Assembly: GCF_012033785.1 (NCBI RefSeq)
Contig: NZ_JAAVJC010000014.1
Coordinates: 1-45,254 of the forward strand
Source: Streptomyces bohaiensis
GTDB taxonomy: Bacteria; Actinomycetota; Actinomycetes; Streptomycetales; Streptomycetaceae
Direction of reading: 5' to 3'
Length of the DNA stretch: 45,254 bases
Under the pieces are notes generated by a model, which worked only from the letters and a program-made list of their open reading frames with translations, searched no databases and had not been told where the DNA came from. The position numbers and the translations under genes were made by a program. This document shows, piece after piece, positions 1-45,254 of this stretch. The number at the start of each line of letters is the position of its first letter. The first letter of the stretch is position 1.

Positions 1-1013
1 CCCCCGCGCCGCAGCCCGCGGCGGCGGTGCTGGGCGGCGCGCTCGCCGGCCACCTGCTGTTCGACGCGCTCGCCGGCACCGGCACGCCCGGCGCGGCCCA
101 CGTGGTGCACGGCGCGGAACTCGCCTCGGAGCCGGTCGTCACCGCCACCCCCGGCGAACCCGCCCGGCCGGTCGCGCTCACCGACGTCCACGCCGACGCC
201 GACACCGAAGCCGACGCCGGGACGGCGGCCGCTGCGGCCCCCACCCCGGAGGAGGCCGTCGAGGCGGTCACCGCCCTGAGCGACCGCTGGACCGGCCTCC
301 TCACCGTCACCCCGGGCCCCGAACTGCCCCAGCTCCCCCTCGCGCTCCGCGAGGCCACCACCGAGGGCGAGCCCGGCCCGCTGGTCGCCTGGGCCGCGGA
401 GCAGCGCACCGCGACCCTCGCGGCGGCGCTGGCCGCGCTGCGCCGCGACCGGCCGGCGGAGCACGGCGTCGCTGCGGCCGGCGTCAGCGAGGAGCAGTGG
501 CTGCTCGACGGCGCGCTGCGCCTGCTCGCCGACACCGCGGAGCCCTGCGGCACCTGGAGTTCCGCCACCGCCGCCCCCGAGACCGCACCGGTGCTGCGGG
601 CCCTCGCGGAGGTCGGTGTCACGCCCCCGGCGGTGACGCTGCTGCGCCGCCCCGGCCTGGACTGGGTCCTGGCGCGGCCGAGCGCGGGAGACACCGACCT
701 TCCGTGGAACGGCGCCAGTTGGGGACGCGACGAGAACGAGGCCGCCCACGGCGTCCTCGGCTCCCTGCTGGCCGCCGTCCAGGCCGCCGCCGCACCCGGC
801 GGGCCGCGCGTCCCGGACGGGGTCCGCACCGACGTGCTGCTCTCCGCCGACCGCGCCGAACTGGCGCTGCTCCGCCGGCAGGCCGTGGCCTGCGCCCTGC
901 GCGACGGGGTCCGCCACGAGGGCACGCCCGACCGCGAGGACCCCGTGCTCGGCACCGTCCCGCTCTGGCGCGGCGCCGTGGCGGCCACCACCCACCCGGC
1001 GGTGGAGGCATGA
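1..1013 (+). CDS. TOMM leader-binding / E1-like (ocin-ThiF-like) protein, 5' end cut by window edge
   Basis: Reading in frame from base 3 gives about 336 residues with no upstream stop. The first possible start (GTG 27) sits inside an Ala/Leu-rich helix, so the gene almost certainly begins left of the window. In azole-RiPP clusters the E1/ThiF-like partner binds the precursor leader and presents the core to the YcaO cyclodehydratase. What remains here is consistent with the C-terminal part of such a protein: an ATP-enzyme-like helix followed by an acidic Ala-rich linker and a domain of about 250 residues with no catalytic motif I can name. The strongest evidence is position: its TGA overlaps the ATG of the YcaO gene (ATGA at 1010-1013), implying translational coupling. 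It could instead be another cluster-specific protein; the missing N-terminus would decide. Confidence 0.55.
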   Translation, partial: PAPQPAAAVLGGALAGHLLFDALAGTGTPGAAHVVHGAELASEPVVTATPGEPARPVALTDVHADADTEADAGTAAAAAPTPEEAVEAVTALSDRWTGLLTVTPGPELPQLPLALREATTEGEPGPLVAWAAEQRTATLAAALAALRRDRPAEHGVAAAGVSEEQWLLDGALRLLADTAEPCGTWSSATAAPETAPVLRALAEVGVTPPAVTLLRRPGLDWVLARPSAGDTDLPWNGASWGRDENEAAHGVLGSLLAAVQAAAAPGGPRVPDGVRTDVLLSADRAELALLRRQAVACALRDGVRHEGTPDREDPVLGTVPLWRGAVAATTHPAVEA

Positions 1014-2944
1014 CCACGACCCACCCCCCGGCGTCCCCGACGGCCGACACCCTCCCCTGCGGCCCCGCGCTCGCCGGCGCCGCCGCCGCGTCCTGGCGCG
1101 CGGTGCTGCATCCCCTGTGGGAGGCGACCGGCGGCCGGACCGCCGTCACCCTCGGCTGGGACGCCGACTGGGAGCGCGACCGGCTCGCCGCCGCCGGCGA
1201 GGACACCCACCTCTCGGTGCGGGTCCTGGCCGACGAGGTGCTGATCGGCCCGCTGCGCGTGCCCGGCACCACCGCCGGCTGCGCGGGGTGCGCCGAGACC
1301 CGCGCCCGGGTCGCCGTGACCCACCCGCTCGCCGCCGACCTCTCCCACGCCACCGGCCGCGCCGCGCCGCGCGCCCCGCTGCTCGCCGCCCTGGTCGCCC
1401 CCGTCGTCGCCCACCTCGCCGAACACCCCCTGGCCCCGGGGGAGCTGTACGCGGTCTCCGGCCGCGGGATCCGCCGCCACCGCGTGCCGCGCCACTTCGG
1501 CTGCCCGCTGTGCGCTGCGCCGGTGCACGACGGACCGCAGGTCCCGCCGCCGCCTCCCCGGGAGTCCCGGTCGCGCCCCGCGCTGCCCGGCAACCCCGGG
1601 CGCGCCGCCGAGGGAGCCGGCCTGCTGCGGCCCGACGCGCTGCGCCGCGCCGTCGTCGACCCCCGCTTCGGCCCGGTCCTCGCCCTGCAACGGGAACTGC
1701 TGGCGCCGTTCGCGATGAGCATGGCCGTCCTCCCGGACGCCATCGCCCTCGGCTACGCCCGGGAGGCGACCTTCGCGGCGTCGGACCCGATCGCCGTCCT
1801 GGAGGCGTACGAACGGATGTCGGGTTTCCCGCACGAGGCCCCGGTCCTGACGGACACCCCCTACACCGCGCTCACCGACGTCGCGATCGACCCCGCCGAC
1901 TTCGGCACGTACACCGAGGAGCAGGCGGCCCGGCCCGGCGCCCGCATCGCCCTGGTCGACGAGCACACCCCGATGGACTGGGTGTGGGGCCACGACCTGG
2001 AGAGCGGCCGCCCCCGCCTCGTCCCGGCCGAGATCGGCTTCTTCCAGTACGACTACCGCTACCGCCGGGACCAGCGCGCCGCCCGCCGCCAGGGCGCCGC
2101 CCCCCGCCGCCACCTCTACCAGGAGTCCTCCAGCGGCTGCGCGCTCGGCTCCAGCTCGGAGGAGGCGGCCCTGCACTCCCTCCTGGAACTGGCCGAGCGC
2201 GACGCCTTCCTGCTGAGCTTCCACCGCGCGCAGCCGCTCCCGGAGATCACGCACGCCTCGATCGGCGACCCGGTCTCGCGCCGGTTGCTCGACCTGATCG
2301 AGTCCCGCGGCTTCGCCGTCCACCTGCTGTGCGCCACCCAGGACCTCGGGGTGCCCGTGGTCTGGTCGCTCGCCGTCAACGGCCGGGAGGTCTTCCCGGC
2401 CACCTTCACCGCCGCCGGTTCCGGCCTCGACCCCGTCTCGGCGGTCCGCGCCGCGCTGTGGGAACTGGGACAGATCGTCACCGACCGTCTCGACTGGGAC
2501 CGCGCCGAGGCCGAGCGGATGCTCGACGACCCCTGGCTCGTCGACGAACTCGACCACCACATCAGGCTCTACGCGCTCCCCGAGCGGCGGGAGCGGGCGA
2601 CCGCCGTGCTCGGCGGCCCCCGCACCACCCTCGCGGAGGCGTTCCCCGACTGGCCGGGCTCCGTCCTGCGGGCGGCGGACGGCGACGTCCGCGGCGCACT
2701 GGACCACGTCCGCGGGCTGTTCGCCGCGGCCGGCCTGGACCGGATCATCCTGGTCGACCAGACCACCCGCGACCACCGGGACCTCGGCCTCGCGGCCGCC
2801 AAGGCCGTGGTGCCGGGCATCGTCCCCATGTGCTTCGGCCACGCCCAGCAGCGGCTCACCGGGCTGCCCCGGCTCACCGCCGCGCTGGCCGGCACGGCGT
2901 ACGAGGGGGCCCGGGCACCCTACGATCCGCACCCCTTCCCCTGA
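1010..2944 (+). CDS. YcaO-domain azoline cyclodehydratase with N-terminal zinc-type Cys tetrad (TbtG-like)
   Basis: Predicted to cyclise Cys/Ser/Thr of the precursor to thiazolines/oxazolines by ATP-dependent amide activation. It has 644 residues. An N-terminal region of about 200 residues carries two Cys pairs, CAGC near residue 91 and CPLC near 165, as in the zinc tetrad of cyclodehydratase partner domains. The YcaO domain starts near 215 and shows the Glu-rich nucleotide-binding helix (SSSEEAALHSLLELAERDA, about 381-399). The extreme C-terminus, PHPFP, resembles the Pro-rich tail of azoline-forming YcaO enzymes. The ATG at 1010 is chosen because it overlaps the upstream stop; the open frame further upstream is only the antiphase of that gene. 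The dehydrogenase gene follows after 19 bases. Substrate is presumably the peptide at 9455. Confidence 0.9.
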   Translation: MTTTHPPASPTADTLPCGPALAGAAAASWRAVLHPLWEATGGRTAVTLGWDADWERDRLAAAGEDTHLSVRVLADEVLIGPLRVPGTTAGCAGCAETRARVAVTHPLAADLSHATGRAAPRAPLLAALVAPVVAHLAEHPLAPGELYAVSGRGIRRHRVPRHFGCPLCAAPVHDGPQVPPPPPRESRSRPALPGNPGRAAEGAGLLRPDALRRAVVDPRFGPVLALQRELLAPFAMSMAVLPDAIALGYAREATFAASDPIAVLEAYERMSGFPHEAPVLTDTPYTALTDVAIDPADFGTYTEEQAARPGARIALVDEHTPMDWVWGHDLESGRPRLVPAEIGFFQYDYRYRRDQRAARRQGAAPRRHLYQESSSGCALGSSSEEAALHSLLELAERDAFLLSFHRAQPLPEITHASIGDPVSRRLLDLIESRGFAVHLLCATQDLGVPVVWSLAVNGREVFPATFTAAGSGLDPVSAVRAALWELGQIVTDRLDWDRAEAERMLDDPWLVDELDHHIRLYALPERRERATAVLGGPRTTLAEAFPDWPGSVLRAADGDVRGALDHVRGLFAAAGLDRIILVDQTTRDHRDLGLAAAKAVVPGIVPMCFGHAQQRLTGLPRLTAALAGTAYEGARAPYDPHPFP

Positions 2945-2963
2945 CGACCCCGGAGCACCGCGT

Positions 2964-4508
2964 ATGACTTCAGCGACCGGCCACGAGCCCTCGGACGTCG
3001 CGACCCCGGTGCCGCCGGACGTCGACGTCATGTCGCGCGACGTCCGGTGGTTCGCCCACGCGACCGGCACGTCCTGGCCGCCCCCCGGGCATCCGGAGCC
3101 CGCACCGGAACGCCCCGACACCCACGTGGCGCCGGCGCTCCCGGAGGCGGCCCGCGGCCGCGCCGGCCACCCGCTGCCGCACGGGACGAGTGAACTGCTG
3201 GAGCGGGCACCCTTCCCGCACGGCCGGCCCGCCGCCCCGGCCTCACCGCCCGCGGCGCTCGGCCACGCCCTGGTGACCGCGTTCGGCCTGCAACGCCGCG
3301 AGCCCGAGAACCCGTTCAACGACCACCGCCCCTACCCGTCGGTGCGCGCCCGCTTCCCGGTGCAGGCGTTCGTCCAGGACGCGCACCGCGCCACCGTGCT
3401 CGACCTCCACCGCCACGCGCTGGTCGGCCTCGGGGCCGACCCGGGTGGGGACGGCCCCGCCGAGCCGGCGGCCGAGGTGCTGCTCGCCGGCCGCTACACC
3501 CGGCTCCCGGACTCCTACCGCTGGTTCCGCGGCTCGCTGGTGCACCTGGAGATGGGCATCGCCCTGCGGCAGCTCGCCCTGGGGCTGGAGCTGTTCGGGC
3601 TGCGCGGCACCGTCCGGCTGCCCGGCCCCGCGACCGCACCGCTGCTCACCGCGCTCGGCCCCGGCGCGGAGGAGGAGTGGAGCCTGCCGCTGTCGGTGGG
3701 CGTCGACGCCGCGGCGTTCCCCGCCGCGGACCCGCTCCCGGCCCCCGGCCCCGTGCCGCGGGACGACGCCGGAGCGCCCCCGCACCGGGTGGACCCCGTC
3801 CTCGACGAGACCGTGGCGCTCAACCGCACACAGGAGTTCGACGGCCCCGCCGAACCCCTGACCTCCGCCCTGCCGGCCGGCGGCCCCGCCTCCCCGCTCT
3901 CCTGGGCCGAGGTGCTGTGGCGCCGCAGCGCGGGACGGATGCCCCGCGGCATGTACGGCATGAGCGGCCGCCGCCGCACCGTCCCCGCCGAGGTGCTGGC
4001 CGAGACCGCCCGCTGGCTGGCGGTCCCGCCGCCCGGCCCGACCCTGGCGGAGATCGCGGGGGCCGTGCGGGTCACCGGCGTCGTCCAGGGCGTGGCCGGC
4101 CACCGCGACGGCGTCCACCACCTCGTCGACGGCCGGCCCGTGCTCGTCCGGGAGGACCCCGGCGCGGCCGCCGAGCTGGAGACCCACTACGGCTACCGGG
4201 TCGACCCCTACAACGGCGGCGACATCCGGCACGCCACGGCGGTGTGGTTCCTCTCCGTCCGGCCCCGCGAACTGGTGGAGCGGTTCGGGCGGGGGGCCTT
4301 CACCGCCGCCCAGTACGTGGCGGGCTGGCAGTCGCAGGGCATCTCGCTGGCCGCCGCGGCCGCCGGCCTCTACGCCCGTCCCGCCCGCGCCTTCCGTGAG
4401 ATCCCGTCCCAGCGCGTCCTCGGCCTCCCCGCCGACGAGATGGTGCTCTGCACGGTGATCACCGGCACCCCGCGCTACCGGGGCCTCCTGTGCGACCTGC
4501 GGATCTGA
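2964..4508 (+). CDS. SagB-type FMN-dependent azoline dehydrogenase (nitroreductase fold, TbtE-like)
   Basis: Predicted to oxidise azolines to aromatic azoles using FMN. It has 514 residues, within the range of the long, two-half thiopeptide dehydrogenases. The Pro/Ala-rich N-terminus (about 1-100) looks disordered. A first half (about 110-240) contains a Tyr/Trp-rich LPDSYRWFRGS segment, and the C-terminal half (about 300-514) holds the nitroreductase-like region, with a Ser-rich GWQSQGISLAAAAAGL helix and a closing ITGTPRYRG strand. A GGAG ribosome site at 2952-2955 is 8 bases from the ATG. It sits between the YcaO gene and the SpaB_C gene, as expected for an azole-RiPP operon. The N-terminal half is poorly conserved and I cannot assign FMN contacts residue by residue. 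Confidence 0.8.
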   Translation: MTSATGHEPSDVATPVPPDVDVMSRDVRWFAHATGTSWPPPGHPEPAPERPDTHVAPALPEAARGRAGHPLPHGTSELLERAPFPHGRPAAPASPPAALGHALVTAFGLQRREPENPFNDHRPYPSVRARFPVQAFVQDAHRATVLDLHRHALVGLGADPGGDGPAEPAAEVLLAGRYTRLPDSYRWFRGSLVHLEMGIALRQLALGLELFGLRGTVRLPGPATAPLLTALGPGAEEEWSLPLSVGVDAAAFPAADPLPAPGPVPRDDAGAPPHRVDPVLDETVALNRTQEFDGPAEPLTSALPAGGPASPLSWAEVLWRRSAGRMPRGMYGMSGRRRTVPAEVLAETARWLAVPPPGPTLAEIAGAVRVTGVVQGVAGHRDGVHHLVDGRPVLVREDPGAAAELETHYGYRVDPYNGGDIRHATAVWFLSVRPRELVERFGRGAFTAAQYVAGWQSQGISLAAAAAGLYARPARAFREIPSQRVLGLPADEMVLCTVITGTPRYRGLLCDLRI

Positions 4509-4521
4509 AGGAGACACTGCG

Positions 4522-5562
4522 TTGAACCACCCACCGCCGGAGCCCGCCACCGCTCAGCCGGCCACCCCCGCGGCCCCCGACATGCCCGCGCCTGCCGCCC
4601 CCGCCGGCGCGGCCGCCCCGGGGGACGGGGACACGGCGTGGCGCGCGTGGCACCTCCACCTCGGCACCCTCGCCGTAGCCGCCCACGACCGGGTGGTGAC
4701 CGAGGTGGTGGCGGCCGCCGTCGCCGCCGTCCCCGGACACCCCTGGTTCTTCCTGCGGTACTGGCACGGCGGGCCCCACGTGCGGCTGCGGATCGCGGGA
4801 CTCGACCAGCAGGGCGCCGAGCGCGTCGAGGCGGTCCTCGCCGAGAAGCTGCCCGCCGCCGGCAGCCCCCGCGACGGCGAGGAGCCGATCGCGCCGGAGG
4901 AGTACCGGCGGAACGCGGCGCGGATGACCGCCGCGGGCGACGAGCCCACCCACGCCGAGGTGGAGGAACTCCTCGCCCCCGGCGTCCACCGCTTCGCCTA
5001 CCACCCGGAGTACGAGCGGTACGGCGGCGCCGCCCTGCTGCCGGAGTCCGAGCGCCTCTTCCACCTCTCCAGCGGGCTCTGCCTCGCCTTCCTGCGCCGC
5101 GCCCCGTCGCCCGGCGCCCGCGCCGCCCTGGCGCTGCGCGCCGCCCACGCGGCCGGGCGGGCCCTCGGCGACGCCGAGGAGGAGGCGGCCTTCGCGCATC
5201 TGGGCCTCCGGGCGTGGCGCGGCTGGGCCACCGGCTTCGGCTACGGCCCCCAGCAGGTCGACCAGGTGTGCCGGTCCGCCGGCCCGGTCCCCGTCCCGGC
5301 CGACCCCGGACCGCTGGCGCCCTGGCGCGACGCCCTCGCGGCGCTGGCCGAGCGCGTGCGCGCGGAGACCGACCTGCACCCCGGCCAGGTCCTCTCCTCC
5401 CACGTCCATATGCTGCACAACCGGCTCGGGCTGCGGGTGATCGAGGAGCTCCAGACGTACGCCCGGCTCACCCATCTCGTCGAGGGACCCGCGCCCTCGT
5501 CCTTCGACCCCGACCATCCCTCCCAGGGCGCGACCCGCCCGGACCTTCAGGAGCGCCAGTGA
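4522..5562 (+). CDS. Stand-alone SpaB_C / thiopeptide-type biosynthesis protein (Ser-glutamate elimination or azine-forming cyclase)
   Basis: The conserved block WFFLRYWHGGPHVRLRI (about residues 75-91) and the later YERYGGAALLPESERLFH segment place this in the lantibiotic-dehydratase C-terminal family (thiopeptide-type bacteriocin biosynthesis domain). Members either eliminate glutamate from glutamyl-Ser/Thr to give dehydroamino acids (TbtC, GodG) or perform the [4+2] pyridine-forming cyclisation (TbtD, LazC). Sequence alone does not tell me which. At 346 residues it is a single domain; no partner LanB N-terminal glutamylation enzyme is inside the window. The start is TTG 4522, supported by AAGGAG at 4508-4513; ATG 4582 is the alternative and would remove a low-complexity Pro/Ala head. 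The stop overlaps the ABC ATPase start. Confidence 0.75.
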   Translation: MNHPPPEPATAQPATPAAPDMPAPAAPAGAAAPGDGDTAWRAWHLHLGTLAVAAHDRVVTEVVAAAVAAVPGHPWFFLRYWHGGPHVRLRIAGLDQQGAERVEAVLAEKLPAAGSPRDGEEPIAPEEYRRNAARMTAAGDEPTHAEVEELLAPGVHRFAYHPEYERYGGAALLPESERLFHLSSGLCLAFLRRAPSPGARAALALRAAHAAGRALGDAEEEAAFAHLGLRAWRGWATGFGYGPQQVDQVCRSAGPVPVPADPGPLAPWRDALAALAERVRAETDLHPGQVLSSHVHMLHNRLGLRVIEELQTYARLTHLVEGPAPSSFDPDHPSQGATRPDLQERQ

Positions 5563-6476
5563 ACAGCAGTCAGGTGGCCGTGGACGTCCACGCCGAGCCC
5601 GCCGACACCCGCACCGTCGTCGCCCAGGCGATCGGCCTGACCCGGCGCTACGGCGACCACACGGCCCTGGACGGGGTCGACTTCACCGTGCGGGAAGGGG
5701 AGATGATCGGCCTGCTGGGGCCCAACGGCGCCGGCAAGTCCACGCTGCTCAACTCCCTGGTGGGGCTGCGGCGCCCGTCCGCCGGGCGGTGCGAGCTGTT
5801 CGGCGGCGACCCCTCCGTCCCGGCCAACCGCCGCGCGCTCGGCATGACGCTGCAGGAGACCGGGGTGCCCGGCACCCTCAAGGTCGCCGAGGCGGTGGAC
5901 CTGATCGCCGCCCACTACCCGGAACCGGAGGACCGGGACACGCTGCTGGCGCGGTTCGGCCTCGACGAGGTGGCCCGCCGCCAGGCCGGCGGCCTCTCCG
6001 GCGGGCAGAAGCGCCGACTGGCGCTGGCGCTGGCCTTCGTCGGCCGCCCCCGGCTGGTCATCCTCGACGAGCCGACCACCGGCCTGGACGTGGAGTCGCG
6101 CCGGATGCTGTGGGACTCCATCCGCGAGTTCCACGCCGGCGGCGGCACCGTGCTGCTGACGAGCCACTATCTGGAGGAGATCGAGGCGCTTGCCGAGCGG
6201 GTGGTCGTCCTCGTCGGCGGCCGGGTGATCGCGGATGACACCGTGGACGCCGTCCGCGGCCTGGCCCGGGTCCACCGGGTGAGCATGGTCGCCGGCGAGC
6301 TGCCGGAGCTGCCCGGGGTCCTCAGCGTGGAGCGCGCCGACCAGCGGGTCCACGTGATGACCAGCGACGCCGACGAGCTGATCCGGGCGCTGGTCCGCCT
6401 CGACGTGGACTTCTCCGGCCTGGAGGTCCAGCAGGCAACCCTCGAAGAAGCCTTCCTTACGATCTCCGGATCCTGA
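5559..6476 (+). CDS. ABC transporter ATP-binding protein (RiPP export/self-resistance)
   Basis: A 305-residue DrrA/CcmA-type ATPase. Walker A GPNGAGKST is at about 54-62, signature LSGGQKRR at about 145-152, Walker B LVILDEPTTGLD at about 166-177, and the switch His in LLTSHY at about 199. The GTG at 5559 overlaps the TGA of the upstream gene (GTGA) and has AGGAG at 5549-5553. The open frame extends far upstream, but only as antiphase of the SpaB_C gene. It pairs with the permease that starts 17 bases after its stop. Placement inside the azole operon suggests export of, or immunity to, the product; the substrate is inferred. Confidence 0.9.
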   Translation: MNSSQVAVDVHAEPADTRTVVAQAIGLTRRYGDHTALDGVDFTVREGEMIGLLGPNGAGKSTLLNSLVGLRRPSAGRCELFGGDPSVPANRRALGMTLQETGVPGTLKVAEAVDLIAAHYPEPEDRDTLLARFGLDEVARRQAGGLSGGQKRRLALALAFVGRPRLVILDEPTTGLDVESRRMLWDSIREFHAGGGTVLLTSHYLEEIEALAERVVVLVGGRVIADDTVDAVRGLARVHRVSMVAGELPELPGVLSVERADQRVHVMTSDADELIRALVRLDVDFSGLEVQQATLEEAFLTISGS

Positions 6477-6493
6477 CCGAAAGCGCCGCCACC

Positions 6494-7231
6494 ATGTCTC
6501 TCGCACTCGTCCACACCCGCTACCAGCTGACCCAACTGGTCCGCATCCCCGTCGCGATCCTCGGAGCGGCGTTCTTCCCCGCGGCCTCGCTGGTCTTCTT
6601 CGTGGTGCCCAACACCCGCGACAACCCGGCCGGCGCGACGCTCGCCACCGCCTCGATGGTGGTCTTCGCGGTCATGATCAGCAATCTCTTCGGCCACGGC
6701 ACCGGCGTCGCCGAGGACCGGTCGCGGCCCTGGGACCCCTACACCCGCACCCTGCCGATCGGGCCGGCGGTCCAGTTCCTGAGCCGCATCTTCACCGGCA
6801 TCGTGATGATGATGGTCTCCCTGGTGCCGGTCGTGATCATCGCGGCGCTCTTCACCCCCGCCACCCTCTCGTTCGGCGCCTTCGTGCTCGCCATCGGCAC
6901 GGTGCTGCTGGTGTCGCTGCCCTTCACCATGATGGGCCTGGCCATCGGCTACTCGATGTCCACCAAGGCGGCGCTCGCCATCGTCCAGCTGATCTTCCTG
7001 CCGCTCGCCTTCGGCGGCGGCCTGATGAGCACCCCCGGTGACGAGCCCGGCTTCATCCAGACCATCGCCCCCTACGTCCCGACGCGGGGCGCGGTGGAGC
7101 TGATGTGGGCCGTCGTCGGCGACCACCAGGTCAACCCGACGTCCGTGGTCTCGCTGGCGGTGTGGACCGTGCTCTTCGGATCGCTCGCCGTGCTCGCCTA
7201 CCGCCGCGACGAGGGCCGACGCTTCCACTGA
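6494..7231 (+). CDS. ABC-2 type transporter permease
   Basis: A 245-residue integral membrane protein with about six hydrophobic segments: VAILGAAFFPAASLVFFVV, TASMVVFAVMISNLF, then segments around residues 95-130, 135-160, 170-190 and 220-240. It is the membrane partner of the preceding ATPase and completes a two-component DrrAB-like exporter at the end of the azole operon. The upstream ribosome site is weak (GAAAG), consistent with coupled translation. After its stop there are about 230 bases before the converging monooxygenase gene. Confidence 0.85.
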   Translation: MSLALVHTRYQLTQLVRIPVAILGAAFFPAASLVFFVVPNTRDNPAGATLATASMVVFAVMISNLFGHGTGVAEDRSRPWDPYTRTLPIGPAVQFLSRIFTGIVMMMVSLVPVVIIAALFTPATLSFGAFVLAIGTVLLVSLPFTMMGLAIGYSMSTKAALAIVQLIFLPLAFGGGLMSTPGDEPGFIQTIAPYVPTRGAVELMWAVVGDHQVNPTSVVSLAVWTVLFGSLAVLAYRRDEGRRFH

Positions 7232-7462
7232 CCCCGGCGGCGGCCACCCCTCCCACGCCTCGGTGTGGACCGCCGGCGGCCCCGCCCGGCGGTGGCGATG
7301 TCCGGCCGACTCCGCGTGCCGGAGCGCGCCCTCCGGCACGCGCCGCAGGGCAGGGCGCCCCGCCGGGTCGACCCGCACCCGACCGGGTAGGCCGCCCGCG
7401 GGCGGGGCCGAGGGCCCGGGAGGACCCGTGCGGACCGGCGCGAACGGCGCGCACGGCGCGCC

Positions 7463-9148
7463 CTATCCGGCCAGCCGCTCCCGGAGGTCGGCCAGCAGTC
7501 GACCGACGCCGGCCGCGTCGCCCGCGGCGCCGTAGAGGTAGTGGTCCGGCCGCAGCAGCGCCGCCACGGCCCCCAGCTCGGCCAGCCACGGCAGGTACGC
7601 CCCGTCGGTGTCGCGGACCGTGCCGGCCCCAGGGCCACTGCTGTCGGCGCCGTCCGCGCCCTCGGTGCCGTCCGCGGGCAGCACGCGCACCGCGCGCCCG
7701 CCGAGCTCCCGCAGCAGCGCCAGCGCCTCGGCGTCGGCCAGTGCGGCGGGGTCCTCGCGGCAGAGCAGGACGAACCCGTCGCCGAGCACGGCGTCCGCCC
7801 GGTCCGTCCCCTCCGGGCCGGTGAGCCGCGCCTGTCCGACCAGTCGGCCGGCGGGCGCCCCGCCGCCCCCGAAGAGGAAGCCGGCGGCCAGGGTCTCGCC
7901 GGGCAGTTCGTCACCGATCCCCGGCGCCGCGCCCGGTGCCCCGCCCTCCGGCGGCGCCTGGCCGAGCATCGAGCGGTCCCGCGCCGCGGCCGCCTCCGGG
8001 TCGGTGACGCAGATCAGCCGACCGAGCCGGACCGACAGGTCGATGGAGTGCCGGACCTGTGCCCGCCGCTCCGTCACGTAGTCGTCCAGCAGCGCGGCAT
8101 CGGCGCGTCCCCGGACCACCAGCGCCAGCCGCCAGGCGAGGCCGACGGCGTCCCGGAAGCCGGAGCACATGCCCTGTCCGGCGAACGGCGGCATCTGGTG
8201 TGCGGCGTCCCCCGCCAGCAGCACCCGCCCCCGGCGCCACCGCCGGGCGTTGCGCCCGGCGAAGGTGTAGACCGCGTGGCGCGTCAGGGCGGCGTTCTCC
8301 GGGGTCACCCCGAACCCGGCCAGCAGTCGCCAGGCGTGGTCCTCGGTGGCGAAGGTGTCGACGTCCTCGCCTGGCAGCCGCATGAACTCCCACCGCCGGT
8401 GTCCCGGGCCGGAGGAGACCGCGACCCGCGGCCGTGCCGGATCGGCCACCTGGTCGTTGCGCGGCGGGAACTCCGCCGGCCGGTGCGGGACCACGTCGCA
8501 GGCCATCCAGTCCAATGCGAAGCCGAAGTCGTCGACCTCGCCACCCAGCTCGCGCTGGACGAAGCTGTTGGCGCCGTCGCAGCCCACCACCCACGAGGCG
8601 GTGAGGCGCCGGGGGGCGCCGTCCGCCGCCGCCTCGGCGACCAGCTCCACCGCGCTGTCCGAGGCGGTCAGACCGACCGCCCGGTACCCGCGGTGGACCC
8701 GCAGCCCGGGCAGGCGCTCACCGCGCGCGGTCAGCGCCGCCTCCAGGCGCGGTTGGTGCACCGAGGTCGAGTCGGGGCGGCCGTGTCGGCCGTCGGCCCG
8801 CAGCGGGACCCGCAGCAGCGCCCGGCCCGCCGCGTCCGTCACGACGTAGTCGGGCGACGGCTCGGTGACCGGGGCCAACTCCTCGCCCACCCCGACCGCG
8901 TCGAGCGCCCGGGCCGCCTGCCCGTCGTAGGCCACCGCCCGCGGCAGCGGGTAGGGCCGGGGCCACTGCTCCACCGCGGCCACCCGCAGCCCCCGGTCGG
9001 CCAGCAGCAGCGACAGCAGCTGCCCCACCGGGCCGTAGCCGACCACCAGGACGTCCGCGTCGCGCTCGGGGTCGACGGAGGCGGCGGGGCCGACGGAGAC
9101 GGCGGGGGCGGGGCCGTCGGCGGCGGGCCGTTCCCTGGGCGGGACCAT
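7463..9148 (-). CDS. FAD-dependent class A aromatic monooxygenase (MhpA/PheA type)
   Basis: A 561-residue flavoprotein hydroxylase. The N-terminal dinucleotide motif GYGPVG is at about 37-42, the DG motif in VVGCDGANSFVQREL at about 187-201, and the GD motif GDAAHQMPPFAGQG at about 310-323. The last ~150 residues match the length of the thioredoxin-like tail of this subfamily. Such enzymes hydroxylate phenolic rings with NAD(P)H and O2. ATG 9148 is chosen because GAAGGGGA lies 7 bases upstream, the same style of site as before the precursor gene; the open frame continues to 9364 through the promoter region. It is divergent from the precursor. A 3,4-AHBA-derived ring is an attractive but unproven substrate. 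Confidence 0.85.
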   Translation of the reverse strand: MVPPRERPAADGPAPAVSVGPAASVDPERDADVLVVGYGPVGQLLSLLLADRGLRVAAVEQWPRPYPLPRAVAYDGQAARALDAVGVGEELAPVTEPSPDYVVTDAAGRALLRVPLRADGRHGRPDSTSVHQPRLEAALTARGERLPGLRVHRGYRAVGLTASDSAVELVAEAAADGAPRRLTASWVVGCDGANSFVQRELGGEVDDFGFALDWMACDVVPHRPAEFPPRNDQVADPARPRVAVSSGPGHRRWEFMRLPGEDVDTFATEDHAWRLLAGFGVTPENAALTRHAVYTFAGRNARRWRRGRVLLAGDAAHQMPPFAGQGMCSGFRDAVGLAWRLALVVRGRADAALLDDYVTERRAQVRHSIDLSVRLGRLICVTDPEAAAARDRSMLGQAPPEGGAPGAAPGIGDELPGETLAAGFLFGGGGAPAGRLVGQARLTGPEGTDRADAVLGDGFVLLCREDPAALADAEALALLRELGGRAVRVLPADGTEGADGADSSGPGAGTVRDTDGAYLPWLAELGAVAALLRPDHYLYGAAGDAAGVGRLLADLRERLAG

Positions 9149-9454
9149 GCTGTTCCCCTTCGTGGAGACGTCGTACGGCGTCCCGGCGCCGCGGCGGGCG
9201 GGGCCCGCCGGGCCTTGGCCCGCCGCGGTGATCGCCTCGCGCGGATCGCCCCGGCGACCGGGCCGGTGGAGCATCCACCACCAAGTACACGCCAGGAAGG
9301 AGGAGTCGGTACCCGCGGCCGAGTGACGGCGGGCCAAGTAGTGATAAATGTCAGCGACCCCCATCCGGCGATTGCTGCGACCGGAACGCGTTGGTCACGA
9401 TGCGTGTCACCAGTCTCCCGACTGGCGTCGTTTCACAACTGAAGGGGTATTCCG
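9149..9454. promoter_or_regulatory. Divergent intergenic region between monooxygenase and precursor peptide
   Basis: About 306 bases separate the two divergent start codons, and I see no convincing gene. The relatively AT-rich stretch at 9336-9352 (TAGTGATAAATG) could supply a -10 element for the precursor, with a GTGACG-like -35 near 9323, which would leave a leader of about 100 bases. The opposite-strand reading of the same patch, TTTATCACTACTTGG, could serve the monooxygenase. No promoter here is clear-cut. Confidence 0.35.
9410..9425 (+). promoter_or_regulatory. Short dyad in the precursor 5' leader
   Basis: CCAGTC at 9410-9415 and GACTGG at 9420-9425 form a 6-bp inverted repeat around the loop TCCC. 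It ends 16 bases before the AAGGGG ribosome site of the precursor. It may be an operator half-site pair or an RNA hairpin in the leader; this is a weak call. Confidence 0.3.
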
Positions 9455-9625
9455 ATGAACGCTGAGGTCATGGACGCCGACGCCCTGTTCGGCTCTTTCG
9501 ACATCGAGGAGCTGGAGACCATGGAGGTCGCCGGCGGTGTCGCGCTGCCCGAGATGGGCGCGTCGAGCGGTGACACCACCTGCTGCTCGTCCTCCTCCTC
9601 CTCGTCCTCCTGCTGCTGCTGCTGA
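9455..9625 (+). CDS. Azole-RiPP precursor peptide, Ser/Cys-block core
   Basis: A 56-residue peptide starting at ATG 9455, with AAGGGG at 9442-9447. The first ~36 residues are an acidic leader (several Asp/Glu, a DIEELE helix, then GGVALPEMGASS), close in style to thiazolyl-peptide leaders that end in PEMGAS/TEVGAS-like motifs. The C-terminus is TTCCSSSSSSSSCCCC: 16 adjacent residues that could all become azol(in)es or dehydroamino acids. The cleavage site is not certain, probably near MGASS or later. The codons are repetitive (TCC/TCG runs and four TGC). It stands alone between the divergent monooxygenase and the ligase operon, with a strong hairpin just downstream. It is the only precursor candidate I found in the window. 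Confidence 0.92.
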   Translation: MNAEVMDADALFGSFDIEELETMEVAGGVALPEMGASSGDTTCCSSSSSSSSCCCC

Positions 9626-9641
9626 CGCACCACGGCAGAGC

Positions 9642-9682
9642 GGTGCCTGTGCGACGCGCGCGTATCGCGTCGCACAGGCACC
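9642..9682 (+). terminator. Perfect 17-bp stem-loop after the precursor gene (attenuator/partial terminator)
   Basis: GGTGCCTGTGCGACGCG (9642-9658) is perfectly complementary to CGCGTCGCACAGGCACC (9666-9682), with a 7-base loop. It begins 16 bases after the precursor stop and ends 34 bases before the ligase ATG. No U-run follows, so it may act as an intrinsic terminator of the streptomycete type, or as a 3' stabiliser and attenuator that lets precursor mRNA exceed that of the downstream enzymes. Confidence 0.75.
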
Positions 9683-9716
9683 ATCTCCCGTCGCCGCTCC
9701 CTCGAAGAAGGCCGTG

Positions 9717-11327
9717 ATGTCCACGATCGCAGCGACAGCTTCCTGGGCCGGACATGAACACTATGTCCACCGGGTCCTGTGGCGTCTGGCGCGCACCCCC
9801 TCACGGGCCGTCCTCGGCCCCGGGGACGGCGACCTGGACGGCCCCGCCGTCGTGGACGCGGTGCTGGCCACGGCGGGAGGACTGCGCCGCGCGGGGACGG
9901 GCCCCGGCGCGACGGTGGCGGTCCTGACGGGACCCAATCATCCGGCGATGCTCGTCGTACGGTACGCCGCCCACCTGCTGGGCGCGGCGGTCGTCCAGAT
10001 CCGCTCCGCCAACCCCCGCTCCGACGCCGACCAACTGCCCGCGGCCACCCAGGCGCGGCTGCTGCGGGAGTGCGGTGCCACGGTCCTGGTGACCGACGAG
10101 GACCACGCCGCCCGCGCCGCCGACCTCCGCGACCGCGCCGACGGCGCCCTCCGGACCGCCGGCTACGGATTCACCGCCCCCGACGTCATGGACCTGCTCG
10201 GCGAGGACCCCGTCCGCGCCGAGGAGCTGCCGGAGTACGCCCCCGAGCGCCGCGCCGTCGTCGCCTTCACCAGCGGCAGCACCGCGGAGCCCCGGGGCAT
10301 CGACCAGTCGTTCGCGGTCTGGAACCACCTCGTCGCCTCCTTCCCCGGCACCACCGACCCCGCGGCCCCCGCCGTGATGCTGGCGGTGACGCCGCTCAGC
10401 CACACCATCGGCCCGATGGCGGACGCCGTCCTCGCCGAGGGCGGGCGGGTGCTGCTGCACGCCGGGTTCGACACGGCCGCCGTGCTGCGGGCCGTCGCGG
10501 ACCACCGCGTCACCGACGTGTACCTCGCCGTGCCGCACCTCTACGCCCTCGTCGAGGACCCGGCCACCGCCCGCGCCGACCTGTCGCCGCTGCGCCGGGT
10601 GATCTACAGCGGCACCCCCGCGGCGCCGCACCGGATCGCCGCCGCACACGCGCTGCTCGGCCCGGCACTCATCCAGCTGTACGGCACCACCGAGGCCGGC
10701 GGCATCAGCAACCTCACCCCGGAGGACCACCGGGAACCGGAGCTGCTCCCCACCGTCGGTCGGCCCTTCCCCTGGGTCGAGGTGCTGATCCGCGAGCCCG
10801 GATCGGACACCGAGGTGCCCCGCGGGGAGGAGGGCGAGGTCTGGGTGCGGTCCCGCACCGTCATGGACGGGTACTCCGCCGACCCCGCGCACACCGCCCG
10901 CACCCTCCGGGACGGCTGGCTGTGCACCGGCGACCTCGGCCACTGGGACCGGTACGGCTACCTGCGGCTCGCCGGCCGCAGCGGTCAGGTCGTCAAGAGC
11001 GGCGGCCTGAAGATCCACCCCGTGGCGGTGGAGTCCGCGCTCCTCTCCCATCCGGGCGTCGCCCGGGCCGCCGTCTACGGCGTCCGGGACGCGGACCACC
11101 GCGAACACGTCCATGCCGCCGTGGTGCCCCGGCCCGGCGCGACCTGCTCCGCCGAGGAGCTGCGGGCCCACGTCGGTGCCGCGCTCTCGCCGCTGCACGC
11201 GCCGGTGGCCTTCGCCTTCCGGGAGTCGCTCCCCCTCACCGAGCGAGGCAAGCCCGACACAGCCCTCCTGCGGTCCGTCCCCCACGGGGACGCCCGGGTC
11301 GGCGCCCCGTCGAAGGGAACACCGTGA
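9717..11327 (+). CDS. Acyl-AMP ligase (ANL superfamily), probably aryl acid activating
   Basis: A 536-residue adenylate-forming enzyme. P-loop-like FTSGSTAEPRG is at about 183-193, YGTTEAGG at about 321-328, the hinge region GDLGHWDRYGYLRLAGRSG at about 405-423, KSGGLKIHP just after, and the catalytic C-terminal Lys in RGKPD at about 509-513. It activates a carboxylate as acyl-AMP, then CoA or another acceptor. ATG 9717 has GAAGAAGG at 9704-9711. Its stop overlaps the GTG of the GriI-like gene, making 3,4-AHBA or a derivative the likely substrate. In nosiheptide biosynthesis NosI plays this role for the indolic side ring; no NosJ-like carrier or NosK-like transferase is visible here, so the acceptor is unknown. 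Confidence 0.85.
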   Translation: MSTIAATASWAGHEHYVHRVLWRLARTPSRAVLGPGDGDLDGPAVVDAVLATAGGLRRAGTGPGATVAVLTGPNHPAMLVVRYAAHLLGAAVVQIRSANPRSDADQLPAATQARLLRECGATVLVTDEDHAARAADLRDRADGALRTAGYGFTAPDVMDLLGEDPVRAEELPEYAPERRAVVAFTSGSTAEPRGIDQSFAVWNHLVASFPGTTDPAAPAVMLAVTPLSHTIGPMADAVLAEGGRVLLHAGFDTAAVLRAVADHRVTDVYLAVPHLYALVEDPATARADLSPLRRVIYSGTPAAPHRIAAAHALLGPALIQLYGTTEAGGISNLTPEDHREPELLPTVGRPFPWVEVLIREPGSDTEVPRGEEGEVWVRSRTVMDGYSADPAHTARTLRDGWLCTGDLGHWDRYGYLRLAGRSGQVVKSGGLKIHPVAVESALLSHPGVARAAVYGVRDADHREHVHAAVVPRPGATCSAEELRAHVGAALSPLHAPVAFAFRESLPLTERGKPDTALLRSVPHGDARVGAPSKGTP

Positions 11328-12166
11328 CCACGCACCAGCACTTCGCGCGGGCCGTCCGCCTGGGCCGGCTGTTCCGGCACGACCCGCGGCGGCTGATGAT
11401 CGTCCCGCTCGACCACTCGCTGAGCGACGGACCGGTGATCCCGCGCGGCAGCAGCGTGGACCGGCTCGCCGGCCAGCTCGCCGCGGGTGGCGCCGACGCG
11501 ATCGTCGTCCACAAGGGGAGCCTGCGGCACATCGCCGCCGCCCGGCTCGCCACCATGTCGCTGATCCTGCACCTCAACGCGAGCACCGCCCACGCCCCGG
11601 ACCCGGACGCCAAGTACCTGGTGACGGGCGTGGAGGACGCGCTGCGGATGGGCGCGGACGCCGTCAGCGTCCATGTCAACATGGGGTCGCGCGACGAGCG
11701 CCGCCAGATCGCCGACCTCGGCGCCGTCGCGGACGCCTGCGACCGCTGGAACCTGCCGCTGATGGCGATGGTCTACCCCCGCGGCCCGGAGATCGCCGAC
11801 CCGCGCGACCCGGAGCTGGTGGCCCACGCCGTCACCCTGGCGGCCGACCTCGGCGCCGACCTGGTGAAGGCGCCCTACGTCGGGTCGACCGCCGCGATGC
11901 GGGAGCTGACCGCCGCCTGCCCCGTCCCCCTGGTCTGCGCGGGCGGACCGCGGCGCGGCACCGACGACGAGGCGGTGGAGTTCGCCCGCGAGGTCCTCCG
12001 GGGCGGCGCCGCCGGGGTCGCCATGGGGCGCAACATCTTCCAGTCGTCCGACCCGGGGGCCATGGCCGCCCGTGTGGCCCGCGTGGTCCACGGGTTCCCC
12101 GAGGACGGTCCCGGTCACTTCATGGAGGGGTGCGGCAGTGAGCTCGAACAGACTGTGCTGGCTTGA
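11324..12166 (+). CDS. GriI-like DhnA-family aldolase for 3-amino-4-hydroxybenzoate
   Basis: A 280-residue class I aldolase of the DhnA/FbaB family. The opening IVPLDHSLSDGP resembles the phosphate-end motif of ADTH synthases, and the Schiff-base Lys lies in DLVKAPYVGS (about residue 181). GriI of the grixazone pathway condenses aspartate semialdehyde with dihydroxyacetone phosphate to a C7 amino sugar. The archaeal homologue makes 2-amino-3,7-dideoxyhept-6-ulosonate for shikimate. Adjacency to a GriH-like gene in a metabolite cluster favours the 3,4-AHBA role. GTG 11324 overlaps the ligase stop, and its 3' end overlaps the next gene by 29 bases. Confidence 0.88.
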   Translation: MTTHQHFARAVRLGRLFRHDPRRLMIVPLDHSLSDGPVIPRGSSVDRLAGQLAAGGADAIVVHKGSLRHIAAARLATMSLILHLNASTAHAPDPDAKYLVTGVEDALRMGADAVSVHVNMGSRDERRQIADLGAVADACDRWNLPLMAMVYPRGPEIADPRDPELVAHAVTLAADLGADLVKAPYVGSTAAMRELTAACPVPLVCAGGPRRGTDDEAVEFAREVLRGGAAGVAMGRNIFQSSDPGAMAARVARVVHGFPEDGPGHFMEGCGSELEQTVLA

Positions 12167-13238
12167 CGTTCGTGCGGCGGGAGCCGCCCGGGCGGCCGTC
12201 GTCGAGGAGGCGGCGCACCAGCGGATCGACGGCATCGTCGCGGACGACCCGGCGCACCTCGCCGGGCTGCCGCCGACCGTCCGCAAGGTGCTGATCCCCG
12301 CGAAGGGGAAGCTTCCCGCGGAGCTGGGCGAGGTCGACCTCGTCGTGGTGCCCGGGCCGACGGCGGCCCGCGCCAAGGCCCACCCGTCGGTGGAGTTCGG
12401 CCGGCTGGTGGAGATCACCGACGCGGCCAGCCTGGACGAGGCCATCGAGGCCGCGCGGACCGAGCGGTTCAGCGTCCTGGACTTCCGCGACCCGACGAAG
12501 ATCCCGCTGGAGATCGTGATCGCGGCGGCCGCCGAGGCGGAGGGCGCCCTCATCACGGTGGCGAAGGACGTCGAGGAGGCCGAGATCATCTTCGGTGTCC
12601 TCGAACTCGGCTCCGACGGCGTGCTGATGCCCGCGCGGGCCGTCGGCGACGCCACCGCCCTCAAGCAGGTGGCGGGGGACCGGACCGGGAAGATCCCGCT
12701 GGTCGAGCTGGAGGTCACCGCGACCGCCCACATCGGGATGGGCGAGCGCGCCTGCGTGGACACCTGCTCGTACCTCGGGAAGAACGAGGGCATCCTCGTC
12801 GGCTCCCACTCCAAGGGCATGGTGCTGTGCGTCAGCGAGACCCACCCGCTGCCGTACATGCCGACCCGGCCCTTCCGCGTCAACGCCGGCGCCATCCACT
12901 CCTACACGGTCGCCGACGAGGGCCGCACCCAGTACCTCAGCGAACTCGTCGCCGGCAGCCGGGTGCTGGCCGTCGACACCGAGGGCCGCACCCGCACCGT
13001 CTCGGTGGGGCGGGTGAAGATCGAGACCCGGCCGCTCATCTCCATCGATGCGATCGCCCCCAACGGCCAGACGGTCAACCTGATCCTCCAGGACGACTGG
13101 CACGTGCGCGTCCTCGGCCCGGGGGACGCCGTCCTCAACAGCACCGAACTCAAGCCGGGCGACAAGGTGCTGGGCCATCTGCCGACCGCCGACCGCCATG
13201 TCGGCTACCCGATCGACGAGTTCTGCCGCGAGCAGTGA
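12138..13238 (+). CDS. GriH-like 3-dehydroquinate synthase II family enzyme (3,4-AHBA synthase)
   Basis: A 366-residue member of the dehydroquinate synthase II family. In grixazone biosynthesis GriH converts the GriI product to 3-amino-4-hydroxybenzoate; the archaeal relatives deaminate instead to give 3-dehydroquinate. Recognisable blocks include an EIIFGVLELGSDGVL-like region (about 153-167), the Cys-containing GMGERACVDTCSYL (about 198-211), and FRVNAGAIHSY near 246. GTG 12138 follows GGAGGGG at 12124-12130 and overlaps the aldolase gene. The pair makes local 3,4-AHBA supply nearly certain; its fate in the pathway is inferred. Confidence 0.9.
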   Translation: MSSNRLCWLDVRAAGAARAAVVEEAAHQRIDGIVADDPAHLAGLPPTVRKVLIPAKGKLPAELGEVDLVVVPGPTAARAKAHPSVEFGRLVEITDAASLDEAIEAARTERFSVLDFRDPTKIPLEIVIAAAAEAEGALITVAKDVEEAEIIFGVLELGSDGVLMPARAVGDATALKQVAGDRTGKIPLVELEVTATAHIGMGERACVDTCSYLGKNEGILVGSHSKGMVLCVSETHPLPYMPTRPFRVNAGAIHSYTVADEGRTQYLSELVAGSRVLAVDTEGRTRTVSVGRVKIETRPLISIDAIAPNGQTVNLILQDDWHVRVLGPGDAVLNSTELKPGDKVLGHLPTADRHVGYPIDEFCREQ

Positions 13239-14467
13239 CGGCGCACGACTCCCGCCCCGCCGCCCGGGCACCGGGCGGCGGGGCGCCGAACGCACTGCGG
13301 GTCGCCGTGGTCGGCGCGGGGATCGGCGGGCTCACCCTGGCCGCCGCGCTCGCCCGTGTCGGCCTCGACTGCACCGTCTTCGACCGGGCGGAACACCTCT
13401 CCGAGGTGGGCGCCGGCCTTCAACTCGCTCCCGGGACGGTGAAGTTGCTGCGCCGGCTCGGCGTCGGCGCCGGCCTCGCCGAGAGGTCCGTGCGGCCCCT
13501 CTCCCTCGACCTGCTGCGCTGGGAGGACGGCGGGCTGCTCTCCCGCGCCCCGCTCGGCGCCACCTGCGAGGAGCGGTACGGCGCGCCGTACACCACCGTG
13601 CACCGAGGGCAGTTGCACGCCCTGCTGCTGGCCCGCACCCGGGCGGCGGTCCGACCGGGGCACCGCCTCACCGCGGTGGAGGAGCAGCCCGACGCGGTGG
13701 TGCTGCGCTTCGCCGACGGTACCGAGCACCGGGCCGACGTGGTGGTGGGTGCCGACGGCATCCGCTCGGTGGTCCGGAGCGCGCTCGCCGCCGACGACCC
13801 GGTGTTCTCCGGGCAGTTCATGTACCGGGGGCTGGTCCCGGCGCAGCGGTTCCCCGCGCTGGCCGCGGATCCGCGGGTGCGGGTCTGGCTCGGTCCCGGC
13901 CGGCACTGCGTCTGCTACCCGGTGGACGGCGGCCGGTCGTTGAGCTTCGCCGCGACCACCCCGGGCGCCGCGCCGGCCGAGGAGTCCTGGACCGCCGCCG
14001 CCGAAGCGGGCGCCGCTGCCGCCGCCTACCGCGGCTGGGACGCCACGGTGGTGCGGCTGCTGGACGCCGCCGACCGGGTCGGCCGCTGGGCCCTGCACGA
14101 CCGCACCCCCCTGGAGCGCTGGTCCACCGACCGGATCACCCTGCTGGGTGACGCGGCGCACCCGATGCTGCCCTTCGCCGCCCAGGGGGCGAACCAGGCG
14201 GTCGAGGACGCCGTGACGCTCGCCGTCCGCCTGGCGGCCGCCGGGGCCGCCGCGGTGCCCGAGGCGCTGCGCCGGTACCAGGAGCTGCGGGTGCCGCGCA
14301 CCACCGACCTCCAGCGCTCCGCGCGGGAGCGGACGGCGCGGATGCACCTGCCGGACGGCCCGGACCAGCGGAAGCGGGACGTCGCGCTGGCGCGGCCCCA
14401 TGACCCCCGCGAGACGGACTGGAGCTACGGCTACGACGCGCTGACCGTCGCCGTCCGCGGCGGCTGA
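13235..14467 (+). CDS. FAD-dependent salicylate-hydroxylase-like monooxygenase
   Basis: A 410-residue single-component flavin monooxygenase. GAGIGG is at about 27-32, the DG motif in VVGADGIRSVVR at about 169-180, and GDAAHPMLPFAAQGANQAVEDA at about 305-326. Relatives hydroxylate or oxidatively decarboxylate hydroxybenzoates (NahG). Flavin monooxygenases acting on 3,4-AHBA are known in other 3,4-AHBA-derived pathways such as cremeomycin. GTG 13235 overlaps the GriH-like stop (GTGA), so it is translated with the 3,4-AHBA enzymes. The likely role is ring hydroxylation of 3,4-AHBA, with or without loss of the carboxyl; which of the two cannot be read from sequence. Confidence 0.85.
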   Translation: MTAHDSRPAARAPGGGAPNALRVAVVGAGIGGLTLAAALARVGLDCTVFDRAEHLSEVGAGLQLAPGTVKLLRRLGVGAGLAERSVRPLSLDLLRWEDGGLLSRAPLGATCEERYGAPYTTVHRGQLHALLLARTRAAVRPGHRLTAVEEQPDAVVLRFADGTEHRADVVVGADGIRSVVRSALAADDPVFSGQFMYRGLVPAQRFPALAADPRVRVWLGPGRHCVCYPVDGGRSLSFAATTPGAAPAEESWTAAAEAGAAAAAYRGWDATVVRLLDAADRVGRWALHDRTPLERWSTDRITLLGDAAHPMLPFAAQGANQAVEDAVTLAVRLAAAGAAAVPEALRRYQELRVPRTTDLQRSARERTARMHLPDGPDQRKRDVALARPHDPRETDWSYGYDALTVAVRGG

Positions 14468-14538
14468 GCAACCCCGAAGTGGAACCAGTAGTTCCGCTTC
14501 GGACGTGTAGCGGGACGGCGAACGAAGAAGGGACAGCC

Positions 14539-15276
14539 ATGCACGGGGGAGCGCCGACGGTGCCGACGGCCTACAGCGAGGAGCACGCCAGGATCTACGA
14601 CTTCGTCCACGGCGCCCGCGGCCGGGACTGGCGGTCCGAGGCCGACCGGTTCACGGAGCTGATCCGTGACCGAGCCCCCGGCGCGGACTCGCTGCTGGAC
14701 GTCGCCTGCGGGACCGGAGCCCACCTGGAGCGGTTCCAGGAGCACTTCACCACCGTCGCCGGGGTGGAACTCTCCCCCGCGATGCGGGAGATCGCCCGCG
14801 CGCGGCTCACCGCTCCCGTCCATGCCGGCGACATGCGCACCTTCGACCTCGGGACACGCTTCGACGCAGTCCTGTGTCTTTGCTTCTCGATGGGGTACAT
14901 GCGCAGCACGGACGAACTCCGCCTCGCGGCGGAACGGCTGGTCGCACATCTCGCGCCCGGCGGGGTCCTGGTCGCCGAACCCTGGTGGTTCCCCGACCGG
15001 TTCCTCGACGGGTTCGTGTCGGCCGCGCTCGCCCAGGACGACCACCTCGCGGTCAGCCGGATCTCCCATTCGGCGCGCGAGGGCCTGGTGACGCGGATGA
15101 CCGTGCGGTACACCGTGGCCGACAGCGGGGGCATCCGGGACTTCACCGAGTACGAGACGTACACGCTGTTCACCGAGGAGGAGTACCGGCGCGCGTTCCG
15201 GGAGGCGGGATGCGAGGTGACCCATGTGCCCGGCGGCCCCAACGGCCGCGGGTTGTTCGTCGGACGACGCGCGTAG
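14539..15276 (+). CDS. dTDP-amino-sugar N,N-dimethyltransferase (TylM1/DesVI/SpnS-like)
   Basis: A 245-residue class I SAM methyltransferase. The SAM motif LLDVACGTGAHL is at about 52-63, the distinctive EPWWFPDRF at about 147-155, and a GGPNGRGLF tail. These match the TylM1/DesVI/SpnS family, which twice methylates the amino group of dTDP-3- or 4-amino-deoxysugars. ATG 14539 has GAAGAAGGGA at 14524-14533; an upstream in-frame ATG at 14479 lacks a ribosome site. It lies at the end of the 3,4-AHBA operon, about 3 kb from the sugar operon it should serve, tying the two sets of genes to one product. Expected substrate: 4-amino-2,3,4,6-tetradeoxyhexose. Confidence 0.9.
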   Translation: MHGGAPTVPTAYSEEHARIYDFVHGARGRDWRSEADRFTELIRDRAPGADSLLDVACGTGAHLERFQEHFTTVAGVELSPAMREIARARLTAPVHAGDMRTFDLGTRFDAVLCLCFSMGYMRSTDELRLAAERLVAHLAPGGVLVAEPWWFPDRFLDGFVSAALAQDDHLAVSRISHSAREGLVTRMTVRYTVADSGGIRDFTEYETYTLFTEEEYRRAFREAGCEVTHVPGGPNGRGLFVGRRA

Positions 15277-15326
15277 CGCGCGCCGACACCGGGATTGTCA
15301 GTGAAGCAAGCACGGGGGTGCTGTTC

Positions 15327-15974
15327 ATGATCACCAGTACGCACGCGGCGGCGAGGACCTGTCGGGGGACCACGCAGATCGTCGTCGCCGGAGACCGGCC
15401 CATTCTCACGGAGGCGCTCGCGGTCTGCCTCGGCGACGTCAAGGGGTTCCGGGTCACGGGAGTGGCGGATGCCCACCACCAGGTGGTGCCCACCCTGCGG
15501 CGGACGGCGGCCGACGTGCTGGTCGTCAGCGGGGTCTCGCCGCGCAGCCTGGCCTTGGCCGACGAGGTGCGGCGCGCCCTGCCGTCCTGCGGCGTCACCC
15601 TGATCGCGGACGAGTCGACGCACCCGCCGCTCACCCGGCTGCGGGACTCCTGCCGGGTCGGCGTCGTGCACCGCAGGGCACGGCTGGCCGAACTCATCGG
15701 CACGATACGGCAGGTCTCGGCGGCGGCACCGGCGGCCGGGACGGAGGGGGCCGCCGCGCACGACGCGGCCGGGGGCGGCGCCGCGCAGCTCAAGGACCGC
15801 GAGTGCAGCATCCTGCGGGCGACCGTCGCCGGCTGCACCATCAAGGAGATCGCCCGGGACCTGTACCTCGCCCCGGGCACCGTGCGGAACCTCGCCTCCT
15901 CGGCGATTCGCAAGCTCGGCGCCCGCAACCGCTTCGACGCCGCCCGCATCGCCGCGGAGCGCGGGCTCCTCTGA
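15327..15974 (+). CDS. LuxR-family regulator with degenerate receiver domain
   Basis: A 215-residue NarL-like protein. The N-terminal ~120 residues have receiver topology, but the acidic pair reads GD and the phospho-acceptor position falls in DVLVVSGVSP, where Ser replaces Asp, so classical phosphorylation looks impossible. The C-terminal LuxR helix-turn-helix includes EIARDLYLAPGTVRNLASSA and KLGARNRFDAA. ATG 15327 is preceded by a GGGGG run; GTG 15318 is an alternative. It follows the dimethyltransferase and converges on a paralogue at 16079. It is probably a cluster-situated activator responding to a small molecule or to constitutive dimerisation, as proposed for atypical regulators of antibiotic clusters. 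Confidence 0.85.
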   Translation: MITSTHAAARTCRGTTQIVVAGDRPILTEALAVCLGDVKGFRVTGVADAHHQVVPTLRRTAADVLVVSGVSPRSLALADEVRRALPSCGVTLIADESTHPPLTRLRDSCRVGVVHRRARLAELIGTIRQVSAAAPAAGTEGAAAHDAAGGGAAQLKDRECSILRATVAGCTIKEIARDLYLAPGTVRNLASSAIRKLGARNRFDAARIAAERGLL

Positions 15975-15988
15975 CGCGGGCCGCCGGC

Positions 15989-16035
15989 GGGGCCGGGGGC
16001 GCGGGGGTGCGGGCGACCGCCGCGCCCCCGGCCCC
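15989..16035. terminator. Bidirectional hairpin between convergent regulators
   Basis: GGGGCCGGGGGCGCGG (15989-16004) pairs perfectly with CCGCGCCCCCGGCCCC (16020-16035) over 16 bp, with a 15-base loop. It lies centrally in the 104-base gap between two convergent genes, the expected site of a shared terminator. There is no T-run on either side. Confidence 0.65.
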
Positions 16036-16078
16036 CGTTCCGGTCGGTACCCCCGGCGGGCGCGCCGCGCGGGAGCGG

Positions 16079-16687
16079 CTACAGCAGTCCCTGCTCCAGG
16101 GCGATCCGCGCGGCGTCGAACCGGTTGCGCGCGCCGAGCTTCCCGATCGCGGAGGAGGCCAGGTTCCGCACCGTCCCCGGTGCGAGGAAGAGCTCCTTGG
16201 ACATCTCCTTGACCGAGGCACCGCTCATGGTGGACCGCAGGACCTCCTGTTCGCGGGCGCCCAGACAGCGTGTCCGGCGCGGGACCTGGCACGTCGCGCG
16301 GGTGCCGGCGAGCCGGGAGCCCTCGATCTCCCGGATGGCGTCCACCAGGTGGGGGAGTTTGCCGTCGGCCGGCACGAACCGGATGCCGTCGTGTCGGGGG
16401 AGGCCGGCCGGGTCCGACCCGTCCCCGGTCGGCAGGATGGCGGCGATGCCGCACATCGGCAGTTCGCGGCGCATCCGCAGCGCGAAGCTCTCGGCCTTGC
16501 CCGCCTCGTCGAGCAGGCTCTCGCCCAGTACCAGGACGGTGGCGTCCTTGCGGCGGGCCACCGGCAGCACCTCGTGCCGCTGACCTGCGATGCCCGCCAC
16601 GTCGAAGTCGGGTACGCCGTCGAGGATGCGCGCCAGCGCCTCCGCGAAGAGACATCGTTCGTAGGCCAGCACGATGCGGATGGACAT
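16079..16687 (-). CDS. LuxR-family regulator with degenerate receiver domain (paralogue)
   Basis: A 202-residue protein closely related at its C-terminus to the regulator at 15327: both share LAPGTVRNLASSAI, KLGARNRFDAARIA and a GLL end. The receiver-like half starts MSIRIVLAYERCLF, so the acidic pair is YE, and the acceptor position lies in ATVLVLGESL with no Asp. ATG 16687 follows GGGGGAG with a 9-base spacer; an open frame extends further but reads into the AT-rich promoter region. It is probably a pathway regulator; the divergence of the receivers suggests the two sense different inputs or form a heteromer. Confidence 0.83.
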   Translation of the reverse strand: MSIRIVLAYERCLFAEALARILDGVPDFDVAGIAGQRHEVLPVARRKDATVLVLGESLLDEAGKAESFALRMRRELPMCGIAAILPTGDGSDPAGLPRHDGIRFVPADGKLPHLVDAIREIEGSRLAGTRATCQVPRRTRCLGAREQEVLRSTMSGASVKEMSKELFLAPGTVRNLASSAIGKLGARNRFDAARIALEQGLL

Positions 16688-17441
16688 GTGTGAGAACTCC
16701 CCCGAGCCGGTGCAAGTGGTGCGTGGTGCCTGCCACGTCGACGGGCGGGGCGCGCGAACCGGGTGGTCGCGAGCGGCTGTCCTCACAGCCCCTCCGCGCC
16801 TGGGCGCGTACCGGTCCTGCCCCGACCATCGGGAAACGGCCACATCTTGACATAGATTGAAGAATCCTAGGAGAAATTTGACAAGCATTTTGGTGATCTT
16901 GGGACATGAGTGTGCTGTTTCTGATCGAGCAGGGTCCGAATTGCACCACCGGAATCCGGTAAGCGATTACTGCGCGGATTCGGGTGACTATCCGCTCCCG
17001 GGCGGAGCGCCCGGGTCCGCTCCGGAGCGTCCGCGGAGCCCGCCGGCGGCGATCCGGGCACCGGAGTGCGCACCGGAGTGCGCACCGGTGGTGCCGCGGG
17101 GGGTGCCGCAGCGCGACGACCGATCCGGCCCGGGGCGGTCATGTCGCGACATGTCCCGCCGGGCGGCGGTGCGCCGTCGCGACCGACCCCCGCCCGCATC
17201 CGGCACCGCCGCGCCGGTACGGACGGTGAACGGGCGCCGGGGAGCCGCCGCCCGGGCGGCGCGACCCGCCGGTCGCCGGCCGTCCCCGGCCCCTGCGAAT
17301 AGCGCAGGATTCCCGCGACAGCGGCACTTCGCCCGGTCGCGCCGCCCTCGGCAGCCGCACGGGAACCGGCGTCCTGTCACCGCCCGCATTCCACCGCGGC
17401 GGGCCGCACGCCGCGGCCGACGATCCGCTTGGATGGTGAGC
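16688..17441. other. 754-base intergenic region with AT-rich promoter patch
   Basis: No gene is convincing here; the long open frames have random composition. At about 16845-16985 the sequence becomes markedly AT-rich for this genome and holds two TTGACA boxes (16857-16862 and 16888-16893) separated by the palindrome TCCTAGGA (16867-16874). This is probably the promoter/operator area of the regulator reading leftward and possibly of a rightward transcript. A 12-bp unit (GCACCGGAGTGC) is repeated in tandem at 17058-17081, with a third partial copy. Confidence 0.45.
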
Positions 17442-18029
17442 ATGAACGCAACTCCCGCAGCAAACCCCCTTCCCGGTACGCGCGGTTCCGGGATGATCCT
17501 CGCGCTGTTCGGTGCCGTCTGGTGGTGCGTCGGCTCGGTGGTGCTGAACGGCCCGGCGCGGCCGGCCGCTCTCGCCGTCGGCGTGCTCGTCGCCCTCGTC
17601 CTGCTGGTGCTGGCCGCCCGCCGACTGGACGGCACCGGCGAACGGGAGGCGTACGAACGCAGCTCCCGCACCTTCGCCTGGTGCAACGCCGGTCAGGGCA
17701 TCGGCATCGGGGTCGTCATCGTCGCCGGCAACGTCACCGGCCACCAGAACCTCATTCCGGCGTTCATCGCGGTCGTGGTCGGCGTGCACTTCTTCCCGCT
17801 GGCCCGCCCGTTCGGCCACCCGGAGTACCGCTGGACCGGCGGACTCCTCGTCCTCGTCGGCGCGGTCTGCTCCGTCGTCGCGCTCGCCGGCGCCCCGGTG
17901 ACCGGCGTGCTGACCGCCGCCGGCGCCGGCTCCGCCCTGGTGCTCTGGTCCACCACCGTCTGGTATCTGCGCCGCGGCGCGCCCGCAGCCCCCGCGCAGG
18001 TGGGGGCGGCCACCGCGACCGCCAGGTAG
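17442..18029 (+). CDS. Small integral membrane protein, function unknown
   Basis: About 195 residues with five to six hydrophobic segments: MILALFGAVWWCVGSVVL, an AALAVGVLVALVLLVL stretch, GIGIGVVIVAG, AFIAVVVGVHFFPLA, LLVLVGAVCSVVALA and VLTAAGAGSALVLW. The HFFPLARPFGHPEY block looks like a conserved signature of an uncharacterised membrane family. ATG 17442 is preferred; ATG 17433 is also possible. It lies between the regulators and the sugar operon and may not belong to the cluster: it shares no overlap with neighbours and no obvious pathway role. Confidence 0.7.
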   Translation: MNATPAANPLPGTRGSGMILALFGAVWWCVGSVVLNGPARPAALAVGVLVALVLLVLAARRLDGTGEREAYERSSRTFAWCNAGQGIGIGVVIVAGNVTGHQNLIPAFIAVVVGVHFFPLARPFGHPEYRWTGGLLVLVGAVCSVVALAGAPVTGVLTAAGAGSALVLWSTTVWYLRRGAPAAPAQVGAATATAR

Positions 18030-18221
18030 ACACATCGCGCGGAGGAGGACAACCGCCCGGCGAAGGTTCCTGATATGTGTCACGGCCGCACGGCGACACC
18101 CGCCACCGGGCGCGGTCGTGCACTAGCTTGGCGGCCGGGCTGCCACCGGCCCCCCGCCCCGGCAGGGCACGCGGGGGAGCCGACCCGACCGGCAGCACGA
18201 CCGCGGACCGGGGGAGTGGGC

Positions 18222-18872
18222 ATGAACGAGCCGTCGCGCGGCGCCGGCGAGGGCGCCGGACGCCCCCTGCCGACCGGCAGCGGCGTCGACATCTTCGAAC
18301 GGCACTACGCCGGCGAACCGGGAGCCGGGTGGGAGATCCACCGACCGCAACGCACCCTGCGACGCATCGCGGCCGAGGGCCTGCTGCGCGGCCGGGTGCT
18401 GGACGTCGGCTGCGGCAGCGGCGACAACGCCCTGCTGTGCGCGGAGTACGGACTGGACACCACCGGTGTCGACGCAGCGCCCAGCGCCGTCGCCCTCGCC
18501 TCCGCCAAGGCCCGCGAGCGGGGCCTGACCGCCCGCTTCCTGGAGTGGGACGTCACCGAGCTCGCCGCGTTGGGCGAGCAGTTCGACACCCTGGTCGACG
18601 TGGGCTGCTTCCACTGCTTCACCCCCGAGGACCGACCGCGCGTCGCCCGCTCCATGGCCGCGGCGACGGTACCGGGCGGCCGCTGCTTCCTGCTGTGCTT
18701 CAGCGACCGCCAGCCGGGCAGCTGGGGCCCGCACCGCGTCACCGAGCAGTCGGTCCGCGAGAGCTTCACCGGAGCCGGCTGGGAGATCGACAGCCTCGAA
18801 CCCGCCGAACTCGACGTCGCGTTCGCCCCCGGCGTGGCCCAGGCGTGGTTCGCCGCCATGACGCGGCGCTGA
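18222..18872 (+). CDS. Class I SAM-dependent methyltransferase, substrate unknown
   Basis: A 216-residue Rossmann methyltransferase with SAM motif VLDVGCGSGDN at about 62-72 and an acidic strand end GLDTTGVDAAPSA at about 82-94. It also has post-motif DVGCFHCFTPEDR and a conserved C-terminal SFTGAGWEIDSL. The type (TehB/thiopurine-like) acts on varied small molecules and gives no substrate clue. ATG 18222 follows GGGGGAG at 18210-18216. The glycosyltransferase starts 24 bases after its stop, so it likely opens the sugar operon. Since the N,N-dimethyltransferase is encoded separately, this one may methylate a phenol, a Cys/Ser-derived group or a peptide terminus. Confidence 0.8.
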   Translation: MNEPSRGAGEGAGRPLPTGSGVDIFERHYAGEPGAGWEIHRPQRTLRRIAAEGLLRGRVLDVGCGSGDNALLCAEYGLDTTGVDAAPSAVALASAKARERGLTARFLEWDVTELAALGEQFDTLVDVGCFHCFTPEDRPRVARSMAAATVPGGRCFLLCFSDRQPGSWGPHRVTEQSVRESFTGAGWEIDSLEPAELDVAFAPGVAQAWFAAMTRR

Positions 18873-18895
18873 ACCGGCCGGGGGAGTAGACCGAG

Positions 18896-20263
18896 ATGCG
18901 CGTCCTGTTCGTCACCTGGCCCGCCGCCGCCCACCTCTTCCCGGCGGTCCCGCTGGCCTGGGCCCTGCAGGCCGCGGGCCACCAGGTGCGGGTCGTCTCG
19001 CACCCCGCGCTGGCCCACGCCGTCACCTCGGCCGGGCTCACCGCCGTCCCGCTCGGCGACGCGGCCACGCTGCCGGAGCCGCTGGGCGCCGGGCGGCCGG
19101 TCCCCGCGGAGACCGCCGAGCGCCTCGCACGCCTCACCGAGGCGCTCGACCTGACGGGCCGAGACCGCCAACTGTGGGCCTACCACCGCGACTTCCTGCT
19201 GCCCGCGGCCCGCGACTTCCAGCCGGAGTCCGCCCGACCCGCCGACCCGCACCCTGCCCTCGACGGGCTCGTCGGCTTCTGCACCGCCTGGCAGCCCGAC
19301 CTGGTGCTGTGGGACCCCACCATGCCCGCGGCCGCCGTCGCCGCCGAGGTGGTCGGCGCCGCCCACGCCCGCTTCCTGTGGGGGCCGGACTTCTTCGGCT
19401 GGGCCGCGGAACGCCACGCCGCCGCCGCCGAGCGGCTCGGCGCCGCCGCCGTCGGCGAGGACCCGCTCACCGCCATGGTCCGGCCGATGGCCGAACGCCA
19501 CGGACTCCCGGTCACCGACGCCCTGCGATACGGCCGGTGGAGCGTCGACCCGCTGCTGGACCGGCTGCGGCTCCCGACCCGGCAGCGCACCGTGCGGATG
19601 CGGTGGGTGCCGTACACCGGCAGCGGCGTCCTGCCCGACTGGCTGCGCGAACCCCCCGCCCGGCCCCGCGTCGCGATCACCCTCGGCGCCTCGGTGCGGG
19701 CCTGGTCGACCGAGAGCGCCCTCCTCACCAACCGCGTGCTGGAGATGGTCGACGGCCTCGACGTCGAGGTCGTCGCCACCCTCGACGCCTCCCAGCGGGC
19801 CCAGGCCGAGCGCATCCCCGACAACGTCCGGACGGTGGACTACGTCCCGCTGACCGAACTGCTCCCGACCTGCACCGCGGTGATCCACCACGGCGGCCAC
19901 GGCACCCTGTGCGCCGCCCTCGCCCACCGCCTGCCGCAACTGGTCGTGATGGACCCGCGCGCTCCGATGGAGGCGCCGATGACCGGCCGGTTCCTCGCCC
20001 TGAGCGGCGCGGGCACCGGCGTCCGCGCCGACACCCGCTCCGGCGAGGTGCTGCGGGAGGGGCTGCGGCGCCTGATCACCGAGCCGTCCTTCCGCTCCGC
20101 CGCCGACGGCCTCTACCAGGACCTGCTCGCCGCCCCCGGGCCCGCCGAGACCGTCCCCGTCCTCGAACGCCTCACCCGGCACGGCCGACGACGGAACGCC
20201 GCACCCCCCGCCCCACCCGCACCCGCCGCGACGTCCGCCGCACGCCTGGGAGGAACACCGTGA
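18896..20263 (+). CDS. Macrolide-type glycosyltransferase (DesVII/EryCIII/SpnP-like, GT1)
   Basis: A 455-residue GT-B enzyme. The N-terminal acceptor domain starts MRVLFVTWPAAAHLFPAVPLAWAL, split here as MRVLFVTWPAAAH then LFPAVPLAWAL. The C-terminal nucleotide-sugar domain has the HHGGHGT motif at about 331-337 and a DPRAPMEAP loop. Closest in style to glycosyltransferases of deoxyamino sugars in macrolide pathways, many of which need a P450-like helper protein (DesVIII/EryCII type); none is visible in the window. Its stop overlaps the aminotransferase start. It should attach the dimethylamino tetradeoxyhexose to the peptide or to its aryl unit. Confidence 0.88.
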   Translation: MRVLFVTWPAAAHLFPAVPLAWALQAAGHQVRVVSHPALAHAVTSAGLTAVPLGDAATLPEPLGAGRPVPAETAERLARLTEALDLTGRDRQLWAYHRDFLLPAARDFQPESARPADPHPALDGLVGFCTAWQPDLVLWDPTMPAAAVAAEVVGAAHARFLWGPDFFGWAAERHAAAAERLGAAAVGEDPLTAMVRPMAERHGLPVTDALRYGRWSVDPLLDRLRLPTRQRTVRMRWVPYTGSGVLPDWLREPPARPRVAITLGASVRAWSTESALLTNRVLEMVDGLDVEVVATLDASQRAQAERIPDNVRTVDYVPLTELLPTCTAVIHHGGHGTLCAALAHRLPQLVVMDPRAPMEAPMTGRFLALSGAGTGVRADTRSGEVLREGLRRLITEPSFRSAADGLYQDLLAAPGPAETVPVLERLTRHGRRRNAAPPAPPAPAATSAARLGGTP

Positions 20264-21411
20264 TCAACGTCTTTCAACCGAGCCTCGGCGAGGCGGAACT
20301 GGCGGCGGTGGCCGAGGTGTTCGCCTCCAACTGGCTCGGCAGCGGCCCGCGCACCCGCGCCTTCGAGGAGCAGTTCGCCGACCACCTCGGCGTCGACGCC
20401 GACCAGCTGCTCTTCACCAACTCCTGCACCGCCGGGCTGTTCCTCGCCGCCGAACTCCTCGAACTGGGCCCGGGCGACGAGGTGGTGATGCCCTCGGTGA
20501 GCTTCGTCGCCGCCGCCAACGCCGTCGCCGCCACCGGCGCACGCCCCGTGTTCTGCGATGTGGACCCCCGCAGCCTCAACCCCACCGCCGAGCACATCGA
20601 ACAGGCGCTCACCGACCGCACCCGCGCCGTGGTGGTCCTCCACTTCGGCGGCGACCCCGGGGAGGTCGCCGCCATCGCCCGACTGTGCCGCGCCCGAGGC
20701 GTCCCGCTGGTGGAGGACGCCGCCTGCGCCGTCGCCTCCACGGTCGACGGACGACGCTGCGGCACCTTCGGCGACATCGCGGTGTGGAGCTTCGACGCGA
20801 TGAAGGTCATGGCCACCGGCGACGGCGGGATGCTCCACGTCCGCGACCCCGAACTCGCCCGCCGCGCCCGCGTCCTCGCGTACCACGGCCTCGCCCGCCC
20901 CAGCGGCTACGCCTCGGCCCGCGTCTCCTCCCGCTGGTGGGAGCTGGACGTCACCGACTTCGGCCGCCGCGTGCTGGGCAACGACCTGACCGCCGCCATC
21001 GGCACTGTGCAACTGCGGCGGCTCCCGGAGTTCGTCGAGCGCCGCAGCGCCGTCGCCGCCGCCTACGACACCCTGCTCGCCGACGCCGAGGGCGTCCGCC
21101 TCCCGCCGCGGCCCGCAGCCGGCCGCACCTCCTCCCATTACTTCTACTGGGTCCAACTGGACCCCGCGGTGCGCGACCGGGTCGCCGCCACCCTGCTGGA
21201 ACGCGACATCTACACGACGTTCCGGTACCCGCCGCTGCACCGGGTCCCGGCCTACGGCACCGACCACCCGGAGCTGCCCGGCACCGACGCGGCCGCCGAG
21301 TCGACCCTGCTGCTCCCGCTCCACCAGGCACTCACCGACGAGGAGGTGGCGACGGTCGCGAGGGAGCTGCGGGCCGCCGTCGCCCACCACGCGGCCCCCG
21401 CCCGCGTCTGA
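20260..21411 (+). CDS. DegT/DnrJ/EryC1-family sugar aminotransferase (SpnR-like)
   Basis: A 383-residue PLP enzyme. It opens with INVFQPSLGEAEL and has NSCTAGLFLAAELL, EDAACAVAST, and the Schiff-base Lys in SFDAMKVMATGDGG (about residue 182). The family transaminates keto-deoxysugars; here C4 of 4-keto-2,3,6-trideoxyhexose is the expected substrate because the neighbours remove O2 and O3. GTG 20260 overlaps the glycosyltransferase stop, and GGGAGGA at 20247-20253 is well placed. Distinguishing C4 from C3 amination rests on pathway context, not on residues I can see. Confidence 0.88.
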   Translation: MINVFQPSLGEAELAAVAEVFASNWLGSGPRTRAFEEQFADHLGVDADQLLFTNSCTAGLFLAAELLELGPGDEVVMPSVSFVAAANAVAATGARPVFCDVDPRSLNPTAEHIEQALTDRTRAVVVLHFGGDPGEVAAIARLCRARGVPLVEDAACAVASTVDGRRCGTFGDIAVWSFDAMKVMATGDGGMLHVRDPELARRARVLAYHGLARPSGYASARVSSRWWELDVTDFGRRVLGNDLTAAIGTVQLRRLPEFVERRSAVAAAYDTLLADAEGVRLPPRPAAGRTSSHYFYWVQLDPAVRDRVAATLLERDIYTTFRYPPLHRVPAYGTDHPELPGTDAAAESTLLLPLHQALTDEEVATVARELRAAVAHHAAPARV

Positions 21412-21459
21412 CACGCCACCGCCACCCGCTGGGCACCCGCACACGAAGGGAGCGCGCCC

Positions 21460-22065
21460 GTGCAGATCGAGGAGACCGCCGTCGCGGGGGTCCACGTCAC
21501 CACCCCCCGCCACCTGCCCGACGAACGCGGCACCTTCCACGAGGGGTTCCGCACCGACCTGCTGGAGGCCGCTGTCGGCCGCCCCTTCGTGCCGCGCCAG
21601 CAGAACCTCTCCGTCTCCCGCCGCCACACCCTGCGGGGCATCCACAGCGTCACGGTGCCGCCGGGCCAGGCCAAGTACGTCAGCTGCGTCCGCGGCGCGG
21701 TCCGCGACATCGTGGTCGACCTGCGGATCGGGTCACCGACCTTCGGCCGCCACCACGTCACCGAGCTGACCGCGGAGTCCGGCCGCGCCGTCTACATCCC
21801 CGAAGGCGTCGGCCACGGCTTCCTCGCGCTCACCGACGACAGCTGCGTCTCCTACCTGCTCTCCGGCCTCCACGTGCCGGGCACCCAGATCGACATCGAC
21901 CCCTTCGACCCCGAACTGGCCCTCCCCTGGGACTGCCCGGCGCCTCCGCTGCTGTCCCCCAAGGACACCGCGGCCCCCAGCCTCGCCCAGGTCCGCGCCG
22001 CCGGCGCCCTCGCCCGGTGGGACGACGCCGCCCGCCGACCCGTCACGACGGGAGACCGCGCATGA
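21460..22065 (+). CDS. dTDP-4-keto-6-deoxyhexose 3,5-epimerase-like (RmlC family)
   Basis: A 201-residue cupin of the RmlC family. DERGTFHEGFR is near residue 21, the catalytic His is in TLRGIHS (about 61), and AVYIPEGVGHGFLAL (about 109-123) carries the active-site Tyr. The usual C-terminal Asp region appears as DPFDPELALPW. RmlC enzymes epimerise C3/C5; several deoxysugar homologues act at C5 only. Its presence points to an L-configured sugar such as ossamine rather than D-forosamine, though such genes are sometimes retained without need. GTG 21460 has AAGGGAG at 21446-21452; the stop overlaps the thymidylyltransferase start. Confidence 0.88.
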   Translation: MQIEETAVAGVHVTTPRHLPDERGTFHEGFRTDLLEAAVGRPFVPRQQNLSVSRRHTLRGIHSVTVPPGQAKYVSCVRGAVRDIVVDLRIGSPTFGRHHVTELTAESGRAVYIPEGVGHGFLALTDDSCVSYLLSGLHVPGTQIDIDPFDPELALPWDCPAPPLLSPKDTAAPSLAQVRAAGALARWDDAARRPVTTGDRA

Positions 22066-23096
22066 AGGCCCTCGTGCTGGCCGGGGGGCTGGGCACCCGG
22101 CTGCGGCCCGTGACCCACACCATGCCCAAGCAGCTCATTCCGCTCGCCAACCGGCCGGTCCTGGAACACGTCCTGGACGACCTGCGGCCCCTCGGCGTCC
22201 GGGAGATCGGCGTCGTCGTCGGCGACTGGGGGCCCGACATCGCCGCCCGCGTCGGCGACGGGTCCCGGTTCGGCGCCCGCATCACCTACATCCCCCAGGA
22301 ACGCCCGCTGGGCCTGGCCCACTGCGTCTCCATCGCCCGGCCCTTCCTCGGCGACGACGACTTCGTGATGTACCTGGGCGACAACCTCATCCAGGACGGC
22401 GTCACCGCCACGGCCGAGCAGTTCGCCGCACGCCGCTCCGACGCCCACCTCGCCGTCGCCCGGGTCGCCGACCCCCGCTCCTTCGGGGTCGCCGAACTCG
22501 ACGCGCACGCCGAGGTGGTGCGGCTGGTGGAGAAGCCGCGCCACCCCCGCAGCGACCTCGCGCTGATCGGCGTCTACTTCTTCTCCGCCGCCATCCACCG
22601 CGCCGTCGCCGCCATCACCCCCAGCGCCCGCGGCGAACTGGAGATCACCGACGCCGTGCAGTGGCTGCTGGACCGCGGCGCCCGCGTCACCGCGGGCGAG
22701 TACACCGGGTACTGGCGCGACACCGGACGCATCGAGGACCTGCTCGACTGCAACCGGCGCCTGCTGGACGCCCTCGCCGCCGACCGCGGCGGCCCCGCCG
22801 ACCGGGTCCTCCTGGCGCCCGGCGCCACCACCGCGCGCTCCACCCTCACCGGCCCGGTGCTGATCGGGGCGGGCTCGGTCGTCGAGAACTGCCGCATCGG
22901 GCCGGGCACCTCGATAGGCGAAGGATGTGTCGTGCGCGACAGCACACTGGAGAACTGCATCGTGATGGACGGCGCGCGCGTCGTCGGACGGCACGGCCTG
23001 CGGGACGCCCTCCTCGGCCCCGCCACCGCGCTCGGGACCGGGCCGCACGACGCCCGCCTCGGCGCCCCCGCCGGCCCCCTGGAGGTGACCGCGTGA
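22062..23096 (+). CDS. Glucose-1-phosphate thymidylyltransferase, long form (StrD/RmlA-like)
   Basis: A 344-residue nucleotidyltransferase that makes dTDP-glucose. It opens MKALVLAGGLGTRLRPVTH, with PKQLIPLANRPVLEH following and YLGDNLIQDG near 101. The C-terminal ~100 residues contain hexapeptide-like beta-helix repeats (IGPGTSIGEGCVVRDS), as in the long antibiotic-cluster form. ATG 22062 overlaps the epimerase stop and its own stop overlaps the 4,6-dehydratase start. It supplies the first committed sugar nucleotide of the pathway. Confidence 0.93.
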   Translation: MKALVLAGGLGTRLRPVTHTMPKQLIPLANRPVLEHVLDDLRPLGVREIGVVVGDWGPDIAARVGDGSRFGARITYIPQERPLGLAHCVSIARPFLGDDDFVMYLGDNLIQDGVTATAEQFAARRSDAHLAVARVADPRSFGVAELDAHAEVVRLVEKPRHPRSDLALIGVYFFSAAIHRAVAAITPSARGELEITDAVQWLLDRGARVTAGEYTGYWRDTGRIEDLLDCNRRLLDALAADRGGPADRVLLAPGATTARSTLTGPVLIGAGSVVENCRIGPGTSIGEGCVVRDSTLENCIVMDGARVVGRHGLRDALLGPATALGTGPHDARLGAPAGPLEVTA

Positions 23097-24091
23097 GAGT
23101 CCTCGTCACGGGCGGCGCCGGCTTCGTCGGCTCCCACTACGTCCGCACCCTCCTCGCCGGCGGCTACCCCGGGTACGAGAGCGCCGAGGTCACCGTCCTC
23201 GACAAGCTGAGCTACGCCGGCAACGCCGAGAACATCCCGCTCTCCCACCCCCGACTGCGCCTCGTCCGCGGCGACATCTGCGACGCCGCACTCCTGCGCG
23301 AGGTGCTGCCCGGCCACGACGCCGTGGTCCACTTCGCGGCCGAGTCCCACGTCGACCGCTCGCTCGACGACCCCGGTGTCTTCACCCGCACCAACGTCCT
23401 CGGCACCCAGACCCTGCTCGACGCGTGCCTGCGCGCCGCCGTGCCGCGCATGGTGCACATCTCCACCGACGAGGTCTACGGCAGCATCACCGAGGGCTCC
23501 TGGACCGAGCGCTCCCCGCTGGAACCCAACTCGCCCTACGCCGCCTCCAAGGCCGCCTCCGACCTGGCGGTGCGGGCGTACTGGCGGACCTTCGGGCTGA
23601 ACGTCTCGATCACCCGGTCCTCCAACACCTACGGGCCGCACCAGCACCCGGAGAAGCTCATCCCGCACTTCACCACGCGCCTGCTGGACGGCGAGCCCGT
23701 ACCGCTGTACGGCACCGGCCGCAACGTCCGCGACTGGGTGCACGTCGACGACCACGCGCGCGCCGTGCAGACCGTGCTCACCGGCGGCGCCGCCGGCGAG
23801 GTGTACCACGTCGGCGGCGGCAACGAACTCACCAACCTCGCCATCACCGACCGGCTCCTCGCCCTCTGCGGCGCCGACCCCGCGCTGGTGCGGCACGTCG
23901 CCGACCGCAAGGGGCACGACCAGCGCTACTCGCTGGACTGCACGAAGATCCGCGACGAGCTCGGCTTCACCCCGCGCGTCGGCTTCGACGACGGACTGGC
24001 CGCCACCGTCGACTGGTACCGGCACCACCGCGGCTGGTGGCAGCGGGCGCAGCAGCGCACCCGCGACGAGCAGGAAGGGACGTCCGCATGA
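23093..24091 (+). CDS. rfbB: dTDP-glucose 4,6-dehydratase (RmlB)
   Basis: A 332-residue extended SDR. TGGAGFVGSH at 5-14 binds NAD; AAESHVDRS is near 83; the catalytic STDEVYG lies at about 124-130, with YAASK at about 149-153. The C-terminal half has RSSNTYGPHQHPEKLIPHF and RDWVHVDDHARA, both typical of the family. It converts dTDP-glucose to dTDP-4-keto-6-deoxyglucose, the branch point to all 6-deoxysugars. GTG 23093 overlaps the upstream stop and its TGA overlaps the next ATG. Confidence 0.95.
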   Translation: MRVLVTGGAGFVGSHYVRTLLAGGYPGYESAEVTVLDKLSYAGNAENIPLSHPRLRLVRGDICDAALLREVLPGHDAVVHFAAESHVDRSLDDPGVFTRTNVLGTQTLLDACLRAAVPRMVHISTDEVYGSITEGSWTERSPLEPNSPYAASKAASDLAVRAYWRTFGLNVSITRSSNTYGPHQHPEKLIPHFTTRLLDGEPVPLYGTGRNVRDWVHVDDHARAVQTVLTGGAAGEVYHVGGGNELTNLAITDRLLALCGADPALVRHVADRKGHDQRYSLDCTKIRDELGFTPRVGFDDGLAATVDWYRHHRGWWQRAQQRTRDEQEGTSA

Positions 24092-25398
24092 GCGAGGACC
24101 ACCGCCGGGCGGTCCTGGAGGAGACCCGGAAGTACCACCGGAGCCTGCGCGGCCCCGAGGAGTTCGTCCCCGGCGTCACCGAGATCTGGCCCTCGGGAGC
24201 GGTGCTGGACGAGACCGACCGCGCCGCCCTCGTCGAGGCCGCCCTCGACCTGCGGATCGCCGCCGGCCCCGCCTCCCGGAAGTTCGAGTCCTCCTTCGCG
24301 CGGCTGCTCAAGCGCCGCAAGGCGCACCTGACCAACTCCGGCTCCTCCGCCAACCTCCTCGCCCTGACCGCCCACACCTCCTCCCACCTGCCCGAGGAAC
24401 GCCGGCTGCGCGCCGGCGACGAGGTCATCACGGTCGCGGCCGGCTTCCCCACCACCGTCAACCCGATCGTGCAGAACGGGATGGTGCCGGTCTTCGTCGA
24501 CATCGACCCCACCACCTACAACACCACCGCCGACCGCGTCGCCGCCGCGATCGGACCGCGCACCCGCGGCATCATGATCGCCCACGCCCTCGGCAACCCG
24601 TTCGAAGTGGCCGAGATCGCCCAACTCGCCGCCGACCACGGCCTGGTCTTCATCGAGGACAACTGCGACGCGGTCGGCTCGACCTACCAGGGGCGGCTGA
24701 CGGGAACCTTCGGCCACGCCAGCACGGTCAGCTTCTACCCCGCGCACCACCTGACGATGGGGGAGGGCGGCATCGTCACCACCTCCGACCTCCGGCTCGC
24801 CCGGATCGTGGAGTCGCTGCGCGACTGGGGCCGCGACTGCTGGTGCGAGCCCGGCAAGAACGACACCTGCCTGAAGCGGTTCGACCAGCAGTTCGGCGAC
24901 CTGCCCTCCGGTTACGACCACAAGTACGTCTTCTCGCACATCGGGTACAACCTGAAGTCGACCGACCTCCAGGCCGCTCTCGGGCTCTCCCAACTCACCC
25001 GCCTCGACGAGTTCGTCGCCGCCCGGCGCCGCAACTGGCGCCGCATGCGCGAGGGGCTCGACGGGGTGCGCCACCTGCTGCTGCCCGAGCCCACCCCCGG
25101 CAGCGAACCGAGCTGGTTCGGCTTCGTCATGACGGTCGCCCCCGACGCCCCCTTCACCTGCGGCGAGTTGACCGGCTTCCTGGAGAGCCGCCGGATCGGC
25201 ACCCGGCGCCTGTTCGCCGGCAACCTCACCCGCCAACCCGCCTACCGGAACATCCCGCACCGGGTCGTCGGCGAGCTCACCCACAGCGACACCGTCATGA
25301 CCAGCACCTTCTGGACCGGCGTGTACCCGGGCCTCACCGACGAGATGATCGACTACGTCGTCGCCTCCGTACGGGAGTTCACGGCGGGCCGAGGATGA
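24088..25398 (+). CDS. rfbH: PLP/[2Fe-2S] 4-keto-6-deoxyhexose 3-dehydrase (RfbH/SpnQ-like)
   Basis: A 436-residue member of the E1/ColD/SpnQ group. The usual Schiff-base Lys is replaced by His in SFYPAHHLTMGEGG (about 216-229), the hallmark of the C3-deoxygenating subgroup. The [2Fe-2S] Cys cluster motif DCWCEPGKNDTC follows at about 250-261. These enzymes remove the C3 hydroxyl by radical chemistry. SpnQ in forosamine biosynthesis works with general cellular reductases, which fits the lack of a dedicated E3-like reductase here. Overlapping start and stop codons on both sides show it is embedded in the sugar operon. Confidence 0.93.
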   Translation: MSEDHRRAVLEETRKYHRSLRGPEEFVPGVTEIWPSGAVLDETDRAALVEAALDLRIAAGPASRKFESSFARLLKRRKAHLTNSGSSANLLALTAHTSSHLPEERRLRAGDEVITVAAGFPTTVNPIVQNGMVPVFVDIDPTTYNTTADRVAAAIGPRTRGIMIAHALGNPFEVAEIAQLAADHGLVFIEDNCDAVGSTYQGRLTGTFGHASTVSFYPAHHLTMGEGGIVTTSDLRLARIVESLRDWGRDCWCEPGKNDTCLKRFDQQFGDLPSGYDHKYVFSHIGYNLKSTDLQAALGLSQLTRLDEFVAARRRNWRRMREGLDGVRHLLLPEPTPGSEPSWFGFVMTVAPDAPFTCGELTGFLESRRIGTRRLFAGNLTRQPAYRNIPHRVVGELTHSDTVMTSTFWTGVYPGLTDEMIDYVVASVREFTAGRG

Positions 25399-26777
25399 GG
25401 CCCGGCACCGCCGAGCACCCCGCGGCGTCCGCCACGCGGGAGCGGCTCGCCCGCTCCGCCGCGGCGACCGGCTCCCCGGGCCTCGCCGCCGACGTCCGCG
25501 ACTGGCTCGCCTCCCGGGGCCGGGCCCGACCCTCCCGGGTCCGGCGGATACCCCTCGCCGCGCTCGACGGCTGGCGGTTCGAGGAGGACGGCGGCGACCT
25601 CGCACACACCAGCGGCCGGTTCTTCCGTGTCGAGGGCGTCCGGATCGACGGCGGCCCCCACCCCTTCGGCGACTGGCAGCAGCCGATCATCCGGCAGCCC
25701 GAGATCGGCCTCCTCGGCATCCTGGCCAAGGAGTTCGACGGCGTCCTGCACTTCCTGATGCAGGCCAAGATGGAGCCCGGCAACCCCAACCTGCTCCAGC
25801 TCTCACCCACCGTGCAGGCCACCCGCAGCAACTACCAGCGCGCGCACGGCGGTTCCGCCGTCCGGTACCTCGACCACTTCACCGGTGACCGCCCCGGCCG
25901 GCCGCTGACCGACGGACTCCAGTCCGAGCACGGCTCCTGGTTCTGGCAGAAGTCCAACCGCAACGTCGTCGTCGAGACCGACGCGGAGGTGGCCCCCGAC
26001 CCCGACTTCCGCTGGTTCACCCTCGGGGAACTGGGCGCCCTGCTCCACCACGACGACCTCGTCAACATGGACTCCCGCTCCGTCCTGGCCTGCCTGCCCG
26101 CGCCGCGGCCCGGCGGCACCCCGCGGCACACCGCCGTGGAGATCGCCTCCTGGCTGACGGGGGAGCGCGCCCGCCGCCGCCTCCTCGCCCGGCCGGTCCC
26201 GCTGCGTTCCGTGGCGGGGTGGACCCGCGAGGAGTCCGCGGTACGGCACCGGGAGGACCGCTGGTTCCGGGTGGTCGCCGTCGCGGTGGAGAGCGAGAGC
26301 CGTGAGGTGGCCGGCTGGACCCAGCCGCTGTTCGAGCCGTGCGGGCCGGGCGTCACCGCGTTCCTCGTCCGCCGGATCGGCGGCGTCCCCCACCTGCTGG
26401 CCCAGGCCCGAGCCGAACCCGGCCTGCTGCACACCGTCGAGATCGCCCCCACCGTCCAGTACGCGCCGCACAACTACGCCCACCTGCCGACCGCGGCCCG
26501 GCCGCGCCACGCCGACCTCGTCGCCGCCGCCACCGGTCCCGCGGTGCGCTACTCCGCCCTCCACTCCGACGAGGGCGGCCGCTTCCTCGACGCCCGCACC
26601 CGCTGCCTGTTCGTCTCCGTCGACCACCTCGACGACCCCGCCGCCGACGACCCGGGGCCCGGCTTCTGCTGGCTCACCCCCGACCAGCTCGGCGCCCTCA
26701 CCCGGCAGGGCCACCAGGTCAACGTGCAGGCGCGTACGCTGCTCTCCGTCCTGCACACCGGAGGAGTGACGCTGTGA
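25395..26777 (+). CDS. NDP-hexose 2,3-dehydratase (SpnO/EvaA-like)
   Basis: A 460-residue two-repeat protein of the hexose 2,3-dehydratase family. Each half (about 50-235 and 250-460) repeats a Nudix-like unit: VQATRSNYQRAHGG in the first and VQYAPHNYAH in the second, with FRWFTLGELGALLHHDDLVN and FCWLTPDQLGALTRQGHQVN as matching closing segments. It eliminates the C2 hydroxyl from 4-keto-6-deoxy sugars, and the product is then reduced by the next gene. ATG 25395 overlaps the previous stop. Confidence 0.93.
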   Translation: MRPGTAEHPAASATRERLARSAAATGSPGLAADVRDWLASRGRARPSRVRRIPLAALDGWRFEEDGGDLAHTSGRFFRVEGVRIDGGPHPFGDWQQPIIRQPEIGLLGILAKEFDGVLHFLMQAKMEPGNPNLLQLSPTVQATRSNYQRAHGGSAVRYLDHFTGDRPGRPLTDGLQSEHGSWFWQKSNRNVVVETDAEVAPDPDFRWFTLGELGALLHHDDLVNMDSRSVLACLPAPRPGGTPRHTAVEIASWLTGERARRRLLARPVPLRSVAGWTREESAVRHREDRWFRVVAVAVESESREVAGWTQPLFEPCGPGVTAFLVRRIGGVPHLLAQARAEPGLLHTVEIAPTVQYAPHNYAHLPTAARPRHADLVAAATGPAVRYSALHSDEGGRFLDARTRCLFVSVDHLDDPAADDPGPGFCWLTPDQLGALTRQGHQVNVQARTLLSVLHTGGVTL

Positions 26778-27814
26778 CCGGCCACGACCGGCCCGGGACC
26801 GGGAGCGACCGCCCCGCGGTGCGGGTCGCGGTCCTCGGCACCGCCGACATCGCCCGGCGCCGCATGCTGCCCGCGTTCGCCGCGTGCCCCGACACCACCG
26901 TCGCCGTCGTCGCCGGCCGGGACCCGGAACGGACCGCCGCGCTCGCCCGTTCCTACGGCTGCCGCGCCGCCGCCACCTACGACGAGCCGCTCGCCGACGA
27001 CACCGTCGACGCGGTCTACGTGCCGCTGCCCAACTCGCTGCACCACCGCTGGGCGCGCGCCGCGCTGCTGGCCGGCAAGCACGTGCTGGTCGAGAAGCCG
27101 GCCGCGACCTCGGCGGCGGACGCCGAGGAACTGGTGGCCCTCGCCCGCGACCGCGGCCTCGCCCTGGTGGAGAACGTCCTCTTCCCCCACCATCCGCAGC
27201 ACCGGGAGGCCGTGCGGCTCGTCACCGACGGGGCGATCGGCCGGGTCCAGTCGCTGGAGGCGGCGTTCACCGTCCCGCGCCGCGCCGAGGGCGACATCCG
27301 CCACCGCCCGGAGCTCGGCGGCGGGGCACTGTGGGACGTCGGTGTCTACCCCGTGCGGGCGGCCCTCCACCTGGCAGCGGTGCTCATGCCACCCGGCGCC
27401 CCTCCGGGACCGCCGGGCGCGTCCCCGCTCCGGCTCGTCGGCGCCACCTCCCGCCGCCGGCCCGGCGAGGCGGTGGACACCGCCGGCAGCGCCCTCCTCG
27501 ACGCGGGCGAGGGTGTCGCCGTCCAGCTCACCTACGGCCTCGACCACGCCTACCGCAGCAGCTACACCCTGCACGGCACCACGGGACGCCTCACCGTCGA
27601 GCCCGCGTTCACTCCGCCCGCCGACCACCGCCCGCTCCTGCGGCTGGAGCGCGACGGCACCGTGCACGACCACCCCGCGGCCGCCGCGGACCAGGTCGCC
27701 CGCGCGGTGGCGGCGTTCGCCCAGGCGGTGCGCACGCGCGCGGAGCCCAGCGGCGACCTGGTGACCCAGGCCCGCCTCCTCGCGGCCGTCGCCCGCGCCG
27801 CGGCACCTGCCTGA
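26774..27814 (+). CDS. NDP-hexose 3-ketoreductase (Gfo/Idh/MocA family, SpnN-like)
   Basis: A 346-residue oxidoreductase. The NAD(P)-binding strand VRVAVLGTADIARRRML is followed by a VVAGRDPERTAALA turn, and the family signature EKPAATS lies at about 107-113. It reduces the 3-keto intermediate released by the 2,3-dehydratase, giving 4-keto-2,6-dideoxyhexose. GTG 26774 overlaps the dehydratase stop; the longer open frame upstream is antiphase of that gene. It is the last gene of the sugar operon and the right-hand end of the recognisable cluster. Confidence 0.92.
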   Translation: MTGHDRPGTGSDRPAVRVAVLGTADIARRRMLPAFAACPDTTVAVVAGRDPERTAALARSYGCRAAATYDEPLADDTVDAVYVPLPNSLHHRWARAALLAGKHVLVEKPAATSAADAEELVALARDRGLALVENVLFPHHPQHREAVRLVTDGAIGRVQSLEAAFTVPRRAEGDIRHRPELGGGALWDVGVYPVRAALHLAAVLMPPGAPPGPPGASPLRLVGATSRRRPGEAVDTAGSALLDAGEGVAVQLTYGLDHAYRSSYTLHGTTGRLTVEPAFTPPADHRPLLRLERDGTVHDHPAAAADQVARAVAAFAQAVRTRAEPSGDLVTQARLLAAVARAAAPA

Positions 27815-27977
27815 CCCGGCGCAGGTCTGACCCGGCACCTGTCCGACAGCGACACCTGCCTGACGCGGCGGCGGGCGCGGCGCCCTCGGCCCGGGCCGCG
27901 CGGGCGCCCTCCGGTCGCACGCGGGAAAGCGGGGGCGGGGGAGCGCGCCGCGCGTCACCCGCCGCGCGGGCGCCGCC

Positions 27978-28400
27978 TCACGACCGCGCGCGGTCGTAGC
28001 GCTGCTGCGCCCCGATCACCGCCGGCATCTCGGCGTGGAGCAGCTCGATGAGGGCGAGCAGCCGGTCGGCGGTGTCCCGGCCCAGCTCGGTCAGCCGGTA
28101 CTCCACCCGCGGCGGCAGCACCGCATGGACCTCCCGGTGGACGAACCCGTCGCGTTCCAGGGACTGGAGCGTCTGGGCGAGCATCTTCTCGCTGATCCCG
28201 TCGACGCGGCGGCGCAGCGCGTTGAACCGGGCCGGTCCCTCCCGGAGCGCCGCCAGGACGAGCGCTCCCCACCGGCCGGTGAGGTGCTCCAGCACGGGGC
28301 GCGAGGGGCAGCCGCGCGCGAAGACGTCGAACGGCTTCGCCGTGACCGCCTGCGGCGGGCCGGTGCGGGCGGCAGCGGCCGCCCGGGGGGTCTCGCTCAT
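27978..28400 (-). CDS. HxlR-family transcriptional regulator
   Basis: A 140-residue winged-helix protein of HxlR/YtfH type. CPSRPVLEHLTGRW in place of the usual Cys-x-x-x-x-x-L-xx-GKW opening keeps the sensing Cys, and RFNALRRRVDGISEKMLAQTLQSLERDGFV is the recognition region, here split as RFNALRRRVDGISEK and MLAQTLQSLERDGFV. ATG 28400. It is divergent from a quinone-reductase-like gene, the same pairing as E. coli ytfH/ytfG, which suggests it represses that neighbour until an electrophile or quinone modifies the Cys. Confidence 0.9.
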   Translation of the reverse strand: MSETPRAAAAARTGPPQAVTAKPFDVFARGCPSRPVLEHLTGRWGALVLAALREGPARFNALRRRVDGISEKMLAQTLQSLERDGFVHREVHAVLPPRVEYRLTELGRDTADRLLALIELLHAEMPAVIGAQQRYDRARS

Positions 28401-28428
28401 GGCGCCATCGTACCGCCGAAAACGCAGC

Positions 28429-28469
28429 ACTTTCGAAAAGTTTGCACTGCGGAACTCGCGGCGTAGATT
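28429..28469 (+). promoter_or_regulatory. Promoter and dyad in the HxlR/reductase divergent gap
   Basis: TTGCAC (28442-28447) and TAGATT (28464-28469), with a 16-base spacer, make a good vegetative promoter for the reductase. The dyad ACTTT-CGA-AAAGT (28429-28441) abuts the -35 box and is a plausible HxlR operator. Confidence 0.6.
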
Positions 28470-28565
28470 GGATGCCGTACCCGCACGGTACGGACCGCCG
28501 TACCGACGCCCCGCTCCGGGCCCGCCGACGGCGGCCCAGCACCGCAGAACCGAAGGAAGTACGTG

Positions 28566-29426
<861 letters not shown>

Positions 29427-29528
29427 CCGCCCCGCTGCGCCGCGCCGCCCCGCCGTCCTGCCGCCCCGCCGTCCTGCCGTCCGGACGGTGCGGGTCGGCC
29501 GGGGCACAGCAGCGGCTGCCCGTCGCCG

Positions 29529-30347
29529 TCAGGCGCCGCGGTGCGGCACGCCGGCCGCGAGGTGCAGCCGGGTGAAGGCCAACGCTTCCGCGAGGTCCGC
29601 CTCCCGCTCGTCGCCGGAGACCGCCCGCCGCGTGTTCACCTCCACCACCACGTGCCCGGTGAACCCCGTCGCGCCCAGCCGGCCCAGCAGTTCCCCGCAG
29701 GGCTGGCTGCCGCGCCCCGGCACCAGGTGCTCGTCCTTGGCCGTGCCCGTGCCGTCGGCGATGTGGACGTGCGCCAGCCGGTCACCCATCCGCTCCGCCA
29801 TCGCGAGCGTGTCCACCCGCGCGGTCGCGGTGTGCGAGGTGTCCAGCGTGACGTGGCGGTAGTCGCTCTCCGTCGGGTCCCAGCCGGGGGAGTAGGCGAG
29901 CATCTCGCGCTTGCGGTACCGCCACGGGTACATGTTCTCCACCGCGATGCGCACGTCGGTGTCGTCGGCCAACCGCCGCACCCCGGCGACGAAGTCCGCC
30001 GCGTAGGCGCGCTGCCACCGGAACGGCGGATGCACCACCACGGTGTCCGCCCCCAGCCGCTCCGCGGCCGAGCGCGACCGCCGGAGCTTCACCCACGGGT
30101 CGGTCGACCACACCCGCTGCGTGATCAGCAGACACGGCGCGTGGATCGCCAGCACCGGCACGTCATGGCGCTCCGACAGCCGTGCCAGCTCGTCGACGTC
30201 CTGACTGACGGGGTCGGTCCACACCATGACCTCGACGCCGTCGTACCCCAGCCGGGCCGCCGTCTCGAACGCGGCCGCGGTGTTCTCCGGGTAGACGGAG
30301 GCGGTGGACAGGCCGACACGCGTCGGCGGTAGCGCAGCTTCAGGCAT
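29529..30347 (-). CDS. Sugar phosphate isomerase/epimerase-like TIM-barrel protein
   Basis: A 272-residue xylose-isomerase-like (AP endonuclease 2 fold) protein. Strands and metal-ligand segments include [67 protein letters not shown] and VVVEVNTR. Substrate is unknown; such proteins act on sugars or inositols or cleave DNA at abasic sites. ATG 30347. It is divergent from the ABC ATPase across a 94-base gap. It is most likely core metabolism and not part of the cluster, as its orthologues in streptomycetes neighbour the phosphatase and ilvD region. Confidence 0.8.
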
Positions 30348-30441
30348 AACGCGCCCCAGCGTAGACGCTGCCGCGGCCGCACCGGCGGACGCCGACCGCG
30401 ACCTGCTTGACCCCGCCGCCGCCACGGAGCACGATGCGGAC

Positions 30442-31254
30442 GTGAGCGACGAACCGGGAGCGAACCGGTCAGAACCGGCCCGGCCGCGCGGCGCCGCCGG
30501 TGCGTCGGGGCGACCGGCTGCGGTCGACGCCCGGGAGCTGACCGTCGAGCGCGGCGGGCGGCCCGTCCTCCACGGCATCACCCTCACCGTCGCGCCGGGC
30601 ACCGTCACCGGGCTGCTCGGGCCGTCCGGCTGCGGCAAGACCACCCTGCTCCGTTCCGTCGTCGGCACCCAGGCGCGCGTCCACGGCCGGCTCAGTGTCC
30701 TCGGCCGCCCGGCCGGCGACCCCGGGCTCCGCTCCCGCATCGGGTACGTCACCCAGGAGCCCTCCGTCTACCGCGACCTGACCGTCCGGCAGAACCTCGA
30801 CCACTACGCCGCGATCCTCGGGGTCGGGCGTCGGCGCCGCGCCGCCGAAGTGGCGCGCGTCCTGGACGACGTGGACCTGCGGGACCGGGCCGGGGCGCTC
30901 ACCGCCGACCTCTCCGGCGGACAGCGGTCGCGGGCCTCGCTCGCCGTCGCCCTCCTCGGCGAACCCGAGCTGCTCGTCCTCGACGAACCGACGGTCGGGC
31001 TCGACCCGGTGCTGCGGCGCGACCTCTGGCGCCTCTTCCACCGCCTCGCGGCGGGCCGCGGCACCACGCTGCTCATCTCCTCCCACGTCATGGACGAGGC
31101 GGACCGCTGCGACCGGCTGCTGCTGATGCGGGACGGCAGGATCCTGGCGGACGACACCCCGGACGGCCTGCGTCGCGCCACGGGCGCGGCCACCGTCGAG
31201 GACGCCTTCCTCCGCCTCGTGGAGACCCCGCCCGCCCGCGGAGGCAGCCGGTGA
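30442..31254 (+). CDS. ABC transporter ATP-binding protein
   Basis: A 270-residue ATPase. Walker [10 protein letters not shown] is at about 57-65, Q-loop [14 protein letters not shown] at about 103-116, signature LSGGQRSR at about 157-164, Walker [14 protein letters not shown] at about 176-188, and His switch LISSHVMDE at about 213. GTG 30442 is assigned because an N-terminal ~30-residue variable head precedes the ABC core; the ribosome site is weak. Its stop overlaps the permease start. The permease is frameshifted, so the transporter may be inactive in this strain. Confidence 0.88.
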
Positions 31255-32049
31255 CCGCGCAGCCCCCGACGGTCCCCGGCCGCACCCGCTCCGGCCGCAC
31301 CCGTGCCGCCGCCCACCTGACGTGCACCGGCGCGACGGCGCTGCGCGTGCTGCGGCAGCTGGCCCACGACCCGCGCACCGTCGCGCTGCTGCTGCTCGTG
31401 CCCGTCCTGCTGCTGATCCTGCTGTACTACGTCTTCGACGCCGACCGCACCGGCTTCACCCGCATCGGCGCCATCCTGCTCGGCGTCTTCCCGCTGATCA
31501 CCATGTTCCTGGTGACCTCCATCGCCACCGAAGCGGGAACGCTCCGGCGGCACCCTGGAGAGGCTGCTCACCATGCCGCCGGCGCGGGTCGACCTGATCG
31601 CCGGCTACGCCCTCGCGTTCGGCGGACTCGCCGTCGTCCAGGCCGCGTCGGCCACCTCCGCCGCGGTCTTCGTCCTCGACCTGCGGCCGGCCGGCTCGCC
31701 GTGGCTGCTGCTGGTCGTCGCCGTGCTCAACGCCCTGCTGGGCATGGCCCTCGGCCTGTTCGTCTCGGCGTTCGCCGCCACCGAGTTCCAGGCGGTGCAG
31801 TTCTTCCCCGCGGTGATCGTCCCGCAGATCCTGCTCTGCGGCCTCTTCGTCCCCCGGGACAGCATGCAACCGGTGCTCTCGGCCGTCTCCGACGTGCTGC
31901 CGCTCTCCTACGCGGTCGACGGCATGACCGAGGTCGTCAACCATCCCGGCGTCACGGCGGCCTACGTCCGGGACGTGGTCGTCGTCGGTGCCGTCACCGT
32001 CGCGGTGCTGGCGCTCGGCGCCGCCACCCTCCGCCGCCGCACCCCCTGA
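31251..32049 (+). pseudogene. ABC-2 permease disrupted by an apparent +1 frameshift
   Basis: The N-terminal part reads from GTG 31251 through two membrane segments to FLVTSIATEAG, then becomes Arg/Pro-rich nonsense. The continuation SGGTLERLLTMPPARVDLI and four more membrane segments, down to LRRRTP at 32049, is in another frame. Removing one base in the GAAGCGGG stretch (31530-31537) restores IATEREERSGGTLERLL-like sequence, which matches the family's RERxSGTLERL motif. It is either a genuine disabling mutation or a sequencing error. Alternatively the downstream ATG 31573 could give a truncated protein, which is unlikely to work. Confidence 0.85.
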
Positions 32050-32097
32050 CCGCAGCACCTCCGGGGGCGGGCCGCCACCCGGACAACCCCGCCGCGG

Positions 32098-33030
32098 TCA
32101 GGCCGCGCGCATCCGGTCCAGCCGCCGCAGGATCACGCCCTCCCGCAGCGCCCACGGGCAGATCTCCATCGACACCACCCCGAACAGGTCCATCGCCGCC
32201 TCCGCGACGACCGCCCCGGCGACCAACTGGTGCGCGCGCCCCTCCGAGACGCCCGGCAGCAGCGCCCGCTCCCGCGTCGGCAGCGCCGCCAGCTTCGGCG
32301 TCCACGACCGCAGCGCCTCCGCCGCCAGCTGCCGCCGCACGTACTGGCCCTCCGAGCTCCGGGCCGCGCCCGTCAGCCGCGCCAACTGCTTCAGCGTCTT
32401 GGAGGTGCCCACCACCCGGTCCGGCTCACCGATCCGCGTGAACTCGCCGACGACCTGCGCGATCTCCGACCGCACCGAACGCCGCAGCCTCCGCACGTCC
32501 CCCGGGTCCGGCGGATCGCCCGGCAGCCGGCCCGCCGTCAACCGCCCCGCTCCCAGCGGCAGCGAGACCGCCGCCGCCGGCTCCTCGTCCGTCCCGAACG
32601 CGATCTCCAGCGAGCCGCCGCCGATGTCGACCATCAGCAGCCGGCCCGCCGACCACCCCAGCCAGCGCCGGGCCGCCAGAAACGTCAGCCGCGCCTCGTC
32701 CGCACCGGACAGCACCTGGAGCGTGACGCCGGTCGCGGCCTCCACCCGCCGCAGCACCTCGTCCGCGTTGGTGGCGTCCCGGACCGCCGACGTCGCGAAC
32801 GGCAGCAACTCGGCGACGCCCCGGTCCTCCGCCACGGTCAACGCGTCGTGCACCGTGGTGATCAGCCGCTCTATCCCGTCGCTCCCGATGGCGCCCGAGG
32901 AGTCCAGCAACTCGGCGAGGCGCAGCTCCGCCTTGTGGGAGTAGGCGGGCAGCGGGCGGGCGCCGGGATGTGCGTCGACCACCAACAGGTGGACCGTATT
33001 CGATCCCACATCGAGAACACCTAGTCTCAT
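32098..33030 (-). CDS. Ppx/GppA-family exopolyphosphatase
   Basis: A 310-residue ASKHA-fold phosphatase. It starts [20 protein letters not shown], split as [13 protein letters not shown] then HLLVVDA; P-loop-like [16 protein letters not shown] is near 98 and the second phosphate loop [14 protein letters not shown] near 140. It hydrolyses polyphosphate or ppGpp-type nucleotides. About 310 residues is the short actinobacterial form without the C-terminal HD extension. ATG 33030. It is divergent from the Cys-rich gene, with almost no gap, as commonly seen in streptomycete core regions. Confidence 0.92.
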
Positions 33031-33067
33031 GGGCCGCCACGCTACTCCTTCCCCGTACCCTGGCGGT

Positions 33068-33991
33068 GTGACATCGACGAATCGGGCAAAGCTCGGCAAA
33101 CGACGGAAAGCCCGAGGCCAGAGCGGTGATGAGCCCGCCGCTGCGCCGGCCCCGACGGACGGCGCGAGCCGCCGTGCCGCCGGTGACGAGGTCGACCTCG
33201 ACTTCCCCCGCGCCTGGGTCGAGTTCCCCGACCCCGCCGACGCCGAACAGGTCTTCCGCTGCGACCTGACCTGGCTGACGTCCGGGTGGAACTGCATCTT
33301 CGGCCGCGGCTGCCAGGGCATCCGCGCCGGGCGCGCGAGCGACGGCTGCTGCACGCTCGGCGCGCACTTCTCCGACGAGGAGGACGAGGAGCGCGTCGCG
33401 CTCCATGCCGCGCGCCTCACCCCCGAGACGTGGCAGTACCACGCCGAGGGCACCGGACCCGACGGCTTCGTCGGCCTCGACGACGACGGCGAACGCCAGA
33501 CGCGCCGCGTGGACGGCGCCTGCCTCTTCCTCAACCGGCCCGGCTTCCCCGGCGGCGAGGGCTGCGCCCTGCACACCCTCGCGCTGCGGGAGGGCCGCGA
33601 GCCGCTGGAGACCAAGCCGGACGTCTGCTGGCAGCTGCCGGTGCGCCGCACCTACGAGTGGGTCGAGCAGCCGGACGGCGAGCAGCGGCTGATCGTCTCC
33701 ATCGGCGAGTACGACCGCCGCGGCTGGGGCCCGGGCGGCCACGACCTGAACTGGTGGTGCACGGGAGCGCCCTTGGCCCACGGCGGGCAGCGCCCCGTGT
33801 ACCTCTCCTACGCCCCCGAGCTGATCGAGTTGATGGGCAAGGACGGGTACGAGGTGCTGGTCGGGTTCTGCGAGGCGCGGCTGGCGGCGACCGCCCCCGC
33901 CGGGCTCCCGGACGGCGCCCGCCCGCTGCCGCTGCTCGCCCCGCACCCGGCCGACGCACCGGCAGGGGGCTGCGGCTCCGGCTGCGGCTGA
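33068..33991 (+). CDS. Conserved Cys-rich protein of unknown function
   Basis: A 307-residue protein if GTG 33068 is the start; ATG 33029 in the same frame overlaps the divergent phosphatase start and is less likely. An N-terminal basic head ([16 protein letters not shown]) is followed by a domain with many Cys, including [30 protein letters not shown] and WWC, suggesting a metal or Fe-S site. The tail ends GGCGSGCG. I recognise it as a common streptomycete hypothetical but assign no function. Next to it are the phosphatase and, 250 bases on, ilvD. Confidence 0.75.
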
Positions 33992-34243
33992 CCGACCGGC
34001 CGCGCGGCCCTGCCCGCCCGGGGCCGCGCGCCTCGTTGGTCTCAGGATCCGGTACGAGCGTCCCGTCAGGCGGGCGGGACGCGTAGGCTCGACATCCGGG
34101 GCACCGTCGGACGCGCGCGACGCCGGCGCCGTGCGGAGCCCGCAGGGCCGACCGGGCCGCGGCCGTCGCCGAGCGCCGCGACCGCAGCCGGTCCCACAAC
34201 CGAACCGACCGCAGCACCGAGACCCACCCGGGAGCGCCGAGCC

Positions 34244-36088
34244 ATGCCGACACTGAGGTCCCGCACCGTCACCCACGGCCGCAACATGGCGGGGGCGCGC
34301 TCCCTCCTGCGCGCCGCCGGCGTAGCGCGCGAGGACTTCGGCAAGCCGATCATCGCCGTCGCCAACAGCTTCACCGAGTTCGTCCCCGGCCACACCCACC
34401 TCCAGCCGGTGGGCCGGATCGTCTCCGAGGCCATCAGCGCCGCCGGCGGCATCCCCCGCGAGTTCAACACCATCGCGGTCGACGACGGCATCGCCATGGG
34501 CCACAGCGGCATGCTCTACTCGCTGCCCTCCCGCGACCTGATCGCCGATTCGGTCGAGTACATGACCGAGGCGCACTGCGCCGACGCGCTGATCTGCATC
34601 TCCAACTGCGACAAGATCACCCCGGGCATGCTGATGGCCGCGCTGCGCCTCAACATCCCCACGGTCTTCGTCTCGGGCGGCCCGATGGAGGCCGGCAAGA
34701 CGACCCTGGTGGACGGCACCGTCCGCTCCAACCTGGACCTGGTGCACGCCATGTCCGAGGCGGTCTCCGACACCGTCTCCGACGAGGACCTGGAGCGCAT
34801 CGAGGAAGCCGCCTGTCCGACCTGCGGCTCCTGTTCCGGCATGTTCACCGCCAACTCGATGAACTGCCTGGTCGAGGCGTTGGGGCTCGGCCTGCCCGGC
34901 AACGGCTCCGTGCTCGCCACCCACACCGCCCGCCGCGAGCTGTACGAGGCCGCCGGCCGCACCGTGGTGGAGATCACCAAGCGCCACTACGACCAGGACG
35001 ACGCCACGGTGCTGCCCCGCGCCGTCGCCTCGCGCGCCGCCTTCGAGAACGCCATGGCGCTGGACGTCGCCATGGGCGGCTCCACCAACACCGTGCTGCA
35101 CCTGCTGGCCGCCGCCCAGGAAGCCGGCCTCGACTTCACCATGAGCGACATCGACGCGGTCTCCCGCCGGGTGCCGTGCGTCTGCAAGGTCGCGCCCAAC
35201 GGCGACTACCACATGGAGGACGTCCACCGGGCCGGCGGCATCCCCGCCATCCTGGGCGAGCTGCACCGCGCCGGCCACCTCCACGAGGACGTGCACGCCG
35301 TGCACGCCGACTCGCTCGGCGAGTGGCTCAAGAGCTGGGACATCCGCGGCGGCTCGCCCTCCCCCGAGGCCACCGAGATGTTCTACGCCGCCCCCGGCTG
35401 CGTCCGCTCCGCCACGGCCTTCTCGCAGTCGGAGCGCTGGGACACCCTGGACACCGACGCCGCCGGCGGCTGCATCCGCGACGCCGCGCACGCCTACAGC
35501 GCCGACGGCGGCCTCGCCGTGCTCTACGGCAACCTCGCCACCGACGGCTGCGTCGTGAAGACGGCCGGCGTCGACGAGTCGATCTGGACCTTCACCGGCC
35601 CCGCGGTGGTCGTGGAGTCCCAAGAGGCGGCGGTCGAGGCGATCCTCCAGAAGCGCGTCACCGAGGGCGACGTGGTCGTCGTCCGCTACGAGGGCCCCAA
35701 GGGCGGCCCCGGCATGCAGGAGATGCTGTACCCGACCGCCTTCCTCAAGGGGCGCGGCCTCGGCGCCAAGTGCGCGCTGATCACCGACGGCCGGTTCTCG
35801 GGCGGGACCTCCGGGCTGTCCATCGGCCACGTCTCCCCGGAGGCCGCGGCCGGCGGCACCATCGCCCTCGTCGAGAGCGGCGACCTCATCGCCATCGACA
35901 TCCCGAACCGCACCATCGAGCTCAAGGTGGACGACGCCACGCTCGCCGCCCGGCGTGAGGCGCTCGACGGGCAGTACCGGCCCGTCGACCGCGAGCGCAC
36001 GGTCTCGCTGGCGCTGCGCGCCTACGCCGCCATGGCGACCAGCGCCGACAAGGGCGCCGTCCGCGACATCACCAAGCTGGAGGGCTGA
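34244..36088 (+). CDS. ilvD: Dihydroxy-acid dehydratase
   Basis: A 614-residue IlvD/Edd enzyme that dehydrates 2,3-dihydroxy-isovalerate or -methylvalerate in branched-chain amino acid synthesis. Fe-S ligands appear in [10 protein letters not shown] (about 122) and [18 protein letters not shown] (about 191-208). The signature SGGPMEAG and the C-terminal [20 protein letters not shown] region (written in two parts) are present, and the length is standard. ATG 34244; the 250 bases upstream hold no gene I can see. It is a housekeeping anchor for the right block. Confidence 0.97.
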
Positions 36089-36312
36089 CCGCCCGAAGGC
36101 CCCCGCACGTCCGCACGCCGCCCTCCGCCCGCTCCGGGCGGAGGGCGGCGGCGTCACGTCACGCCCCGGACCGCCGTCGCTCCGCCCGCTCTACCACCGG
36201 GTCGCCGCCTACGGGCGGGTTCGCGGGTGTTTCGCTCGTTCGGTCCGGTGAACCCTTTCTGCGCTGGGTAGTGTGGGCGGCACGAGGCAGAATCCCGTGC
36301 ATGGGAGGACTC

Positions 36313-36906
36313 ATGACCGCCGCCGAACCGCGCCGCCCCGTCTCCTGGCCGGTGCCGCCCGAAGGCGGCTGGACCGTGGAGGACCTCTACCGGCTCCCCG
36401 ACCTCCCGCCGCACACCGAGCTGATCGACGGGAGCCTCGTCTTCATGAGTCCGCAGCGACGTTTTCACGCGCTGGTGATCTATCTGCTGGAGCACGAGCT
36501 CCGGGTCCAGGCACCGACACACCTTGCTGTGGAACGTGAGATGACGGTCGTCCTCTCGGCGCGCACCGCCACCGAGCCCGACCTCTCGGTGGTGCAGCGG
36601 AGCGCGGTCGGCGGCCTCACCACCACCCGCTACCGGGCCGAGGATGTCGTCCTCGCGGTCGAGGTGGTCTCGCCGGACTCCACGGCGCGGGACCGCGACA
36701 CCAAGCCGCACAAGTACGCGGCCGCCGGCATCCGGCACTTCTGGCGGGTGGAGATGTCCGCCGACGACGAGAACCCCGTCGTCTACGTCTACGAGCGCGA
36801 CGACGTCACCGGCGCCTACGTGCCGACCGGCATCTTCCACGACCGGCTGAAGGTGTCCGCGCCGTTCCCCGTCGACGTCGATCTCACCGCCGTCCACACC
36901 CTCTGA
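36313..36906 (+). CDS. Uma2 family (DUF820) putative endonuclease
   Basis: A 197-residue PD-(D/E)XK-like Uma2 protein. TVEDLYRLPDLPPHTELIDG is the typical opening, here shortened to TVEDLYRLPD and HTELIDG. EPDLSVVQ, LAVEVVSPDS (catalytic Glu-x-x-Ser-Pro-x-Ser) and the HKYAAAGIRHFWRVE helix follow. ATG 36313 is chosen because GGGAGGA at 36303-36309 lies just upstream; ATG 36301 overlaps that site. Uma2 genes are abundant in streptomycetes, and their role is largely unknown. Confidence 0.9.
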   Translation: MTAAEPRRPVSWPVPPEGGWTVEDLYRLPDLPPHTELIDGSLVFMSPQRRFHALVIYLLEHELRVQAPTHLAVEREMTVVLSARTATEPDLSVVQRSAVGGLTTTRYRAEDVVLAVEVVSPDSTARDRDTKPHKYAAAGIRHFWRVEMSADDENPVVYVYERDDVTGAYVPTGIFHDRLKVSAPFPVDVDLTAVHTL

Positions 36907-36997
36907 GCCGCGGTCGAGCCGGCGCGCCGCCGGCGGAACGCCCGCTTCCGCCGACCTCCCCCTCCCGCTCCGGGCAGCGCCCGTCATACTGTCCGCC

Positions 36998-37504
36998 ATG
37001 AGCAAGGAGCCGCAGAGCGTCGCCGAGGGCGACGACGCCCCGAAGCCCGAGCCCATCCGCTTCTACGGCACCACCTGGGTGGACCGCTCCGGGCTGTACC
37101 CGGTGCGCCGGTTCGCGCTGGGGTTGGCGGCGGTCTCGCTCGCCGTCGTCGGCGTGGTGCTGCTGCGCCTGGTCTACGAGGGGCTCTACATCGCGGACTC
37201 CGCCACCTGGCTGACCACGCTCCTCGTGCTGGCGTTCGCGATCTGCTCGGCGGTCGCCTTCAACCGCACCTGGTCCTCGTACAAGCGGCCGGCCCCCGGC
37301 GACGAGCACGCCTTCCGTTCGATCAAGGCCATCGGCTTCGTCGGCGTCCTGCTCGCCTACGGCATCCGCAGCGGCCTGGAGGCGCCGGGGGAGCAGCTCC
37401 GCCGCACGGCGTACGAGCAGGAGCTGAGCCAGTACCGGCGCCGCACCACCAAGCGTTCCGGCAACCCCTCCCGCCGCGGCGAGAAGGGCCGCCGGCGGCG
37501 CTGA
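36998..37504 (+). CDS. Small membrane protein, function unknown
   Basis: A 168-residue protein with three hydrophobic segments (FALGLAAVSLAVVGVVLLRL, WLTTLLVLAFAICSAVAF, IGFVGVLLAYGIRSG). It has a charged N-terminus and a highly basic C-terminal tail (RRTTKRSGNPSRRGEKGRRRR, given here as 21 residues split RRTTKRSGNPSRRGE and KGRRRR). The tail would favour a cytoplasmic, nucleic-acid- or lipid-contacting end. I do not recognise a named family. It ends 28 bases from the convergent DHFR-like gene. Confidence 0.8.
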   Translation: MSKEPQSVAEGDDAPKPEPIRFYGTTWVDRSGLYPVRRFALGLAAVSLAVVGVVLLRLVYEGLYIADSATWLTTLLVLAFAICSAVAFNRTWSSYKRPAPGDEHAFRSIKAIGFVGVLLAYGIRSGLEAPGEQLRRTAYEQELSQYRRRTTKRSGNPSRRGEKGRRRR

Positions 37505-37532
37505 CCGCCGACCCGGCCGGCGGCCCCGGCCG

Positions 37533-38093
37533 TCAGGGGCGATAGGTCGACAGCACGGCTCCCGAGCCCAGCGCCCGGGAGTCCGTGAGCCGCAGCTCCG
37601 TGCGGCCGGGCAGCGTCTCCAGCAGCGACGGCCCCTCGCCGAGCACGACCGGGCTGACGTGCACCCGCAGTTCGTCGAGGACGCCCGCCGCCAGCAGCCC
37701 CGCGACCAGCGTCGGACTGCCCAGCACACCCATCGCCCGACCGGGCCGCTGCTTCAGCTCCGCCACCGCCCGGGGCAGGCCGCCCGCGCCCAGGGGCAGC
37801 AGCTCGCTGTTCTCCCAGGTCGTCTCCCGCAGCGTCGAGGAGACCACCAGCTTGGGCAGCCCGTTCATCAGCTCCGCCACCCGCGGGTTGTACTCCCGGC
37901 CCGTCTCGGTGGGCCAGTACGCCGCCATCCCCTCGTAGGTGCGGCGCCCCAGCAGCACGGCGTCGGTCTCGACCAGCTGGTTGAGCGACAGCGCGTCGAA
38001 CTCCTCGTCGAGCGCCTGCCAGGAGAGGTCGTCGCCGGGGGCGGCGGTGCGCCCGTCCAGGCTCGTGCAGATGAAGGCGTACAGCGTGCGCAC
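37533..38093 (-). CDS. Dihydrofolate reductase-like (RibD C-terminal family) protein
   Basis: A 186-residue protein of the RibD_C/YyaP family. It begins VRTLYAFICTSLDGRTA, has LLGRRTYEGMAAYWP near 60, KLVVSSTL near 92, GVLGSPTLVAGLL near 130 and a closing ELRVHVSPVVLGEGPSL strand pair. Such stand-alone proteins are probably NADPH reductases, but physiological substrates are seldom known. GTG 38093 has AGGGAG 6 bases upstream. Confidence 0.88.
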   Translation of the reverse strand: MRTLYAFICTSLDGRTAAPGDDLSWQALDEEFDALSLNQLVETDAVLLGRRTYEGMAAYWPTETGREYNPRVAELMNGLPKLVVSSTLRETTWENSELLPLGAGGLPRAVAELKQRPGRAMGVLGSPTLVAGLLAAGVLDELRVHVSPVVLGEGPSLLETLPGRTELRLTDSRALGSGAVLSTYRP

Positions 38094-38492
38094 GGTGGTC
38101 TCCCTCGTCTCGCTCGGGTCGTTGCTCGTCCCTGACGCGCTGCTGCCCGCGCCGCTCGCGTCCACGCCGCCCCGTTCGACCCCACGGCGCGCCGGCGGGC
38201 CGTCGGCGGACCACCGGACGCTGCCGCGCGGCCCGGGCACGCGTCCCACCCTGCCGCGCCGCCCCGGCCTCGGCCATCGGAGTGTCGCCCGTTCGCCGCA
38301 ACTTCCGCCGACCGCACCGCGCCTCCTCGACACCGCTGTGACCAGCGGATACGGCGTCGCGCGACCGCTGCTGACTCGCCGCCGGATCCTGCCACTCCCA
38401 CCAGCTTCGGCGCGCGCCACGCCGCGAATCCGGGTCGTATCGAACCAAGCGGTGCGACGCGCACCGCCGCCGTGCTCCCAGCGGAGGACCAG
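38094..38492. other. 399-base intergenic region without a recognisable gene
   Basis: It lies between the divergent reductase and secreted-protein genes. Open frames here show no protein-like composition. GGAGGA at 38484-38489 serves the gene on the right. I see no clear promoter match. Confidence 0.5.
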
Positions 38493-39089
38493 ATGCGCCT
38501 GACCCGCCACGGCCGTGGCCTCGCCACCGCCACCGCCGTACTCATATCCCTCGGACTCGCCACCGGTGCCGCCCACGCCCAGGACGACGGCACCGTCGAA
38601 CTCTTCCCCAACCCCGCCCATCCCGGTGACGCGGTCGCCGTCAACACCGCCGACTGCGACGGTGACGACACCGCCCGCGGTGACGCCACCACCGTCGGCG
38701 GCGGCACCTTCACCCTGCGCCCGGGGGTGCAGCCGGAGATCCTGGTCGGCGGCTTCACCGTCCCGTCCCGCGCCACCGCCGGCGACTACGGGATCGGTGT
38801 GACCTGCGCCAACGGCGATGTCATCACCGGAACGCTCCGGGTGGTGCAGGCCGGCTCGACCACCTCGCCGACCGCGTCCCCCACCAGTACGCCCACCGCG
38901 ACGGCGTCGCCCACCGCCACGCCCACCACGACCGCGAGCCCCACGGCACCCTCGGGCGGGGTCAGCGGCGGCGTCGGCGGGCCCGACGGCACCGTCGGCG
39001 TGATCGCCGGCAGCGCCGCCGTCCTGTTCGCGGTCGGCGCCGGCAGCGCCTGGGTGCTCCGCAGGCGCGCCGCCTCGGCCGACCGCTGA
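38493..39089 (+). CDS. Secreted, membrane-anchored protein with Thr/Pro/Ser linker
   Basis: A 198-residue exported protein. The Sec signal has basic MRLTRHGRG, then hydrophobic ATATAVLISLGLATGAAHA with an AHA cut site near residue 29. The mature domain (about 30-115) has two Cys (TADCDGDD and GVTCANG). Then comes a low-complexity linker rich in SPTxTPT (about 118-155) and a C-terminal hydrophobic helix VGVIAGSAAVLFAVGAGSAW followed by Arg-rich LRRRAASADR. This is the design of an actinobacterial wall-spanning surface protein. A sortase gene follows 180 bases later, but there is no clear LPxTG motif. Confidence 0.85.
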   Translation: MRLTRHGRGLATATAVLISLGLATGAAHAQDDGTVELFPNPAHPGDAVAVNTADCDGDDTARGDATTVGGGTFTLRPGVQPEILVGGFTVPSRATAGDYGIGVTCANGDVITGTLRVVQAGSTTSPTASPTSTPTATASPTATPTTTASPTAPSGGVSGGVGGPDGTVGVIAGSAAVLFAVGAGSAWVLRRRAASADR

Positions 39090-39269
39090 CGGACGGCGGT
39101 CCGCCCCGGCCGCACCCGTGAGGTGCGCACCGAGTCCGGGCCCGGCCCTGCCGGCCGACCTCCACGGTCAGTGACGGGCCCGCTTCGGCCCCCCGGTGGC
39201 ACCAGCCACCCGGGGGCCGGTCCACACCCCGCCCCGTCGCCCAGCCACCACCCAACGGAACGGGTCCCC

Positions 39270-39929
39270 ATGAGAGTCTCGGAGAAGGCACTGACCACCG
39301 CCGTCGCCACCGTGGCCGCGGCAGCGCTGATCACCGGCACCGTCGCCATGAACGACGGTGAGGGCAGCAGCGACCCGCCACAGCCCGCGGCTGCCGACGG
39401 GGTGCGCGACGGCGACACCGCGGTCACCGCCGCCGCGCCGGGCACCGCGCCGGCCGGCGTCCCGGAGCTGCCGCCCTCCACTCCGCTGACCGTGCGGATA
39501 CCCGCGATAGCCGTGGACGCCCCGCTCACCGGCCTGGGGCTGGAGCCCTCCGGCAGCCCCGAGGTCCCCCCGGAGGAGCGGGCCGACCTCGCCGCCTGGT
39601 ACCGCGACGGCGTCTCGCCCGGCTCGCCGGGAACCTCGCTGATCACCGGCCACGTCGACAACTCGCGGGGCCCCGCGGTCTTCTACGACCTCGGCGCCCT
39701 CCAGCGCGGCGACACCGTCGAGATCGACCGGGCGGACGGCCGGACCGCCGTCTTCACCGTCACGGCCGTCGACGTCTTCGACCGCGAGGACTTCCCCGAC
39801 GAGCTGGTCTACGGCCAGAGCTCCGCCCCCGAACTCCGCCTCATCACCTGCGGCGGACCGTTCTCCAGCGCCGCCGGCGGCTACCTCGGCAACGTCGTCG
39901 CCTTCGCCCGCCTCACCGCGACCCACTGA
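39270..39929 (+). CDS. Class F-type sortase
   Basis: A 219-residue membrane-anchored transpeptidase. The N-terminal helix (about 8-27) is followed by a disordered region, then the sortase barrel from about 72. Catalytic His is in SLITGHVDN (about 126) and catalytic Cys in LRLITCGGPF (about 193). The usual Arg a few residues beyond the Cys is not obvious: the segment reads GGYLGNVVAFA. It lies just after a secreted surface-type protein, a frequent pairing in streptomycetes. ATG 39270 is the only sensible start before the anchor. Confidence 0.9.
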   Translation: MRVSEKALTTAVATVAAAALITGTVAMNDGEGSSDPPQPAAADGVRDGDTAVTAAAPGTAPAGVPELPPSTPLTVRIPAIAVDAPLTGLGLEPSGSPEVPPEERADLAAWYRDGVSPGSPGTSLITGHVDNSRGPAVFYDLGALQRGDTVEIDRADGRTAVFTVTAVDVFDREDFPDELVYGQSSAPELRLITCGGPFSSAAGGYLGNVVAFARLTATH

Positions 39930-39969
39930 CCCCCGGGCCCCGCACCCCGGGCCCGGGCTCGGACCCCCG

Positions 39970-40032
39970 CCGCACGGCGCGGCCCCGCCACCGCACGGCG
40001 CGGCCCCGCCACCGCGCGGCACGGACCGGCCA
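39970..40032. repeat. 21-bp tandem repeat, about three copies
   Basis: A 21-base unit is present twice exactly (39970-39990 and 39991-40011), and a third copy at 40012-40032 matches at about 17 of 21 positions. It lies between the sortase and methyltransferase genes, close to the former's stop. No function is evident. Confidence 0.75.
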
Positions 40033-40083
40033 ACGCCGCCGCGGATCCGTGTAGTTCCGCCGCCACCGGGGGAGACGTCAGCC

Positions 40084-40860
40084 ATGACGTCTCCGCTGCC
40101 GCACTCCGCCTACGCCCGGTCCTTCGACGCCGTCGCGACCGAGTACGCGGCCTCGCGTCCCAGCTACCCGCCGGAGCTGTTCGAGCTGATCGAGTCGCAC
40201 ATCGGACGCCCGCTGGCCGAGACCGAGATACTCGACGTCGGCGCGGGCACCGGCATAGCCAGCCAGCTGCTCAACCAGCACGGCGCCCGGGTCACCGCCG
40301 TGGAGCCCTCGGAACCCATGGCCTCCCAGCTGAACATCGCACACCCCGGGCTCCCGCTGGTCCGCGCCGACGGCGACGCCCTCCCCTTCGCGGACCGCCG
40401 TTTCGACCTCGTCACCTACGCCCAGTCCTGGCACTGGACCGAGCCGCGGCGCTCCGTCCCCGAGGCGCTGCGCGTGCTGCGCCCCGGCGGCGCCCTCGCG
40501 CTGTGGTGGAACGTGCCGGACCAGGAGAAGGAGTGGGTGCGCGCCCAGGCGGAGCGGCTTTCCGCCGCCGCCCCCGACCACGGCCTCTCGGACGTCCCCG
40601 AGAACGCCGCGTCGATCATCGAGAGCCTCGGCCTCGGACTGGAACCCGTGCGCGGCGAACTCCGCTGGACCCGCAGCGTCCCGGTCGACACCCATCTCGA
40701 CAACCTCGCCACGCACTCGACGCTGTCCGTCCTCCCCCCGGGGGACCGGACCCCGCTCATCGACGCCGAACGCGAGGCGGTCTGCGCCGAGTTCCCCGAC
40801 GGCATCGTGGCCGAGGAGTACATCGTGCGGCTGACGCTGGTCCGCGCGCCCGACGCCTGA
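40084..40860 (+). CDS. Class I SAM-dependent methyltransferase
   Basis: A 258-residue Methyltransf_11-type protein. SAM motif ILDVGAGTGIASQLL is at about 50-64, acidic strand VTAVEPSEPM at about 72-81, and FDLVTYAQSWHWTEP (about 108-122) is typical of the UbiE/YcgJ-like branch. Further on is LRPGGALALWWN. Substrate is unknown. It stands among housekeeping genes and has no link to the metabolite cluster. Confidence 0.88.
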   Translation: MTSPLPHSAYARSFDAVATEYAASRPSYPPELFELIESHIGRPLAETEILDVGAGTGIASQLLNQHGARVTAVEPSEPMASQLNIAHPGLPLVRADGDALPFADRRFDLVTYAQSWHWTEPRRSVPEALRVLRPGGALALWWNVPDQEKEWVRAQAERLSAAAPDHGLSDVPENAASIIESLGLGLEPVRGELRWTRSVPVDTHLDNLATHSTLSVLPPGDRTPLIDAEREAVCAEFPDGIVAEEYIVRLTLVRAPDA

Positions 40861-40952
40861 CCGGCCGCGCCGGGCCCCGCCCGGCCCACGCCCCCGGTAC
40901 CGGCAACCGGACAACGCGCCGCCCGGCCGCCGTCCGATGCGACGATGACCGC

Positions 40953-41780
40953 ATGAGCCAGATGATCGCCGTTCTCGGAGCAGGAAAGATCGGAGAAGCC
41001 CTCCTCGGCGGGCTGCTGCGCGGCGGCCGCCCGCCGGCCCGGCTGCTCGCCACCGCCCGCCGCGCCGAACGCGCCGAGGCGCTCCGTGCCCGCCACGGCG
41101 TCGAGGTCGTCACCAACGCCGAGGCCGCCACCCGCGCAGACACCCTCATCCTCGCCGTCAAACCGCAGGACATGGCGATCCTGCTGGCGGAACTGGCCCC
41201 GCACGCCGCCCCCGACCGGCTGGTGATCAGCGCCGCCGCCGGCATCACCACCGCCTTCGTCGAGGACCACCTCCCCGCCGGCACCCCCGTGGTCCGCGTC
41301 ATGCCCAACACCCCCGCCCTGGTGGACGAGGCCATGTCGGTCATCTCCGCCGGCGCCCACGCCACCGAGGAGCACCTCGGCCACGCCGAGGAGATCTTCG
41401 ACAGCGTCGGCAAGACCCTCCGGCTCCCCGAGTCCCAGCAGGACGCCGCCACCGCCCTCTCCGGCTCCGGGCCCGCCTACTTCTACTTCCTCGTCGAAGC
41501 CATGATCGACGCCGGCATCCTCCTAGGCCTCCCCCGCGACAAGGCCCACGACCTGATCGTCCAGGCCGCCTACGGTGCCTCCGTCATGCTCCGCGACAGC
41601 GGCGACCACCCCGTCACCCTCCGGGAGGCCGTCACCTCGCCGGCCGGTACCACCATCAACGCCATCCGCGAGCTGGAGAAGCACGGCGTCCGCGCGGCGT
41701 TCCTCGACGCGCTCGAAGCAGCGCGCGACCGCAGCCGCGCCCTCGCCGCCGGCGGGGAGGGCACCCGACCCGGCGCCTGA
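40953..41780 (+). CDS. proC: Pyrroline-5-carboxylate reductase
   Basis: A 275-residue ProC that makes proline from pyrroline-5-carboxylate with NAD(P)H. Dinucleotide motif VLGAGKIGEALLGGLL is at about 6-21, AVKPQDM at about 68-74, VRVMPNTPALV near 110, and the family signature covers LSGSGPAYFYF (about 169-179) and SPAGTTINAI (about 229-238). Length and order are standard. ATG 40953. Confidence 0.96.
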   Translation: MSQMIAVLGAGKIGEALLGGLLRGGRPPARLLATARRAERAEALRARHGVEVVTNAEAATRADTLILAVKPQDMAILLAELAPHAAPDRLVISAAAGITTAFVEDHLPAGTPVVRVMPNTPALVDEAMSVISAGAHATEEHLGHAEEIFDSVGKTLRLPESQQDAATALSGSGPAYFYFLVEAMIDAGILLGLPRDKAHDLIVQAAYGASVMLRDSGDHPVTLREAVTSPAGTTINAIRELEKHGVRAAFLDALEAARDRSRALAAGGEGTRPGA

Positions 41781-41901
41781 CCGGCCCGCCGCGCGCCTTG
41801 GACGGTCGGCGCGCGCCGCTGAAAACCACTGGCAGCATCGCGCCGCCCGCCCTACTGTCGCCGGGTCGACCACACCGCAGGGACGGAGAGGGGCGGGCCC
41901 C

Positions 41902-42732
41902 ATGACCGCGGAAGCGCGACCGCGACCCGCCGCGACCGTCTACCCGGCCGTCGCCGCGGGCGCCTTCCGCCGGTACGCCACCTACCGGATCGCCACCGCC
42001 GCCGGGGTCCTCACCAACACCGTCTTCGGCTTCGTCCTGACCTACGTCTACCTGGCGCTGTGGGACCAACGCCCGCAGCTCGGCGGCTACGGCCCCGAGC
42101 AGGCCGTCACCTTCGTCTGGGTCGGCCAGGCCCTGATCGGCGCGGTCGCCCTGCTCGGCGGCGGCTTCCAGGAGGAGCTCCAGGAACGCATCCGCAGCGG
42201 CGACATCGCCGTCGACCTCCACCGCCCCGTCGACCTCCAGCTGTGGTGGCTCGCCCACGACTGCGGCCGAGCCGCCTTCCAGCTGCTGGGGCGCGGTGTC
42301 GGCCCCATGGCCGGCGGTGCCCTCGCCTTCGACCTGCATCTCCCCACCGACCCGCTGGTCTGGCTGGTCTTCCTGCTCTCCGTGTGGGGCGCCGTCGTCG
42401 TGAGCTTCGCCATCCGCTACCTGCTCGCACTCGCCTCCTTCTGGCTGCTCGACAGCAGCGGACTGCTGATGCTGGGCACCTTCCTCGGTGTCTTCGCCTC
42501 CGGGATGACGCTGCCGCTCACCGTCTTCCCCGGGCTGCTCGGCGACGTCGTCCGCGCCCTGCCGTGGTCCGCCATGCTCCAGATCCCGGCCGACATCCTG
42601 CTGGAACGCCGCACCGGCACCGGCGTCCTCGCCGGGCTGTTCTTCCAGGCCTGCTGGGCCGCCGTCCTGCTGACCGCCGGCCGGGCCCTCCAGCTCCTCG
42701 CCACCCGACGAGTGGTGGTCCAGGGTGGTTGA
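41902..42732 (+). CDS. ABC-2 family permease, first of pair
   Basis: A 276-residue membrane protein with about six segments: AGVLTNTVFGFVLTYVYLAL, FVWVGQALIGAVALLG, a reentrant hydrophobic stretch near 140, LVWLVFLLSVWGAVVVSFAI, LLMLGTFLGVFASGMTL and a C-terminal FFQACWAAVLLTAG. The RSGDIAVDLHRPVDLQLWWL loop resembles the DUF990/ABC-2 permease family. It overlaps the second permease by 8 bases, and the ATPase follows. Substrate is unknown. Confidence 0.88.
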   Translation: MTAEARPRPAATVYPAVAAGAFRRYATYRIATAAGVLTNTVFGFVLTYVYLALWDQRPQLGGYGPEQAVTFVWVGQALIGAVALLGGGFQEELQERIRSGDIAVDLHRPVDLQLWWLAHDCGRAAFQLLGRGVGPMAGGALAFDLHLPTDPLVWLVFLLSVWGAVVVSFAIRYLLALASFWLLDSSGLLMLGTFLGVFASGMTLPLTVFPGLLGDVVRALPWSAMLQIPADILLERRTGTGVLAGLFFQACWAAVLLTAGRALQLLATRRVVVQGG

Positions 42733-43537
42733 CGCGCTGCGCGCCTACACGCTCACCGCGGGGATGTGGATCCGCGCCTCCCTGGCGTACCGGGCCTCGT
42801 TCGCCATGGCGCTGCTCGGCAGCTTCATCGGCTCCGGCCTCGACTTCGTGGCCATCATGATCATGTACTCCCACATCGACGCGCTGGGCGGCTACGCCGT
42901 CGCGGAGGTCGCCCTGCTCTACGGCGCGACCAGCCTCTCGCTGGGCATCACCGAGCTCCTCGTCGGCAACGTCAGCCGCGTCGGCGCCAACATCCGCAAC
43001 GGCACCGTCGACACCCTCCTCGTCCGCCCCGTCCCCGTCTTCCTCCAACTCGCCGCCGACCGCTTCGCGCTGCGCCGACTCGGCCGCGTCACCCAGGGCG
43101 CCCTGGTCATGGGCTGGGCGCTGGTCGCGCTCGGCCCGGTGCGCGCCGCCTGGTCACCGCTGGACTGGCTGCTGCTCGTCGTCATGGTGCTGGCCGGCGC
43201 CGGGATCTACGGCGCGCTCTACGCGCTGGGCGGCGCCTTCCAGTTCTGGGCGCAGGACGCCGCCGAGGTGCAGAACGCCTTCACCTACGGCGGCAACACC
43301 CTGCTCCAGTACCCGCCCACCGTCTTCGCGGGGGAGCTGGTCCGCGGCGTCACCCTGGTGATCCCCCTCGCCTTCGTCAACTGGGTGCCCGCCGCCACCC
43401 TCCTGGGGCGGGACGCCCCGCTCGACCTGCCGGGCTTCACCGCCTGGCTCTCCCCGCTGGTCGCCGCGGCGGCCTGCTGCGTCGCCGCCCTGGTGTGGCG
43501 CGCCGCGGTCAACAGCTACCGCAGCACCGGAAGCTGA
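42725..43537 (+). CDS. ABC-2 family permease, second of pair
   Basis: A 270-residue membrane protein of the same family as its neighbour; the loop IRNGTVDTLLVRPVPVFLQL aligns with the equivalent loop of the first permease. There are about six hydrophobic segments, including MALLGSFIGSGLDFVAIMIM and WLLLVVMVLAGAGIYGALYA. GTG 42725 overlaps the previous stop. It forms a heterodimeric transporter with its neighbour and the following ATPase. Confidence 0.88.
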   Translation: MVDALRAYTLTAGMWIRASLAYRASFAMALLGSFIGSGLDFVAIMIMYSHIDALGGYAVAEVALLYGATSLSLGITELLVGNVSRVGANIRNGTVDTLLVRPVPVFLQLAADRFALRRLGRVTQGALVMGWALVALGPVRAAWSPLDWLLLVVMVLAGAGIYGALYALGGAFQFWAQDAAEVQNAFTYGGNTLLQYPPTVFAGELVRGVTLVIPLAFVNWVPAATLLGRDAPLDLPGFTAWLSPLVAAAACCVAALVWRAAVNSYRSTGS

Positions 43538-43555
43538 CGGAAGGAGTCGCCACCG

Positions 43556-44656
43556 ATGTCCGAGCCCACCTCCCGCCCGGCGACGGACCCGATCACCGGC
43601 CGCCCCGCCCCGGGCGACGCCGCCCGGGTCCCCGCCCCCGCCGACCCGCGCCGGCACCCCGCCGCACCGCCGCCCCCGGCCGCGGGTGAACCCCTGATCC
43701 TCGCCGAGGGGCTGCGCAAGGTCTTCACCGTGCGGCGCCGCGCGGGGCTGGTGCGCCGCACCCGCACCGAGGTTCGCGCCGTGGAGGATGTCGGCTTCCG
43801 CGTCGCCCGCGGCGAGATGGTCGGCTACATCGGCCCCAACGGCGCCGGGAAGTCCACCACCATCAAGATGCTCACCGGCATCCTGACCCCGACCGCCGGC
43901 ACGCTGCGGGTGGCGGGCGTGGAGCCCGCCCGCCACCGCACCCGCCTCGCCCGCCGCATCGGCGTGGTCTTCGGGCAGCGCACCACCCTCTGGTGGGACC
44001 TTCCGCTGCGGGACTCCTACGCCCTCGCGCGACGCATCTACCGCGTAGAGCCGGCCCGCTTCCGTCGCAACCTCGACCGCTGCGTCGAACTCCTCGGCCT
44101 CGCGGAGCTGCTCCCCGTCCCGGTGCGCCAGCTGTCATTGGGGCAGCGGATGCGCGCCGACATCGCCGCGGCGCTGCTGCACGATCCCGAGGTGCTGTAC
44201 CTGGACGAGCCCACCATCGGCCTGGACGTGGTCAGCAAGGCCACCGTCCGGAGCTTCCTGCGCGAACTCAACGAGGAACAGGGCACCACCGTCCTGCTGA
44301 CCACGCACGACCTCGGCGACATCGAACAGCTGTGCCGCCGGGTGATCGTCATCGACCACGGCCGCATCGTCCACGACGGCGACCTGTCCCGGCTGCACGG
44401 CGCGGAGGGCGGGGAACGCACCCTGGTGGTCGACCTGGAACGCGAGCTGCCGCCCATCGACGTGCCCGGCGCCCGCACCGTCCGGGTGGAGGGGCCGCGC
44501 CAGTGGCTCGCCTTCCCCGCGACCGAGCGGGCGGCGCCGCTGGTCGCGGCGATCGCACGGGACCACCCACTGCTCGACCTGTCGATCAGGGAACCCGACA
44601 TCGAGCAGGTCATCGCGCGGATGTACGCCGCTCGTCGCGGGCCCGGCGGCCACTGA
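43556..44656 (+). CDS. ABC transporter ATP-binding protein (ABC-2/NatA-like)
   Basis: A 366-residue ATPase. A Pro/Ala-rich head of ~45 residues precedes the core. Walker A GPNGAGKST is at about 95-103, signature LSLGQRMRADI at about 194-204, Walker B VLYLDEPTIGLD at about 213-224, and His switch LLTTHDLGD at about 247. The VVFGQRTTLWWDLPL Q-loop is characteristic of the group that works with paired DUF990-type permeases. ATG 43556 has GAAGGAG about 9 bases upstream. It completes the three-gene operon. Confidence 0.93.
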   Translation: MSEPTSRPATDPITGRPAPGDAARVPAPADPRRHPAAPPPPAAGEPLILAEGLRKVFTVRRRAGLVRRTRTEVRAVEDVGFRVARGEMVGYIGPNGAGKSTTIKMLTGILTPTAGTLRVAGVEPARHRTRLARRIGVVFGQRTTLWWDLPLRDSYALARRIYRVEPARFRRNLDRCVELLGLAELLPVPVRQLSLGQRMRADIAAALLHDPEVLYLDEPTIGLDVVSKATVRSFLRELNEEQGTTVLLTTHDLGDIEQLCRRVIVIDHGRIVHDGDLSRLHGAEGGERTLVVDLERELPPIDVPGARTVRVEGPRQWLAFPATERAAPLVAAIARDHPLLDLSIREPDIEQVIARMYAARRGPGGH

Positions 44657-44905
44657 CGGGCCGGCCGACCCAGCGCGGAGCGGCGCACGAACGCGGCCGG
44701 CGACCGTGTGCTGTGGAACACCCCGGGGCCGAGTTGACGGCGCCGGGGCGGCTGCGTAGTGTTCTCCGAGCTGCCACGGAGCCGTTCGGTTCCCCAAGTG
44801 ACGCTGAGCGTCCCAGGAGGCGGCATCCACTGCCTAGGTGCATCTGCCCTTTCGGGCCTGTTTCTCGTGCGTCCGCGCATGTTGAATTCATGGTTCGGGT
44901 CGATT

Positions 44906-44934
44906 TTGAGTCGGCCGGGGAAATGCTCTAACGT
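44906..44934 (+). promoter_or_regulatory. Likely rRNA operon promoter (upstream)
   Basis: TTGAGT (44906-44911) and TAACGT (44929-44934) are separated by 17 bases, a good vegetative promoter. It is the first of several promoter-like sites preceding the rRNA leader, in line with the multiple tandem promoters of streptomycete rrn operons. Confidence 0.7.
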
Positions 44935-44970
44935 GGTGGACACGCCGGAGGGCGAAAAGCTCGAAAGGCC

Positions 44971-45123
44971 CCGCCGGCCGGGGGTCAGGAACACGAAAGT
45001 GGGTCTGATAGAGTCGGAGACACCGAAGGGGAAACCCGGAGGGAAAGGCCGAAAGGCCGAGAGATTGTCCCCGCCGACTGGGGGTCAGGATCACGGAAGT
45101 GAGTCTGGTAGAGTCGGAGACAC
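44971..45123 (+). repeat. Two ~53-bp promoter-bearing repeats, 100 bp apart
   Basis: The blocks 44971-45023 and 45071-45123 match at about 47 of 53 positions with no gap. Each contains TCAGGA and, 18 bases on, TAGAGT: the pairs are 44985-44990 with 45009-45014, and 45085-45090 with 45109-45114. They look like duplicated core promoters. The purine-rich sequence between them resembles transcribed rrn leader. Confidence 0.75.
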
Positions 45124-45186
45124 AAAGAAAGACCGAAGGGAAAAGCCCGGAGGGTCTGCTGGAAGGCAGTCCGAAGGAAGCGTCCG

Positions 45187-45254
45187 TTCCTTGAGAACTC
45201 AACAGCGTGCCAAAAGTCAACGCCAAATATGTTGATACCCCGTCCGGTCGGCAG
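45187..45254 (+). promoter_or_regulatory. 16S rRNA leader (antitermination/processing region)
   Basis: TTCCTTGAGAACTCAACAGC, continuing past AAAAGTCAACGCC and ATATGTTGATACCCCG (45187-45243), is the conserved actinobacterial sequence found shortly before 16S rRNA genes, thought to carry boxA-like and RNase III processing signals. The 16S gene itself should begin soon after the right edge; none of its body is in the window. Confidence 0.8.

Follow-up and report, generated by a model that had tools for sequence, protein, structure and literature searches.

Genes for an azole RiPP, for 3,4-AHBA and for a dimethylamino tetradeoxysugar lie side by side in this DNA from Streptomyces bohaiensis, which raises the question of whether they build one molecule, as the first-pass annotation had proposed, or serve neighbouring pathways. 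The window, i.e., the whole stretch of 45,254 nt that was analysed, is one entire contig (G000:C55) of an assembly of 547 contigs that is 99.2% complete. Genes were called from codon-position GC together with the ORF listing and scans with NCBIfam and Pfam models, and every component that the first-pass annotation had named was found again by these means (Table 1). The cluster comprises 25 genes between positions 1 and 27814. Right of 27.8 kb lie a MarR/HxlR-like regulator and then genes resembling those of general metabolism, e.g., one for an exopolyphosphatase-like protein, and the end of the cluster was therefore placed there. On balance, the cluster probably makes one glycosylated, AHBA-bearing thiopeptide, whatever the point of attachment.

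Table 1. Genes of the cluster, with positions in the window, strand and basis of assignment (bits and model cut-offs where available)
Feature	Assignment	Positions	Strand	Basis
g1	C-terminal part of leader-binding (ThiF-like) thiopeptide protein, truncated by contig end	3..1013	+	tblastn
g2	YcaO azoline cyclodehydratase with leader-binding region	1010..2944	+	TIGR03604 228.9 bits, TIGR03882 57.9, PF02624 228
g3	Predicted azoline dehydrogenase, double nitroreductase fold	2964..4508	+	Predicted fold
g4	SpaB_C protein, predicted glutamate-elimination enzyme (TbtC role)	4582..5562	+	PF14028, TIGR03891
g5–g6	ABC exporter ATPase and permease (export or self-protection, predicted)	5559..7231	+	Family models
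g7 (FMO1)	MhpA-like flavin monooxygenase	7463..9274	-	NF004829 559 bits, cut-off 390
Precursor peptide	Core SSGDTTCCSSSSSSSSCCCC; leader ends LPEMGA	9455..9625	+	TIGR03892, PF19409
g9	Adenylating ligase, amide-bond-synthetase type	9717..11327	+	Sequence and fold matches
g10	GriI-type aldolase	11324..12166	+	NF041223 380 bits (cut-off 500); PDB MJ0400 249 bits
g11	GriH-type 3,4-AHBA synthase (predicted)	12138..13238	+	NF041224 591 bits (cut-off 750); GriH tree clade
g12 (FMO2)	Predicted decarboxylating aryl hydroxylase	13307..14467	+	Nearest solved structures
g13	Sugar N,N-dimethyltransferase	14560..15276	+	CalS10 246 bits, 3bxo 244
g14	LuxR-type regulator	15318..15974	+	PF00196
g15	LuxR-type regulator	16079..16687	-	Weak response-regulator models
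g16	Membrane protein	17493..18029	+	DUF7010 under cut-off
g17	Methyltransferase, independent of sugar genes	18216..18872	+	PF13649
g18	Glycosyltransferase, activator-dependent family	18896..20263	+	TIGR04516 427 bits, cut-off 440
g19	Predicted sugar C-4 aminotransferase	20260..21411	+	PseC and WecE-type models, under cut-off
g20	RmlC-type epimerase	21460..22065	+	TIGR01221 126 bits, cut-off 156
g21	RmlA glucose-1-phosphate thymidylyltransferase	22062..23096	+	TIGR01208 370 bits, cut-off 320
g22	RmlB dTDP-glucose 4,6-dehydratase	23093..24091	+	TIGR01181 412 bits, cut-off 365
g23	C-3 dehydrase (RfbH type)	24088..25398	+	NF011936 652 bits, cut-off 423
g24	NDP-hexose 2,3-dehydratase	25395..26777	+	PF03559 482 bits
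g25	Predicted Gfo/Idh-type 3-ketoreductase	26774..27814	+	PF01408 90 bits

Thiopeptide genes and precursor cores

The azole-RiPP part of the cluster is very probably that of a thiopeptide. The precursor has a thiopeptide-type leader and a Ser/Cys-rich core beginning with Ser, and it passed both thiopeptide-precursor models (38.6 bits against a cut-off of 25 for TIGR03892 and 30.6 against 23.5 for PF19409). The pairing of a YcaO protein with an azoline dehydrogenase is present, the former recognized by models and the latter, g3, by its predicted fold. A split LanB is also present: the glutamylating LanB lies on the small contig C342, which ends about 11 residues before the window starts, and the elimination protein is g4, in which the stretches HMxHNRL and RxWxxGxHxRxR are invariant in all 25 aligned sequences (a PDB search with g4 matched nothing at E up to 1). 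The LanB homologue of the relative XM4193 matches 6ec7, and the N-terminus of LanB is absent from the assembly studied here. Tblastn with the leader-binding protein of XM4193 placed its residues 273–620 in the window and its residues 1–261 on contig C342; family scans of g1 gave zero matches.

A TbtD/PbtD-like pyridine synthase is encoded in all 16 sister loci that were laid out. The S. pini protein is nearest to PbtD and TbtD and scores 131.7 bits with NF045556 against a strict cut-off of 325. Two queries for this enzyme matched nothing in the present assembly, which also lacks the adjoining N-terminus of LanB. This result, together with a core that is a run of heterocyclisable residues, would suit a linear azole peptide or an oxazole-rich polyazole macrocycle without pyridine that bears the AHBA unit and the sugar. 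We regard such a product as highly improbable, given the matches to the thiopeptide precursor models, the LanB on C342, the TbtD/PbtD-type protein in 16/16 sister loci and the recurrence of Ser1 and a single Cys-Ser in 20/20 cores; a plain linear azole peptide was rejected in view of LanB and the precursor family. The azole RiPP of the first-pass annotation was thus retained, but its generic polyazole gave way to a thiopeptide, as indicated by the precursor models, LanB, the elimination-type protein and the pyridine synthase of the relatives.

A search of 5.8 billion proteins (E threshold 0.001) gave 14 precursor homologues, the window's own counted, all of which have a C-terminal Cys. With the precursor motif we obtained 20 distinct cores from 39 of the 44 loci examined; the motif was unmatched in the other five (L006, L008, L013, L026 and L033), some of which are on short contigs. 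All 20 cores have Ser first, Cys last and exactly one Cys-Ser pair. Residue shuffles would leave one Cys-Ser in 5.8 of the 20, a comparison that is no clean test since the cores are related. The single Cys-Ser per core fits a single [4+2] site, at which Ser1 would react with the Ser that follows the final ring thiazole, and the Cys at the core end would yield a thiazole-4-carboxylate resembling the acids accepted by McbA. The gene caller also proposed a short reverse ORF at 9433–9633; it lies antisense to the precursor and was discarded.

Among the remaining genes, g5 of the ABC pair matched a drrA-type model with 199 bits, under the model cut-off, and the family scan gave zero NCBIfam matches for g6. 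Homologues of g16 covering more than 60% of the query occur in 5/16 sister loci. The methyltransferase g17 has homologues in eight of the 16, three of them without sugar genes. A plasmid origin was dismissed, the precursor being unmatched in 72,556 plasmid records (E up to 1); GriH matched 13 records of that set, all at less than 60% identity.

Linkage of the 3,4-AHBA genes to the thiopeptide genes

Adjacent genes for a DhnA-type aldolase (GriI) and a GriH-type synthase are present, with BagB/FevI and BagC/FevH as their best NCBIfam matches. Both score under the strict cut-offs of the Bag/Fev models, so that the identity of the substrate depends on the nearest family. The solved structures nearest to FMO2 are tropone 2-monooxygenase (289 bits), 4-hydroxybenzoate decarboxylase (227 bits) and vanillate 1-hydroxylase (216 bits).

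Scanning GTDB species genomes with YcaO gave 33 loci. GriH is present in 30 of the 33 YcaO-bearing genomes (9/9 and 21/24). It lies about 25 kb or less from YcaO in 26 of them, by coordinates compared by eye, and away from YcaO in four (L008, L013, L020 and L026), where a contig end is near YcaO. The other three genomes (L025, L028 and L030) carry the thiopeptide module without GriH. As a background for the genus, GriH was found in 54/295 genomes (E up to 1e-60, cluster carriers counted), a control that covers GriH only and is hence one-sided.

The relatives fall into two arrangements. Group A (XM4193, S. tardus, S. pini, ST2-7A, S. megasporus and S. barkulensis) has the order pyridine synthase, LanB, leader-binding protein, YcaO, g3, g4, ABC pair, FMO1 (reverse), precursor, ligase, GriI, GriH, FMO2; in S. 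megasporus the precursor was not found in this locus. Group B (Actinacidiphila soli, S. canus, CB01635 and others) carries the ligase, GriI and GriH upstream and reversed, so that they flank the precursor on the side opposite to that in group A. Across both arrangements, GriI, GriH, the ligase and FMO2 are all present in the window and in 16/16 sister loci; FMO1 was found in 11 of these. Separation of the modules in relatives, named beforehand as the observation that would count against a single cluster, was not seen for the AHBA and RiPP genes in any of the 16 loci.

Sampling from the side of GriH, we fetched 31 further places, comprising 26 new ones above 500 bits and five weaker ones, with the remaining weaker ones left out; ten lie in the thiopeptide cluster and 21 outside it. 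The GriH tree was built from 42 of 53 tblastn rows, the 11 dropped being the same genes duplicated in overlapping loci, and from the second batch of 24 genomes only L031 (Micromonospora musae) entered. In this tree all 21 thiopeptide-linked GriH proteins form one clade (support 100/99), and none of 500 label shuffles was as clustered. Pairwise distances of YcaO, GriH, GriI and the ligase correlate over 17 loci (r 0.90–0.96), for which vertical descent alone could suffice.

One could still read the locus as two adjacent pathways that are neighbours only, one for a glycosylated thiopeptide and one for a separate small AHBA metabolite of the crexazone or grixazone kind. FMO2 homologues do stand near GriH in eight of the 21 loci without thiopeptide genes (L069, L072, L073, L074, L078, L080, L081 and L087), and the accessible part of a report on Streptomyces sp. 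CS057 describes an NRPS region beside an AHBA cluster that is unrelated to it (PMC11429834). Against this stand the frequency of GriH among the YcaO-bearing genomes and its single clade, the retention of the four genes in two arrangements, and the position of the ligase, GriI and GriH directly 3′ of the precursor in group A, which make two unconnected pathways improbable. The AHBA genes accompany the RiPP genes in the window and the 16 sister loci, though at varying positions, in agreement with the first-pass view that the modules belong together. Judged from sequence, the 3,4-AHBA module belongs to the core of the cluster, and the AHBA unit very probably belongs to the same product as the thiopeptide.

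The sugar genes and a proposed route to the product

By family, g13 and g18–g25 make up a forosamine-type set, in which the regiochemistry of the aminotransferase and the ketoreductase is deduced. The set predicts a 4-dimethylamino-2,3,4,6-tetradeoxyhexose, which the RmlC-type epimerase suggests is probably of the L series. The oxonium fragment of such a sugar, C8H16NO+, has a computed m/z of 142.1226. Homologues of g13 are confined to sister loci with sugar genes; g17 was rejected as the sugar methyltransferase because it also occurs in three loci without sugar genes, where g13 is absent. Glycosyltransferases of the TIGR04516 type typically require a partner protein, and none was recognized in the cluster. 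The set is near-complete in four of the 16 sister loci (XM4193, S. tardus, G148 and G099), the RmlC-type epimerase not being found in the G148 and G099 loci; ST2-7A has a partly different set, and the fetched stretches of the other 11, whose flank length varies by locus, contain no sugar genes. From glycosyltransferase to ketoreductase, the genes of XM4193 and S. tardus are ordered as in the window, with the block reversed and upstream of the pyridine synthase, i.e., on the opposite side of the cluster from that in the window. The sugar set that the first-pass annotation had named does lie in the cluster, but as far as gene content can tell it is an optional accessory that travels with it. We consider it quite likely that the sugar is carried by the same product as the thiopeptide.

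How the aromatic unit is attached turns on the ligase g9. Its first five sequence matches are 6sq8/6h1b and 8pyy/8ppp/8pyx, and its first 15 fold matches are all McbA and ShABS, placing it nearer to amide bond synthetases than to CoA ligases; identity to McbA is 38–39%. According to the accessible parts of PMC6282839 and PMC10804368, McbA and ShABS activate aryl or heteroaryl acids by adenylation and, within one active site, join them to amines with no carrier involved. The matches of g9 suggest direct amidation over loading of an aryl acid onto a carrier, which revises the role of the aryl ligase named in the first-pass annotation. Family matches of the 25 genes in 1–27814 include no carrier protein, NosK-like protein or radical SAM protein, and the nosiheptide-type indolic-acid machinery (NosL, NosJ, NosK, NosN) was not found among the genes of that interval. 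Nosiheptide-like loading was dropped for lack of a carrier protein and a NosK-type transferase in these family matches. L025 and L030 keep the ligase despite missing GriH, indicating that the partner of the ligase need not be AHBA-derived.

Given the amide-synthetase-like ligase, the Cys-ended cores and the relatives of FMO2, we propose that AHBA is converted to an aminohydroquinone that is then amidated to the peptide C-terminus. A C-terminal amide as the attachment of the AHBA-derived unit is a tentative proposal; McbA and ShABS are reported to accept anilines poorly (available part of PMC12519233). The alternative within the same composite product is that 3,4-AHBA itself is the acid whose carboxyl the ligase activates, so that a peptide side chain is acylated, as by the indolic acid of nosiheptide-type thiopeptides, or a second AHBA unit is coupled first. 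The ligase gene is immediately 5′ of griI and griH in group A, the ATP-dependent ligase ClxA joins two 3,4-AHBA units as in closoxazoles (PMC12519233), and the cores of nosiheptide and persiathiacin carry attached aryl acids (PMC11406533), as far as the accessible portions of these two papers go. We hold carboxyl activation to be slightly less probable than the C-terminal amide: neither a carrier nor NosK-like or radical SAM proteins accompany the ligase among the family matches, and McbA and ShABS are the proteins to which the ligase is most closely related. In addition, once a thiopeptide has lost its leader, its N-terminal amine is no longer free for acylation.

In the C-terminal amide proposal, YcaO, its leader-binding partner and g3 would convert Cys residues to thiazoles and perhaps some Ser residues to oxazoles, and LanB (contig C342) with g4 would convert remaining Ser residues to dehydroalanine. 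A TbtD-like pyridine synthase, seen in the relatives and here presumably in an assembly gap, would link Ser1 to Ser9, the Ser of the sole Cys-Ser pair in the core, and release the leader. The remaining tail would consist of seven Ser-derived and four Cys-derived residues with a thiazole-4-carboxylate at its end. GriI and GriH would supply 3,4-AHBA, which FMO2 would likely turn into an aminohydroquinone by oxidative decarboxylation; g9 would adenylate the thiazole acid and join it, carrier-free, to the aromatic amine. FMO1 and g17 may tailor the product, and g18 would add the sugar made by g13 and g19–g25, most plausibly at a phenol oxygen.

A wider reading, which we hold to be rather unlikely as a whole, is that these loci define a separate thiopeptide series, whose cores terminate in a thiazole-4-carboxylic acid so that a McbA-like synthetase can weld it to the amine of a 3,4-AHBA-derived aminohydroquinone. 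The scaffold, like that of translation inhibitors, would thereby gain a head group that is redox-active or binds metal, with a forosamine-like sugar here and multicopper oxidation in some relatives. A multicopper oxidase is present in 6/16 sister loci, and the S. pini copy scores 158 bits with the PhsA model (cut-off 950). A phenoxazinone-linked dimer was dropped as a general mechanism, given that the S. pini oxidase is generic and that no multicopper oxidase homologue was found in the window.

Comparison with known systems

In keeping with the first-pass annotation, which knew of no described product with all three parts, we found no thiopeptide with 3,4-AHBA, an aminophenol or forosamine in the literature searched, which was mostly without subscription journals. 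For each module separately, relatives are known. The spinosyn forosamine pathway shares the logic of 2- and 3-deoxygenation, 4-amination and N,N-dimethylation; it differs in that the RmlC-type epimerase here and in XM4193 and S. tardus suggests an L-series isomer. The grixazone, crexazone, ferroverdin/bagremycin and closoxazole pathways likewise use a GriI/GriH-type pair, and relatives of FMO2 also occur beside non-thiopeptide GriH. In ferroverdin and bagremycin, AHBA is built into small molecules. It also goes into small molecules in crexazone, grixazone and closoxazole, with no RiPP partner described in the accessible parts of PMC11429834 and PMC12519233. McbA and ShABS act on free small acids, whereas the acid proposed here would be a modified peptide C-terminus, and g9 would thus be an amide bond synthetase working on a ribosomal peptide.

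Thiopeptides inhibit protein synthesis potently, but poor solubility has limited their clinical use (PMC11406533, accessible part). A lineage whose thiopeptides bear a basic amino sugar and an aminophenol-derived moiety would provide solubilising or redox-active groups, together with the enzymes that attach them. The nearest characterised molecules found are the glycosylated series e compounds nocathiacin, philipimycin and persiathiacin, which, in the accessible part of the same source, combine a ribosomal thiopeptide, an aromatic acid activated by an adenylating enzyme, and deoxysugars (PMC11406533). There, however, an indolic acid is loaded onto a carrier protein or domain, whereas GriI/GriH and an amide-synthetase-like ligase are encoded here; their cores end in Ser-Ser (persiathiacin SCTTCECSCSCSS; PMC11406533), whereas those of the present family end in Cys.

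The sole printed trace of this cluster family that we found is the cryptic thiopeptide of the model organism S. venezuelae NRRL B-65442 (locus RS25565–25620), with the printed core SSGSIGTSSSSSSTCSAC and a product described as undetected in the available parts of PMC9769785 and PMC11256431. The same core occurs in 18 of the 44 loci examined (sister group B). By this likeness, and judging from the sister loci, the S. venezuelae thiopeptide would belong to a sister group without the sugar genes of the window. The identity of its printed core with that of one sister group provides a concrete hypothesis for the S. venezuelae cryptic thiopeptide.

Dehydrogenases beside the precursor

In group B clusters, where the ligase, GriI and GriH lie upstream, in reverse and on the opposite side of the precursor, a canonical SagB dehydrogenase, additional to the first, adjoins the precursor gene (an example and its equivalents elsewhere are entered below). 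It matches the profile TIGR03605 with 155 bits. No second SagB dehydrogenase was found in the sister-locus comparison in group A loci, where these three genes follow the precursor, or in the window, and the sole dehydrogenase of this kind there is the divergent g3.

Features located in the window and in related loci
Feature	Locus	Position	Strand	Remark
Glycosyltransferase, activator-dependent family	window	18896-20263		TIGR04516, just under cut-off
Second SagB dehydrogenase	L021	1869-3413		group B; equivalents elsewhere
Multicopper oxidase	L004	1784-3262	-	homologues in L059-L063
Short LanB match	L055 (G000:C342), end	2950-3054	opposite

Within the window, no activator partner for a TIGR04516-type glycosyltransferase was recognised.

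Precursor copies and core forms

Two precursor genes stand in tandem in L007, L009-L012, L014-L017, L025, L028, L029, L034 and L057-L063; both cores are identical in the group B pairs and unlike each other in L025, L028, L057 and L058. In relatives whose genomes lack GriH (L025, L028, L030), the core takes the form CC-poly-Ser-CC, and in L028 and L030 g4 is followed by an ORF that resembles cupin/JmjC, as judged by eye.

Contig end and oxidase genes

At the end of L055, a contig of the window's own assembly, about 35 unrelated residues precede the start of LanB, in addition to the short match tabulated; this probably reflects faulty assembly where the gap lies. In Micromonospora musae (L083, L084), GriH and GriI are about 13-24 kb away from the YcaO, as are a multicopper oxidase and an ORF resembling pyridine synthases, an arrangement with no counterpart seen among the other loci. 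The multicopper oxidase of the sister loci, which adjoins AHBA or methyltransferase genes in six of the 16, may oxidise the aminophenol unit.
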